From Anodontia alba (lineage: Eukaryota > Mollusca > Bivalvia > Lucinida > Lucinidae): a DNA stretch of 64,000 bases. The translations under genes and the position numbers were made by a program. Shown here in pieces: positions 1 to 64,000 of this stretch; the first letter of the stretch is position 1; every line of letters begins with the position of its first letter. The notes under the pieces were generated by a model that searched no databases, was not told the DNA's origin, and was given only the letters and a program-made list of their open reading frames with translations. Location of the stretch: positions 66,296,690 through 66,360,689 of the forward strand of contig OZ024830.1 of NCBI GenBank assembly GCA_964016985.1, in the 5' to 3' direction.

Positions 1-1636
1 GGTGACTTGTAGGTCAAAAATAGCTAAAATTGTTCCAATCTGAAATCCAACATGGCTGCCATCTTGAAAATCTATTTTTCGCTTCTTCTCCTGAACTGAA
101 AGGCCAATTGTTTCGAAACTTGGTAGGAAGCATTGGGGTGACTTGTAGATCAAAAATAGCTAAAATCGTGTCGATTGGAAATCTAAGATGGCTGCCATGG
201 TGGCCAGCTTGAAAATATATTTTCGCTTCTTCTCCTAAACCAAAAAGCCAATTGACACAAAACTTGTTAGGGAGCATCGGGGTGACTTGTAGATCAAAAA
301 TAGCTAAAATCATTCCGATCGGAAATCCAAGGTGGCAGCCATCTTGAAAATCTATTTTTCGCTTCTTCTCCTGAACTGAAAGGGCAATTGACTCGAAACT
401 TGGTAGGAAGCATCAGGGTGACTTGTAGATTAAAATAGCTAAAATCGTGCCGATCGGAAATCCAAGATGGCCACCATGGCAGCCATCCTGAAAATCTATT
501 TTTCGCTTCTTCTCCTAAACGCAAAAACCAATTGACTCGCAACTTGTTAGGGAGCATCGGGGTGAATTATAGATAAAATAAATGGCTAAAGTCGTTAACA
601 TTGGAAATCTAAGATGGCCGCAATAGCGCCATCTTGAAAATATATTTTTCGCTTCTTGTCCTGAACTGAAAGGCTTATTGACTTTAAACTAGGTAGGAAG
701 CGTCATGGTGACCTGTAGATCAAAAATAGCTAAAGTCGTCCCTTTCGGATATCCAAGATGGCCACCATGACAGCCATCTTGAAAATCTATTTTTCGCTTC
801 TTCTCCTGAACTGAAATGTCAGTTGACTCGAAACTTGGTAGGAAGTATTGGAGTGACTTGTAGATTTAAAATAGCTTAAATTATTTGGATCAGAAATCCA
901 AGATGGTTTTGAAACACTTTTTTTTTTGCTTACTTTCCTGAACCAAAGGGCCAATTTATTTGAAAATTGGTAGGAAGCATAGGGATGACTTGTAGATCAA
1001 AAAGAGCTAAAATCATTCCAATCGGAACTCCAAGGTGGCGTCCATCTTGAAAATCTAATTTTCCCTTCTTCTTCTGAACTGAAAGTCCAATTGACTTGAA
1101 ACTTGATAGGAAGCATCGGGGTGACTTGTAGACAAAAATAGCTCAAATTGTTTCGATAGGAAATCCCAAATTGTGGCCATGGCGGCAATCTTGAAAATCT
1201 GTTTTGAACTTTTTCTCCAGAACCAAAAGGGCAATTGACTCAAAGTTCATTGGAATTATAGAGGTGACTTGTAGATTAACAGCTAGCTAAAATCATTCTG
1301 ATCCGAAATCCAAGATGGCTGCCATCTTGTTATGTTTATTATATTTCCCTGCCACCAGCTGTGCTGTTTACATGTATAAAATCATGATTCTTCAGAAACT
1401 ACTTAGCCAGTTGCCACCAAATTTCACATTGATCCTACTCTGAAATGTGATTGAGAGTTTGTTCAAATGATCATGCTCCATTGACCGTCATGCCATATAT
1501 ATTCTTCTTCAAAATTAAGAACTGCTTAAATGATCTTTTCATTAGTTGCGATGACAGGATTTGAAAAATGTTGCATAACATCTGCATTTCTGCAGTGGCT
1601 ATGTCATTCAGGTGAGCAACCTGTGGGCCTCTTGTT
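1..1636 (+). repeat. Element with 136-bp tandem array (plus), 5' end outside window
   Basis: About nine diverged units of roughly 136 bp run from 1 to about 1340. Each reads through a GGTGACTTGTAGATCAAAAA segment, an AAGATGGCNGCCATCTTGAAAA segment, TTTTTCGCTTCTTCTCCTGA and AACTTGGTAGGAAGCATC. The reverse complement of the same unit forms the arrays at 42.85-46.4 kb and in the triplicated block. After the array a unique tail (1341-1610) leads to CAGGTGAGC, GTGGGC and CTCTTGTT ending at 1636, the 3' end shared with the other elements here. Several units keep an open frame, but the frame drifts between units, so it is read as non-coding. Confidence 0.75.
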
Positions 1637-1656
1637 ATTATTATTATTATTATTTT
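1636..1656. repeat. (TTA)n microsatellite
   Basis: A short TTA run lies directly against the CTCTTGTT 3' end of the preceding element. A T-rich simple repeat abutting this end is also seen after 7735. Confidence 0.7.
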
Positions 1657-1850
1657 GTAGCTTATTAATGTTTTTAAGAAATAAAAATAGAAATCAGACA
1701 AATTTCAGATTTGAACAACTAATAAAATAGAGCCTCCCTCTCCCTCTCTCCATGGATACAACTCATAAATTTACCCATTTATGCCTTTTATTACAGACAG
1801 TTGTTGAATCATTTAACTTAACAATATTAGACATCTTTGTTGTACATGTA

Positions 1851-2165
1851 TACGAAGGGTGTTCAAATATGAATGCAACTAGGCCAATATCTCGCTTTTA
1901 ACCACGATTTGCATGAAATAGGTACATATATCGTATAGATGGTTGTGTAAGCTCTCCATTGATACATGTGTAAATCCGTTCAGTCTAGCTTTGACAATTG
2001 CTCGATTAACACTGTCTACTCGTGTACACTAAAGCTAAAATGGTTTGGAAAAGGTCTCCTTTCACTGACCAAATACGGTCCTATATCAAGAACTGCTGTA
2101 TTCTTGGTATACAATGCTTCGTCACACAAAGCAGCCATTGTATGCGAATATCTGATATATAACCC
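1851..2165 (+). pseudogene. Mariner 5' remnant (TIR plus first codons of transposase)
   Basis: TA at 1851 is followed by CGAAGGGTGTTCAAAT, close to the terminal sequence of the intact mariner at 34123 (CGAGGGATGTTCGAAATG). About 190 bp downstream an ATG at 2040 opens a frame starting MVWKRSPFTDQIRSYIK, which resembles the mariner transposase N-terminus (the intact copy has MVGRSVDKKDEIRAYIK). The similarity stops after about 20 codons and the frame soon enters a palindromic repeat (about 2165-2250). The rest of the transposase and the 3' TIR are absent. It is a short, dead fragment; the assignment rests on the TIR plus the N-terminal match. Confidence 0.5.
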
Positions 2166-2250
2166 CCAAATATTGGATCAGACAGGTGAGAAAACACTGC
2201 ATCAGATGCTGTTAAATGCTGCATCTGATCAAGGTCTGCATTGTTTGTAA
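2165..2250. repeat. Imperfect palindromic repeat, TGATCAGGGTCT family
   Basis: Two inverted GCATCAGATG/GCATCTGATC blocks are followed by AAGGTCTGCATTG. This is a diverged member of the dispersed palindromes at 3491, 12060 and 13778. Confidence 0.45.
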
Positions 2251-2461
2251 TTTGTCTAGCATCTTTTTAGACACATCAACAGGCTTTGGTCCAATTTTAG
2301 ACAAAGTATGGCACAGAATTAAGATGTTTCAATAGTTAAAGTAAATACAATAATTTTCAATATTAAATAATTGTGTAAGCTGACCGTGAAAGTTCTGATC
2401 AACCAGAATAGATGGACAGGCTGATTTAGGTCTTGGCTGTCCTGTAGACAAGACAACAGGC

Positions 2462-2740
2462 ATTACGAAAACACGCTAATTCAAATATATTGAGAATTTT
2501 ACCACCAAAAAGATTGAAAATTTTCAGATAAAAAATCCTGATATTTTTCATATTTCTGCTCAAAATATAGATTGTGGGTACTCATTAGAACTGCCTCAGT
2601 GAGGTGGTTCTAACAAGTATCCACAATCTATGTATTTGAAAAGAAATAAGAAAAATAATGTATACCCCTGCAAACCCCAATTCTACTAAATAAAAGGGGG
2701 TTTAAGGGGGTCAAAATTATATAGGCGTGTTTTCATGATG
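2462..2740. repeat. MITE of about 280 bp with internal hairpin
   Basis: The ends carry CGAAAACACGC and GCGTGTTTTCAT as short inverted repeats. The centre (about 2568-2630) is a hairpin built from TACTCATTAGAA and TTCTAACAAGTA around GCCTCAGTGAGG. The reverse complement of the whole segment recurs at about 44300-44580, flanked by the same terminal motif, which fixes the boundaries. No coding capacity is visible. Confidence 0.65.
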
Positions 2741-2745
2741 CATAG

Positions 2746-3480
2746 CTCATACATACTTTGAAAATCTTTATTGTAGTGATATAACTGGGAAATACTGGTT
2801 TCCTCCGAGGAAAAGCCTCAAATATTGCATCAATTAAATAAATGGCTATTAACTGAAGAAGGTTAAAAGTAACTGCTTTTCTAGACAACAGTGTGGATTC
2901 TACAAAGACTTCAACACTTGTGAGCTTGAATGTTTTTCATACATAAACTGCCAACAAATTGTATTTATCAAAATGACAAAAAAGGATGATCTATTGACAG
3001 AATAAAATATTTAAGCACTCTTGCACAGAGCTTAGTGAAATAACTTTTTTTTTTTTTTTTTAAGAAAATAAAGTAAAATGAAGTTCTCATCTTATAATTT
3101 TACCACATTGTGACGAAACTTTGATTGCATAAAATGAAGTTTTATCAATGCAAATGATCTTAGTAATACGAATTTTGGTCGTCATTCTTTTCAGTGAAAA
3201 TTCATCATAATTCTTATTTACATTAATAATTTTAAATCACGTATGAAACTGAAGAAAAAAATAGATTTAGATGTGACATCATGTTTTAGCAAAACTGTAT
3301 GTCACTGAAAATTACACTTTTAGCAATAGATTAATACGTCAGAACTGGCAGTTGACAGCCAATGGCCCAACACTAATGGAGTTGATAAGTGATGTCATTC
3401 ATGCAATTTATGTATGAGTACTTGTCAATTTTCAAATATACAGTATTATCGTATATTCTCTAAGTACTAAGACAGGCAGG
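2746..3480. other. No gene seen
   Basis: AT-rich sequence with a poly-T tract near 3045-3062. No recognisable coding segment or repeat boundary was found on either strand. Confidence 0.6.
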
Positions 3481-3490
3481 CCTGAGCAAT

Positions 3491-3547
3491 CAGTGTAGAC
3501 CCTGATCAGATGCCACATTATGTGACATCTGATCAGGGTCTACACTG
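3491..3547. repeat. Near-perfect palindrome, TGATCAGGGTCTACACTG family
   Basis: The two arms begin CAGTGTAGACCCTGATCAGA and read as inverse complements with one mismatch around a short loop. Related but diverged palindromes lie at 12060-12116 and 13778-13833, and half copies near 12900 and 17200. The pattern suggests a dispersed palindromic MITE. Confidence 0.7.
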
Positions 3548-3699
3548 TTTGCCACTTATCCAGCAGTTTTAGGACCATCAGTTGATAGTAAAATAGACAA
3601 TCAAATTTAAGCTATGTATGGTAAGGAGTTAAGGTGTCCCAATATTTTGGGGAATAACAGTATCATTTTTAACCTTAAGATTATAGCCTTTTCCATACC

Positions 3700-4045
3700 G
3701 TTTTGCAGTGAACCCTCATTACAATGACAGAATTTGTTCCCAAAGATGTTGCCAATATAATGAATTTGCTGTTGTATAGAATCCTTAATGGACAGAATGA
3801 TATATTAGAAAGGTATTGTTTTGTTCTTATTTCCTCACAGAACATAATATATATTTTGGATATTTGTTAGAATTGCCTCGCCGAGGTGATTCTAACAAAA
3901 TCAAAAACATATGTTTCTTGCATGATTTGTGACTAATTGTTACCTCTTAAGCAACAGTTTTGTGACAGTGAAATTGTCATTATAACAAATTTTGTCGTTA
4001 TATCGAGTGTCAGTATAAAGAGGATTATCTGTATAAACCATTCTA
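3700..4045. repeat. Possible pogo/Tigger-type MITE with internal hairpin
   Basis: The left side starts CAGTGAACCCTCATTACAA and the right side contains GTCGTTATATCGAGTGTCAG, imperfectly inverted. The CAGTG start suits Tc1/mariner-superfamily (pogo-like) MITEs. The centre (about 3860-3900) is a hairpin, GTTAGAATTGCCTCG against CGAGGTGATTCTAAC, of the family also seen at 2568, 15150, 15610, 44410 and 46985. The outer boundaries are uncertain. Confidence 0.35.
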
Positions 4046-4697
4046 TTTTTTTAATGTATTGTAACAAACCAAATTACTATTTAGAATCACATTTTTCTTA
4101 ACCTGCTTCAGTTAAGTTTTGTTCATGTTGGTTGTTACCTACTGATCACGATTATCAAACTTTCTTGATCAAGCAACAGGACATAATAATCCTATCCATA
4201 ATGACAAATTTCAGTAGATTTTTACAAACCAGCTGACTGGAGCTCCATCCTCTTAAAACTAATAAATTTTGACAGCTAAAGGTTATATTATTATTAAAGC
4301 AAACATAAACTAGCACAGTTTCCAAACTAGCTGAGATTTTTTTATAATACATGCTTAAGGGTTTATTACCAACTGATTTTGTATAGGCGTATCTGGACAG
4401 ATTTGGTCATTGTGGATGCTGGTATAATGTGCAGAATTAGCATGGTGAATATTATGCTATGTATTAGATCCTTGTTTAAAAAAATGCCTGTAGCTTTTGC
4501 AAACAGTGAAGACCCCGATAAGCATCATTTGTTATACAGCGTCACACTGTAGTGGCGGGGTATCATTTTCCAACGCTGGAAATCCATGTGTCCACCCGCC
4601 TGTTCATAAGTCGTATGCTGTTCATTCATCCGAGTGTATTTCATTATTTCATTGCGATAACCTAAATCAAAGCGCCAATAACAACTGCAGCAGATGA
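4046..4697. other. No gene seen
   Basis: AT-rich sequence with short accidental frames only. The right edge (4672-4692) contains AACTGCAGCAGA, also present beside the Tc1 relative at 61680. Confidence 0.5.
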
Positions 4698-6509
4698 TTT
4701 TTAGCTCACCTGAGCCAAAGGTGAGCTATTGTGATCACCCACCGTCCGTCGTCGTCGTCCGTCTGTCCGTCCGATCACAATCTTTAAACAACATCTCCTC
4801 CTAAACCACTGAATGATCCTTGGTTGGTCCTCTTTCAAAGTTGTTCAAATGGTTCCGGTCCATTGCATATCTAGGTCACAGGAGCTAAAAATAGATTTTT
4901 AACTAAAAAACTTAAAACATCTTCTTGCCAGAAACCATTGGACCGATTTCAATATAATTTTGCAGAAAAGTTCCTTTGGTGATCCTCTACCAAATTTGTT
5001 CAAGCCATTATATTTGTCAAAAAACATGGCCTCCCGGGGGCTTGGCTTATTTTCCCTATATATCTATATAGAAAACTATAAAACTCTTGTCAGAAATCAC
5101 TGGACCGATTTCAATATAACATGGCAGGAATGTTTCTTTTGTAACCCTCCACCGAGATTGTTCTAGCCATTATGATTCATCCAAAAACATGGCTGCCATA
5201 GGGGTGGGGGTGGGTTGGGGTGGGGCTTATTTTCCCTATATATCTATATAGAAAACTTTAAAGATCTTCTTGTTAGAAACCACTCGACCGATTTCAATAT
5301 AACCTGTGTGTTTCCTTTGTAATCCTCTACCAAGATTGTTCAAGCCGTCATGAAATGTCAAAAAACATGGTCGCTAGGGGGCGGGGCTTATTTTCACTAT
5401 ATCTATATAGAAAACTTTAATGATCTTCTTGTCAGTAACCACTGGACCGATTTCAATATAACATTGCAGGAATGTTTCATTTGTAACCCTCTACCAAGAT
5501 TGTTCAAGCTGTCATGATTCGTCAAAAAACATGGCCGCCAGGGGAGGGGCTTATTTTCCCTGTATACCTACATAGAAAACTTAAAAAAAACTTCTTGTCA
5601 GAAACCACTGGACTGATTTCATTATAACTTGGCAGAAATGTTTCCTTGGTGACCCTCTACCAAGATTGTTCAAGCAATCATGATTCGTCAAAAAACATGG
5701 CTGCTAGGGGTGGGGTTTATTTTCCCTATATATCTTTATAGAAAACTTTAAAAATTTTCTCATAAGAAACCGTTGGAACGAGTTCAATGTAACTTGGCAG
5801 AATGTTGCTTTGGTGACCTACCAAGATTGTTCAAGCCCTCATGATACTTCAAAAAACATGACCACCAGGGGGCGGGGCTTAGTTTCCGTATATATCTGTA
5901 AACTCGGAAATTTTTAAAATTCTTCTTGTCAGAAACCACCTGACCAATTTCAATATTACTTGGCAGGAATGTTGCTTTGGTGACCTTCTACCAAGATTGT
6001 TCAAGCAGTCTTGATTCGTCAAAAAACATGGCTGCTAGGGGTGGGGCTTATTTTCCCTATCTATCTAAATAGAAAACTTTAAAAATCTTCTTGTCAGAAA
6101 CCGATTTCAATATAACTTTGGCAGGAATGTTCCTTTGATAAGTTTGTTTAAGCTGTCATGATTTGTCAAAAAACATGGCCGTTAGGGGGCGGGGCTTATT
6201 TTCCCTATATAGCTGTATAAAACACTTTAAAAATCTTTTTGTCAGAAACCATTGGACCAATTTCAATATAACTTGGCAGAAATGTTCCTTTGGTGATCCT
6301 CTTTCAAGATTCAGTTCAAGCCGTTATGATGTGTCAAAAAAAAAAAAAAAAAAGCCGCTGAGGGTGGGGGCGGGGGGAGGGGGTAGGGGGCAGGGCTATA
6401 AAATTTATGCAAAAATCTTAGAGCAGTGAACTTGGCTGAAACTTCAACAGTACGTATGCATATCTGTTTGCTCAGGTGAGCGTATAGGACCATCATGGTC
6501 CTCTTGTTT
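4698..6509 (+). mobile_element. Complete array-bearing element with shared termini (165-bp units)
   Basis: The 5' end is TTTTTAGCTCACCTGAGC, followed by TGAGCTATTGTGATCAC and a GTCCGTC-rich stretch. About nine units of roughly 165 bp follow, each with AAAAAACATGG near its start, then GGGGCGGGGCTTATTTTCCC, CAGAAACCACTGGACCGATT and CCAAGATTGTTCAAGC. The 3' end has CTCAGGTGAGC, the stem-loop GGACCATCATGGTCC and CTCTTGTT (to 6509). The terminal CTCACCTGAG/CTCAGGTGAG pair is an inverted repeat. No transposase is present. The stem-loop close to a fixed 3' end is Helitron-like, but a CTRR terminus is not seen. Confidence 0.75.
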
Positions 6510-7071
6510 CTGTAGAATTGAGTACCTGAACCCTCAAACTGCCAGTCATGACATGTGCATATGTCATCAAGTATCAAATTTTTTTTTTTCTTATTTTTCA
6601 AGGAATTTAATTAAGGCTTGACATTAGAGGTTAATCACATTCCAAACAGATGATTAGCATCAGGCCTATTTTTCCCGAAAAATAATTTTCAAAAAAAAAA
6701 AAAAAAGAAATGCTTTCTGCTCTGAAAATAGTATTTGAATAAATTTCAACACTGGCTGGGAATTGTTCTTACATGTATATTCAGGTTGACTGAGGCGGAC
6801 TTCTAGTACGCTTGGATTTTATGTAAAAATTACGCCAGGATTTTTGACACAGAAATCATGACGTAATTTTGTTGACACAGAAATCATGACGTAATTTTGA
6901 TAAATACATGAAGCGGACTATCCATTATTACGTCTGGATTTTTTCAATACATGAGGCTGACCACTGCACAATGGATTACACCTGGATTCCGAAAAGTAAA
7001 ATTTGCATACGAAGCAGACTACTACAGAAGTATGTGTCATTTCCACCTGGATTCCAACTGGGTATTTTCAT
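6510..7071. other. No gene; short duplicated ATGACGTAATTTTG segment
   Basis: Mostly AT-rich, with poly-A and poly-T tracts. Near 6835-6900 the string GACACAGAAATCATGACGTA occurs twice, 29 bp apart. Confidence 0.5.
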
Positions 7072-7735
7072 ACAAGGAAAACTTTAAAAATCTTCTTGTC
7101 AGAAACCACTGGACTGATTTCAGTATAACTTGGCAGAAATGTTTCTGTGGTGACCCTCTACCAAGATTGTTCAAGCCGTCATGATAAGTAAAAAAACATG
7201 GTTTCTAGTGGGAGGGGGTGGGGGGGTGGGGGGCGGGGTTCCTTTGGTGACCTTCCACCAAGATTCATCAAGCCTTCTTGATTGGTCAAAAAACATGGCT
7301 GCTGTGGGATGGGGCTTGCTTATTTTCCCTATATATCTATATAGAAAACTTTAAAAATCTGCTTGTCAGAAACCACCTCACTGATTTCAATATAATTGGC
7401 AGGAATATTCCTTTGGTGACCCTCTACCAAGATTGTCCAAGCAATCGTGATTCATCAAAAAACCTGACTGCTAGGGGGCGGGGCTTTAAAAATCTTCTTG
7501 TCAGAAACCATTGGAAATATTTCAGTGTAACTTGGCAGAAATGTTCATTTGGTGACCCTCTATCAAGATTCAATTAAAACCATCATGATGCGTACAAAAA
7601 ACATGGCAGCTAGGGGGCAGCGCTACAAAAATTATTCTTAAGTCTTAGAGCAGTGAACTTGGCTGAAGCTTCAATGTAATTGTGCAAATCTGTTTGCTAA
7701 GGTGAGAAATCTAGGACCATCATGGTCCTCTTGTT
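7072..7735 (+). mobile_element. 5'-truncated copy of the 165-bp-array element
   Basis: Three to four units of the same array as 4698-6509 begin abruptly inside a unit. The shared 3' terminal region follows: GAGCAGTGAACTTGGCTGAA, GGACCATCATGGTCC and CTCTTGTT ending at 7735. The CTCAGGTGAGC motif is worn to CTAAGGTGAG here. The 5' half, with the AGCTCACC start, is missing. Confidence 0.7.
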
Positions 7736-7809
7736 ATTTTAATTCTAAGAGAAACTAAACATTAAGCAGACAATTCTTTTGAAATTAATCAAACCTTATT
7801 TTCCTGAAA

Positions 7810-8066
7810 AACAAGAGGATCATGTCAATGACATAATGCTCCTACAAAATGGAGTAGCAGTGCTATATATGGCAAGCAGTGCCCCATTTTTTTATCCGCT
7901 TTTAAAACAAATTTCAAAGAAGACCACCCCGGATCATTCCATTTAAGTCAGGTCAAAATCCAAAACAATAAAGAAATTGCCATTGGCCGGCCGGCCGGAT
8001 GACAAAAACAGATGGCGACCGATCACAATAACTCACCATGAGCACATGGTGCTCAGGTGAGATAAC
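7810..8066 (-). mobile_element. Short (257 bp) element with the shared ends, minus strand
   Basis: Read on the minus strand it begins TTATCTCACCTGAGCACC, has TATTGTGATCGGTCG like the other 5' ends, and finishes CCTCTTGTT (plus-strand AACAAGAGG at 7810). It contains no tandem array, so it looks like a minimal or internally deleted family member. It lies 75 bp from the copy ending at 7735, in the opposite orientation. Confidence 0.6.
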
Positions 8067-8079
8067 AAATGACCCTTTG

Positions 8080-9066
8080 GGGGCTGTAATTATGTCCCCC
8101 TTTAGGGTTGGGATACACATTGTTTGTCCACCAGGCATCTCTCTGTCTGTCTGTCTATCTGTCCGCTCGTCCATCCGTCTGTCTGTCACACTTGTGTCCG
8201 CTGTATAACTTGAAAACCGTTCAAACTATCTTCACGAAACTTTATATAAATATCAATCAACATTTGAGGACGTGTAGAAAGCAAGAATCATAACTCTTGC
8301 ATTTATACTTTTTGACTTATTGCCCTTGGACGCTTGTTCATCACAAAATCGTGTCTGCTCTATCACTTGACAACTGTTCAAACTATCTTCACGAAACTTC
8401 ATAAAAATATCAATCAATATTAGACGACTTGCAGAGCGCAAGAATCATAACTTTTGCATTTATACTTTTTAAGTTATTTCCTTTGGATGTTTGTCCGTCA
8501 CAAAATCGTGTCCGCTCTATAACTGGAAAACCGCTCAAGCTATCTTCACGAAACTTCATATAAATTTCAATCAATATTAGACGACATGCAGAGCGTAAGA
8601 ACCATAAGTCTTGCTTTTATATTTTTTGAGCTATTACCCTGGGACGTTTGTTCGTCACAAAATCGTGTCCGCTGTGTATCTTGAAACCATTCTAGCTATC
8701 TTAAAGAAACTTCATATAAATATCAATCAAAACTAGACGACGTGCAAAGCACAAGAACCATAACTCTTGCTTTTATACTTTTTTAATTATTTTCCTTTGA
8801 ACTTAGTCCATCTCAAACTCGTGTCCGCTCTGTAACTTAAAAACCGCTTGAGCTATCTTCACGAAACTTATAAATATCAATCAACATTAGACGACATGCA
8901 GAGCGCAAGAACCATAACTCTTGCATTTATACTTTTTGAGTTATTTTCCTTGGAACTTTGTCCGTCACAAAATTGTGTCCGCTCTGTAACTTGAAAACCG
9001 TTCAAGCTATCTTCATGAAACTTCATATAAATATCAATCAACATTAGGCGACATGCAGAGCGCAAG
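8080..9066 (+). repeat. 156-bp tandem array, first part
   Basis: A lead-in with a TCTGTCTGTC-type simple repeat (8140-8190) is followed by six units of about 156 bp. Each unit contains GTGTCCGCTCTATAACTTGA, ATCTTCACGAAACTTCATAT, ATCAATCAA and AGACGACATGCAGAGCGCAA. A seventh unit lies at about 10373-10560, beyond the 120-bp array, so the array appears to be split. Confidence 0.7.
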
Positions 9067-10367
9067 AAGTTTCATGTGACATGAAGAGTGACCTCAAATA
9101 TATGTAGGTTAATGTGACCTATATTTCATGGATCAGTTATAATGCCTTAAAACTCAAAAACTATTTGATACAGAAATGTTCCATGTGACACGAAGAGCGA
9201 CCACACAATGTAATTAGGTCAGCGTGACCTGTATTTCATGGTCCAGTGATTATGCCTCAAATGTCAAAGACTATTTGATAGAGAATTGTCATACCTTGGC
9301 TGTTAGTTACACGTGACACTAAGAATGATCTCTAAGTGTATGTAGGTCAATTTGACCTATATTTTGTGGTTCTGTGATTATGCCTTATATCTGGAAGACT
9401 ATTTGATAGAGAAATGTCATACCTTGGATATTAGTTTCATGTGACATGAAGAGTTACCTTAAAATATATGTAGGTCAATGTGACCTTTATTTCATGGACC
9501 AGTGATTATGCCTCATTACTCGAAGAATGCTTGAATCCATGTAACATGAAGAGTGATCTCAATATATATGTAGGTCAATGTGACCCATAGTTCATGGTCC
9601 AGTGATTACACCTTACACCTCGTTGGCTATTTGATGGAGAAATGTCATACTTGGATATTAGTTTCATGTGACAGGGAGAGTGACCTCAAAATATAATTAG
9701 GTCAGTGTGACCTATATTTCATGGTCCAGTGATTATGCCTCATATCTCGAAGACTATATATCTTGGATATTAGTTTCATGTGACACTACCAGTGACCTCA
9801 AAGTATAATAAGGTCCGTGTGACCTGTATTTCATGGTCCAGTGATTATGGTTCATATGTCGAAGACTGTTTGATAGAGAATTGTCATACCTTGGCTATTA
9901 GTTACATATGACACTAAGAATGACCTCTAAGTATATGTAGGTAAATTTTACCTATGTTATATTTTGTGGTCCAGTGATTATGCCTTATATCTCGGACTAT
10001 TTGATAGAGAAATATCATATCTTGGATACTAGTTCCAGCTGACATGAAGAGTTACCTCAAAATCTATGTAGGTCAATGTGACTCATATTTCATGGTCCAG
10101 TGATTATGCCATACAGTCAGAGAAATGTTATACCTTGATGCCATGATCAACCTCAAAATATAATTATCTAGGTCAGTGTTCCATGTAACACATAGATTTG
10201 CATTAAAATTTATAGAGGTGTGTGATTTATATTCACTCAAAAAACTTATTGTATTTGGAATAGAATCATATAAAATACTAAATACACCTTTTTGACGTGT
10301 TAATGTGAAAACATACGTAGACAAGGGCAAACAGTCGAGCTATGCTGTCATGCGACAGCTCTTATTT
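9067..10367 (+). repeat. 120-bp tandem array with AGGTCA-N3-TGACCT palindromes and a 3' stem-loop
   Basis: Nine or ten units of about 120 bp contain CATGTGACA, GTAGGTCA, TGTGACCTATATTTCATGG and CCAGTGATTATGCC. Most units carry a 15-bp inverted repeat AGGTCANNNTGACCT, perfect at 9216, 9344, 9472 and 9699 and with one or two mismatches at 9106, 9572, 9811 and 10070. The segment ends with GCTGTCATGCGACAGC (10344-10359) then TCTTATTT, the same stem-loop plus TCTTGTT layout as the other 3' ends. Confidence 0.7.
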
Positions 10368-10372
10368 AATTA

Positions 10373-10560
10373 TTTCCCTAGGAACTTTGTCTGTCACAAA
10401 AAAAATGTGTCCACTCTATAACTTGTAAACAATTCAAGATATCTTCATGAAACCTTATATGAATATCAATCAACATCAGACAACGAGCAAAGCACAAGAA
10501 CCATAATTCTTGCATTTATACTTTTTCAGTTATTTCCCTTGGAATCTCATTGTACGTTTC
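10373..10560 (+). repeat. 156-bp tandem array, detached unit
   Basis: One more unit with TGTCCACTCTATAACTTG and ATCTTCATGAAACC. It continues the phase of the array that stops at 9066, which suggests the intervening 120-bp array segment was inserted. Confidence 0.55.
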
Positions 10561-10679
10561 CCAGAATATGATAACAGATTGGTCTAAGTTTTCGTATTTA
10601 TCCTGTATATAGCTCGTCATACCAAATATGAACCTAATCTATCATAAGACATGGAAAATGGAAAAAAGCTAAGCAAAAA

Positions 10680-11000
10680 GTCCAGGGAGTGCCACAATCA
10701 CAAGCCGCAGTCCTTCCCAGACACCAAGAGGAAGAGGAAATAGACAAACTCAAAATAAGCGCAAATCGAACAAACTGACGAAAAGCACTTAGATTGGCTC
10801 TCTCCGCCAAGCGAGGTAATTGCAATGCTAAAAGGACTTAAAAGCAAAAGAACAAAATAAGACAAGGCAAGACTTAAAACAAATCACCTCGTAGAGTAAA
10901 CCACAAAGCAACAAAAAGTAAGACTAACACCGGGACCATCGCCTTAGAATGGTCAGTAGAATAAACCACTGGAGGGGTTTAAAGCACTTTTACAGCCAAT
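10680..11000 (+). repeat. Dispersed repeat beginning GTCCAGGGAGTGCC, copy 1
   Basis: It starts GTCCAGGGAGTGCCACAATC and shares a run of about 250 bp with copies at 44816 and 58889: CCTTCCCAGACACCAAGAG, AATCGAACAAAC, AAGCGAGGTAATTGCAATGC, TAAAAGGACT and ACACCGGGACCA. A tail with AAACCACTGG and CACTTTTACAGCC is shared with the 58.9 kb copy. Frames on both strands are open in places, but they differ between copies. The superfamily is not recognised. Confidence 0.65.
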
Positions 11001-11515
11001 TAACTTCACCCTGGGTCCCGGTGCCATTTTTAATCACAACTAGTAATTTGCAGCTTTGAGTTATGAGGTCTCGAATTAACGGATGAACTGTCATAGGAAC
11101 GGATTAACAGAAGGACAGAAAGACAAAAACTATATGCCCCTCGGTATAATCACAACATTCATATGAGCCTTCTATTGGATTGTAGACAGCAAAATTAGCG
11201 AACAATGATCAGACTGAGGTAATGTGCAGGCTCAGCAGAATTTCGATGATGGCATATCATAGGTGGGTTTTCTGTGAACGGTTCTTCACATAATTCTAAA
11301 GAATTCATTAAATGAAAATGATTTTCAAAACCCATTGTATATTTTTCATATGAACTTAACTAGACTGCTTGTTCACATACATTGCAAACTTCAGGAAAAC
11401 AGATGAAAGGTAATAAAATATAATCCAGATCATCAAAACTTTTTTTCCTGCAAATAAACAAACTGATAAACATTTCAACATTTTACCTACAACAACCTTT
11501 ACCACTTTCTTGGCT
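11001..11515. other. No gene seen
   Basis: AT-rich DNA without a recognisable coding segment or repeat boundary. Confidence 0.5.
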
Positions 11516-11692
11516 AATTCAGCAGACAAAAAATTGATGATATATATTTTTTTTTTATTTTTTTTTTTTTCAGAGAAAACAGAATTTGACATCTCCTGCG
11601 TATTGTCTCCAAGGGAGACAATGTGCATGAAATGTCAAATCCTGTTTCTTCGGAAAATAAAAAAAAAATATTTCAAAATATCATCTGCTGAA
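11516..11692. repeat. Palindromic MITE with TTCAGCAGA/TCTGCTGAA ends
   Basis: The outer arms ATTCAGCAGAC and ATCTGCTGAA are inverted. Inside lie AACAGAATTTGACAT against ATGTCAAATCCTGTT, and ATTGTCTCC against GGGAGACAAT. Related, more decayed palindromes with the same TCGTCTGCTGAAT edge lie at 33130-33275 and 33480-33610, and a partial one at 61685-61790. Confidence 0.6.
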
Positions 11693-12059
11693 AACTTTGT
11701 ACCAGAGTGCTGAGCGTTATGTAAGTCTGTAGTAGCCTAGCTGCATGTAAATGTGGTATGAAATATGATACACTCCACTTTATTAACTTGCTAGTATTTC
11801 TGTTCTAACTGCTTGTCTCTTACCATGCTGTCAGATCCAATTCTTCAGCTCAGAAAGATTGGAGCTGCTACAAAGTAGCAGGTTTTTTTGTCATTATGGG
11901 TAGGATTAATAAGATATTTAGACTAATAAACTGCAGATAGTACGAGCATACTAATTTTGTCATAGGATTAAACACACTGAACAAAGTTCTGTATAGTTCG
12001 GTGACTGTCCTAAAATTTCATACACATGTATAACTTTTCTGGCAAATGGCACATTCAAA
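11693..12059. other. No gene seen
   Basis: AT-rich sequence; nothing recognised. Confidence 0.5.
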
Positions 12060-12116
12060 CAGTGCAGACCCAGCTCAGATTGTTTGTGAAAGAGCAGTCT
12101 GATCTGGGTCTATATT
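12060..12116. repeat. Imperfect palindrome, TGATCTGGGTCT family
   Basis: CAGTGCAGACCCAGCTCAGA is inverted, with mismatches, against TCTGATCTGGGTCTATATTG. Same family as 3491-3547. Confidence 0.55.
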
Positions 12117-12720
12117 GCTTGCAATTCCACCAAGAAATTCGTGTGACAAATGCACAAAAATCAAAATTCAGACATAAAAGTATCAAAAACAGCTTTCAAA
12201 ATTTTAGGACATTTACTGTACAGAATATGAAAGTTCCTACAGCATACCAGATACAGACGTAGGACAACATTTATCCGAGTATAAAAATAGTGTCTTAACA
12301 AGCATCTCTTAGCACCATTTGAGCTGTCTCACACAAACAGGTGCCTTTGTGTAAACATGAACAGAAAAAGCCCAGGTCAGCTTGCGCATCCACAACATCA
12401 AATCAGATATGTTGCGCTGAGTTGAGGATGAATGTTCAGATAAACAGTATTTCAGTCATGTCGAGATATTTCCCCAAAATCTGTGGGTCTTTTACCTTAC
12501 TTGAGATTAATGATAAAATCAAGCACTACCTTAAATTACCAGCAGCTCTACCATGAAGGCACCTGGCAGGCCATTCACTTCTCTGGTCCTGATGGGTGGG
12601 GCTGAATCTGGTGAATGCATTCCCTTTTTTAGTTTTAGATAGTACAGTATAGAACTGCATTTACCCTATGTACTGGGACAGAGAGGACAGAATGAATAAA
12701 GTAGAACCAGACCAGACAAT
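12117..12720. other. No gene seen
   Basis: Only short accidental frames. Nothing recognised. Confidence 0.5.
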
Positions 12721-12725
12721 ACAAA

Positions 12726-12898
12726 GACAAATGCACAGACTCTATGCAGTTTGATCAAATCAGAAAAAGATTCTGTGCAGTTTGATAAATTAGACAATGC
12801 ATCTGTGCAGTTTGCTCTAAATCAGACAATGCATCTGTGCAGTTTGATCAAATCAGACAATGCATTTTTTAAGTCTACATGTAATTGGATTAATTAGG
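12726..12898 (+). repeat. Minisatellite, about 40-bp unit, four copies (locus A)
   Basis: The unit is roughly ATCAGACAATGCATCTGTGC followed by AGTTTGATCAA. The same four-copy array with the same flanks (AAATGCACAGACTC before, TTGGATTAATTAGGCA after) recurs at 14803-14982, so the whole block was duplicated or both copies lie inside one repeat family. Confidence 0.7.
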
Positions 12899-13105
12899 CA
12901 TCTGATCAGGGTTTACAATGTCTGCCACTCATCCAACAGTTTACTGACACATCAACAGGTTCGTTTTAGGACCAGTATGGTAAGGAGATAAGGTATGCAA
13001 ATTTTTAGGGTAAATACTGTACCAAAGTTTCTCCCAGGCAAAGACAAGACTGAATAGGTATGCAAGCTGGCCTTGAGCTTATAAAACATTTTTCATGCAA
13101 CTCAG

Positions 13106-13196
13106 CTGAGCATGAAATTTTCTCTGCTAATAAATATGAAAATGCCAACAATAGTTGGCATTTTCATGTTTATTAGCAGATAATTTTTCATGCTCA
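13106..13196. repeat. Long hairpin, about 40-bp stem
   Basis: The left arm CTGAGCATGAAATTTTCTCT runs on to GAAAATGCCAAC, and the right arm GTTGGCATTTTC runs on to TTTTCATGCTCAG. TTATTAGCAGGACAAATTTC and CATGCTCAGCTGA recur just downstream (about 13242-13275), so one arm is duplicated. Confidence 0.65.
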
Positions 13197-13777
13197 GTTA
13201 TGTAAAGCAAGAAAGAATTTGCAGTAGTTAGTAATTTGAGATTTATTAGCAGGACAAATTTCATGCTCAGCTGACTTGAGCATGAAAAAAGTTTTATAAC
13301 CTTGGGGCATGCTGTGCGCCATTTCTGATCAAATTATAAGGTCCTTGTTTTGCAAGATGTGGCTCATGAAAACTGTTAACAAAAGAGCTAAGGCATGGAA
13401 AAAATCATTTGTGCCATGTAAGTGGAACATGGTCTCTGATCATAAGCAAGCAATTAAGGCATTTTAAAGAACACTCCTTCAGACATATAATGGACCCTCT
13501 GGACAAACATGATGGAACAGTTAATTGTAGATATCTAGGCATTAATAGGTTAAAACCAACCTAAAACAGGACAAATTACAAGCTGGCACATGATTACAGT
13601 AAAGATCCTGCAAATCTCTTGACAAGAAGTATCAAGAGAAATATTTTACTTATTTCTCCATAAAAATGTATTTTGAGGGTAGTCATTGGAAGCTCTTCCA
13701 CATTCAGCATCTGAATGCCAACAGCATACGTTTTTAATCCTTGTCATGCTGTCCGGATATGCCCTACCTTTGCAAAT
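13197..13777. other. No gene seen
   Basis: AT-rich, nothing recognised beyond the extra copy of the hairpin arm near 13242-13300. Confidence 0.5.
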
Positions 13778-13833
13778 AGTGCTGATCCAGATCAGTTGGC
13801 TTCTGCAGAAGCCTACTGATCTGGATCTGCACT
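13778..13833. repeat. Near-perfect palindrome, TGATCTGGATCTGCACT family
   Basis: AGTGCTGATCCAGATCAGT is inverted against ACTGATCTGGATCTGCACT around GGCTTCTGCAGAAGCC, which is itself palindromic. Same family as 3491 and 12060. Confidence 0.65.
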
Positions 13834-13849
13834 GGTTGTCATTCAGTTT

Positions 13850-14053
13850 GTTTGTGTTGAACTTTTACAGCCCAGTCAACCAAATTGGCCCATATTCAGC
13901 CCAGTAGGTTTACTAACCACACTTTTACTGGGCAGGCTTAGTCCTCTAAGCACTTTAACCTTAATGTGCACATTCTTTTGCCAGAAACTGACAACTGCCC
14001 TTCTTGAGTCTTAAAAAAGGCAAAGAATGACTGTAGAAAATATTTCATGATCA
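13850..14053 (-). repeat. SINE body, minus strand, lacking its tRNA-like head
   Basis: This is the reverse complement of the body of the SINE that follows: TTTGTGTTGA, CAGCCCAGTCAACC, ACCACACTTTTACTGGGCAG, CAACTGCCCTTCTTGA and ATTTCATGATCAA. The tRNA-like part is missing. It meets the head of the plus-strand copy at 14054, giving an inverted, head-to-head arrangement in which one tRNA-like head is flanked by two inverted bodies. Confidence 0.7.
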
Positions 14054-14364
14054 AGCCGGCCTCGGTGGCTCAATTGGATGCGCCGTCGGACTGGAGACCA
14101 GGAGGTCATGGATTCAATCCCCGCCGAGGTCGGCAACATTCTTTCGTGGAGATTGATCATGAAATATTTTCTACGGTCATTCTCTCCCTTCCGCTGATTC
14201 AAGAAGGGCAGTTGTCAGTTTCTGGCGAAAGAATGTGCACAGTACTGGTTAACCGCTTAGAGGACTAAGCCTGCCCAGTAAGCGTGTGGTTAGGTAAACT
14301 GACCGCGCTCGACATGACCCCATTGGGTTGACTGGGCCGTAAAACCTCAACACAAACAAACAAA
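14054..14364 (+). repeat. tRNA-derived SINE, full length
   Basis: The head (14055-14147) has an A box TGGCTCAATTGG (14066-14077) and a B box GGATTCAATCC (14110-14120), correctly ordered and spaced for an RNA polymerase III promoter. The body contains GAAGGGCAGTTGTCAG, AAGCCTGCCCAGTAAG and GTTGACTGGGCC, and the tail is an ACAAACAAACAAA run. A minus-strand copy with its own head lies at 16012-16294, and a body fragment at 56618-56655. It is a retroposon promoter, not a working tRNA gene: a canonical cloverleaf is not convincing. Confidence 0.75.
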
Positions 14365-14802
14365 TTTCATGAAAAAATTTGTCATTCAATATGAGATTTT
14401 TATCAACAACCTGGATCAAGCAATCTGATTGGCTGAAAATTATATGTGGGCATGTCATCATAATTTATTCAGCATGGCAAGGGTTAAGAAAGATAAAGAA
14501 AAACTATCATAGCATTATATAAGGAGTTATTTTCCTTATTTCACCACAAGAATGTGTTGGTACTTATTTGAAGTGCAGGTGAATGGGTCTGATAAAATGC
14601 CCATCTTTTCCTGGAGAAATAAGAAAAATATCAATACTTTTTTTTGGCTGAAAAATGTGCCTTACACATTATCTGGAGTTATGAACTATCATTATACTTT
14701 GGAAAAAAAAAAAAACATCTTAGGATATAAAACTGCAGAGTCTGATTGTGTAGTCTTCCTTGTTCATAAATTTGATGTTAGGTGGTTTTAAGTAGATACA
14801 AA

Positions 14803-14982
14803 ATGCACAGACTCATTCAACCAAGGCATCTATGCAGTTTGATCAAATCAGAGAAAAATTCAGTGCAGTTTGATCAAATTAGACAATGCATCTGTGCAGC
14901 TTGCTCTAATCAGACAAAGCATCTGTGCAGTTTGATCAAATCAGACAATAGATTTTTGGAGTCTAATTGGATTAATTAGGCA
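14803..14982 (+). repeat. Minisatellite, about 40-bp unit, four copies (locus B)
   Basis: Colinear with 12726-12898, sharing unit order, variant units and flanks. One copy has GCAGCTTGCTCTAATCAGAC where the other has GCAGTTTGCTCTAAATCAGA. Confidence 0.7.
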
Positions 14983-15128
14983 AAACCAATATGGAATAAA
15001 GTACATGTAGCTGAAATTCAAGACATTTACCATTTAAAGTGAAATAAATAGCCTGAATGGACTGTGTGGATGTTTACTTAAATCTGCATTGCAACAGATA
15101 AGGCGTTTTTTTCATCCAAAAATTGCTG

Positions 15129-15248
15129 ATATCTTTCTTATTTCTCAACAAAAACATATGTTGTGGTACTCATTAGAAGCGCCTCGGTGATGCACTTCTA
15201 ATGAGTACCCACAACATATGTTTTCATTGAGAAATAAGAAAAATATTA
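15129..15248. repeat. Foldback hairpin with GCCTCG core
   Basis: The arms are TTTCTTATTTCTCAACAAAA running to TGTGGTACTCATTAGAAG, inverted against CTTCTAATGAGTACCCACA running to GAGAAATAAGAAAAATAT, a stem of about 55 bp. The loop core is CGCCTCGGTGATGC. Related hairpins lie at 2568, 3860, 15570, 44390 and 46970. Confidence 0.7.
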
Positions 15249-15569
15249 TGTGGATACCCCCTCTTATCTGTAGCTATGAATCTGGGCCCATTTTATTCAC
15301 ATATTCTTTTAAAATACTGCAAAGATGCAGCTCAATTAATGGCTACCTCTATAAGAGTCAGCAGTAATTTACACTCCAAAAAGTCAGCCAAGTAAAAAGC
15401 AAACCCAGGTGACACTAAAACAAAAAAGCTGTAAAAGATAAATGAGATGATCCTAATGATATAGACATGGTCAGGATACAAGTTCCAGTACAAAATGCTT
15501 TCTTCATGATTTTACTAAATAGAGACAAGATAAACCATAGGTCTAGATAAGAGTGGGTACCAGGTAAAT

Positions 15570-15695
15570 ATTTTTCTTACTTCTCCATGAAAACATAATT
15601 ATGTTTTGGGTACTCATTAGAAGCGTTTCGCTCAGGCCCTTCTAATGAGTACCCACAATATATGTTTTTGCGGAGAAATAAGAAAAGTATCAATA
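15570..15695. repeat. Foldback hairpin, second copy
   Basis: Same arms as the previous hairpin (TTTTTCTTACTTCTCCATGA on the left, GGAGAAATAAGAAAAGTAT on the right; GGGTACTCATTAGAAG against CTTCTAATGAGTACCC). The core is diverged to CGTTTCGCTCAGGCC. The two hairpins lie 320 bp apart in one 570-bp stretch. Confidence 0.65.
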
Positions 15696-15822
15696 CTTTT
15701 GTACTGAAAAAAAAGCATCTTATCAAGAGCTATGTAAACTCATCCAATGTCAGATGCCATTCAGCTATCAGTGAAAGTCAATGAAGGCCCAGACCAGTCT
15801 GAGCATTAGTCAATCCCCAGCT

Positions 15823-15914
15823 AGCATTCTACGTAAATCTACATCCGGCCGTCATCGGCCCGTCAGCTACCCTGACGGGCCGATGACGGCCCGATATAGA
15901 TTTACGTAGAATGC
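15823..15914. repeat. 44-bp-stem palindrome, GC-rich core
   Basis: AGCATTCTACGTAAATCTA is inverted exactly against TAGATTTACGTAGAATGCT. The inner arms GGCCGTCATCGGCCCGTCAG and CTGACGGGCCGATGACGGCC also pair, around a short CTACC loop. The very high symmetry suggests recent insertion or an active structure. No protein is encoded. Confidence 0.75.
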
Positions 15915-16011
15915 TGACTGGGTCTAATGAGAAATCACAATGAGTCTTACTGTGCAGAAATAGCTCTATTTGTTTTAAAATGTATGTTTTCTGGAGTCAT
16001 GGAAATTTACA

Positions 16012-16294
16012 GTTTGTGTTGAGGTTTTATGGCCCAGTCAACCCAATGGGGTCATGTCGAGCATGGTCAGTTTACCTAACCACACTTTTACTAGGCAGGC
16101 TTAATCCTCTAAGCGGTTAACCAGCATTGTGCACATTCTTTCACCAGAAAATGACAACTGCCCTTCTTGAATCAGCGGAAGGGAGAGACTGATCAAATCT
16201 CCACGAAAGAATGTTGCCGGCCTGGCGGGGTCAAATCCGCAAACTCCTATTCACCAGTTGGACATGCATCCAACTAAGCCACCAAGGCCGACGG
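16012..16294 (-). repeat. tRNA-derived SINE (minus), same family as 14054
   Basis: On the minus strand the head reads GGCCTTGGTGGCTTAGTTGG (A box) and GGATTTGACCCC (B box). The body with GAAGGGCAGTTGTCA and GTTGACTGGGCC follows, ending in CAACACAAA. It diverges from the 14054 copy by several substitutions and small indels. Confidence 0.7.
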
Positions 16295-16319
16295 CAATTA
16301 ACAGTAAAATCATGAGATC

Positions 16320-16570
16320 TGCAATGTACAGAGCCATTTATAGTAAAATCATGAATTCCAATTTACATGGAAATCAACATGAAATCCTTCAGAATTCTAA
16401 TTAACATGGAAATTGACATTAAACTCAAGAGAATTCAAATTAACATGCTTTACAGCAAATCATGAGAATTCCAACTGATATGGAAGTTCATATTAAATTC
16501 ACGAGAATTCCAGTTTATTTGGAAATTTACATTAAACTCATGAGAATTCCAATTTACTTGTACATTTTAT
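16320..16570 (+). repeat. Tandem repeat, about 52-bp unit, five diverged copies
   Basis: Each unit has TCATGAGAATTCCAATTTAC then TGGAAATTNACATTAAA. Copies differ by substitutions and short indels. Confidence 0.6.
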
Positions 16571-16905
16571 ACTGGAACTGAATAGCCCAAGCATGAGACC
16601 TATCCTTTTAAGATAACCCTTGAGACTTTTACCATTTAAAGTACTGTACTTTTCTTCTTTAAAATATAAGAAAATGAGTTATATGGAAATCTGCAGCAGT
16701 TGTTGTGCCACACTTATTCAAGGATTCAGACAAGAAGTTTTTTTGTTTTTTTGTTTTTTAATTTTTTTCACTTATTTCTCTACAAAACCATAGTCTTGAT
16801 CCCATTCATAACCACTCATACAGTTCTAATGGGACCCCAAAACAGCCAAATAAAAAAATGTTCATTTGAATATTGTCCATTAAGAGCCTCGTAAAAGATA
16901 GTCAT

Positions 16906-17049
16906 CTAGCTTTCATCATTTGCAATTTCCCTCACATCGCCCTCAAACTCACTGAGCCTTCTCTCTAGTGCTGCAATCTTCTTGTCCTGTTGTTTAACTA
17001 TGCTACGAAGTTCTGCCATATCTTTAAGTATCTATGCTGCATCAAAATC
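16906..17049 (-). CDS. Candidate terminal exon encoding a short coiled coil
   Basis: On the minus strand a pyrimidine-rich tract and GTTTATTCCAG form a good 3' splice acceptor just before 17049. The frame that ends at the TAG at 16906-16908 encodes a charged helix with heptad spacing, including ELRSIVKQQDKKIAALERRL, then SEFEGDVREIANDES and stop. It looks like the last exon of a host gene running leftward, with upstream exons to the right or outside. Two cautions apply. The frame has an in-frame TAG at 17032-17034, so either splicing uses the later AG (exon from about 17031), or the true upstream phase differs, or the exon is dead. No other exon was recognised. The protein family is unknown. 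Confidence 0.45.
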
Positions 17050-17414
17050 CTGGAATAAACAAGCAAAAACTTTTTACTGAATAATTAAACTGACCTTTTA
17101 ATTCGCTCTCAGTATTTGGACAATCAGATATTGTAACTATTGTAAAGGAAACAGTGTATAATAAATGTCCTAAAATTTAATACACCAAATGGCACATGCA
17201 AATAGTGCAGACCCTGATCAGACTGCTCCTTTTGGGATTCAGTATTTAAAAAAAAATGCATGAAAAGCAAAATTTAGGCAAATAAAGTATAGAATACATG
17301 TATAGTGTTCAAAATTTTAGTTCATTTACTGTAAATAATGCACAGACTGCTTTTAAGAAGCCGACTGAACATGAATACGGTCCACACTTTTTGCCAGTCA
17401 GCTAACAGATTCAA

Positions 17415-20206
17415 AACAAGAGACCCAGGGGCCACAACTCGCTCACCTGAGTGAAACCGCCACTGCAGATATGCAGATGGCATGCAACATTTTTCCAATA
17501 CTGTCAACTATTGAAACTTATGAAAAGACAACTAAACAGTTTTTGAGATATCTTGCTTACAAGGTTAAAATACTGAAATTTTCAAAGTGCCACAAGTAAA
17601 AAAAGTTCAAATATTTTTCAGAAGATATTTGATTCATCTATTTATCCTGTCCTTTAAAAGTTTTTTTAGCTCTGTCAACCATTTTGTTCAGCAGAGCAGA
17701 ACCACTTCAGCAATTTTGGCAATGGGGCATAAGAGGAACATTGTTGTGAAATTATTTTGAAATCTGGCCACTGGCTACGCAGATATCGTTTAAAGGGTTT
17801 TCTATTTTTAGCTCTGGTGGTCATTTTGTTCAGCAGAGCAGAACCATTTTGGCAATTTTGGTAAAGGGGGATAAGAGGAACATTTTGAAATCAGACTACT
17901 GGCCAAGGAGGAGATTTTTTTTTTCTATTTTTAGCTCTAGCGGCCATTTGCTTCAGCCGAGCAGAACTTTTTTAGCAATTATAGTAAAGCGATGTAAGAG
18001 GAATACTTCTGTGAAATTACTTTGAAATCAGGATGTCTTTTAAAGGGTTTTCTATTTTTATCTCTGGCTGCCATTCTGTTCATCCAAGCAGAACTCTTTT
18101 AACAAGTCTGGTAGTGAGCCACTGGCGGAACACTTCTGTGCAAATATAATTTGAAATCAAGCCATTGGACAAGGACAAGATGTTTTTTGAAGATTTTCTA
18201 TTTCCAGTTCTCGCGACCATCTTGTTGTTGCAACCATCTTGGATTACCGATCGACACAATTTTAGCTCATTTCAATCCAGAAATCATCCTGTTGCTACAG
18301 AGCAGTTTCGGCTCAAGGCAACCAAAGGTTTGGGAAGAGATGTCGAAAATTGATTTACAAGATGGCAGCCCTGGCAGCCATCTTGAATTTTCTATCGGCT
18401 CATTTAGATAATTTGTGTCTATTATTAGTGCAATTATGCTAGTCAACAAGTTTCAATTCAACTGGATTGTAGAGATGCCCAAAATATGAATTCTCAACAT
18501 TTTCCCCATATAAATGTATAGGGCCCATACAAATGCATGCCAGGGCAAATTTGACCTTGCCGTTAAAAGGTCAAACGTCAACATCGGACCATCATTTTAG
18601 CAATTTTGATAGACCTCCCATCCATGATGATTTGTGCCCCTGGTTCTGGAGAAGAAGATTTTAAAGGTTTTTACCATATATGGGCATGGCGGCCATCTTG
18701 ATCAATAAACCGCGACCATTTTAGCAATCATTCTTTCCCCTGCCCCAAGGAGGCTCCACATGAAATTTGAAAAACATTGATCTAGCGGCTTCAGAGGAGA
18801 AGTCATTTGAAATTCTCAGCATTTTTCTCATATAAACATATGGGGCCAATACAAATGCATAGGGAAGTAAACTTGACCTTGCCCTAAAAGATCAAATGTC
18901 AAATTTTTTAGCAACTTTGGTAGACCTCTCGTCCTCGATGATTTATGCAAAGATTCAGCTCCAAGGCTTCCTCAATTCTGGAGAAGGTTTTTACCATGTG
19001 TGGGTATGATGGCCATCTTGGTCAATGGACCGCGACCATTTTGGCAATCTTTCGTTCCCCTACCCCAAGGAGGCTCCACTTGAAATTTCAGCTACATTGG
19101 CCCAGAGGCGTAAGAGGAGAAATCGGTTGAAATTCTCAACATTTTTCCCATACAAATGTATGGTGCCCAAACAAATGCATGGGGAAGCAAACTTGACCTT
19201 GTCGTAAAAAGGTCCAACGTCAATGTACAACAATTATTTTGGTAGACCTCTCGTCCTCGATGATTTATGCAAAGATTCAGCTCCAAGGCTTCCTCAATTC
19301 TGGAGAAGGTTTTTACCATGTGTGGGTATGATGGCCATCTTGGTCAATGGGCCGCGACCATTTTTGCAATCTTTCGTTCCCCTACCCCAAGGAGGCTCCA
19401 CTTGAAATTTCAGCTACATTGGCCCAGAGGCGTAAGAGGAGAAATCGGTTGAAATTCTCAACATTTTTCCCATACAAATGTATGGTGCCCAAACAAATGC
19501 ATGGGGAAGCAAACTTGACCTTGTCGTAAAAAGGTCCAACGTCAATGTACAACAATTATTTTGGTAGACCTCTCGTCCTCGATGATTTATGCAAAGATTC
19601 AGCTCCAAGGCTTCCTCAATTCTGGAGAAGGTTTTTACCATGTGTGGGTATGATGGCCATCTTGGTCAATGGACCGCGACCATTTTTGCAATCTTTCGTT
19701 CCCCTACCCCAAGGAGGCTCCACTTGAAATTTCAGCTACATTGGCCCAGAGGCGTAAGAGGAGAAATCGGTTGAAATTCTCAACATTTTTCCCATACAAA
19801 TGTATGGTGCCCAAACAAATGCATGGGGAAGCAAACTTGACCTTGTCGTAAAAAGGTCCAACGTCAATGTACAACAATTATTTTAGCAATTTTGGTAGAT
19901 CGCTCGTCCCCGATGATTTGTGCAAAGATTCAGCCCCAAGGCATCCTTAGATCTGGAGAAGAAGATTTTTAAATGTTTTTACCATATATGGTCATGGCGG
20001 CCATCTTGGTCAATGGACCACGACCATTTTAGCAATCGTTTGTTCCCCCAACATAAGGAGGCTCCATATGAAATTTGAGCAAAATTGGCTCAGCGGCTTC
20101 AGAGAAGTCGTTTGAAAATGTTAACGGACGGACGGATGGAAGGACGGACGACAGACGAAAAGTGATCACTATTGCTCATCCTGAACATAGCTCAGGTGAG
20201 CTAAAA
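17415..20206 (-). mobile_element. Complete array-bearing element with shared termini (minus)
   Basis: Read on the minus strand it starts TTTTAGCTCACCTGAGC (20206), then GCAATAGTGATCACTT and a GTCCGTCC-rich stretch. It ends CTCAGGTGAGCGAGTTGTGG, CCCCTGGGTCTCTTGTT (17415). Inside are at least two array types: about four 130-bp units (17660-18190) and a 322-bp array (18919-19884) with diverged flanking units. The 70 bp inside the 3' end match 1545-1625 (GAAAAATGTTGCAT, ATCTGCATNTCTGCAGTGGC), tying it to the element at the window start. No transposase is encoded. Confidence 0.75.
18919..19884. repeat. Three near-identical 322-bp tandem units
   Basis: Three direct copies of 322 bp, at about 18919, 19241 and 19563, differ at only a few sites by eye (for example TCAATGGACCGCG against TCAATGGGCCGCG). 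Flanking units (18600-18918 and 19885-20110) are clearly diverged. Each unit has GATGGCCATCTTGGTCAATG and TTGACCTTGTCGTAAAAAGG. Small frames of 60-75 codons repeat in every copy only because the DNA repeats. Confidence 0.8.
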
Positions 20207-20296
20207 TAGTGGGAGAATTAGGAACAAAAAAAAGTTCAAGACATTTTATTGCTATTTTAATACAAAAGAATAGCACAATTAAGCCAAGAATAATTA

Positions 20297-22484
20297 TTTT
20301 TAGCTCACCAGAGCCGAAGGCCCTGGGGGAGCTTATAGGATAGGTATTGGTCCGTAGTCCGGTGTCGGCGTCGATGTCAGCGTCGGCGTCGTTCACACTT
20401 TCAAATGACATCTCCTCTGAAGCCGCTTGGCCAATCATGACAAAATTTTATCTGAAGCACCTATCCACTGCGGGATTTTAAATTTGTGTTCTTTATGAAA
20501 ATCAGCTATCAAGTTTGGTTGCTATGGTAACCTAAAGTTTCCATAGACTTATAATGGGGAAAATAGAAATATAGTAATTAAGCCATTACAGATATTTTAA
20601 CAAAACTGCTTCAGAAATACTCCTTGAGTGGTCCTCTATTAAGCAGATGATTATTTTGCTCAGTGCTCATTCTGATTGGTTGCCATGGCAAAATACAAGC
20701 AAACAATAAAATAAAAGATACCTATAAAAATTATATCGTCAGAAACCATATGGAACATAGGGCTGAGAAATATTCTTTGTACTAGGCTCTACAAATGTTG
20801 TGTTTTTCATTGCTATTGCTGAAAAGCGCTGGTATGTATGGTAACTTAAAGTTGCCATAGACTTATAGTTGGCAAATAGAAAACTGGCATTTATTGTTAA
20901 GCCATTGCTGATATTTTGACAAAACTTTAATAGAAATGTTCCTTGAATGGTCCTCTAGCAGGCAGATGATTTTGCTGCCCAGTCCTGATTTTGATTGTTG
21001 CCATGGCAACCAAAATCCGTAAAAAGGGAGAATATCTTTAAAAATCATCTCAAAAAGGATATGGAACATAGGGCTGAGATTTTGCAGAAATATTCTTTTT
21101 ATTAGTCTGAACAATTTTTGTGTTTTTTATTGCTATTGCTTGTATGTTAACTTAAAGTAGCCATAGACTTACAATGAGAAAATAGAAAAATGGCATTTAT
21201 TGTCAAGCCCTTGCAGATATTTTGACAAAACTTTTACAGAATTGTTCCCTTGAGTGGTCCTCTACCAGGAAGATGATTCTTCTGCCCAGTGTTAATTTCT
21301 TTAGTTATCTGCCCTTGGCAAAATTTCGTGTTCAGGCTATAACGTCTTTAATGGATTGAAATATTTTCTTGAAAATTCTCAAATATACTTAGCTTGACAA
21401 CAGGGTATGTTCCGACAAAGAAGAATCATTCTAACTGCTTACTTTTGGTGTTATCTGCCCTTGTTATAGGTTGTCATGGAAACCAAAATGAAAAAAAAAA
21501 AGAAAAAGAAAATACTTAAGAAAATCATCTCTTTAGAAGATCTATGAGGCTGAGGCTTTATGGAAATATTCACCATTTGCCTTAACAGTTTTTTTATGAA
21601 ATAATGCTCCTTAGTTTGGTTGCTATGGCATGGCAACTTTCCATAGACTTAAAAAATGACTTTTACTGCCAAGCCTTTATAGATCCTCTATGAGCTTATG
21701 ATTTTAGGCCTGCTGCTCATTTTTATTGGATGCCATTAAAACCAAAATGCCCCCCCCCCTCCCCTCCCCCCACTACAAAATAAAATATAAATAAATAAAT
21801 AAATAAATAAATAAAATAAGATAAAAAAAAAAAACATATGCTCTATGAGGCTGAGACAATGGAAATATTCACCATATTGTACTTTCTAGGTTTTATATTC
21901 TTTATGAAATTCAGCTCTTTTAGTTTGTTTGCTATGGCAACTTAGAGTTTCCATAGACTTAGGGAAAATTGAAAAACGACATTTACTGCCAAGCCTTTCA
22001 AGATATTTTGACAAAACTTTCAAAGAAATTTTCCTTAAGCAATGTTCTATCTGCCATATGATTTTAGGCCTACTGCTCATTTATATTGGTTGCGACAGAA
22101 ACCAAAATGCAAAATGCAAAAAAAAATAATAATAAATAAATAAATAAAATAAAATAAAATTAAAAAAATCCAAAGAAACCATATGCTGAATGAGGCTGAA
22201 ACTTTATAGAAATATCAACCGTATTAACCATTACTAGTTTCGTGTTTTTTTAGCTCACCAGAGCCAAAGGCTCCGTGGGGCGTTATAGGGTGGGCAGTTG
22301 TCTGTCGTTGCCTGGCGTCTTGCGTCAGCACATTCAAATGATATCTCCTCTGAATCCACTGCATCCAAATTTCATCTGTAGCATCCTTGGGCTGGGGCTG
22401 CCGTGGTTTATAAAAATACATGGCTGCCAGTGGGCAGTGCCCACCTTACCTCTGGTGAGCATAGTGGCCCATTGGTCTCTTGTT
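20297..22484 (+). mobile_element. Array-bearing element with shared termini, diverged 5' motif (plus)
   Basis: It starts TTTTTAGCTCACCAGAGCC and GGGGGAGCTTATAGGAT. Next come five or so diverged units of 280-320 bp marked by GGTTGCTATGGCAACTTA, AGTTTCCATAGACTTA, AGATATTTTGACAAAACTTT and TGAGTGGTCCTCTA. A second internal TTTTTAGCTCACCAGAGCC at 22245 opens a 240-bp terminal module ending CTCTGGTGAGCATAGTGGCC then CTCTTGTT (22484). The block 22160-22484 recurs colinearly at 57210-57540, so the module travels with this element and is not a chance insertion. Poly-C and (AAAT)n tracts interrupt the array near 21750-21840 and 22110-22160. Confidence 0.65.
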
Positions 22485-22839
22485 TTTGTTTTATTCTTTC
22501 AAATGTGAGCGAGATCTCCTGCGAATTGTTCTACCTCTGGTGTTGGGTTTCACCGCAAGTAGTGCCCCATCAGACAGGGAAATGAATGCACTTTTTTCCA
22601 CCAATCAGAAAGCAGGAAAACGTATAAATGTAAGTAGCAAACAATTATATTAATTAAATATTGTTAATGTAATATTAATACACACACAGAGAAATAGCCA
22701 GTGTCTTTTAGGGAAATGATACAAGTTCAAGGATATTTATTTGGCTCCCTTCTGAAACTAGATCTACTCTAAAGGCAAGAATTCGCTCCTTTCTACTGAA
22801 ACTGACATGTCGTAAATAAAGTATTCGGAATTCCTAGTG

Positions 22840-22840
<1 letters not shown>

Positions 22841-22881
<41 letters not shown>
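22841..22881. repeat. (TTA)n microsatellite
   Basis: About 13 ATT/TTA units without interruption. Confidence 0.85.
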
Positions 22882-22882
<1 letters not shown>

Positions 22883-22884
22883 TC

Positions 22885-24552
22885 TTTAAAGTCAGTGCAG
22901 TAGACAAATGCGTTGCGCAGAATCTGTAGGCTACGAAGTACAAGTTAAACTATTGTGCAGCTTCGGATATACCGTTCCATCGGCGTCTTTTTCAAATTTT
23001 ACAATTTTGCATTTTCAAAAAGTTTTTAAATATTTATATATCCTGAATACTTTCATGGAATTAGTTGACAGTTGAAGTGATACCAGATACTGGTCTAAAG
23101 TTTTTAGTCTAAACCTCAATCTTCCTCAAAATCATGAACGTTAAGGTCGTATTTGTAATGATTCATTTTTTTTTTTTTCTTCTTTTTTAGAATTTCATAT
23201 GATAAGCAAGTACATGGCACATAAGACATATCCTGTCTTTGACATATTTTGGTTAAGCTTCGATTTAGCTTAATCAATTGGTTAAGATCAGTACATGTAT
23301 TACTCAGAATCATTTCGTTGAGGCCGGAATGGATATGCGTTAACTGGAATAGCTAATATTAACACAAATGCCGATATCAATTAACACTTTTTAATTAGTA
23401 TACACAGCGAGATTGAATTATAAATACAAGTAGAAGCAGACATAAATAGTAAATGGAATATGGATTTGTTATAATTATATCTACATGGTTAGCACGCTTG
23501 TACTTTAGAGTCGTCTGTTTGGATTTCTTTTTTTTTTTTTGCATTATGGACGGGTTTTTCAAGAAGTTTTTTTTTTTCTAATTTATTTCACAAATGTTCA
23601 CAAACATTTGACAAACATACATGTTAATACATAACATTTTCATTATTGTAAGACATATCAAACAGTTAATACCGGTATTTTGAGGTTTTGGACAAAATTA
23701 ACAGTCGTTTCGTTCATAATTAAAGTGGTTATAAGTTGTGGAAGAAAATACGCTGATTGTCTTAAAGAAAAGAAAAAAAAATAAAATAAATAAATCATAT
23801 TTTGTCTGCAACCATAAAAAAGAAGCTATAAACCTTGTTCTTATTTTCGTTGCTACACTGCCATGATCCATATAAGACGTGAAGAGAGCAAAGACACCAC
23901 CATCAACAGTCAAAAGCACTTGCCCTTTCACAGAGAATAGTGTTCATTTATTTTTTCACAAAAACTGTCTTTTATGATTGCATCTTTGGTTGAATGATAA
24001 CTAGAATATGTATATAAATATGTGTTGTGTGGAAATGAGACTATTGTTTTTCTACAGGTTCAGTGCGTCTTATTAACGCGTATATACTTATCGGACACAA
24101 ATCACCTGAGCTTTTTGACGCTTCAGTAATTTCCCATACATATATTTGTCTCGTGCAAACCGCTTACATAAATGGATTGGCATATGTGGAATATTTAAGA
24201 TTTACGCATTGGATTAATAAGTTCTGTGGGGTAAGTGTAAGGTTTAGATATACGAATCATATATCATATTTATAGTATGTCTTAAAAGTTCTTTAAGGTT
24301 ATTTCTACTATCATGCATATTTGCAGCAAGTTAGTATTATATTAAAATGGGAGCCTTGGTATATGAGGAATCGATCAGGCCCGGCACAGAATTGGCTGCT
24401 CGGCCGCAGAAGATGGTTAGAATCTTGAAATTTCTGACTCAGCAAAATCAAAGGCACTGACTAGCTGCGCGGTTATCGCGCAACTGATCCGCGCCTTGCT
24501 TTTGCATATGCAAAATGGCAAGTTTTCTCGTGATGTGGCACATTTATTTACA
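22885..24552. other. No gene seen
   Basis: AT-rich DNA with poly-T runs near 23165 and 23530-23580. No frame gives a recognisable protein; the frame at 24063-24275 has no features. Confidence 0.5.
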
Positions 24553-24922
24553 TTAATTGTGTTCAAAATAATTGTATAACATAGCCCATTTTCTTAAGAA
24601 TTTAGCAAAAGTATTATTTAGGTTCGCTAAATATTTTTCACTTTGATATTTTCTCTTTAAAATTGACATGAAAGCTTCTAAATTCAGACCTCGTCCAGAA
24701 AATTTATTTGGATACACATAATATTTTGCCAAAACACATAAATAGTTTATCAGTTTATTTTTTTGTCCGTATGAAAAAATGTTTTTGTCGTTTAGGAGCA
24801 TCCTAAAAGCAAAGTTATTTGATAGCTAGTCATCTAGCTCCCTCCAGAAACTTTTAACTTGGTTGCATTGCACAAAAAGATGAAGAATGGTCTCCGAATT
24901 TTGTCGACAGAATTCACATATA

Positions 24923-25108
24923 GAATACGTAAAGTCGATGATAATTTATGTGAAATAAAATTAAGGGACTTTCAATATAAAATTACAAATAGGATTTTGG
25001 TAACTAAATCATTCTTATATAGGATACGTAAAGTTGATGATAATTTATAAGAATGATTTAGTTACCAAAATCCTATTTGTAATTTTATATTGAAAGTCCC
25101 TTAATTTT
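24923..25108. repeat. Local inverted duplication inside the LINE 3' region
   Basis: The 62-bp arm 24957-25018 (AATTAAGGGACTTTCAATAT and so on) is repeated in inverse at 25047-25108. Between the arms, 25018-25046 (ATACGTAAAGTTGATGATAA) is a direct near-copy of 24924-24950 (ATACGTAAAGTCGATGATAA). The arms are identical by eye, while the two spacer copies differ by two bases. The arrangement reverses the piece of the LINE frame around ITNRILVTKSF. Confidence 0.8.
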
Positions 25109-25471
25109 ATTTCTTTTAAAGTTGGTATGACAGAATTATAAGCTTTTACCTCTGCTTCAGTAATATATCCTATATCTCGTTCCCATGTGCTGCTTTCTTG
25201 AATTGACTTTGTCGGGACCATAACATCATACATTCGTCTACATCCCTTCTTATCCTTCAACAAGTATTTCACATATACATTGCATCTGACATCATGCTTA
25301 GATAAAATACATACTAATCTATTATAATTTATTTCATTTTTCCAAACTTCCGGAATTCTCCTAATGAATGCTTGAAAATCTAAATAGGTACCTCGTAAAT
25401 TATATTTTATTTTCAAAGCCTCAAACTGATATATATTTCCTTCTTCATCAATTATGTCAGATACAAGTATA

Positions 25472-26960
25472 CTTGGGGAAAAAAGAAACGCAAGTTCAAA
25501 TTTTTAAATACTGAAAGTTTGTTTGTGAACAAACTGATCTAGTTTTCTGTATTTGGTGACATTAGTGTACTTCCCCGTGTATAGATCGCACAAAATCACT
25601 GAAGCGTGAACACAGGCTACACAATATCGTTGTACCTGTTATATCCGTGCTGCACGGATAGTGTCTCGTGGTAGAGACTTTAACACATTACCAGATCGAG
25701 CTTTCGTTCCATTCGTATCGGTTACACAAAACGTTTGTTGTTTGAGTTTGTTGAAAGAAATGGTACGCTTATCGCAACTGGATAGGGGTAGAGCTATTGC
25801 TCTAATTTTGCAGGGTCGGTCGCAACGTGACGTTGCGCAGCAATTTGGGGTGCACGAGTCGACGATATTGCGCTTAGTTCAGTGTCTTAGAGCTACCGGT
25901 AGGTTAACTGACCGTCCTAGGAGCGGACGTCCGCGCGTTACGACGCAACGTCAAGATAGACGTATACGTCTTGTACACCTTCGTAACAGGTTAAGGACGG
26001 CGACAGAGACCGCAAGTTATCGGAACACATGGCCGTCGTGTGTGTCCAAGGACAGTCAGAAATCGCCTGCGAGAGTTCGATTTACGTCCACGCCGTCCTT
26101 ACGTGGGCCCGAACCTTATGCTCAGGCGACGTCAACGCCGCATGCAATGGCTGCGTGCCCATGCACCAAATCGGTTTCGACTGGCTGAGTGGCGGCGTGT
26201 AATGTTCAGCGATGAGTCGCGATTTTCGCTTCAGCGGTCAGATAGGCGACAACGAGTGTATCGACGTCTTGGTGAGCGATATTCTGACGCTTGCGTATGA
26301 GAAGTCGACAGATTTGGGGGAGGGGGGTCCGTAATGGTTTGGGGTGGGATTTCTCATGGGGTGAAAACGCCCCTTGTGGTTATTCAGGGTAATCTTACAG
26401 CCGTACGCTATCGGGATCAGGTGCTTATGCCTCACGTCCTCTCGCTTGTCAATGCTCATAATCTCACGTTTCAGCATGACAACGCGAGACCGCATGTTGC
26501 CAGGGTATGTCGCGACTTCCTCAACCAGAATAATGTCCAAGTGCTCGATTGGCCCCCATACAGTCCAGGTTTAAACCCAATCGAGCACCTTTGGGATGCG
26601 TTGGACAGGAGGGTCAGGAAGCGCGTCAACGTACCGAACAACGTCGCACAGCTCCAGCTAGCTCTTATTCAAGAGTGGAATAATATCCCTCAAAGAACCA
26701 TTGACAGTCGGGTCTATGGTTAGAAGAGTGCTAGAGCCGCGACAGCAGCCCGTGGTGGGACGCTATTGATACCCATTATTCAATAACGTTGAGTGTCTAT
26801 GTTTAACGCTATTTATTGCAAACGTCGTCTGCTATACGACACTAAACCAATAGCATTTAACAGAAAATGAAATAAAGAATTAAAAAAATTAAATGAAATC
26901 CACAATTTTCTTTAAAAATACAACCCCAGAATTAATACTTGCGTTTCTTTTTTCCGCTAG
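25472..26960 (+). mobile_element. Tc1-like transposon (about 1.49 kb) inserted in the LINE
   Basis: TA dinucleotides at 25470-25471 and 26961-26962 flank the element, as expected for Tc1/mariner target duplication. The ends CTTGGGGAAAAAAGAAACGC (left) and, inverted, CTAGCGGAAAAAAGAAACGC (right) are TIRs with two or three mismatches. The LINE frame resumes on either side (DWHDKGIIY on the right, SDIIDEEGNIYQFEALK on the left), which confirms the insertion point. The single gene is broken (next entry), so this copy is non-autonomous. Confidence 0.9.
25760..26760 (+). pseudogene. Tc1-family transposase (DD34E), broken by one frameshift and one nonsense codon
   Basis: ATG at 25760 (MVRLSQLDRGRAIALILQ) starts a bipartite HTH region with GVHESTILRLVQ and the linker RPRSGRPRVT, typical of Tc1 paired-like DNA-binding domains. 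A frameshift near 26010 moves the reading to the frame with RTVRNRLREF and the first catalytic Asp in MFSDESRFSL. A TGA at 26298-26300 replaces what is probably an Arg codon (CGA, a CpG transition) before EVDRFGGG. The rest is open: MVWGGISHG, the second Asp in QHDNARPH and the Glu in GLNPIEHLWD, 34 residues apart. Another small indel blurs the C-terminus after 26720. All three catalytic residues survive. Confidence 0.88.
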
Positions 26961-29896
26961 TATATAATTCCCTTATCATGCCAGTCCCGAATGCAAAAAT
27001 CAATACCATTTAATAAATTTTCATTGTACCATAAGGGGAAATCCAAAATCTGATTAACTGAATCGATTTTAACATCCTTACAAAAATCTGCCCAATTTTG
27101 AAGAACGTCTTTCCAAAATGGATTTTGCAAATTTTGTTTAAACCGTTTTGCATATCCCATTCCAAATTTAAAAAGTTTTTGAAAGTCGATGCCAGACAAC
27201 GTGTACCAAGATACATTTTTGCTGTTTTGTATAACTCTCCTCAGCCATGTAATTTTCAGTGATTTAATAAACACATTTATATCAGTAACCATTCGTAGAC
27301 CTCCTGCCGATAGGTCTTTGATTATAATACTTCTTTTTACACGGTCAGGCCCTAAATTCCATAAGAATTTGAAAAATAATATATCCAATCTTTTAATTAG
27401 TTCCCCGGGACAGATGCTAAAAACAGATGGATAAATTTACTTAAAAGCTAATGACTTAATAACAGTGATTTTACCGAATAATGTTAATCTTCGTTTAGAC
27501 CATTGTTGTAACAAGCTTTGCACTTTACTTATGATTGGCGGTATATTCACGTCCCATATGTCAAATACTTCTGTCGTAAAAGTTACCCCTAAATTTTTAA
27601 ATATCCTTCTGTCCAGTCGAGATTATAGTTTCTGCAAATTCGAACCAGAATTTTTCAAAGATCCTATCCAAATAGCCTTTGTCTTTTCTATATTAATTTT
27701 CAAACCAGAGATAGCATAAAAACGATCTAAAACACTTAAGGCTTCTCGCAGAGATTGTTCAGTTCCATCTAAAAATATTTACGTATCATCTGCATATTGA
27801 CTGAAAAGAAAATCATTTCCGTTTATATTTATGCCTTTGATATTTTCATTTGTACGTAACATTTTACCTAAAATCTCAGCACACAGTATAAAGACGTATG
27901 GGGAGACTGGATCACCTTGACGACATCCTCGTTTTAATTTTAAAAAGTCAGACATAAAACCATTTTGGATTATACACGATTCGGATCCGCTTTGAAATAA
28001 CTTAATCCACGAAATAATCGATGGTCCAAAATTAAAATACTTTGAAACGTTTTCTATAAATTCCCACGATACCGTATCAAAAGCCTTTTCAAAATCAACA
28101 GAGAGAATTAAGCCTGGCAATTCTTGATTTTTTGTTTCAAACAACACATCATAGATTTGCCTAACATTTTCAGAGATACATCTTCCAGAAATAAAACCTT
28201 TCTGATCCTCGTGTATTAGAGAGTCTAAAACCGTTTTCATTCTATTTGCGATTGCTGACGATGCAAGTTTATAAACTACATTTAGGAGAGATATAGGTCG
28301 CCAATTTTTAGGTAATTTCTGTCTTTATCTTGTTATGACGCCTTGTTTTTGTGTGATTGAAAGCGACCCATTTTCATATCGTAGAACAAAAATGCCTAAA
28401 TATATTAAAAAAAATTTGAAGAATTCTGCCGTATAACCGTCTAATCCCGGACTCTTTTTATTTTTTATTTGTTTTAAAGCATGTAATAACTCTGCATATG
28501 TGATTTTACCTTCTAAGGTTTCAGCCTCCTGGTCTGATAACTTACCTTCATTTCCGCCTAATATATCAGTCAATGAGTTATTTTCAGAAACTGGTATTTT
28601 ATCATTAAGAGTTTCATAAAATTGTTTTTGGCAGTTAAGGATATCTTTTGTATCTGTATGTTCCACCGCGTTCGAATCAATTATTTTAATCATTACCTTA
28701 TTTGTGTATTGCCTATTTTCCAGGCCAAAAAAATATTTAGTGGGTTTCTCTCCTAAGTCTTGAGACCTGGTTCTTGATGTAAGCATGACACCGTCTATTT
28801 TTATTTTTCTTATTTCTGTTAATCTTTTTTTTCTGGCTCAGTTTGAATTATTTGATCAGTTACATTACAGAGGTATTTATACGGGTCTCTAGATCTAATA
28901 TTTCTTCCTCAAGTTTTTTTTCTTCTGCAAGAAATTGTTTCTTTTTAAAAGAGCTATATTTTATAGTATGTCCCCTGATAATAACCAAGAGTGTTTCTAA
29001 AAATAATTGGTCGTTTATGTTGAAAATCACATCTTCGTTTGGAATATTTATTTCACCTTGCAGATTTATCGCATACGTTTGTTTTACTTCTTCTGTAATC
29101 TTTTAACTTTAACTACATATATTTTATCTTTAAGTAACGAGTTGTTAAATTTCCAATATCCTTTCCCCCTTGCACTTTCTTGAAATTTAAATTTTAATGT
29201 AATAGCAGAAGGATCTGTTCTATAACCCGAAGTGATATTAGCATCAGTGACAAACTGAAAAATGCTTTCATGAACAAGAAAGAAATCTAATCGTGATTGT
29301 TTTCTTGTCGGATTTAATCTTCGCCAAGTGTATTTTCGCACGTTCTCGTTCATAAAACGCCATGGGTCTTTAAAGCCATTTTCATCTAGTAAGTTTAAAA
29401 CTATGTTTCGAGCTCTAGGATTATTGATATGTAAGTAGTTTTCACAATCCTTTTCAGTATCTAGACAAAGGTTCTAGTCTCCACACATAATTACCTCCTC
29501 ATTTTCAAAATCGGCCAATTTTTGTTTGTTATTTTCGTAAAATTCGGGTTTATCTTCATTAGGTCCATATAGATTAACTAATGTAATATTTTTTCTTTCA
29601 ATGTTTAGTTCTAAGATAATAAAGTTCCCATTCTTGTCAGTTTTCACACGATTAACCTTATGTTCAAACTATCATTAAACAGGACCATCACACCACGACT
29701 ATTTGTAGTATAGGAGCTAAAATAAGCTTCAAAACCCCACTCCGACTTTATAAATGAGTCTAATTTAGGATTAATGTGTGTATCCTGCAAACAGATTATA
29801 TCAAAATGTTTTAACCTTACGTATTGGAACAGATCCCGTCTCTTTGGTGCAACTGACAAGCCTCCGCGATAGTTCTGTGAAAAAATTGTTAATTCC

Positions 29897-30052
29897 TCAA
29901 CCATTGTCATATATAAATAACAAATATTGTCTTTCTACAGTTATCAAGGGCATATGAAATAAATCTTGCATTTTTCTAAGGTCTAATGGAAAATAGCAGT
30001 GTAGCATTAAAACATCACCCTCCTTGGGAGAACTTACCTTAAAATCAGTCAT
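29897..30052 (-). CDS. Small ORF overlapping the start of the LINE ORF2
   Basis: On the minus strand an ATG at 30052 opens 51 codons (MTDFKVSSPKEGDVLMLHCY at the start) and stops at 29897, so it overlaps the ORF2 start codon at 29910 by 14 bases in another frame. Overlapping ORF1/ORF2 arrangements are common in LINEs, so it may be the 3' remnant of ORF1 or an upstream regulatory ORF. No domain is recognisable and the length is well below a normal ORF1. It could also be chance. Confidence 0.3.
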   Translation of the reverse strand: MTDFKVSSPKEGDVLMLHCYFPLDLRKMQDLFHMPLITVERQYLLFIYDNG

Positions 30053-32320
30053 TTTCCGGTTGCTGTTTTGGTACTTTAATACATAATATCCTCATAAGTT
30101 TTTTGTTTATGAATACAAAGTTACATTCAGTTTTAGCATAACTTAAAAAATGTATTGCTATTGTCTGTGTATTCTGGCTGTATCAATATATTTGTTTGGT
30201 GAATATTATAATTCTTATGCTTTCCATATATATTGTTTATAGAACATACTAATCAAACATTATTATGTACAAGGTGGAATGTAAATGGAACAAATAGATG
30301 AAAATACATAAAAACTAACACAATAATTATCCTCTTGGAAATTATGTCAAGTAAGAAGATTTTTAGCCAATATACAGCACACTAAAATAAAGAACACATT
30401 TCAATTGAAAAACAATGCAGATTTTATATCAATGAGCAGCTCTTACAAGATTTTGGCCAGGTAAACAATACGTCAGTTTTAAATAAGCCTGTCAGAGAGG
30501 TTAATAGTTAGCTAGCTCAATGCTGACATATCTTCTGACAGTAAGCACACACATTCTTTCTGTGTTATATTAGACAGAAAATCATTGAATTAGGTCAATG
30601 TTTACATGACCTCTAACAAGCTAGTAGGCTCATAATTCATGTATAATTTCAGACAGGTAAACAGTAAAGTAGCTCAATGTTAACATGACTTCTGACAGGC
30701 AAGACATTTAATGTTGACATTTCATCCTGCAGGTAAGCAGGCTCACTCTTTATTTGAAAAAGTATACACATAATTTCTGGCAAGTAAGCAGGCTTATTTA
30801 TTCACGTATAATTTCAAACAGATAAATAGTGAGCCAGCTAAATGTTGACATGACTTATAACAGGTAAGCAGACTGATTCTTTAAATGTAATATGAGCTAG
30901 AGGATTAATGCATTAGATCAATGATAACATGTCATCTTACTGGTTAGTAGTCCTGTTTGGATTTCTTTATTTCTTCCCATACTTCTACAATTTTATCAAG
31001 TCAGTTTTACCCATTGTTGTATTTATAAAACAGCCACCGCATGAGTGGCCAACAGACCCAGACCAATCAATGTAGACCTGATATAGGACTAGTCTGTTTG
31101 TTCAGACCTATCAGTCTGAATACTACGAGTAAATATGATTGGCAGTATGGGAGCACTTTAACAACTGAAATGACCAAACAGACCTCATTTCAAGGGAAAA
31201 TAAGGTCTTATACAATGATAAATGAAAGCGAGGTGAGTTAATCTGCGTGAGAGGTGGATGCAGTCTGGTTAGGTTCTTGTTGGAATGCTACAGCTGCGAG
31301 AGGATCTGATAGTAGGTTTCTCTTGGACCTTAGTTAGCACTGTTGTCTGTCATTCGTTACTCGAATTGAGTTCAAAAAGGCATAAACGTTTTCATCCCTA
31401 AGTTTCTGCTATGGACGCTTCCGTCTTTGAATTTGGGCACGTTCATTGTTGCAAATAGGGATATCCAACAAAATTCTAGAACTAAATGACAAACAATGAA
31501 GATCCTGGCGAGCGTCTCATCTGGCTCTACACTGTTTGCATATTTATTTTGGTCGTCCGTCTTGTTGTCGGCATACAAGCAGTTTGACTAATTAAGTCTC
31601 CCAAACGGTGGAAAGACTTACTGGTTTTGTTCTGTTTCTTCTTCTTCTTTCTTCTTCTACTTCTTTTTATCTTTTTTCTTTCTGTCCAATTTTGTTTGCA
31701 CAAGTTCTCAGTAACCACTGGGATATGATAGATATGTAGTTGAGCAAGAGAATTTCAAAGGGTTCAAACTTCAAAATGGCGGACTCAAAGGCTCCTTTGG
31801 GGCATGTCAAAATCTGCCCAAGAATAGAAAGCATTCTGATCTGAAGCAGGGTCTAACATGTTTGTTCAGACGTTTTTGTTCGATCATTTACGGTAATTTC
31901 TGTAAGACACGCATTATGATAATGGTCAACCGAAAAATACCCATCAAGCCGGAACAAAGACGCGAAATCTGTGTGAAAAATACCGGGTAGCAAAACTTCC
32001 AGCCACGATACTGCAAGGTAGCAAACCCTCTGACAGCTGTTCAAATTACTTACTTAACTGCTCCTGTCGGGGGTAAACAACCCAATATCAGATGTGTGTG
32101 GATTTGTAGCACATCTGTAATGCTGATTGGAAAGGCTTTCGAAAAGCTTTTGATGACTCCAAGCTATTTGCAAAAGCTAATACCTATTATCTGCGTTGGG
32201 TTCATTTCAGCTAATTCAGGCTAACTTAATGTACACAGCGCAGCGATTGTCGAATCATAGAAGTGTCATTGTCAGTTTTGGACTGGTTTACGTCCTTATC
32301 TAAAGTAGAGAATGAATTCT
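30053..32320. other. No gene; weak tandem repeat at 30460-30900
   Basis: 30460-30900 contains four or five diverged copies of a segment of about 110-130 bp (CAGGTAAACAG, GCTCAATGTTGACATGAC, GTAAGCAGGCT, AATTTCTGACAG). 31030-31120 has GACCCAGACCAATCAATGTA, a relative of the palindrome family at 3491. 31630-31690 is a CTT/TTC-rich simple repeat. Nothing else is recognised. Confidence 0.5.
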
Positions 32321-33119
32321 AGTTTGTATGGTGGCATATTTCTGCCATGAGATAGCTAGATAGCTATCGCGATAATATTCTTAATTTTCCAGAAAATTAA
32401 GTTTTCCTGAAAACATTATCGCAATAACTTGAATTATCTAGATATGTTTTTTTAATTTCCAGAAAATATTTTAACGCAAAATTTCGTGATACTGCTCGGA
32501 ACTGACATCGAGTATCTAGATAAAATTATCGCGATAAATTTGTCATGGTAGCGAGGTAGCTATAAATAGAACAGAAGCATCTATGACATTCCGGGATTTC
32601 CCCTTACCTAGTTCAAACTCATACCTTAAAAGTCGGTATTTGGGAATACCGAAATCCACTATTTACCGGAATCTACCGAAATCTAATGTTAATTACCGAG
32701 GTCCAACCATATAATCAAGTTTACCATGATTTGTGTCAGTTTATACATATACACTGTTAAATAATATATAAACAGATAATATGTTTAAGTTTGGAAGACT
32801 ATTTTGGAATAATAACGATTTTATTTACGTATTTACAATTTTCATAGATGGAGTTACTTCCCTTCGTAGTTTAGCTCTGTGACGGGAACATAGAAATACG
32901 GAACACAGCGAAACATTTTTCATATTCTTCCCAGAAATAAAGATTTGACTTTTCCTGCAAATTGTCTCCATTTGAGACGATATCAAGCATGAAATGACAA
33001 GATATAAAGCATAGTATTGGTTTTGTTTTGCATATAACTGCATGTAAACCAGTAGCCTTACAATGGTACAAACTCTCCCACACACACGTCGTTTAAATGG
33101 ATTTGTCTAAACTTAACCT

Positions 33120-33620
33120 TCACTACTTTCTGGATTAATTCAGCAGATGACAAACCGATATGTTCTTATTTTTCCAGAAAACAGTAATGGAGACAATATT
33201 CAGTACTGTCAAAACCCTTTTTTCTGAAAAAAAAAGAAGAAAAGAAACATATTTCAAAATGTCGTCTGCTGAATTTATATTCCACAAAGTGTACTTTGAC
33301 AATTTGACAAGCCGTGTAGACTAAGATCGGAAGTCACAGGTCACGGCGTCTGATAAGGGTCCGTATTCTTTTTTTCTGTTTTTGTTTGCGCTGAATTGCA
33401 TAGAAACTAAAAACTCTCCCACACAAATTAAATAGATTTGTCCAAGCTTAACCATGGGTAATTTACCAGTCGACAATTTGTTATTTTCTTATTTTTCCTA
33501 GAAAGGGGATTTGAAGTTTCATGCAAATTGTCTCTTGTTGAAGAAAATTTGAATGTAACGTCAACACCTGTTTTCTGCGAAAAAAAATTCAGAATGTCGT
33601 CTGCTAATAAATAAACGTAT
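33120..33620. repeat. Palindromic GTCTGCTGAATT repeats in the foldback spacer
   Basis: 33125-33280 has AATTCAGCAGATGACA inverted against TGTCGTCTGCTGAATTT, with TTTCCAGAAAACAG and CCTTTTTTCTGAAAA inside. 33480-33610 is a second, more decayed copy. Both belong with the palindrome at 11516-11692. Confidence 0.55.
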
Positions 33621-34122
33621 ATAACCCCGACCGCCTTAGAAAAATAAGTCTTTTTGACTTTTATCGGCATTCATGTGAAATCTTCTGCCAAGCAGAAGAA
33701 TTCGCATGCAATGTCAAGATTATTTTGCTATGAAAATCTAAACCAAATGAAAGTCGTCTGCTACAAATCCAGCAGGTGACATTTTGAAATATTTTTCCAG
33801 ACAACGGTTTTGACATTTCATGCTTTATATCTTGACAGTTCATGCTTGATATTGTCCAGTAGAAAAAAAAATATATATATATATAAAATATATGAAGAAT
33901 ATGAAAAATGCTCTGCTGTGTTTCGTATTTCTATGTACCCGTCACAAGCTAAACTATCTATGAAAATTATAGAAACGTAAATAAAATCGTAGTTATTCCA
34001 AAATATTCTTCCAAACTTGGACATAGTATCTGTTTGTATATTAATAACCAGTATACATCTATTTCTAAACTTACACAAATCATGGTAAACTTGATAATGT
34101 AGTTGGATTTCGGTAATAAATA

Positions 34123-35440
34123 CGAGGGATGTTCGAAATGAATTGCTTATTTCTGTCTGGAAACTTCAAATTTCAAGTTAGCCCAAAAGTACTCATTTCA
34201 TGCCCCCCGTGGCTAGAAATGCCGATGTATCCACTTCTTGAAGGCGTCACGGTACGCTGATTTGGGCACAGTAATAAGGTACTGATGAATGGCAGATCCA
34301 AGTGCCTGTCGGGACTGGTATTTCCGCCCAGCAAGGAATGCTTTCCATTTCGGAAACAAAAAGAAATCACATGGGGCAAAGTCTGGGGAATACCGGGGGT
34401 GAGGCAAAACAGTTACTTTTTCTTTCTCCAAAAACGCCGTAACTATTGCGGAGGTATGAGCTGGGGCATTGTCATGTAGAAGACGGACATGTTTAAAACC
34501 AGTGGCAGGGCGTCGATTCTGATAATACTTTTTCAGTTTCTTCAGTATTACGTCTTTGTAGTACTTTCCGGTGATGCTCTTGCCCTTTTTCACTGGCACT
34601 TTTATTGCGCCTCCTTCACCAGAGAAGAAGATTGTATACAAAACCTTCTTTGTACTCAAAGAACGTTTGGCAATTATTGGGTGTTTGCTGTGTTTAGTGG
34701 CCCGTATCTTATTGCTAACCTTTCTGACGGGCTCAAAATAATGGACCCAGGTTTCATCACCTGTGACGACATTGGCAAACTGCTTTTTGTCATATTTTGG
34801 AAACATTTGAAGCAGCTTTTTGGCCACTTTAACCCGTTGCCTCTTTTGCTCGTCAGTCAACAGATGTGACACCCATCTAGCAGAAATCTTTCTGACTTTC
34901 AAATGCTTCTTCAAAATAAGGTGAACCGTTGATAGTGATATGCCTACCTTTCGTGCAATATCACGAACTGTAAATCTGGCATCTCCTTCAATGATTTCCT
35001 TTATTTTGGAAACGATTTCTTCACGAGATGCAGATTTTGGCCTACCTGATTTCGGTGCATTTTTGATGGACTCTACACCAGACTCAAATTTCTTTTTCCA
35101 CCGCCGAACTGTGTCATAAGACACACAAGAAGGTCTAAAAGCAGTAGAAATTTCAGTCATCAGCTTCTTCAAAGAACAACAAAGTTTTGAGCGAGCTTTG
35201 ATGTAAGCCCGTATTTCATCTTTTTTGTCGACGCTTCTACCAACCATTTTTACTGCAGTGGTCAATGACTGCGTGTATTCAAATGGCAAATTTTATGTCT
35301 TACACTTAGTCTAACATGTACATTTATACACCATTGTGTAGATATTGACTAGCCCTATACAGGCATGTGTTGGTTTTTATCGTGCCCCGCGTGGATATCG
35401 AGCTACAGGACAATAAGCAATTCATTTCGAACATCCCTCG
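34123..35440 (-). mobile_element. Apparently intact mariner transposon
   Basis: The 28-bp termini at 34123-34150 and 35413-35440 are perfect inverse complements, beginning CGAGGGATGTTCGAAATGAA. TA dinucleotides (34121-34122 and 35441-35442) flank them. Host sequence GGATTTCGGTAA on the left continues as TTAGATTTCGG on the right, within the foldback arm. The 1.32-kb length, perfect TIRs and one uninterrupted transposase gene describe a recent copy, possibly still competent. Confidence 0.93.
34213..35247 (-). CDS. Mariner transposase, DD34D, complete (344 aa)
   Basis: It cuts and pastes its own transposon at TA sites in the nucleus. The start chosen is ATG at 35247 (MVGRSVDKKDEIRAYIKARS), giving 344 residues, the usual mariner length; an upstream TTG frame extension is ignored. 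Residues 10-60 and 78-120 form two helix-turn-helix units (CVSYDTVRRWKKKF; ARKVGISLSTVHLILKK) joined by a SGRPKSASRE linker. WVSHLL (125-130) corresponds to the family WVPHEL motif. The catalytic Asp residues are D164 in TGDETWVHYF, D259 in LHDNAPAH and D294 in APCDFFLFPK; 34 residues separate the last two, the mariner signature. PRYSPDFAP is the conserved YSPDLAP block. No stop or frameshift is present, unlike every other transposase in this window. Confidence 0.95.
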   Translation of the reverse strand: MVGRSVDKKDEIRAYIKARSKLCCSLKKLMTEISTAFRPSCVSYDTVRRWKKKFESGVESIKNAPKSGRPKSASREEIVSKIKEIIEGDARFTVRDIARKVGISLSTVHLILKKHLKVRKISARWVSHLLTDEQKRQRVKVAKKLLQMFPKYDKKQFANVVTGDETWVHYFEPVRKVSNKIRATKHSKHPIIAKRSLSTKKVLYTIFFSGEGGAIKVPVKKGKSITGKYYKDVILKKLKKYYQNRRPATGFKHVRLLHDNAPAHTSAIVTAFLEKEKVTVLPHPRYSPDFAPCDFFLFPKWKAFLAGRKYQSRQALGSAIHQYLITVPKSAYRDAFKKWIHRHF

Positions 35441-35777
35441 TATTAGATTTCGGAAGATTCCGGTAAATATTGGATTTCGGTAATCCCAAAAAACCCATAA
35501 AAGTCGCTGTGAATACCCTCGGTGAATTTTCAACAGTATAAACAAAGGTATTCCGATATCGGTTCTATTTATAGATAATAGAAAATAAATGGCAGCTCTG
35601 GGCACTAATGCAAGAAATATCGCGATAATACTGTAAACTTTCGAGATAATATTTCCAGGAAACTTTAGACTATTAAGATAATCTTTTCAGGAAACTTCGA
35701 AATATCTAGATAATTATTGAAAGTATCGTGATAGCTACCTAGCTATCTCGTGGCAGAAATATGCCACCATAAGTTTG

Positions 35778-37335
35778 TAAGTTATGGGAAGCAGACTTAA
35801 GTCTCGCTAGTGTAATAAAATTGAGCTATATTTCTGTTTGTAATCGTGATACTTATGCGTATGTAAGTTCAGCAAGTATAAGAAATGTTTGCATGTCAAT
35901 CTTTATGGTACAGATAATCCAGAATGTGCATTTGGAAATGGCAATGTGGAAACTCGGCAAACTCCGTAAATGCGATCGAAAATTACTCGGCAAACTCCGT
36001 AAAAACGGCCGAAAATGGCTGGACAAATTGGCAAATTTCAATTCCTCGAGCCCTGGCTGAAAAATCGATAAGAGAGGGAAATGCCGGAGACGAAATGGCA
36101 AACTATTTGCGATTACTATTTATATCTTTCCTGTTAAATATCTCGAAACCGCATAAAATTGTAGCTACATTTGAAACTGCAAATCACAGAAACTGCAAAT
36201 ACGTTTACCATCCAATATAAATTCTGCAAAAAAACCTCTTTTCTTTTCAAAACTACCAATTTTCGGCCATTTTACTTATTTGGTTTAAACATATTTTATT
36301 GTAACATAACTATCATTACAACATGATGCAAGTCATTATACAAATTGGGATTAGAACGAAAGCACAAGTACTTATATAGTTCCACTCCCACAAACAATCT
36401 ACATGTATACATAATGGCGAATTTCGAGTAAGATACGTTAGAGCAAGTAACATTATGTAGTGATAATTAACAATAAGTGTTGTTTTACATGTTTGGGTGA
36501 TAAAAATGATGAAAATGCTTATTTATATGATATTTAAAACGTAAACATTTTGAGATAAAGGTTTTCTTTTGAAACTTCAAAACATCGAGTGGAACTTCAT
36601 AGCATTACAAGCAGTTCATAACTGAATTTGTAGTACTACATTTTTAAAGGAATTTGAAACCTTTTTGTTGGACATGTTTTCAAAAATCCGTCCTTTAAAA
36701 CAGCGAAGTCCGGGCGGGCGTCGTCCGGCAGGTTTACTGTTTGGTTTACCGTTCTGACAAATCCGTTCATAATGCCGTTAGGCGTTTATGTTGTAAAGGT
36801 CTTATATAAATTACGATTTTTTTTCATGAATGTTTAATAGAATCTATCATTTCAGTGCCTTTGGCTCTCTAGTGGTAATATTTCGTGTTCCATCGAGTAC
36901 AATGGTTCTGTTATGAACACGGGTGATGTTATGCAATGGGCTACGGACTACCTTTTTGGGACGGTTGCCGAACCGCCACATTTAACAAACCACATTTCGA
37001 TAATCCGTTTTTCTGTTACTACCAGCTTAATAACTGCCTGATAAATATGTCCGTACTAACGCTGATAGCACTAAATTCTACATTCAAACATATTGATTAG
37101 CCGTATGCACTCTGGTGCTTATAAACAAACATATCAATCTATACAATATATTCGCGCTCGTACTAGTCTCTTCTTTAATTCCTTTTCGCTTCCACTATAA
37201 GAGCTTGGAATAGCCTGCTTCAAGGTAAAAAAGATGCAAAGAACACTGTCAGAGCATCTACTTTGATGATAGGATACTCAACGGAAATGATCCTCAATAC
37301 CGATATCTGATTTTCTCCCTGATATATTAAAGCAA
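35778..37335. other. No gene seen
   Basis: AT-rich DNA. A short direct repeat, ACTCGGCAAACTCCGTAAA, occurs at about 35951 and 35988. Nothing else is recognised. Confidence 0.5.
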
Positions 37336-40110
37336 ATGAATGGAATAAATAGTCCATTAGATGTAACTTTTATAAAAATAGATGGGAAAGAACAAGAATT
37401 TTTTTTTAAAACTAAGGCGAAAGCGATAGCCAATGAACTTGATATAGGTAATGGTATAAGCGATAGTTATAACGAACTTCTTAATAGAATAAGCGAATGT
37501 GTATCTAAAGGCAGCGGATGGATCATTAAAACCGTTGATAAGCACAAACTCGGTTCTTCATATCTATCTACCACTGCCCGATGAATTAAAAAAGAAAGAA
37601 GCAATAATCAATATCAACGATGATAACGGTAACGAATGTTTTAGATGGTGCCATTTGGCATATCTATATCCTGATAAAGAACATTCATACAGTATTTCAA
37701 AATATAGAGAGCATATAGATAAGGTGAACTACAATAGATTATAATTTTCGTGCAAAATGAAAGGACAAACAAAAGAGCGAAACAATCAATGATATAAGAT
37801 TCAATGTATTTTGTGTTTGTATAGAAACGTCTGAAATTTTTACATGCTACAATTCTAAGAAAAAAATGTGATAAAACTTGTAATCAACTCTTGATTGAAG
37901 AAAATGGTAAGAGTCACTACGTTTGGATAAAACTATCTTATAGATTATTGTCGCCAATAACAAATCACAATGACACAAAGCTCTTTTGTTATTACTGTTT
38001 GCAGTTTTGTTTTTTCATCAGCAAAGGTACTGAGTGGACATAAAGGGGTTTGTCTCAAGCTCAACGGGCCGCAAAAGGTGAAACTGCGAAAAACTACGTC
38101 TTTGTCCGTTACTAATTTTTATAAGCAGTTGTCAGCTCCATTCGCTATTTATGCTGATTTTGAGTGTCTTTCTGATCCAATAAGAGAGAAGCATGGAAAT
38201 AATACTGAAGCATATCAAGAACATAGGCTTGCAGGTATGCATACAAGGTGGTTTGCGCATATGATGATAAATATAGTAAACCAACAAAAATATACGGAAG
38301 GCCTGATGCTGTATATAAATCAACTGAAAATGTTTTAGAGGAAGAAAGAAATCACAATAAAATAATCAAAAATGGATTCAATAAAGAAATGATAGTAATT
38401 AAAGAAGAGGAAAAAGATTTTTAAAAACTCTTCATCTTGTCATATATGCAATAAAAAGTACACAAAATAGGACGTTCCTGTTAGAGATCTATGTCATGTG
38501 ACTGGGAAGTACAGAGGATCTGCTCATAATGCATGCAGTAGATCATTTAGATTAACATATAAGATCCTTGCTACATTTCATAATTTGAGAGGATATAATA
38601 GTCACCTTATTATGCAGGAGATTGGAAAATTCAATAAAAATATTAATGCCATTCCAAATAATATGGAAAAATACATGGCCTTTATGACTAGTGATTTAGT
38701 TTTCATACTCCTTTAAATTTAAGAGCAGTAGTTTGTCTAATCTTGCTAAAAGAGAGCTTCACTCATACCAAGAATGAATTCAGTTCTGTTGCCCCCGATA
38801 ACAAAAAAGGAGTCTATTCCTATGATTACATAGATGTATTTTTTATCGATTCGAAAGAAGAGCTACGACCGAAAAATGAATTAACCGGTGAAAATATTTA
38901 TGAAATTATTTATGACATGATTATGAACATGTGTGGCAAACTTTTAAATGCAAAACGATGGGAGATTACAGTGGTCTTTATTTGAAAATTGATGTTTTAA
39001 TACTTGCCGGTGTCTTTCTACAATTTAGAAAGACAAGCATGCAGTCTCAAAACTTAGATCCAGCACATTATTTAGCCTTCCAAAATTCTCTTGGGATGTT
39101 AAAGATGAGTGGAAAAAAAGCATGCGCGAGAGTTCTTATTTCATGTATTTAGATGCTAAAATCTATATGACTGGGTAATGAGCAAATCACTACCAACCGG
39201 CAGATTTAAATGGTTAAAAATGATAAATGGAACTATATATGTAAAAAGAAAAGAAGGTGTCGGCTATTTCATCGATTTAGAATATTTTAAACAGTTACAT
39301 GATCGCATAATGATATCCTCTTGCCTCGGAAAAAAAAAGTTGTTCAAGATGAATAGCTATTATCTTATTGCAAAAATCTAAAAGAGGTTTAATCTGGCAA
39401 GTGACAAAACAACAAAATGGTTCCAAATCTCTTAAATAAAAATAAATATGTATTGCATATTAGAAATCTTGAATTATATTTAGAACTTGGCTTAAAACTT
39501 ACTAAAATCCATAAAGTACTTCAATTTGAATCTTCTTGGTTAGCAAAAAGTATTGGCTCTAATACGACTATGAGATCAAAAGCCAAAATGATTTTGAAAA
39601 AATATTTTCATAAGTTGAGTGACGACGCCATCTTTGGAAAACATGGAAAATTTGAGAATAAATATTAAACTCTCTAGCAATGAGGATACCTTTACAATGC
39701 ATGCACCTAAAGCCAATGTCTTAACTGGTAAAATGTTTAATGAAAACTTATTCGTAATTAATCGAATAAAAGAACATTTAGTTTTAAATAGGCCTATTTA
39801 TGTTGGAATGACTACACTTGAATTGTCAAAACTCTTTATGTAAGATTCCCATTACACTATACATGTTATAAAAGTATGATAAAATAAATATACAATTAAT
39901 GTTTACAGACACTGATAGTTTGTTTTATGAAATTAAAACTGCAGATATCTACAAAGATTTATATGAGAAAGCTCAAAAATATTTTGATACTTGTGATTAT
40001 CTAAAAAAAAAAAGCAAATCTTATTCTGAAGAAAATAAAAAAAAAATGTAACTGGAAAAATGAAAGATGAGGTCGCTGGTGTACCAATCAAAGAGTTTTT
40101 GGCCTAAGAA
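37336..40110 (+). pseudogene. Family B DNA polymerase of Polinton/Maverick type, heavily decayed
   Basis: Consecutive fragments in all three plus frames follow the order of a protein-primed type B polymerase. An N-terminal region has NECFRWCHLAYLYPD (about 37625-37670). Exo I is YADFE (38150-38164). A Cys/His segment CHICNKKY (38438-38461) with RDLCHVTGKYRGSAH (about 38488) resembles the endonuclease-VII-like zinc insert known in these polymerases. Exo II is FHNLRGYNSH, where the usual Asp is Asn (38597-38599). Exo III is about LKIDVLILAGVF. Motif A is degraded at 39141, motif B is around 39612-39640, and motif C DTDS is at 39908-39919. Frameshifts and stops occur every 150-250 bp. No integrase, packaging ATPase, protease or capsid gene is seen nearby. 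It is a fossil; the Polinton/adintovirus label is inferred from polymerase type alone. Confidence 0.75.
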
Positions 40111-41793
<1,683 letters not shown>

Positions 41794-41946
41794 TTGTTTC
41801 AGTTAGAAAACAGAAGAAGGCTTATACCGGGTTTTCAACGAAATAAATTTCTGATAAAATCGTACGGCTGGGATTTCGAATTAACTCGGTTTTCATCCTC
41901 GACCCCAGTGGCAATATTGATTTCAGTGTAGAAATATGCTTTTTAC

Positions 41947-42152
41947 AATCGACCGGTAATAGAGCGTTTACGTTAATTGCGCTATTACCAGTCGACTGGT
42001 AATATCGTGGCTATTACCAATCGACTAGTATGAATTTAGCTTTTTAACGGATAATGGCTAATACCAATCGACTGGCAATAGCCTTTTAAATGGAAAATGG
42101 ATATTACCAGTCGACTGGTAATAGCCATTTTTACGTAGAATGGCTATTGCCA
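41947..42152. repeat. Cluster of ATTACCAGTCGACTGGTAAT palindromes
   Basis: Five or six copies or half-copies of TACCAGTCGACTGGTA (perfect at about 41986-42001 and 42104-42119; variants TACCAATCGACTAGTA and TACCAATCGACTGGCA) alternate with TAATGGCTAT-type spacers. The whole cluster is roughly symmetrical, with AATAGCCATTTTTACG on the right. No coding potential. Confidence 0.7.
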
Positions 42153-43199
42153 GTTTATCCGAAAAAAAAAAATCCCTATCTAAATCTACCTATTTTTGTC
42201 TAACATGTTACCCTAAACACACATTTTCTTTTGGTCTTTGAGCTTGCGAACATGTGACTGGTATCCTATCCCCCCACCCCCAGAGCCAGAAATACGTGTT
42301 TTTCATTCCAAATCTAATTCGTGTCGCGCCGACGGCATGACTTTTCTATGTACACGTCTTCTGTAAAACTGAAACAAAATGTTTTCTGATAACATACTTC
42401 AGTAGGTGGATTTCTGTATTTTAATAAATACGACATCAGCGGATATTTGGGATGTTTTTGGTTGGAATGGAGCCAAGGGCCTTTTGCTTTCTCAATAAAC
42501 CCAGGTCGGATGGCATATAACGCACCGTCGTATTCTCTCAGATAGATGTTCGTCAGCTTAGTGACCCAAAGGACTGCAACATACAAACTGCTCTAAACTA
42601 GGACTTATTCTTATTGTGTAGATATAGAAATATCTTGCTATATTTTCGATATCAATCGATCATGCTGGTACTCGAAGCGCCAACCCTGAAAAAATAAGTT
42701 ACCCACCCCCTCATTATTTTCATTGAAAGTGTTTTCATATTTTCCTTTGCAATAAGATTTAGCAGCATTTCTTTTAACAAGAGCACCAAGACAATAAAAG
42801 TCAAAAGAGGATTGCCTTTGGACCCTGTATCGCTCACTGATTACCAGATAAATTGGAATTTCGGTTCAGGAGAAGTGCAAAACAGTTTTCCAAGATAGCG
42901 ATCATGGCGCCATCTTGGATTTCTGATCGGAAGGATTTTAGCTCTTTTTTATTTACAAGTCATCCTGATGCTTCCTATCAAATTTGGATTAAGTTGGCCT
43001 TTCGGTTCAGAAGAAGAAGCGAAAAATAGATTTTAAGATGGCAGCCATGGCGGCCATCTTGGATTTCCGAATAGAATGATTTTAGCTATTTTGATCTACT
43101 ACTTACCCCGATGCCTCCTATCGTTTTAAGACAACCAGCCTTTTGTTTAGAATCAGAATTTGTACTGGTCTAATGACATTTATTCACCAGGCCCTATGA

Positions 43200-43566
43200 T
43201 ATGAGAAGTTAGTCCCTAACTCTCACCAGAGATGTAAACCTAGCCACACTATCCTCTGCACCTTCAACAGAGGTAATAATCGTCTGGAAGGGCAATTTAA
43301 TCTCTGATTGTTTGAGGGAAGAATGAGCCGTTGTGAATGTCAGTTCTTGCAGCGGTGGTCTAAAAACCCAATGACTGATGATTTCTGCTGCGCCTAACTG
43401 GGGGAATACGATAATCTGTTGGAATACTGGACCTTTGTACAAAAAATCAGTCTACTGTCTCTCCTTCTTTTCTTGAGAGACGCCCATTTTAGTGATTCCA
43501 GTACTACAGTCATACTCCCAGTTTTAAAACAGTAGTTGCTAGTAACAAACTTTGCAGCCCTATTCT

Positions 43567-43600
<34 letters not shown>

Positions 43601-44042
43601 CGATTTCTTATTGAAGAACCACGCATTGGGGATCCCAAACACAGCTGTCATATTCCAAAATGGGGCCTGAGGATAAAGATTTTGTCTCAGGAAACCAAGA
43701 GTTCCATTTTCCTTAGTACACATGTTGCTGATATGTGTATTCCATCTCAAGTCATTCGTGATTGTTACTTCTAGGTATTTAATGGAATATGCATTTTCGA
43801 GGACCCTACCCTCTAAAGTGTAAGCAGCCTCAATCTTATTTGTTCTTTCCCTAGTTATCTGCATTATTTTGCATTTGACTGGCCGAAATCTCGTACCCCA
43901 TTTTCTGGCCATCCTTATGTATCTATATCCTTCTGAAGTTTCAATGTGTCGTCTGTGCCTCTGATTTCACGATAGCAAACACAGTCATCTGCGAGGTCTT
44001 ATTTCTGAGTGTGTCTGTGGACATATCATTTATGTAAACTTG
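43200..44042 (-). pseudogene. CR1/Jockey-like LINE reverse transcriptase, 3' fragment
   Basis: The minus strand begins with VYIND, shifts frame, then gives LADDCVCYREI (the FADD-type catalytic box) and, downstream, RKWGTRFRPVKCKIMQI, RVLENAYSIKYLEVTIT, DLRWNTHISNMCTKENG, NRAAKFVTSNYCFKTGSM and LKWASLKKRRRDSRL. These are the thumb and post-RT blocks of CR1/Jockey-type elements, where KYLGVTI and WNTHI are usual. The frame runs through a 33-bp poly-T (43569-43601) that replaces a few codons with a lysine run. The C-terminal end follows near 43209-43442. The 5' two thirds, including the endonuclease, are absent, as for a 5'-truncated copy. Confidence 0.8.
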
Positions 44043-44299
44043 GATTCTGATAGAATCAAATTTTCGCTATTTTTGATCTACAAGTCACCGCAATGCTTCC
44101 TATTAAGTTTCAAGTCAATTGGCCTTTTGGTTCAGAAGAAGAAGCGAAAAATAGATTTTTAAGATGGCAGCCATCTTGGATTTCCGATCGGAACGATTTA
44201 AGCTTTTTTTTTTTTTTTTTTTTTTTGTACCAAGTCACCCCGATGCTTCCTATCAAGTTTTAAGTCAATTGGCGTTTCGATTCAGGAGAAGAAGCAAAA

Positions 44300-44580
44300 C
44301 ATCACGAAAACATGCCTATATAATTTTGACCCCCTTAAACCCCATTTTTGTATAGTAAAACTGGGGTTTACAGGGGTATACATTATTTTTCTTATTTCCG
44401 CTCAAAAACATAGATTGTGGTTCTCGTAAGAACCGCCTTGGCGAGGCGGTTCTAACGAATACACAAAATCTATGTCTTGAGCAGATATACGAAAAAGTAT
44501 CAGAGTATTTTTTATCTGAAAACGTTCGGTTTTTGGAGGTGAAATTTTCTATATATTTGAATAGGCTTGTTTTCGTAATG
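44300..44580. repeat. MITE, inverted copy of 2462-2740
   Basis: It carries ACGAAAACATGCCTATAT at the left and GGCTTGTTTTCGTAATG at the right, with the hairpin GAACCGCCTTGGCGAGGCGGTTC in the middle. It is colinear with the reverse complement of 2462-2740. The 136-bp array continues on both sides, so this is an insertion. Confidence 0.65.
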
Positions 44581-44815
44581 AATAGATTTTCAAGATGGCC
44601 TTCTTGGATTTCTGATCGGAAAAAGTTTAGACTTTTTTATCTTAAAGTCGCCCTTATACTTCCTACCAAGTTTCAAGTTAATTGGCTATTTGATTCAGGA
44701 GAAGAGCGAAAAAAGGGTTTTCAGGCTGGCCGTCATGGCGCCTATCTTAGATTTCCGATTGGAATGATTTTCGCTATTTTTGATGTACAAAAAAAAAAAA
44801 GTAAGAGAAAAGTTC

Positions 44816-45063
44816 AGGGAGTGCCACAATCACAAACCGCAGCCCTTCCCATACACCAAGAGAAGAGGAAGCCGACAAATCCAAACAAGCACAAATCGAA
44901 CAAACGTACGAAAAGCACTAAGGTTAGCTCTCTCTTCCCCAAGCGAGATAATCGCAATGCTAAAAGGACTGAAAAAGGCAAGAAAAAAAGGTAAGACATA
45001 AAACAAATCGCCTCGTAGAATAAACAACAAAGCAACAAAGAGTAAGACTAACACCGGAACCAC
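44816..45063 (+). repeat. Dispersed repeat beginning GTTCAGGGAGTGCC, copy 2
   Basis: Matches 10680-10960 across its length (CGCAGCCCTTCCCATACACC, AAGCGAGATAATCGCAATGC, GTAAGACTAACACCGG). It interrupts a 136-bp unit. The plus-strand frame is open for about 60 codons here but not in the other copies. Confidence 0.65.
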
Positions 45064-46832
45064 AAATCACCGCGATACTACCTACAAAGTTTTAAGTCAA
45101 TTGGACTTTTGGTTCAGAAAAAATAGATTTTCAAGATCCACGGCGGCAATCTTGGATTTCGGATCGAAACGATTTTAGATATTTTTGATCTACAAGCCAT
45201 TCCGATGCAGCCTATTAAGTTTCAAGTTAATTGGCCTTTCGATTCAGGAGAAGAAGCGAAAAATATATTTTCAAGATGGCTGCCACGGCGGCTATTTGTG
45301 ATTTCCGATCGGAACGGTTGAAGCTATTTTTGATCTACAAGTAAGATGCTTCCTACCGAGTTACAAGTCAATTGGCCCTTAGGTTCAGGGGAAGAAGCAA
45401 AAAATAGTGTTTCGAGATGGCTGCCACTGATTTCGGATAGGAACAATTTGAGCTATTTTTATCTACAAGTCACCACAATGCTTCCTACCGAGTTTCAAAT
45501 CAAATGGCTTTTTGGTTCAGGAGAAGAAGCGATAAATAGATTTTCAAGATGACTGCCACGGCAGCAATCTTGGATTTTGGATCGAAACGATTTTAGATAT
45601 TTTTGATCTACAAGCCACCCCGATGTAGCCTATTAAGTTTCAAGTCAATTAATTGGCCTTTCGACTCAGGAGAAGAAGCGAAAAATAGATTTTTAAGATG
45701 GCGGCCATCTTGGATTTTCGATCGGAACGATTTTAGCTGTTTTTGTACCAAGTCACCCTAATGCTTCCTACCAAGTTTTAAGTCAATTGGCGTTTCGGTT
45801 CAGGAGAAGGAAAAAATAGATTTTCAAGATGGCGGCCATGGTGGCCACCTTGAATTTCCGATTGGAACAATTTTAGATATTTTTTTATCTAAAAGTCACC
45901 CTGGTGCTTCCTACCAAGTTTCAAGTCAATTGGCTTTTTGGCTCAGGGGAAAAAGCGAAAAATAGAAAAATAGATTTAAGATGGTCGCCACGGCGGATTT
46001 CGGATGGAAACGATTTTAGATATTTTGATCTACAAACCACTCCGATGCATTCTACCAAGTTTCAAGTCAATTGGCTTTTTGGTTCAGGAGAAGAAGCGAA
46101 AAACAGATTTTCAAGATTGCCGCCACGGCGGCTATCTTGGATTTAGGATCGGAACGATTTTAGCTATTTTTGATCTATAAGTCACCCCAATACTTCCTAC
46201 CAAATTTCGAATGAAATGGCTTTTTGGGTCAGAAGGAAAAGCGAAAAAAATATTTTTAAGATGGCGGCCACGGCGGTCATCATATATTTCCGGAACGATT
46301 TTAGCAATTTTCTATTGAAACTGAAAAAAAAGATTTTCAAGATGGCCGCCGTGGGCCACGGCGGCCATCTTTGATTTTGTATCGGAACGATTATATATTT
46401 TTTTTATCTGTAAGTTACACCAATGCTTCCTACCAAGTTTCAAGTCAACTGGCCCAAGGGTGTAGGAGGAGTAGGCTTTTAAAGCAAAGTGTTGACGCAC
46501 GACGGACGACGGACATTGACCGATCACAACTGCTCACCTTGACTACTTCGTGCTTAGGTGAGCTTAATATAGTTTGCACTTACTTTCAACACGCAGACTA
46601 ACTAAATGTCATTTTGATATTTAAACTGTTTAACACCAAGACTGGATGAAATGAGATCATCTACTGCATCGTTTCAAACAAACCAGACTGATCTAACCCA
46701 TGTCCATTTATTCGTTGTTAGTCTTTCACCAATTTGTTTACTTCCAACCAAATCATGGACTGATTCCTAAACAATTTTGTACAAATCAATCCTCTAGACT
46801 TGAACACTACTGTCGTGATAAATTTATATTTA

Positions 46833-47168
46833 CAGTCAAACTTCAATGGCTCGAACATCTTTGGGACCATGGAAATTTGTTCGAGAGATGGGTAGTTCGA
46901 GTCAATGAGATTTAATCATCACGATAATTTATGAAAATGTTTTCGATCTTCAACAAAATAATGGTATGTTGCGTGTACTCATTAGAATCGCCTCGATGAG
47001 GCGATTCTAATGAGTACACGCAACATACAATTTCATAATAATATAAGAAAATTTCTCTCAATATTTGTTTTCTTGAGCTATCGGAAAAATTCCGTAGGGA
47101 CTCAAAAATGAGTTCGAAAAAGCCATGGTAAACGAGCCATCGGTGTTCGAGACATTGAAGTTAGACTG
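46833..47168. repeat. TA-flanked MITE (pogo/Tigger-like ends) with nested hairpin
   Basis: The left CAGTCAAACTTCAATGGCTC and the right, inverted, CAGTCTAACTTCAATGTCTC form TIRs flanked by TA (46831 and 47169). Inner arms ATGGCTCGAACA and TGGCTCGTTTACCATGG also oppose. The hairpin at 46970-47030, GTACTCATTAGAATCGCCTC against GAGGCGATTCTAATGAGTAC, belongs to the GCCTCG hairpin family. Copies lie at 49188-49523 and 51543-51878 through the block duplication. It is non-coding; the CAGT start and TA duplication suit pogo-type MITEs. Confidence 0.65.
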
Positions 47169-47891
47169 TATTTCTACAACAGTAGTGTCACACCTTTGTG
47201 GTCTGCCGACGGGATGATCCACCTGGTAGACGGCAGCTGTTGTATTTCTATCTTTTCTTTCCTTATCCCTTCTAACACTCATAAATTGCTGGTTTGGTGT
47301 ATTGTCAATAAAACAATACATCTTCTTTGTTTCAGTTAATTGGATGGCTAGTTAATTAGTCTGTCAACTGACTAGTAGACAGCCAGTTAATTAGTTTTTC
47401 ATTGATTTGTATATCATTTTCTCAAAATGTATTGAATAATCATATCTGAAACTTACAATGTATGATTAAAGTAATAAAACGTTTTAGTTACAATCAAATT
47501 TATATCTGACCTTACCCATGGGCTATATACATGTATAAAATGGTGTAATCGTTAAACGTCTTCTCTGAAACCACTTTACAAATTTTCAGCATAGGGCCTT
47601 CTATTGAAGGGGTATTTTTAATTTGTTCAAGATGACCGCCATGCCCATATAAGGTGAAACACTTAAAGATCTTCTCTAGAACAAAGAAAGCTTTGAGGCT
47701 GACGCAAAGTCTACCCAATTTGTTTAAACTTGTCATTCTAAAATTACCATTGACCTTTTTACGGCACAGTCAGTTTTCTATCCTAGTTGATTGGCAATAC
47801 TAGAAGAATATATTGCGTGGCAACTGCAGAATTGCTATGGCTGATTTACTCAGGCCAGTGAATCATGACCCATGAACCTCTTGTCATTATT

Positions 47892-48015
47892 ATTAGCTCC
47901 CCTGAGCCTTAAGGTTCATAGGTGAGCTTATAATATAGGCAGGCTCTACTGTCCGTCCGACGTCCGTCATCATCTCCTCACAAACCACCGGGCCAGTCAA
48001 AGCCAAAGGGGCAGT
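47892..48015 (+). repeat. 5' terminal module of an array-bearing element, cut by the duplication join
   Basis: TTAGCTCCCCTGAGCC, AGGTGAGCTTATAATATAGG and GTCCGTCCGACGTCCGTC form the diverged 5' end. It stops at the duplication junction, so in copies 1 and 2 it is fused to the 136-bp array. Just upstream, CCATGAACCTCTTGTC (about 47872-47887) is a separate 3' end. Repeated at 50247 and 52602. Confidence 0.6.
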
Positions 48016-50370
48016 TTCGACTCAGGAGAAGAAGCGAAAAATAGATTTTTAAGATGGCGGCCATCTTGGATTTTCGATCGGAACGATTTTAGCTGTTTTT
48101 GTACCAAGTCACCCTAATGCTTCCTACCAAGTTTTAAGTCAATTGGCGTTTCGGTTCAGGAGTAGGAAAAATAGATTTTCAAGATGGCGGCCATGGTGGC
48201 CACCTTGAATTTCCGATTGGAACAATTTTAGATATTTTTTTATCTAAAAGTCACCCTGGTGCTTCCTACCAAGTTTCAAGTCAATTGGCTTTTTGGCTCA
48301 GGGGAAAAAGCGAAAAATAGAAAAATAGATTTAAGATGGTCGCCACGGCGGATTTCGGATGGAAACGATTTTAGATATTTTGATCTACAAACCACTCCGA
48401 TGCATTCTACCAAGTTTCAAGTCAATTGGCTTTTTGGTTCAGGAGAAGAAGCGAAAAACAGATTTTCAAGATTGCCGCCACGGCGGCTATCTTGGATTTA
48501 GGATCGGAACGATTTTAGCTATTTTTGATCTATAAGTCACCCCAATACTTCCTACCAAATTTCGAATGAAATGGCTTTTTGGGTCAGAAGGAAAAGCGAA
48601 AAAAATATTTTTAAGATGGCGGCCACGGCGGTCATCATATATTTCCGGAACGATTTTAGCAATTTTCTACTGAAACTGAAAAAAAAGATTTTCAAGATGG
48701 CCGCCGTGGGCCACGGCGGCCATCTTTGATTTTGTATCGGAACGATTATATATTTTTTTTATCTGTAAGTTACACCAATGCTTCCTACCAAGTTTCAAGT
48801 CAACTGGCCCAAGGGTGTAGGAGGAGTAGGCTTTTAAAGCAAAGTGTTGACGCACGACGGACGACGGACATTGACCGATCACAACTGCTCACCTTGACTA
48901 CTTCGTGCTTAGGTGAGCTTAATATAGTTTGCACTTACTTTCAACACACAGACTAACTAAATGTCATTTTGATATTTAAACTGTTTAACACCAAGACTGG
49001 ATGAAATGAGATCATCTACTGCATCGTTTCAAACAAACCAGACTGATCTAACCCATGTCCATTTATTCGTTGTTAGTCTTTCACCAATTTGTTTACTTCC
49101 AACCAAATCATGGACTGATTCCTAAACAATTTTGTACAAATCAATCCTCTAGACTTGAACACTACTGTCGTGATAAATTTATATTTACAGTCAAACTTCA
49201 ATGGCTCGAACATCTTTGGGACCATGGAAATTTGTTCGAGAGATGGGTAGTTCGAGTCAATGAGATTTAATCATCACGATAATTTATGAAAATGTTTTCG
49301 ATCTTCAACAAAATAATGGTATGTTGCGTGTACTCATTAGAATCGCCTCGATGAGGCGATTCTAATGAGTACACGCAACATACAATTTCATAATAATATA
49401 AGAAAATTTCTCTCAATATTTGTTTTCTTGAGCTATCGGAAAAATTCCGTAGGGACTCAAAAATGAGTTCGAAAAAGCCATGGTAAACGAGCCATCGGTG
49501 TTCGAGACATTGAAGTTAGACTGTATTTCTACAACAGTAGTGTCACACCTTTGTGGTCTGCCGACGGGATGATCCACCTGGTAGACGGCAGCTGTTGTAT
49601 TTCTATCTTTTCTTTCCTTATCCCTTCTAACACTCATAAATTGCTGGTTTGGTGTATTGTCAATAAAACAATACATCTTCTTTGTTTCAGTTAATTGGAT
49701 GGCTAGTTAATTAGTCTGTCAACTGACTAGTAGACAGCCAGTTAATTAGTTTTTCATTGATTTGTATATCATTTTCTCAAAATGTATTGAATAATCATAT
49801 CTGAAACTTACAATGTATGATTAAAGTAATAAAACGTTTTAGTTACAATCAAATTTATATCTGACCTTACCCACGGGCTATATACATGTATAAAATGGTG
49901 TAATCGTTAAACGTCTTCTCTGAAACCACTTTACAAATTTTCAGCATAGGGCCTTCTATTGAAGGGGTATTTTTAATTTGTTCAAGATGACCGCCATGCC
50001 CATATAAGGTGAAACACTTAAAGATCTTCTCTAGAACAAAGAAAGCTTTGAGGCTGACGCAAAGTCTACCCAATTTGTTTAAACTTGTCATTCTAAAATT
50101 ACCATTGACCTTTTTACGGCACAGTCAGTTTTCTATCCTAGTTGATTGGCAATACTAGAAGAATATATTGCGTGGCAACTGCAGAATTGCTATGGCTGAT
50201 TTACTCAGGCCAGTGAATCATGACCCATGAACCTCTTGTCATTATTATTAGCTCCCCTGAGCCTTAAGGTTCATAGGTGAGCTTATAATATAGGCAGGCT
50301 CTACTGTCCGTCCGACGTCCGTCATCATCTCCTCACAAACCACCGGGCCAGTCAAAGCCAAAGGGGCAGT
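48016..50370 (+). repeat. Triplicated 2.36-kb block, copy 2 (2355 bp)
   Basis: Nearly identical to copy 1. Differences seen include GGAGTAGGAAAAATAG against GGAGAAGGAAAAAATAG, CTACTGAAACTG against CTATTGAAACTG, CAACACACAGAC against CAACACGCAGAC, and CCCACGGGC against CCCATGGGC. Confidence 0.95.
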
Positions 50371-52724
50371 TTCGACTCAGGAGAAGAAGCGAAAAATAGA
50401 TTTTTAAGATGGCGGCCATCTTGGATTTTCGATCGGAACGATTTTAGCTGTTTTTGTACCAAGTCACCCTAATGCTTCCTACCAAGTTTTAAGTCAATTG
50501 GCGTTTCGGTTCAGGAGTAGGAAAAATAGATTTTCAAGATGGCGGCCATGGTGGCCACCTTGAATTTCCGATTGGAACAATTTTAGATATTTTTTTATCT
50601 AAAAGTCACCCTGGTGCTTCCTACCAAGTTTCAAGTCAATTGGCTTTTTGGCTCAGGGGAAAAAGCGAAAAATAGAAAAATAGATTTAAGATGGTCGCCA
50701 CGGCGGATTTCGGATGGAAACGATTTTAGATATTTTGATCTACAAACCACTCCGATGCATTCTACCAAGTTTCAAGTCAATTGGCTTTTTGGTTCAGGAG
50801 AAGAAGCGAAAAACAGATTTTCAAGATTGCCGCCACGGCGGCTATCTTGGATTTAGGATCGGAACGATTTTAGCTATTTTTGATCTATAAGTCACCCCAA
50901 TACTTCCTACCAAATTTCGAATGAAATGGCTTTTTGGGTCAGAAGGAAAAGCGAAAAAAATATTTTTAAGATGGCGGCCACGGCGGTCATCATATATTTC
51001 CGGAACGATTTTAGCAATTTTCTACTGAAACTGAAAAAAAAGATTTTCAAGATGGCCGCCGTGGGCCACGGCGGCCATCTTTGATTTTATATCGGAACGA
51101 TTATATATTTTTTTTATCTGTAAGTTACACCAATGCTTCCTACCAAGTTTCAAGTCAACTGGCCCAAGGGTGTAGGAGGAGTAGGCTTTTAAAGCAAAGT
51201 GTTGACGCACGACGGACGACGGACATTGACCGATCACAACTGCTCACCTTGACTACTTCGTGCTTAGGTGAGCTTAATATAGTTTGCACTTACTTTCAAC
51301 ACGCAGACTAACTAAATGTCATTTTGATATTTAAACTGTTTAACACCAAGACTGGATGAAATGAGATCATCTACTGCATCGTTTCAAACAAACCAGACTG
51401 ATCTAACCCATGTCCATTTATTCGTTGTTAGTCTTTCACCAATTTGTTTACTTCCAACCAAATCATGGACTGATTCCTAAACAATTTTGTACAAATCAAT
51501 CCTCTAGACTTGAACACTACTGTCGTGATAAATTTATATTTACAGTCAAACTTCAATGGCTCGAACATCTTTGGGACCATGGAAATTTGTTCGAGAGATG
51601 GGTAGTTCGAGTCAATGAGATTTAATCATCACGATAATTTATGAAAATGTTTTCGATCTTCAACAAAATAATGGTATGTTGCGTGTACTCATTAGAATCG
51701 CCTCGATGAGGCGATTCTAATGAGTACACGCAACATACAATTTCATAATAATATAAGAAAATTTCTCTCAATATTTGTTTTCTTGAGCTATCGGAAAAAT
51801 TCCGTAGGGACTCAAAAATGAGTTCGAAAAAGCCATGGTAAACGAGCCATCGGTGTTCGAGACATTGAAGTTAGACTGTATTTCTACAACAGTAGTGTCA
51901 CACCTTTGTGGTCTGCCGACGGGATGATCCACCTGGTAGACGGCAGCTGTTGTATTTCTATCTTTTCTTTCCTTATCCCTTCTAACACTCATAAATTGCT
52001 GGTTTGGTGTATTGTCAATAAAACAATACATCTTCTTTGTTTCAGTTAATTGGATGGCTAGTTAATTAGTCTGTCAACTGACTAGTAGACAGCCAGTTAA
52101 TTAGTTTTTCATTGATTTGTATATCATTTTCTCAAAATGTATTGAATAATCATATCTGAAACTTACAATGTATGATTAAAGTAATAAAACGTTTTAGTTA
52201 CAATCAAATTTATATCTGACCTACCCATGGGCTATATACATGTATAAAATGGTGTAATCGTTAAACGTCTTCTCTGAAACCACTTTACAAATTTTCAGCA
52301 TAGGGCCTTCTATTGAAGGGGTATTTTTAATTTGTTCAAGATGACCGCCATGCCCATATAAGGTGAAACACTTAAAGATCTTCTCTAGAACAAAGAAAGC
52401 TTTGAGGCTGACGCAAAGTCTACCCAATTTGTTTAAACTTGTCATTCTAAAATTACCATTGACCTTTTTACGGCACAGTCAGTTTTCTATCCTAGTTGAT
52501 TGGCAATACTAGAAGAATATATTGCGTGGCAACTGCAGAATTGCTATGGCTGATTTACTCAGGCCAGTGAATCATGACCCATGAACCTCTTGTCATTATT
52601 ATTAGCTCCCCTGAGCCTTAAGGTTCATAGGTGAGCTTATAATATAGGCAGGCTCTACTGTCCGTCCGACGTCCGTCATCATCTCCTCACAAACCACCGG
52701 GCCAGTCAAAGCCAAAGGGGCAGT
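50371..52724 (+). repeat. Triplicated 2.36-kb block, copy 3 (2354 bp)
   Basis: Shares GGAGTAGG and CTACTGAAACTG with copy 2 but CAACACGCAGAC and CCATGGGC with copy 1. It has its own TTTTATATCGGAACG variant and a one-base loss in GACCTACCCATG. At 52724 the sequence leaves the repeat through GGGGCAGTGTCAATAAG, a junction also seen at 63033, so this right edge looks ancestral. Confidence 0.95.
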
Positions 52725-52829
52725 GTCAATAAGCCCTGATTTTGAACTCTAGCCGATTTTGTTTTTAATCATCTTAAATGACCCCTTATGTACATGCTTT
52801 ATGTATGCAAGCAATGGAATGGAACGGAG

Positions 52830-53320
52830 CATATCTCGTCGGGGACTGGATGAGACAGGGCGCTCAATGCCTAAGAGTGCTGCCTCACTATATCACACCT
52901 CAGACACATTACGTGACATTCCATCCAGTTACATAATACTGACGCCGGACCGACCCGCATAGCGCAAACGAAAGAGCGGTAGTCTTTGGTATGACGGCCG
53001 GGGAAAGAACCCACAACCTCCCGGACGCAAACCGGACGCTCTAGTAACTGAGATACTGCGCTAGTTGGTTCGAAAATAATCGGCCTGCTGATTTAAACGG
53101 CTTTTACTATAACTGAGCCAGCGCATGACAAAACCAACAAAATGAATGGGCTCCCATGGAAGAAAGAGATCAACACGGGTATCCGCACAATTTTCAGTCT
53201 TCGCTGTGCACTCCTTAGCTAAGGAGCTAAGGTTTCTACGTGTAGAGAGTGAAAACTGATCAGACCGCAGATGCCCAGGCTGATCTGAGTGCGCTGGGCG
53301 CACATGTCATGTTGTTGATT
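52830..53320 (-). repeat. SINE-like repeat with tRNA-like promoter, copy 1 of a direct pair
   Basis: On the minus strand the segment near 53070-52985 reads AGTATCTCAGTTACTAGAGC then GAGGTTGTGGGTTCTTTCCC, a recognisable but worn A box and B box. The flanks, ATCACACCTCAGACACAT and AACACGGGTATCCGC, GATGCCCAGGCTGATCTG, match the next copy. Confidence 0.6.
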
Positions 53321-53464
53321 TTTTCATGTGAAAAGAACTCGCGAAAGTGTGGGTATGACATTAAGTTACGGGACAGATTTCAACCTGAAAAAAAAAAAGT
53401 TATATTTTTTTCATTTTACTCAGACTTAAATGTCGCTTCAGCAATCTTTCAGTTATATCACGAC

Positions 53465-53985
53465 GGTGTCTGGATGTGAAGGAAGCTCAATGCTTACTTT
53501 AAAAATGCTACCTCACTCACATATCACACCTCAGACACATGTCGTGACGTTCGACACAGTCACATTACTGACACCGGACCGACCAGTTCCGCTTTCTCAA
53601 TGCTGAGCACAAACGAAAGAGTAGCTAATACCATTTTGAAAATCTTTGGTATGACTCAGCCGGGGATCGAACCCACAACCTCCCTGAAGGAAGCCGGACG
53701 CTCTAGTAACTGAGCCACTGCTCTAGTAGGTTCGAAGGAAATCTGTCTGCTAATTTAAACGGTTTTTACTATAATAGAGCCAGCGCATGACAAAACCAAC
53801 GAAATGACTGGCCTCCCATGAAAGAATCAGATCAACACGGGTATCCGCCCAGTCTAATCCGTTTTCGCTGTGCACCCAATCGGTTGCTAAGGAGCTAAGG
53901 TATAGACAGTGAAAATCAATTAAACCGGGCAGATGCCCAGGCTGATCTGTCTGCGCTGGGTGCACATGTCATTTTGTTGATTTGT
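53465..53985 (-). repeat. SINE-like repeat with tRNA-like promoter, copy 2
   Basis: Colinear with 52830-53320 at moderate identity. The minus strand has TGGCTCAGTTACTAGAGCG (A box) and a canonical B box GGTTCGATCCC (plus strand 53663-53673). Both copies share extended flanks of about 500 bp, longer than a typical SINE, so this may be a segmental tandem duplication of a tRNA-derived element and its flank. Confidence 0.6.
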
Positions 53986-55046
53986 TGGCGGCTCAGTTTT
54001 GCCGTTAGAACATTTGATGGGGCCATTTGTTGCCCCATAACCAATGTTAAAAGACCATGACCTATTTAAGTATATATTACTTTAATTATTAGCAACACGA
54101 CATCCCCTTGTCCCATCCATGCTTTTAGGTGGAGAAATAGCCCCTTGTCCCCTTCTAGATACAACAATGTATATGGGGAAGGTGACATGATTGGATCATC
54201 TCAACAAATGTTTATTCCCCAAATGCCTCAGAGGCTTTATATGAAATTGGATTTGGGTTGGCCCAGCGGTTTCTGAGATGTTCGAAGAGTGCGGACGACG
54301 GAGCCTGCCTATACTGTAAGCTAACGACTTTAGGATACAAATCAAAAGGGATTGGTTCACGTCTGACAAAATTCTGCCCTATTATATATAGATGGAAAAT
54401 TTTCTAAATATAATTCAACATGGGACATCTTCAAAAACAACAAAATAAGTTTGAAAAACCCATTGTAATGGTTGCTATGACAACAAAAATACACTACATG
54501 TTGTATTGTAAATTTGTCTTTAAAAGATTTCATGGTAGCATTCTGAGAACAATGTAATTAAAAGCATATCCACTTGATAGTTTTATAGTTGTTAAATATT
54601 GAAACACAAATATATGAACAAAATCAACATGACACAGAAATTTATGTTGCCATGGCAACAAATATGTCGAATTTATCCCATACTCGTAAAAGCACATAGT
54701 TTTATTTAGCATATTCTGTTTATACTGCAATTCTATTTTTTTTCTACCACTTTGATAGTCAAGTACTGGATGACAATTTAGAAAGAATAAAAAAAAAAGT
54801 TATCAGTCAAGAAAGAATTACGTTGTCATGGAAACAAAACTGTTTGCTTCATTGAAATAATATGTGGTTTTGGCAGAGTTTAACTATGAAAGGTAAAGTG
54901 TTTATTATTTGACTGGTTTTAATGTATTACTTATCAAGTATTTGTGCATAAAAAGCAACATTCACATCACTTAGCTTTATGTTGCCCTGTCAACAAAACA
55001 CATACATTTATTTCTAACAAAGACGTATCAAACATGTATTTTAAAT
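53986..55046. other. No gene; remnants only
   Basis: Near 54170-54310, TTCCCCAAATGCCTCAGAGG, TTGGCCCAGCGG and TGCGGACGACGGAGCCTGCC look like worn pieces of the array-bearing elements (5' GTCCGTC region, minus orientation). Several short ATTGCCATGGCAAC-type stretches resemble the array of 20297-22240. Otherwise AT-rich. Confidence 0.4.
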
Positions 55047-55270
55047 AGCGCGGTAGCTCAGTGGTGAGCGCACTGGCCTCTAGAGCTAAAAGAATCGGGA
55101 TAGACCCCCTTATGCGAGGGAATTTTCGGTGTCCGAACACGCTTTCCTTCATGTCATTTGCAGGCATGAAAGAAAAACAGTGTGCCGTCCTTCGGATCGG
55201 GAAAACTGCAGGCAAACTCACACCATGTGCAAGTTAAAGAACCATACCACGGTAATTCAAATTAGTTACT
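55047..55270 (+). repeat. tRNA-derived SINE
   Basis: The head AGCGCGGTAGCTCAGTGGTG has a canonical A box TAGCTCAGTGG (55054-55064). The B box region (near GGGATAGACCCC) is degenerate. The body has ACACGCTTTCCTTCATGTCA, GGCATGAAAGAA and CCGTCCTTCGGATCGG. A promoter-bearing retroposon; the cloverleaf is too damaged to be a tRNA gene. Confidence 0.65.
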
Positions 55271-55329
55271 TGTAGGCTTTCATCCTGCAGCCCGGGGTGT
55301 ACAATGTACGCCGTCTGGGTCCTCCTAGG

Positions 55330-55362
55330 AAGTTTAGACGTAAAGAAAGAAAGAAAGAAAGG
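55330..55362. repeat. (AAAG)n simple repeat
   Basis: A GAAAGAAAGAAAGAAAG run just downstream of the SINE, possibly its degraded A-rich tail. Confidence 0.5.
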
Positions 55363-55550
55363 CAGTATTTTACGCCATTGCCCATAATAATATGTTGTTT
55401 TTCATTTTTCCATATTACGATTTGGATCGTACTGAAGTACTGCTTTTGCAAACAGTATCAATATCAAAATAAAATAGAAGATAAACAAAGAAATAAAGAA
55501 AAACAACAGCTCAAAATGTTTATTACACTCACACGCACACACACACTAAT

Positions 55551-55777
55551 GCGGGCCCCCGTAGCCTAGTGGATAGGAGAGTTGACTCTTAATCCATTAG
55601 GTTTCTCACCGCTGTGGTTCGAGCCTCGCTTGGGTCACATGTGGGAAAGCCAAGTTCTGCTTACGGATGGTCAGGTGGTTTTTCCCCGGGTTCTCCGGTT
55701 TTCGCCCACCTTTGATGAACAATCGGCTCGATATGTGAAATATTCTTGAAAGGGTCGTAAAACCCAAATCAAAATCA
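55551..55777 (+). repeat. tRNA-Lys-like SINE with conserved CCGGGTTCTCCGG core
   Basis: The head begins GGGCCCCCGTAGCCTAGTGG (A box TAGCCTAGTGG at 55562-55572) and has B box GGTTCGAGCCT (55616-55626), with CTT at the anticodon position (GACTCTTAATCC), as in tRNA-Lys(CTT). The body contains GGTGGTTTTTCCCCGGGTTC and TCCGGTTTTCGCCCACC, which resembles the central domain shared by some deeply conserved animal SINEs. The tail is AAACCCAAATCAAAATC. The good B box and core suggest a relatively young copy. Confidence 0.7.
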
Positions 55778-56009
55778 CCTACACAAAGGTCTCAATGAGA
55801 CTCAAACCCGTCCGTTCGTAGGAGAGGCCACAACATCCAGAGAACAGTATTAAGAACTGACCAAAATGAAAATACTTCTTGGCTAGATTTTTCAATGTAG
55901 TTTGAAATAAGTGAATCACCTTCTCCGTCCCCTTCCACCACCCCCTCCTCCCTCTCCCCACATACAGTTTGAAATAAGTGAATCATGAATCACCTCTCCC
56001 GTCCCCTTT

Positions 56010-56060
56010 TCCACTCCCTCCAATCCACCCCCCCCCCCACCACCACCACCACCAATACAC
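56010..56060. repeat. Poly-C and (CAC)n simple repeats
   Basis: A run of CCCCCCCCC followed by CACCACCACCACC. Upstream, TTTGAAATAAGTGAATCA and CCGTCCCCTTCCAC occur twice within 80 bp (55899 and 55967). Confidence 0.75.
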
Positions 56061-56329
56061 ACACAGAGAGAATATTCTTAATTTCGTATGCCATTGCGTT
56101 TTGATTTTATGTACATTGTTCTACTTTGGGAGAATTTGAAAAAAAGTATTGTCTTTAAATTAAAAAAAAATCAGAAAAAGTTACTAAATTCTATAAATCT
56201 CAAATCGAAATTATCAATGAAAGCTGATGAATGCTGATAAATTAGTGAAACCCCACTGGTAATCTTTTAATTCAGAGACGGTAAACTGGCATTTAAATGA
56301 CCACCTACTATCCATTCTTAGTGTTTACA

Positions 56330-56618
56330 CACAGGTGCAGCTTATTCAAAGCATATGGTCGTGAAAACATTTTACTAACGACCATATCACTTACCATTAC
56401 TGACTAGGGAAAAACTACCACTAAGTAAATGAACCTGAAATCGAAATTCAACTGTTACTGGCGACCTAACAAACAGCCACTTACTAATGACCGACAAACT
56501 ATCAATAATTGCTACTAACGACCCCGAAAACATCCACCAGCGGTTACTAGCGATCCTTTAGCTATCACTTACTGCTACCAACGCCCCACAAAATACCACA
56601 TACGACCCCACAAATTAT
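56330..56618 (+). repeat. Degenerate short tandem repeat (about 30-bp unit)
   Basis: Repeating phrases such as CTACTAACGACC, ACAAACTATCA and CACTTACT with GACCCCACAAA spacing appear eight or nine times in diverged form. Confidence 0.5.
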
Positions 56619-56655
56619 CACTGCCCTTCTTGGATCAGCGGAAAAGGAAGAATGA
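56618..56655 (-). repeat. SINE fragment (family of 14054)
   Basis: ACTGCCCTTCTTGGATCAGC then GGAAAAGGAAGAATGAC is the inverse of the SINE body segment near 14190-14220. Both ends are truncated. Confidence 0.55.
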
Positions 56656-57209
56656 CAATGAATGCTACATCTACAATTCAGACACCTACTTGAAATCTGC
56701 TGCTATACGGCAATCCAAACCTCTGTTGATATAAACAAAGCCATTTTTTATAAAGTGCATAAATTTGTATTGGACACTAAACGGTTTTAAATCTGTGGTA
56801 AATGCATGTTGCAGGTACAACTTGTCCCGAACAATATCTGCCTGTGGATGCAAGCTCAGTTGTTCCTCTCCCAGAATGCCATTTTCATATACTTTGTTAT
56901 ACACTGTTTGATTCTTACTACTGTTTTCTTATACAAACACTTATTGAATTATTTATTTATCTATTTATTTTTACTTTTTTTTTTTTTTTTTTTTTAATTT
57001 TTCTTTATTCTTATTTATTATTTTTACCTTCTTACATGAAATAACAATCACAACAGTTTGCCTTGATCTGTGAAACAATCTGCCTTCAAGTATACACCGT
57101 AGAGGAGAAGAACTCTATAAGTATTTAATGCTTTCGTTCTAATCCTGTTTCGTTTGCATGTCAAATTTGTTACCTTGTTGTACTTGTAATAAAATGTGTT
57201 TAAACCAAT

Positions 57210-57540
57210 GACAATAGAAAAGAAGAAGAAATACTTAAAAATCATCTCCTCAGAAACCATATGTTGTATGAGGCTGAAACTTTATAGAAATATTAACCAT
57301 ATTAGCCGTTTTGTGTTTTTTAGCTCACCACAGCCGACAGATCCGGGGGAGCTTATAGGATGGGCAGTTGTCCGTTGTTGTCTGTTGTCTGGCGTCAACA
57401 CAGTCAAACGATATCTCCTCTGAATCCACTTGGCCGATTGCGTCCAAGTTTCATGTTTAGCATTTTTGGGCTGGGGGTGCCATGGTTTATAAAAAAAACC
57501 TGAACTCTGGTGAGCATAGTGGCCCATGGGCCTCTTCTGT
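57210..57540 (+). mobile_element. 3' terminal part of an array-bearing element (second copy of 22160-22484)
   Basis: It begins in the array (AAATCATCTCCTCAGAAACC, ATATGTTGTATGAGGCTGAA), then TTTTTTAGCTCACCACAGCC at 57316, GGGGGAGCTTATAGGATGGG and GATATCTCCTCTGAATCCAC. It ends CTCTGGTGAGCATAGTGG, the stem-loop GGCCCATGGGCC and TCTTCTGTT. The colinearity with 22160-22484 shows this 330-bp unit spreads as a block. Confidence 0.65.
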
Positions 57541-58329
57541 TAGATCAGGCATCAGCGCCGATCGTTTCTCTGTTTGTTCACCAATCTTTTCTCCCAACTT
57601 TTTTTGTAATTGGTTCCGTTGCTGTCCTATAAAAGTCCGCACTGGCAGCTCGTCTAAATTTATAATCTTTTATTTTATCATACGTCCCCAAAATATTGCT
57701 CGACCTTTTTCTTTTCTTTTCTTTTTTTTTTTTCAAGCCATTGTTTCCATCTTTGTAATGACATTAATGGATAACATTTTTTATTAACATTATTGTCATT
57801 GATAATACTAACTTAATTAGTATTGATAACATTAATATAAAAAAATGTTAATTAAAAATCTGAGAGAATTTCTGTTATTATATTTATTACCTCACTTTTT
57901 TTAAACTGTCCGGCAAATAGTATTCAGTAAATGTAATTTTTTATTTGAGTCTTCACTATAAGATTTGATAATATCCCTGTTAACTCTCATTTTTAATTCT
58001 GCAACTTCACTCTTTTGTTTAATACCATCAGCGATTAACAAGAGGGTACAGTTATTCAAAACAGTAACATTTTCGTAAACTAAACAAAAACTTTTTTGTT
58101 GGCTTTTGTCATCAATCCACCGAACTAAACCACAATCAGTGGTCTTTCTTTGGTAACTCAAAAAGTAATGATTGCGAAGCGAGGTTGAATGGCGGTTTTA
58201 AAATCTAGATAATTAAACATTCCCATGGTTTATATAATATGCTTTCTTTATTCTCTCAATTATTTCTTGATTTAATGGGTCTAAACTTTATATAAAATGT
58301 CATAAAATGAATTATCCTCTTGATATTTC

Positions 58330-58365
<36 letters not shown>

Positions 58366-58888
58366 CAGACAATAATAGCCACACACTCGTAGTACTGATT
58401 TAGGATCTTAAAATTGCAGATTATTAAACCTTTTTCATAAAACTGAGATTTTTAGACGACGGTAATCCAAATGGCAAAAGACCAGTGAGTGCCAAGCCAT
58501 GAGGGCCATCAAGATTTATTATTCCACATCTTTTACATTTGTTTTAGTAAAAATGCAATTAAAGTTGTTTTTTTTTTATTCCTAATTCGGTAACTCAAAG
58601 ATTTATATTAAAATTATTAATTAGTTTATTTTCAAATTAATTTATATTTTTTTCATTCTTGGTATCCTTCGGTATGGCCTTGACCGACTATCAATTTGTA
58701 GGCCTCCTTTCCCACGTTGGCGGCTATCAATTTAAAGCCCAACTTTTTCTGTTATAGCACCTATAACTGAAGAAATTCAATAGCCCCCAACAAAAGTGGG
58801 AGAAATCTTCCATTCATCTTTTGTGTTTTGATAAGAGAAATTGGTTTGCTTTTATTCAAATCTAATCCTTTTGCCCTTGCCTTTTGTC
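57541..58888. other. No gene; (AAT)n at 58328-58362
   Basis: AT-rich. 57787-57855 has an inverted ATTAGTATTGATAACATTAA-type repeat. 58328-58362 is a clean AAT microsatellite. A frame at 57901-58161 (minus) has no ATG start and no recognisable domain. Confidence 0.5.
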
Positions 58889-59225
58889 CAGGGAGTGCCA
58901 CAATCGCAAACCGCAGCCCTTCCCAGACACCAAGAGAAAACCAAACAAACGCAAATCGAACATACGTGCGAAAAACACTAAAAGTACCTCTCTCTTCCCC
59001 AAGCGAGGTAATCGCAATGCTAAAAGGACTGAAAAACACAAGAATGACCAAATCGCCTCGTAGAATAAACCTAAAAAAGCAACAAAGAGTTAAGACTAAC
59101 ACCAGGACCACCGCCTTACTACGGTCAGTAAACCACTGGGCGGGGGGGGGAGGGGTGGCGTGGTGGTGGTGGTGTGTGTGTTGGTGGGGGGAGGAGGGAA
59201 GGGGGTTAAATCACTTTTACAGCTA
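58889..59225 (+). repeat. Dispersed repeat beginning GTCCAGGGAGTGCC, copy 3
   Basis: Shares CACAATCGCAAACCGCAGCC, AAGCGAGGTAATCGCAATGC and ACACCAGGACCACCGCCTTA with 10680 and 44816. Its tail (59130-59225) has AAACCACTGG, a G-rich and TGG-rich tract, then AAATCACTTTTACAGC as at 10970. Confidence 0.65.
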
Positions 59226-60103
59226 GCCAACGAAAACAAAGCAAAAACATAAAATCAAATTAATCACTATAATAAACAAAGACGAGTACTCATGGCCAAT
59301 TCTACCGTATGCCAGAGTAAATGATCAAAGCAGTGAGAGTGCTAATGGGATGATTGTGAACTTTGGATAGTGTAAGGCAGATGTTGCATCTGGCTGGCAG
59401 GTAGTTTAAATCAGGCTGAAAGAATACAGTATTTTAAGTAGGGACTTTTCTCAGTTAGCTTCTAAATTCCAAGCTCTCGCATTTGTAAACATGTTTGTGT
59501 AATGAGAACAAGAGACAAACCAAAGGAATCAAGTATTCCTTACCGACCGAACACTGAACCAGAATATTTTTTATTTCATGTTTCAGCATGGACTTATTGA
59601 CGGTAGTCAATTCCCAACAATGACTTTTTGGCCAAATCTAATAGTTCCTGCGAAGGCGCAGCTATGAAAGCATGAAGGTTAAATGACTTGATTGGTTTTT
59701 GCTTGTTTTATCAAGTTTATCAATCTAGGATTCTAAACATTTATATTTTTTTCAAAAGTCGTTAATTGTTTTCAAACTTGTTTTAGCACAAGAAAATGTT
59801 CGATTAAAAGAAAATGAATGATGCCTCTAGCAAACTGTTTCTCTAGAATGTTCTTTGATACTATATGAGGGGAAAAGATTTGCATACGGGTATCTTTCTG
59901 TAAACACAAGTGTATCGGATTCTCCCTTTATATTTATAGAACAGCAGATCCTGGAACAGGCCTAAAGCATAGAGATACATGAGATAAGAGTGAATAACAC
60001 TGCTCAGCGTTTTATTATTCAATTATTGCTATAAAGCTTTCAGCAATGAAACAAATGAGATTATGTACTCACCATATAGGATTGTCGTTATATGAGTTAT
60101 ATA
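59226..60103. other. No gene seen
   Basis: AT-rich; no frame or repeat recognised. Confidence 0.5.
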
Positions 60104-61661
60104 CTGAAAGGAATAAGAAACGCAGGGTAGAGTTTTTTCCTTATTTTAACCATTTTTTACGGTGTTTACTATAGCCATACACTTTTACAGACTGTCCTGT
60201 GAATGTGAACCGCGGGTATACGAGTCTTTGGTCCATGTGCTATCTACCCAGTGTGTGAAATCATTCAACCGTGCACTACAAAGTGCATTGCACGGACAAT
60301 ACGGAAAGCCAAAATTTCGTGCAAAACAAGCATGTTTAAACCTTCAGCACAAGATTTCCTCACACCATTTGGTACACTTCAATGATACACAACGCTCTTC
60401 GATTCTTTTACCGATTTTTCTTTTCATTTTTACGCTACTTTGAACTTTTCTTCAATCATGGTACGATTGACTGATGTTCAGAGGGGTAGGGCAATTGCGT
60501 TGCTGATGCAGGGTCAGAAGCAACAGCAAGTTGCCAATCATTTTGGTGTTAACGTCTCAACAATTGAACGTCTTGTTAGACGTTTAAGGGAGACAGGGCT
60601 TTTAGCAGACCGACCGCGGTCTGGGCGTCCACGCGTGACGTCGCGACGTCGACAGGACAATCCGTCTGGCACATCTGCGGAATCGTCATCTCACTGCTAC
60701 CGAAACTGCCCTTAATACAGTAGGTACGCATAATCGACAAATTTCTCCGAAGACTGTTGGAAGTCGATTGCGTGAGACTGGTCTTCGAGCTCGTCGTCCA
60801 TACGTTGGTCTGCCTCTGACCCAGGCACGTAGGTTGCGTCGTATGGCATGGTTGACGGCGCATGCGCCCAGGCTATTTCCAATGAGGCAGTGGAGACGAG
60901 TTCTTTTTACGGACGAGTCTAGGTTCACTCTCTATCGCGCAGATGGTCGACGTCGTGTGTACCGACGTCGCGGAGAACGCTTTGCCGACGCCTGTGTTGT
61001 CGAACGGGATCGGTTTGGGGGTGGCTCCGTTATGGTCTGGGGAGGCATTGCTCACGGGATAAAATCACAGTTGATTATTGTTGCAGGCAATATGACCGCA
61101 GTAAGGTATAGGGATGAGATCTTGCGTCCTGTTGCAGTCCCGCTTGCTGCAGCAGGACAATGCCCGACCACATGTTGCCCGAGTTTGTCAGGATTTCCTG
61201 GCAAACAATAACATTGCACCACTAGCATGGCCACCGTACAGTCCAGATTTGACCCCCAATAGAGCACATATGGGATGAGCTGGACAGAAGGGTTAGGAAG
61301 CGCCCGAAATCCTCCCCCCCCCCCCCCGCAACTATCGCACAACTAAGGAATGCGTTGATCGATGAATGGAATAACATCCCGATGCGAACTGTCAATGTTA
61401 ACTCTATCCAAAGGAGAATTAGGGCAGCAACGGCAGCAAGAGGGGTCACACCCGATATTGATTTTCAGTTGGATTTTGATTTCAAGATTTGGGGGGTAGC
61501 TACCAATGAGTTTCAATAACTCGAGACTTGTTGATCACAAACCAATGAAATTTGGAACTTTTGTTCCATACATGTACCGTTTTGTAATCATAGTAAAACA
61601 TTTAACAAACTTGAATGAAATTTAGGAATAAAATTTACCCTGCGTTTCTTTTTCCTTTCAG
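60104..61661 (+). mobile_element. Tc1-like transposon, second copy (about 1.56 kb)
   Basis: TA at 60102-60103 and 61662-61663 flank CTGAAAGGAATAAGAAACGC (left) and, inverted, CTGAAAGGAAAAAGAAACGC (right). The TIRs share AAGAAACGCA with the Tc1 copy at 25472, so the two are related lineages. The encoded transposase is broken. Confidence 0.88.
60458..61500 (+). pseudogene. Tc1-family transposase (DD34E), three frameshifts
   Basis: ATG at 60458 (MVRLTDVQRGRAIALLMQ) opens an HTH with GVNVSTIERLVRRLRETG and the linker RPRSGRPRVTS, very like the copy at 25760. A frameshift near 60660 (after RRRQD) leads to the frame with PKTVGSRLRETG, the first Asp in LFTDESRFTLY, and GGSVMVWGGIAHG. A second shift near 61140 precedes QQDNARPHVARVCQDFL, and a third near 61255 (an extra C in CCCCC) disrupts the TPIEH catalytic Glu block. 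A 14-bp poly-C (61314-61327) lies in the C-terminal coding part. The catalytic residues survive individually. Dead copy, less decayed at the DNA ends than in the gene. Confidence 0.85.
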
Positions 61662-61679
61662 TATATAAAACGCCAATTA

Positions 61680-61800
61680 CAACTGCAGCAGACGGCAGTT
61701 TGATTTTTTTTTTTTTTTTTCATTTTCAAAGAAAAAAAGTCTTGACATTTTATGTGAATCGTCTGCTGCAGACAATTTTATATGAAATATAAAGACTTAA
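61680..61800. repeat. CTGCAGCAGACG palindromic repeat fragment
   Basis: AACTGCAGCAGACGGCAGTT is followed after a poly-T by TCGTCTGCTGCAGACAATTT, inverted. It is related in sequence to the TCTGCTGAATT palindromes at 11516 and 33130 and to the short motif at 4672. Confidence 0.5.
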
Positions 61801-61841
61801 AAAAAAGGCGTCTGCTACAATTTTTGCTTGAAATAACAATT

Positions 61842-62487
61842 TACATGCTGAAGCGTTTTAGGTCAAAACATGATTTTCTGGTGACTGTAAATGAGACTTG
61901 GGTTCATTATGAGCCAGAGAATAAAGCTCAGAGTGGATCCCCGAGGCCAAAGAAGTTCAAGACGCAACCATCTGTTGGTAAGGTAATGGCCACAGTATTT
62001 TGGGACGCAAAAGGCATAATTTTGTTGGACTTTTTACCCAAGAGAAGTACAATAACTGGAGTGTACTATGCAAACTTGTTAGACCAGCTGAGAACCGCCA
62101 TCCGTGAAAAACGCCGAGGTAAACTCTCTAAAGGTGTTTTGCTGCAACAGGACAACGCGAGAGTCCACACTTGCAATCGATGCTGTAGAGCGAAACGGGT
62201 GTGAATTAATACCACATCAAGCCTATTCGCCTGACCTAGCGACTTCTTCCTATTCCCAAACTTGAAAAAGGATATCCGTGGATATCCATTTTCGGTCTGA
62301 TGAAGAAGTCGTGGCGGCAGTTGAGTTGGTCAACGGAAAGGACCCTGACTTTTTCAGTTCTGGGCTGATGGCACTTGAACACCATTGGTCTAAGTGCATC
62401 ACACTAGAGGGCAATTATATCGAAAAAGAAAAGATGTATCTAAACCGGAAATAAGTTAGGCTGGTTACTTATTGACTCACCCTCGTA
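61842..62487 (+). pseudogene. Mariner transposase 3' part and right TIR, dead
   Basis: The frame carries ETWVHYEPENKAQS, SVGKVMATVFWDAKG, LLDFLPKRSTITGVYYANLL and LLQQDNARVHT, a mariner of a different lineage from the intact copy (it resembles the SETMAR/Hsmar type). The first catalytic position reads VNET, Asp replaced by Asn (61889-61891). A frameshift follows the second Asp; AYSPDLA and the segment with HHWSKCITLEGNYIE then appear in other frames. The right end, GACTCACCCTCG at 62474-62485 plus TA, is a mariner TIR (inverse CGAGGGTGAGTC). The N-terminal half and left TIR are missing; the sequence to its left is the palindromic repeat at 61680-61800. Confidence 0.8.
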
Positions 62488-62679
62488 TTGTCAATATTTA
62501 ATAAATCATCGATATCATGAAGCTGAGTTGAAAGCTTCAGTAATGTCAGCCTGAATTTCCCATGAGAGAGACTTCATGAAATCTCTCTCATAACAAACAA
62601 AAAAAAAGAATTAGCCATGTATTTCTCCGATGCTAGGGTTATCGTTTTGCAAGATACAGAAATTGAGAATAAACGTCAA

Positions 62680-62995
62680 AAAGCTTGCATTTTGAAACAA
62701 AGAACACACTACGGATCAGAGAATGGGAGTCTCGGTTTTATCGAGACTCTTCATGAGCAGTTTCAAATATACCACAATGGCCCAATGATCCCAAAGGATT
62801 TGAAATATAATCTGCACTATTGTGATATACGGGGAGACGTTGTACCGCCGGCACTGCACTAACACCAGGCTGCAGTGTAGTAAAATAAACATAAAAAAAA
62901 AAGATTGCCTTTGGAAACAAAGAACCTACAGATTAGAATATGGGAGCGTATACATGAGCAGAACATTTTCAAATATACCATAATGGGCCCAATGA
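62680..62995 (+). repeat. Direct pair of about 100-bp segments
   Basis: 62690-62800 and 62905-62995 share GAAACAAAGAAC, AGAATATGGGAG or AGAATGGGAGTC, CATGAGCAG, TTTCAAATATACCA and AATGGNCCCAATGA. It may be a worn tandem repeat; nothing else is recognised. Confidence 0.5.
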
Positions 62996-63032
62996 CTATA
63001 TGCTCATGGAGACTATGTGGGTGGGCATTTTG

Positions 63033-63110
63033 GGGCAGTGTCAATAAGGTCTGTATTTTGACTCAAACCGATTTTCTTTTTAATCCTCTGTGACCCCTTA
63101 TGTCGTTTGG
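63033..63110 (+). repeat. GGGGCAGTGTCAATAAG segment, shared with 52717
   Basis: GGGGCAGTGTCAATAAGG, CCGATTTTCTTTTTAATCCT and TGACCCCTTATGT match 52717-52792 with scattered differences. The triplicated block ends inside this same sequence. Confidence 0.6.
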
Positions 63111-64000
63111 AAGATATATTCAAATCAAGTGCGTGGGGTAACTTACTCCCCAACCTAATTAGTGATAAACAAATGCATATACAGCTTTACAGCTTTAATA
63201 TACTCCTATAACCTGAAATGTTTTTGAATCATATACGTGGCTTCTTAAATCACCCTATCATTTCTGCTGTAAGAAGCAGTATTGAGGAGTTAGAGAACGA
63301 TAATCTTGGCAATGAGTTTTCTTGAATATTCAAAGGGCTGATTATACGAAAAACCACAACACGCCTTTATTACAAGTTTTATATCTTTGATGTTGCTGGT
63401 CGTTAATAGAGATACATTGCTATACAAGATACAAGATACTTTATTTCGAATTTTCGGCTCACATAGGAGCATATACAGATGCATCAAAATGTACTAACAA
63501 ATGAATAATCAAGGAAAGAAATCCAAATGACAGAAAGGAAAGACAGAAACAATGGAACAAAAACACACACACACAAAAACAAAAACAAACTATATTATGA
63601 TCTATATGATATAGTAAATGTTATCTATTGTTAATCTATGTACCCTATTCTCCCAAACGGGTCCGCTGGCGCATGCCTCTAGGCCAAGGTGCCCACCAAA
63701 ATGACCGGAACAAAGTGATCCAGAACCTACTGCTTGTACCCTCCAGAACCACCTCGACCAGCGAATCCAGTGCACAACAACATAGCCGTGTACCCAAGAC
63801 AGCTCCCCTGAAACTTGCTGCGGCGTTTGCATACCCCATCGCAAAATAACATTATTTGTCAGTATGGACACAGCCGGGGGACAGGCAGCATGATAACATC
63901 AACTTTTGAAATGACATGAATTATCATCAGCTTAACCAATGGATGTTCCATTGTCTCTATGTAAATAAAACTAAGGTTAAATCTCAATAACCGAAAATTA
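63111..64000. other. No gene; possible LINE-type 3' end near 63424
   Basis: ATACAAGATACAAGATACTT at 63424 followed by TATTTCGAATTTTCGGCTCA resembles the degenerate 3' ends of some invertebrate LINEs in minus orientation. The higher-GC stretch 63650-63840 is open in several frames but matches nothing recognised. Confidence 0.3.

Follow-up and report, generated by a model that had tools for sequence, protein, structure and literature searches.

Elements in the window

The window, by which we mean the whole 64,000-nucleotide stretch of DNA analysed here, contains a set of repeat-bearing elements that are very probably HINEs, together with duplications that involve some of them (Table 1).

Table 1. 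Features of the window, named according to their probable assignment.
Feature	Position	Strand	Description
HINE, A-type	1..1636	+	about nine 144-bp units, then 3' end 1607-1636; 5' end beyond window
HINE, B-type, complete	4703..6508	+	5' end 4703, GTCC-rich stretch, 5' module, 166-bp array 5217-6341 (TRF), 3' subTIR 6471, hairpin, CTCTTGTT
HINE, B-type, 5'-truncated	7072..7735	+	3' end 7697-7735; 166-bp array judged by sequence
HINE, minimal complete (254 bp)	7810..8063	-	both ends present, without array
HINE, E-type, complete	17415..20202	-	322-bp array 18664-20104, then ~123-bp units; 3' end 17415
HINE, F-type	20302..22484	+	outer 5' end 20302, ~300-bp units, inner 5' end 22252, 3' end 22484
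F-type inner 5' end, short module and 3' end	22252..22484	+	
HINE, A-type, rearranged	42776..46564	-	145-bp array, foreign insertions, degenerate 3' end
Tandem triplication, 2355 bp	45663..52725		99.8% identity; part of preceding array joined to + strand 5' end
H-type 5' end	47895..48018	+	further copies at 50250 and 52604 within triplication
HINE, F-type, 5'-truncated	57201..57541	+	array tail, inner 5' end 57322, degenerate 3' end CTCTTCTGTT

An earlier sequence-only reading had listed at least eight segments with shared ends and different arrays. Every one of these segments does carry at least one end, but some ends are degenerate; likewise the arrays differ in type, but only four types are present in all. 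The array of segment 42776-46566 is the 145-bp array of segment 1-1636 on the opposite strand (TRF gives 144/280 bp for the latter). Segment 7810-8066 has its ends as described, but is a complete array-less element on the minus strand, the interior of which resembles the B-type 5' module (p 5e-5). The 5' boundary of the complete B-type element is seen again in genome copies. The ~300-bp array of the F-type element at 20302-22484 was recognised by eye, TRF giving no call. The three H-type 5' ends (47895, 50250 and 52604), absent from the earlier list, all lie inside the triplication. Two further observations were made by eye: the frame at about 43394-43966, within the interrupted A-type element, is reverse transcriptase-like, and a degenerate 3' tail from another element is found upstream of the H-type 5' end at 47895.

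One triplication breakpoint lies inside an array and the other just behind a 5' end. As these junctions do not coincide with element ends, origin as a rolling-circle concatemer was ruled out. A larger repeated unit extends from 4183 to ~10600 and includes the B, C and minimal elements.

Structure and abundance of the ends

The 5' end consists of (T)nAGCTCACCTGAGC, an inverted repeat and a GTCC-rich stretch, while the 3' end consists of CTCAGGTGAGC, a hairpin and then CTCTTGTT; both have sharp boundaries. Within the window, TTTAGCTCACCTGAGC with at most three mismatches was matched 14 times against 0.41 expected, and CTCAGGTGAGC with at most one mismatch 17 times against 0.39 expected. The host genome (1.86 Gb) contains 5554 + 5630 = 11,184 exact copies of the 5' end pattern (0 for the reversed-pattern control) and 7978 + 8026 = 16,004 of the 3' end pattern (control 2). 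The genome copies fetched have unrelated flanks and sharp boundaries. Scans outside the host genome gave 3, 3 and 0 stretches from viral contigs and 3 from genome contigs; these stretches from virus-collection and bacterial contigs (L001-L009) were discarded, since none matched the window by BLAST at E 1e-3.

Inverted repeats of 11-15 bp occur near the 5' end and subterminally at the 3' end (AGCTCACCTGAGC vs GCTCAGGTGAGC), the 3' repeat starting ~30-41 nt before the element end, ahead of the hairpin. A short inverted repeat, GGTGAGCT, follows 2-24 nt behind the 5' subTIR in the 11,184 places. The GTCC-rich stretch, a GTCY-type microsatellite, was recognised by eye in most 5' ends; F-type ends and the minimal element show a weak one. 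Hairpins of genome copies are exemplified by GGACCATCATGGTCC, GGGCCATCATGGCCC and GGCCCGTGGGCC. Folding of nine window 3' ends gave a local hairpin in six (B, C, minimal, F, K and the tail before H) and a different fold in A, E and G.

Empty sites and insertion target

Two loci with empty sites, L027 and L050, place the insertion inside oligo-T, array and ends arriving together, and neither site has target duplication or target loss. At L027 the joined flanks align along their entire 226 bp, with 81-85% identity, to nine places in unbroken 152-bp monomers, and A, B and E types all occupy one T tract of this 152-bp satellite. At L050 five unbroken 166-bp monomers align with the joined flanks through the junction (78-81%), and this restores GGGGCTTATT^TTCC with four T kept. 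A comparison of 13 joined flanks against the window and the fetched loci yielded one empty site (L027); L050 was tested separately. The 5' end is preceded by 2-9 T in 13 B-type loci (it was located in 13 of the 15 found by similarity), while for the 14 loci found by pattern two flanking T were built into the search pattern. The sequence-only reading proposed that it would fail if breakpoints lay away from the ends or if array and ends did not insert together; at L027 and L050, within one genome, breakpoints lie at the ends and the two insert together. Its central description, that of a Helitron-like, non-autonomous transposon whose ends are fixed and whose interior holds minisatellites, is upheld.

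Pairing of ends and arrays

The same reading spoke of one family with common ends and interchangeable arrays, a view that did not survive the pairing of ends. The first 12.7 Mb of contig 1 contain 55 exact 5' ends. For 26 of these, a 3' end follows downstream on the same strand at no more than 6 kb, giving elements of 1047-3326 bp, and in no case does one follow on the wrong strand; over the same distance the other 29 lack an exact 3' end. (Of 100 places listed for each end, the table used 55 for the 5' end and 68 for the 3' end, to ~12.7 Mb.) With three loop/hairpin classes, which were set by eye after viewing the end lists, 5' and 3' classes agree in 25 of the 26 pairs. The sole mismatch, at C1:213287, proved to be a nested insertion: an A-type element has landed in the array of a B-type one. 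On this table, the idea of a single family swapping its arrays was rejected. What passed as common ends hides several end subfamilies differing in loop, 5' module and 3' hairpin.

In a small, array-blind sample, the type of array goes with the class of the ends wherever a class has more than one member. Among 153 pairs from 18 loci, end identity and array match coincide in 24, ends alone agree in 82, arrays alone in 2 and neither in 45 (Fisher p 0.005, a weak value as pairs are non-independent and the identity measure is generous). The two of 26 array-sharing pairs with unlike 5' ends are L058 and L055, each against the window E element, with short matches of 76 and 83 nt. Lookalike ends conceal distinct families, each with arrays of its own, and pooling them would falsely suggest swapping.

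The second 5' end of the F family

In the F family a second 5' end precedes the 3' end. A query spanning the junction between inner 5' end and array found it kept in the 40 best-scoring copies, window included, of 609 candidates, i.e., in at least 40 copies. Chance nesting is ruled out, since the same junction recurs in at least 40 copies. When outer and inner places were matched by hand, again with the window included, same-strand pairs 2.2-3.3 kb apart were found between 8 of the 40 scored outer-end matches and 8 of the 40 inner ones, and one more pair, separated by 7.6 kb, was left uncounted; five of the eight reach the outer 5' end and three match only behind it. The family has spread in this form with two 5' ends.

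Origin of the arrays

Comparison of array units gave p<1e-3 in 9 of 55 pairs on the forward strand and in none of 55 on the reverse. Similarity in the same orientation joins seven unit types into a single network, to which three unrelated arrays remain unlinked; F300 and L058 entered as stretches, not consensus units, and the linked E322 and E130 share one element. The 5' modules match the units of their own families at p 1e-10 to 3e-28 (B, E, F and G) and those of other families at p down to 6e-7. The inner F modules (Fs and K) match the E unit and not the F array (p 0.9). For the b145 array, which belongs to the AAAAGCTCAGGG end class (L052, L053), no link to other arrays or modules was detected.

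A motif search in eight array units scored 119.6 vs 85.8-99.3 in ten shuffled sets, which ran with half the starts, and located a shared box near CAAGATGGCCGCCA. In leave-one-out analysis, counted as shuffles out of 1000, support was found for A145 (0), B166 (0), E130 (5) and Fs (16); the F array is borderline (50), and b145 (226), E322 (168) and L060 (390) found no support.

These data bear on whether the elements capture or regenerate their minisatellites, both of which had been suggested. In the former case fixed ends would take up foreign minisatellites, by filler DNA or end bypass, as independent cargo. The isolated b145 array fits such an origin, HINEs insert in satellites and other arrays (L027, L050) and so meet raw material, and the oyster paper argues independent incorporation for its groups 2 and 3 (PMC7492417). 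We nevertheless consider capture unlikely: the similarity that joins seven unit types is confined to the same strand, units of the B, E, F and G families resemble their own 5' modules, and array type tracks end class. Capture is not supported for the window arrays, the units of which are interrelated and mostly resemble the 5' module, and regeneration comes closer; for the b145 family capture may hold. We favour a putative internal origin for most window arrays, judging from these similarities. The likeness of a 5' module to its own array may just mean that the module is a first, partial repeat.

Tentatively, and with somewhat less than even confidence, the arrays could be an old module of the element and not cargo, which would make the element a satellite generator. 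Such a module would have been seeded beside the 5' end, then re-amplified and diverged in each family with orientation and boxes kept. A functional second 5' end in the F family could release long, array-bearing products and short ones of ~230 bp from one locus.

Identity and mechanism

We identify the segments as HINEs, i.e., non-coding, non-autonomous Helentrons (Helitron-like, rolling-circle elements), of several related families, with a probability of roughly 0.87. The CTRR end that the sequence-only reading did not see is indeed absent, as expected because Helentrons have a TT target and subterminal repeats (PMC4067079, as described there). Canonical Helitrons with a TC...CTRR structure, an A/T target and unusual internal repeats would be compatible with the Helitron_like_N Rep genes of the genome and with the 3' hairpin, which according to PMC4067079 is common to both kinds; since the 3' end is CTCTTGTT instead of CTRR, the target is T/T and inverted repeats lie near both ends, we regard them as very improbable. 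Scarcely more probable are MITEs of a terminal-inverted-repeat (DDE) superfamily. The mutual inversion of AGCTCACCTGAGC and GCTCAGGTGAGC would suit them, and similar elements have been annotated as MITEs (PMC4067079), but the 3' repeat stands ahead of the hairpin, not at the very end, and both empty sites are free of target duplication. Segmental or tandem duplication alone, with no transposition, could draw on the triplication and the larger repeated unit to explain the repeated ends of the window; thousands of exact ends across the genome, fetched copies bounded sharply by unrelated flanks and the empty sites at L027 and L050 make it the least credible of the explanations considered.

As HINEs, the elements would be moved in trans by a Rep-helicase. 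By analogy with the superfamily, nicking would occur at the 5' end, followed by strand displacement and termination at the 3' hairpin. Ends and array move as one unit into oligo-T with no target duplication or loss, as the sequences of the empty sites show. The arrays of the window families probably grew by tandem duplication of their own module beside the GTCC stretch and then would have diverged together with their ends, as their similarity suggests.

Rep proteins are present in the genome, with 127 Helitron_like_N matches, and DUF6570 is present in all four Rep frames examined. The search for an autonomous copy, which the sequence-only reading had proposed, found none: a matching 5' end within ~4-6 kb upstream of Rep occurs in 0 of 11 representatives followed up among the 127 matches (R1, R2, R3 and eight more), with the 3' side scanned at three.

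Comparison with known elements

The closest description is that of Cg_HINE from Crassostrea gigas (PMC7492417). According to that source, it has a 5' subTIR of 11-12 bp, a complementary inverted repeat and a GTCY/GTCC microsatellite, central arrays of mostly 140-180-bp monomers, and a 3' subTIR with a palindrome. It likewise uses a TT target without duplication, carries one array type per flank pair in constant orientation and has no linked autonomous partner. The Pearl family of bivalves (CvA, CvE, MgE, DTC84) is similar by description, being non-coding with short arrays of ~160-bp satellite-like repeats (PMC7492417, PMC5139131). DINE-1/HINE elements of Drosophila and mites, as portrayed in PMC4067079, share the subTIRs, the inverted repeat (DINE-1), the microsatellite, the 3' palindrome, the T-rich target and optional tandem repeats; for those, autonomous partners having the same ends are known, whereas none was found here among the 11 Rep representatives.

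The oyster paper, as cited here, treats captured and element-made Helentron satellites as two open scenarios and calls its group 2 repeats and group 3 modules unrelated (PMC7492417). In A. alba, by contrast, there is statistical support for relationship among the units of several end families, and between these units and 5' modules. Unlike Cg_HINE as described in that paper, the F family carries two 5' ends, the second of them ahead of its 3' end, and three families occupy one T tract of one satellite. The second 5' end, the array links between families and the shared T tract add structural detail to a known kind of element, and this genome, which has several end families, copies by the thousand and clean empty sites, offers material for the question of capture versus internal origin.

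Ends and Elements in the Window and the Genome

In the window (GC 37%), 14 matches to the 5′ 16-mer of the HINEs, the non-autonomous Helentron elements studied here, were found against 0.41 expected, and 17 matches to the 3′ 11-mer against 0.39. The sequence-only reading had listed eight segments with common ends; by reading, all eight carry one or both ends, some of them degenerate, and complete elements number four. Segments one and seven share an array, in opposite orientations, so that the window has four array types.

Features of the window by position
Feature	Coordinates	Array or description
Element A	1-1636	144-145-bp array
Element B	4703-6508	166-bp array
Element C	7072-7735	166-bp array
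Minimal element	7810-8063	
Element E	17415-20202	322-bp plus about 123-bp array
Element F	20302-22484	about 300-bp array (by eye, no TRF call)
Fs, inner module of F	22252-22484	
Element G	42776-46564	144-145-bp array
Element K	57201-57541	5′-truncated, F type; inner 5′ end at 57322
Larger repeated unit	4183 to about 10600	holds B, C and minimal elements plus tandem arrays of its own (157-bp and 110-131-bp units)
Tandem triplication	45663-52725	2355 bp, 99.8% identity; three extra 5′ ends inside
Transposase-like open frames	25610-26723, 34213-35292, 60386-62204	mariner/Tc1 type, some interrupted (by eye)
LINE frames	27779-28837, minus strand	reverse-transcriptase-like (by eye)
Palindrome repeats	2465-2735, 44302-44580, 46960-47060	central palindrome, GAACTGCCTCAGTGAGGTGGTTC-like (by eye)

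The triplication has its breakpoints in the array of a HINE and immediately behind a 5′ end; it is either a recent tandem event or an assembly effect. The palindrome repeats are possibly another small element.

The searched genome comprises 1,862,613,979 bases in 317 contigs, the window being 66296690-66360689 of contig C10. In its exact form, the pattern of the 5′ end (TTAGCTCACCTGAGC, 2-24 nt, GGTGAGCT) occurs 5554 + 5630 times in it (backwards control 0), and that of the 3′ end (CTCAGGTGAGC, 8-34 nt, CTCTTGTT) 7978 + 8026 times (backwards control 2). Copies similar to B begin abruptly at a T tract; those with a located 3′ end also stop abruptly at CTCTTGTT, and their flanks are unrelated. 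Five B copies (L010-L014) have common flanks because B sits within the larger repeated unit.

Insertion Sites

Empty sites, which the sequence-only reading had called for, were obtained at two loci. On contig 14, locus L027 has a B-type element (166-bp array, 15.5 units) inserted within an oligo-T tract of 152-bp satellite DNA. Once its flanks are joined, all 226 bases align to uninterrupted satellite monomers at nine places (81-85%). Neighbouring monomers carry two more elements at this T tract: one is A-type (91.8% to the L050 element) and stops there, the other is E-type (86% to window E, 439 bp) and starts there. The oligo-T tract common to the monomers has been a landing site for three HINEs. 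The A-type element at L050 (1276 bp) interrupts a B-type array within one of its 166-bp monomers. With its flanks joined, the sequence aligns through the junction to five uninterrupted monomers (78-81%), with the four T of CTTATTTTCC restored. When 13 joined flanks were compared with the window and the fetched loci only, an empty site was obtained at L027 alone. The 5′ end is preceded by 2-9 T in 13/13 B-type loci with a located 5′ end, among 15 found by similarity; at 14 loci found by pattern, two of the flanking T belonged to the search pattern itself. From the empty sites at L027 and L050 it follows that ends and array move as one unit, that the target is T/T, and that insertion brings neither duplication nor loss.

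Matching of Ends and Arrays

The arrays had been thought interchangeable between fixed ends; ends and arrays instead go together. In the place lists of contig 1 (up to 12.7 Mb; 55 5′ ends and 68 3′ ends), a 3′ end follows within 6 kb on the same strand for 26/55 5′ ends, and on the wrong strand for 0/55. The loop and hairpin class agrees in 25/26 pairs (9 a, 11 b, 5 c), the only mismatch being the nested pair at L050. Arrays were also compared at 14 loci selected on the 5′ loop alone, blind to the array. All six loci with ACGAAGTGC-like loops (L050, L051, L056, L057, L061, L062) have one and the same type of 145-bp array; both with the AAAAGCTCAGGG loop (L052, L053) have a different one, also of 145 bp (b145). 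The unit of L058 measures 320 bp and is related to the E unit, and that of L060 measures 180 bp; L054, L055, L059 and L063 have none of those arrays within 3 kb. At about 2462-2577 of L059, a 61-bp tandem duplication contains the HINE 5′ end. Short stretches common to window E and L058 or L055 (76, 83 nt), despite differing 5′ ends, count against a strict end-array rule. The 166-bp unit of the B class is present in 3.2 to 23.7 copies at 20 loci; as these were retrieved through their similarity to B, their array type is no independent test.

The inner 5′ end of F (22252) is not a chance nest, as its junction with the array recurs in K and, with a query spanning the junction itself, in the best 40 of 609 candidate genome copies, window included. 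For the outer 5′ part, the best 40 of 1730 candidate copies were scored; eight, window included, have an inner copy on their own strand no more than 3.3 kb away, and the outer 5′ end itself is reached in 5/8 pairs. Some F copies have a 58-bp tandem immediately before the inner end.

Origin of the Arrays

The sequence-only reading had proposed that the elements capture or regenerate their arrays. In 49 comparisons of modules with units, the module behind the GTCC stretch matches its own-family array in B, E, F and G (p 1e-10 to 3e-28; G against the A unit). The lowest p against units of other families is 6e-7, for K against E322; the pairs of E322 with F and with Fs come next, followed by B with E130 and E with A. 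Neither inner module of the F type, Fs or K, matches the F array (p 0.9). The 11 array units form 55 pairs, of which nine fall below p 1e-3 in forward orientation and none in reverse; the nine link A145, E322, E130, B166, F300, L058 and L060 (E322 and E130 belong to one element). Three control arrays, the 157 and 128 bp of another window repeat and the 152-bp satellite, are unlinked. Nine 5′ modules give 9/36 pairs forward and 0/36 reverse at the same threshold. A motif model of eight units reached a score of 119.6; ten shuffled sets, given half as many starts, scored 85.8-99.3. Leaving one out supported A145, B166, E130 and Fs only. In the minimal element there is part of the B module but no array. 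Taking the similarities among modules and units together with this element, we read the arrays as having probably grown from the element's own module and diverged later. Regeneration is thus favoured over capture, except that the b145 array, unlinked to other units in the 55 pairs, may have been captured.

Autonomous Partner

The sequence-only reading had also asked for an autonomous copy. The Helitron_like_N Rep domain has 127 genome matches (139 candidates, all scored), some copies being 97-99.9% alike. DUF6570 and Helitron_like_N were present in 4/4 Rep frames tested, and PIF1 gave a weak match below cut-off in 1/4. Rep genes are present, but none of 11 representatives has a HINE 5′ end within about 4-6 kb upstream. 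Three Helitron-like Rep loci (L031-L033; contigs 16, 7 and 1) have their own tandem repeats upstream of Rep; two of them, on different contigs, share 99.7% identity along 13.9 kb or more and have therefore moved recently.

Comparison with Known Systems

In open full-text literature, AGCTCACCTGAGC or GCTCAGGTGAGCG returned a single paper, which deals with hypoxia in another system; with Helitron added, neither sequence occurred in the 8 papers listed out of 1,697. Helentron and Mercenaria come together in two papers, and in one of them, PMC10294476, the former term is confined to cited titles. Rolling-circle elements make up 4.81% of the Mercenaria mercenaria genome, according to PMC8905726. 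According to PMC7492417, oyster HINEs are likewise without a link to autonomous elements, and the Cg_HINE elements described there are alike in layout to those of the window.
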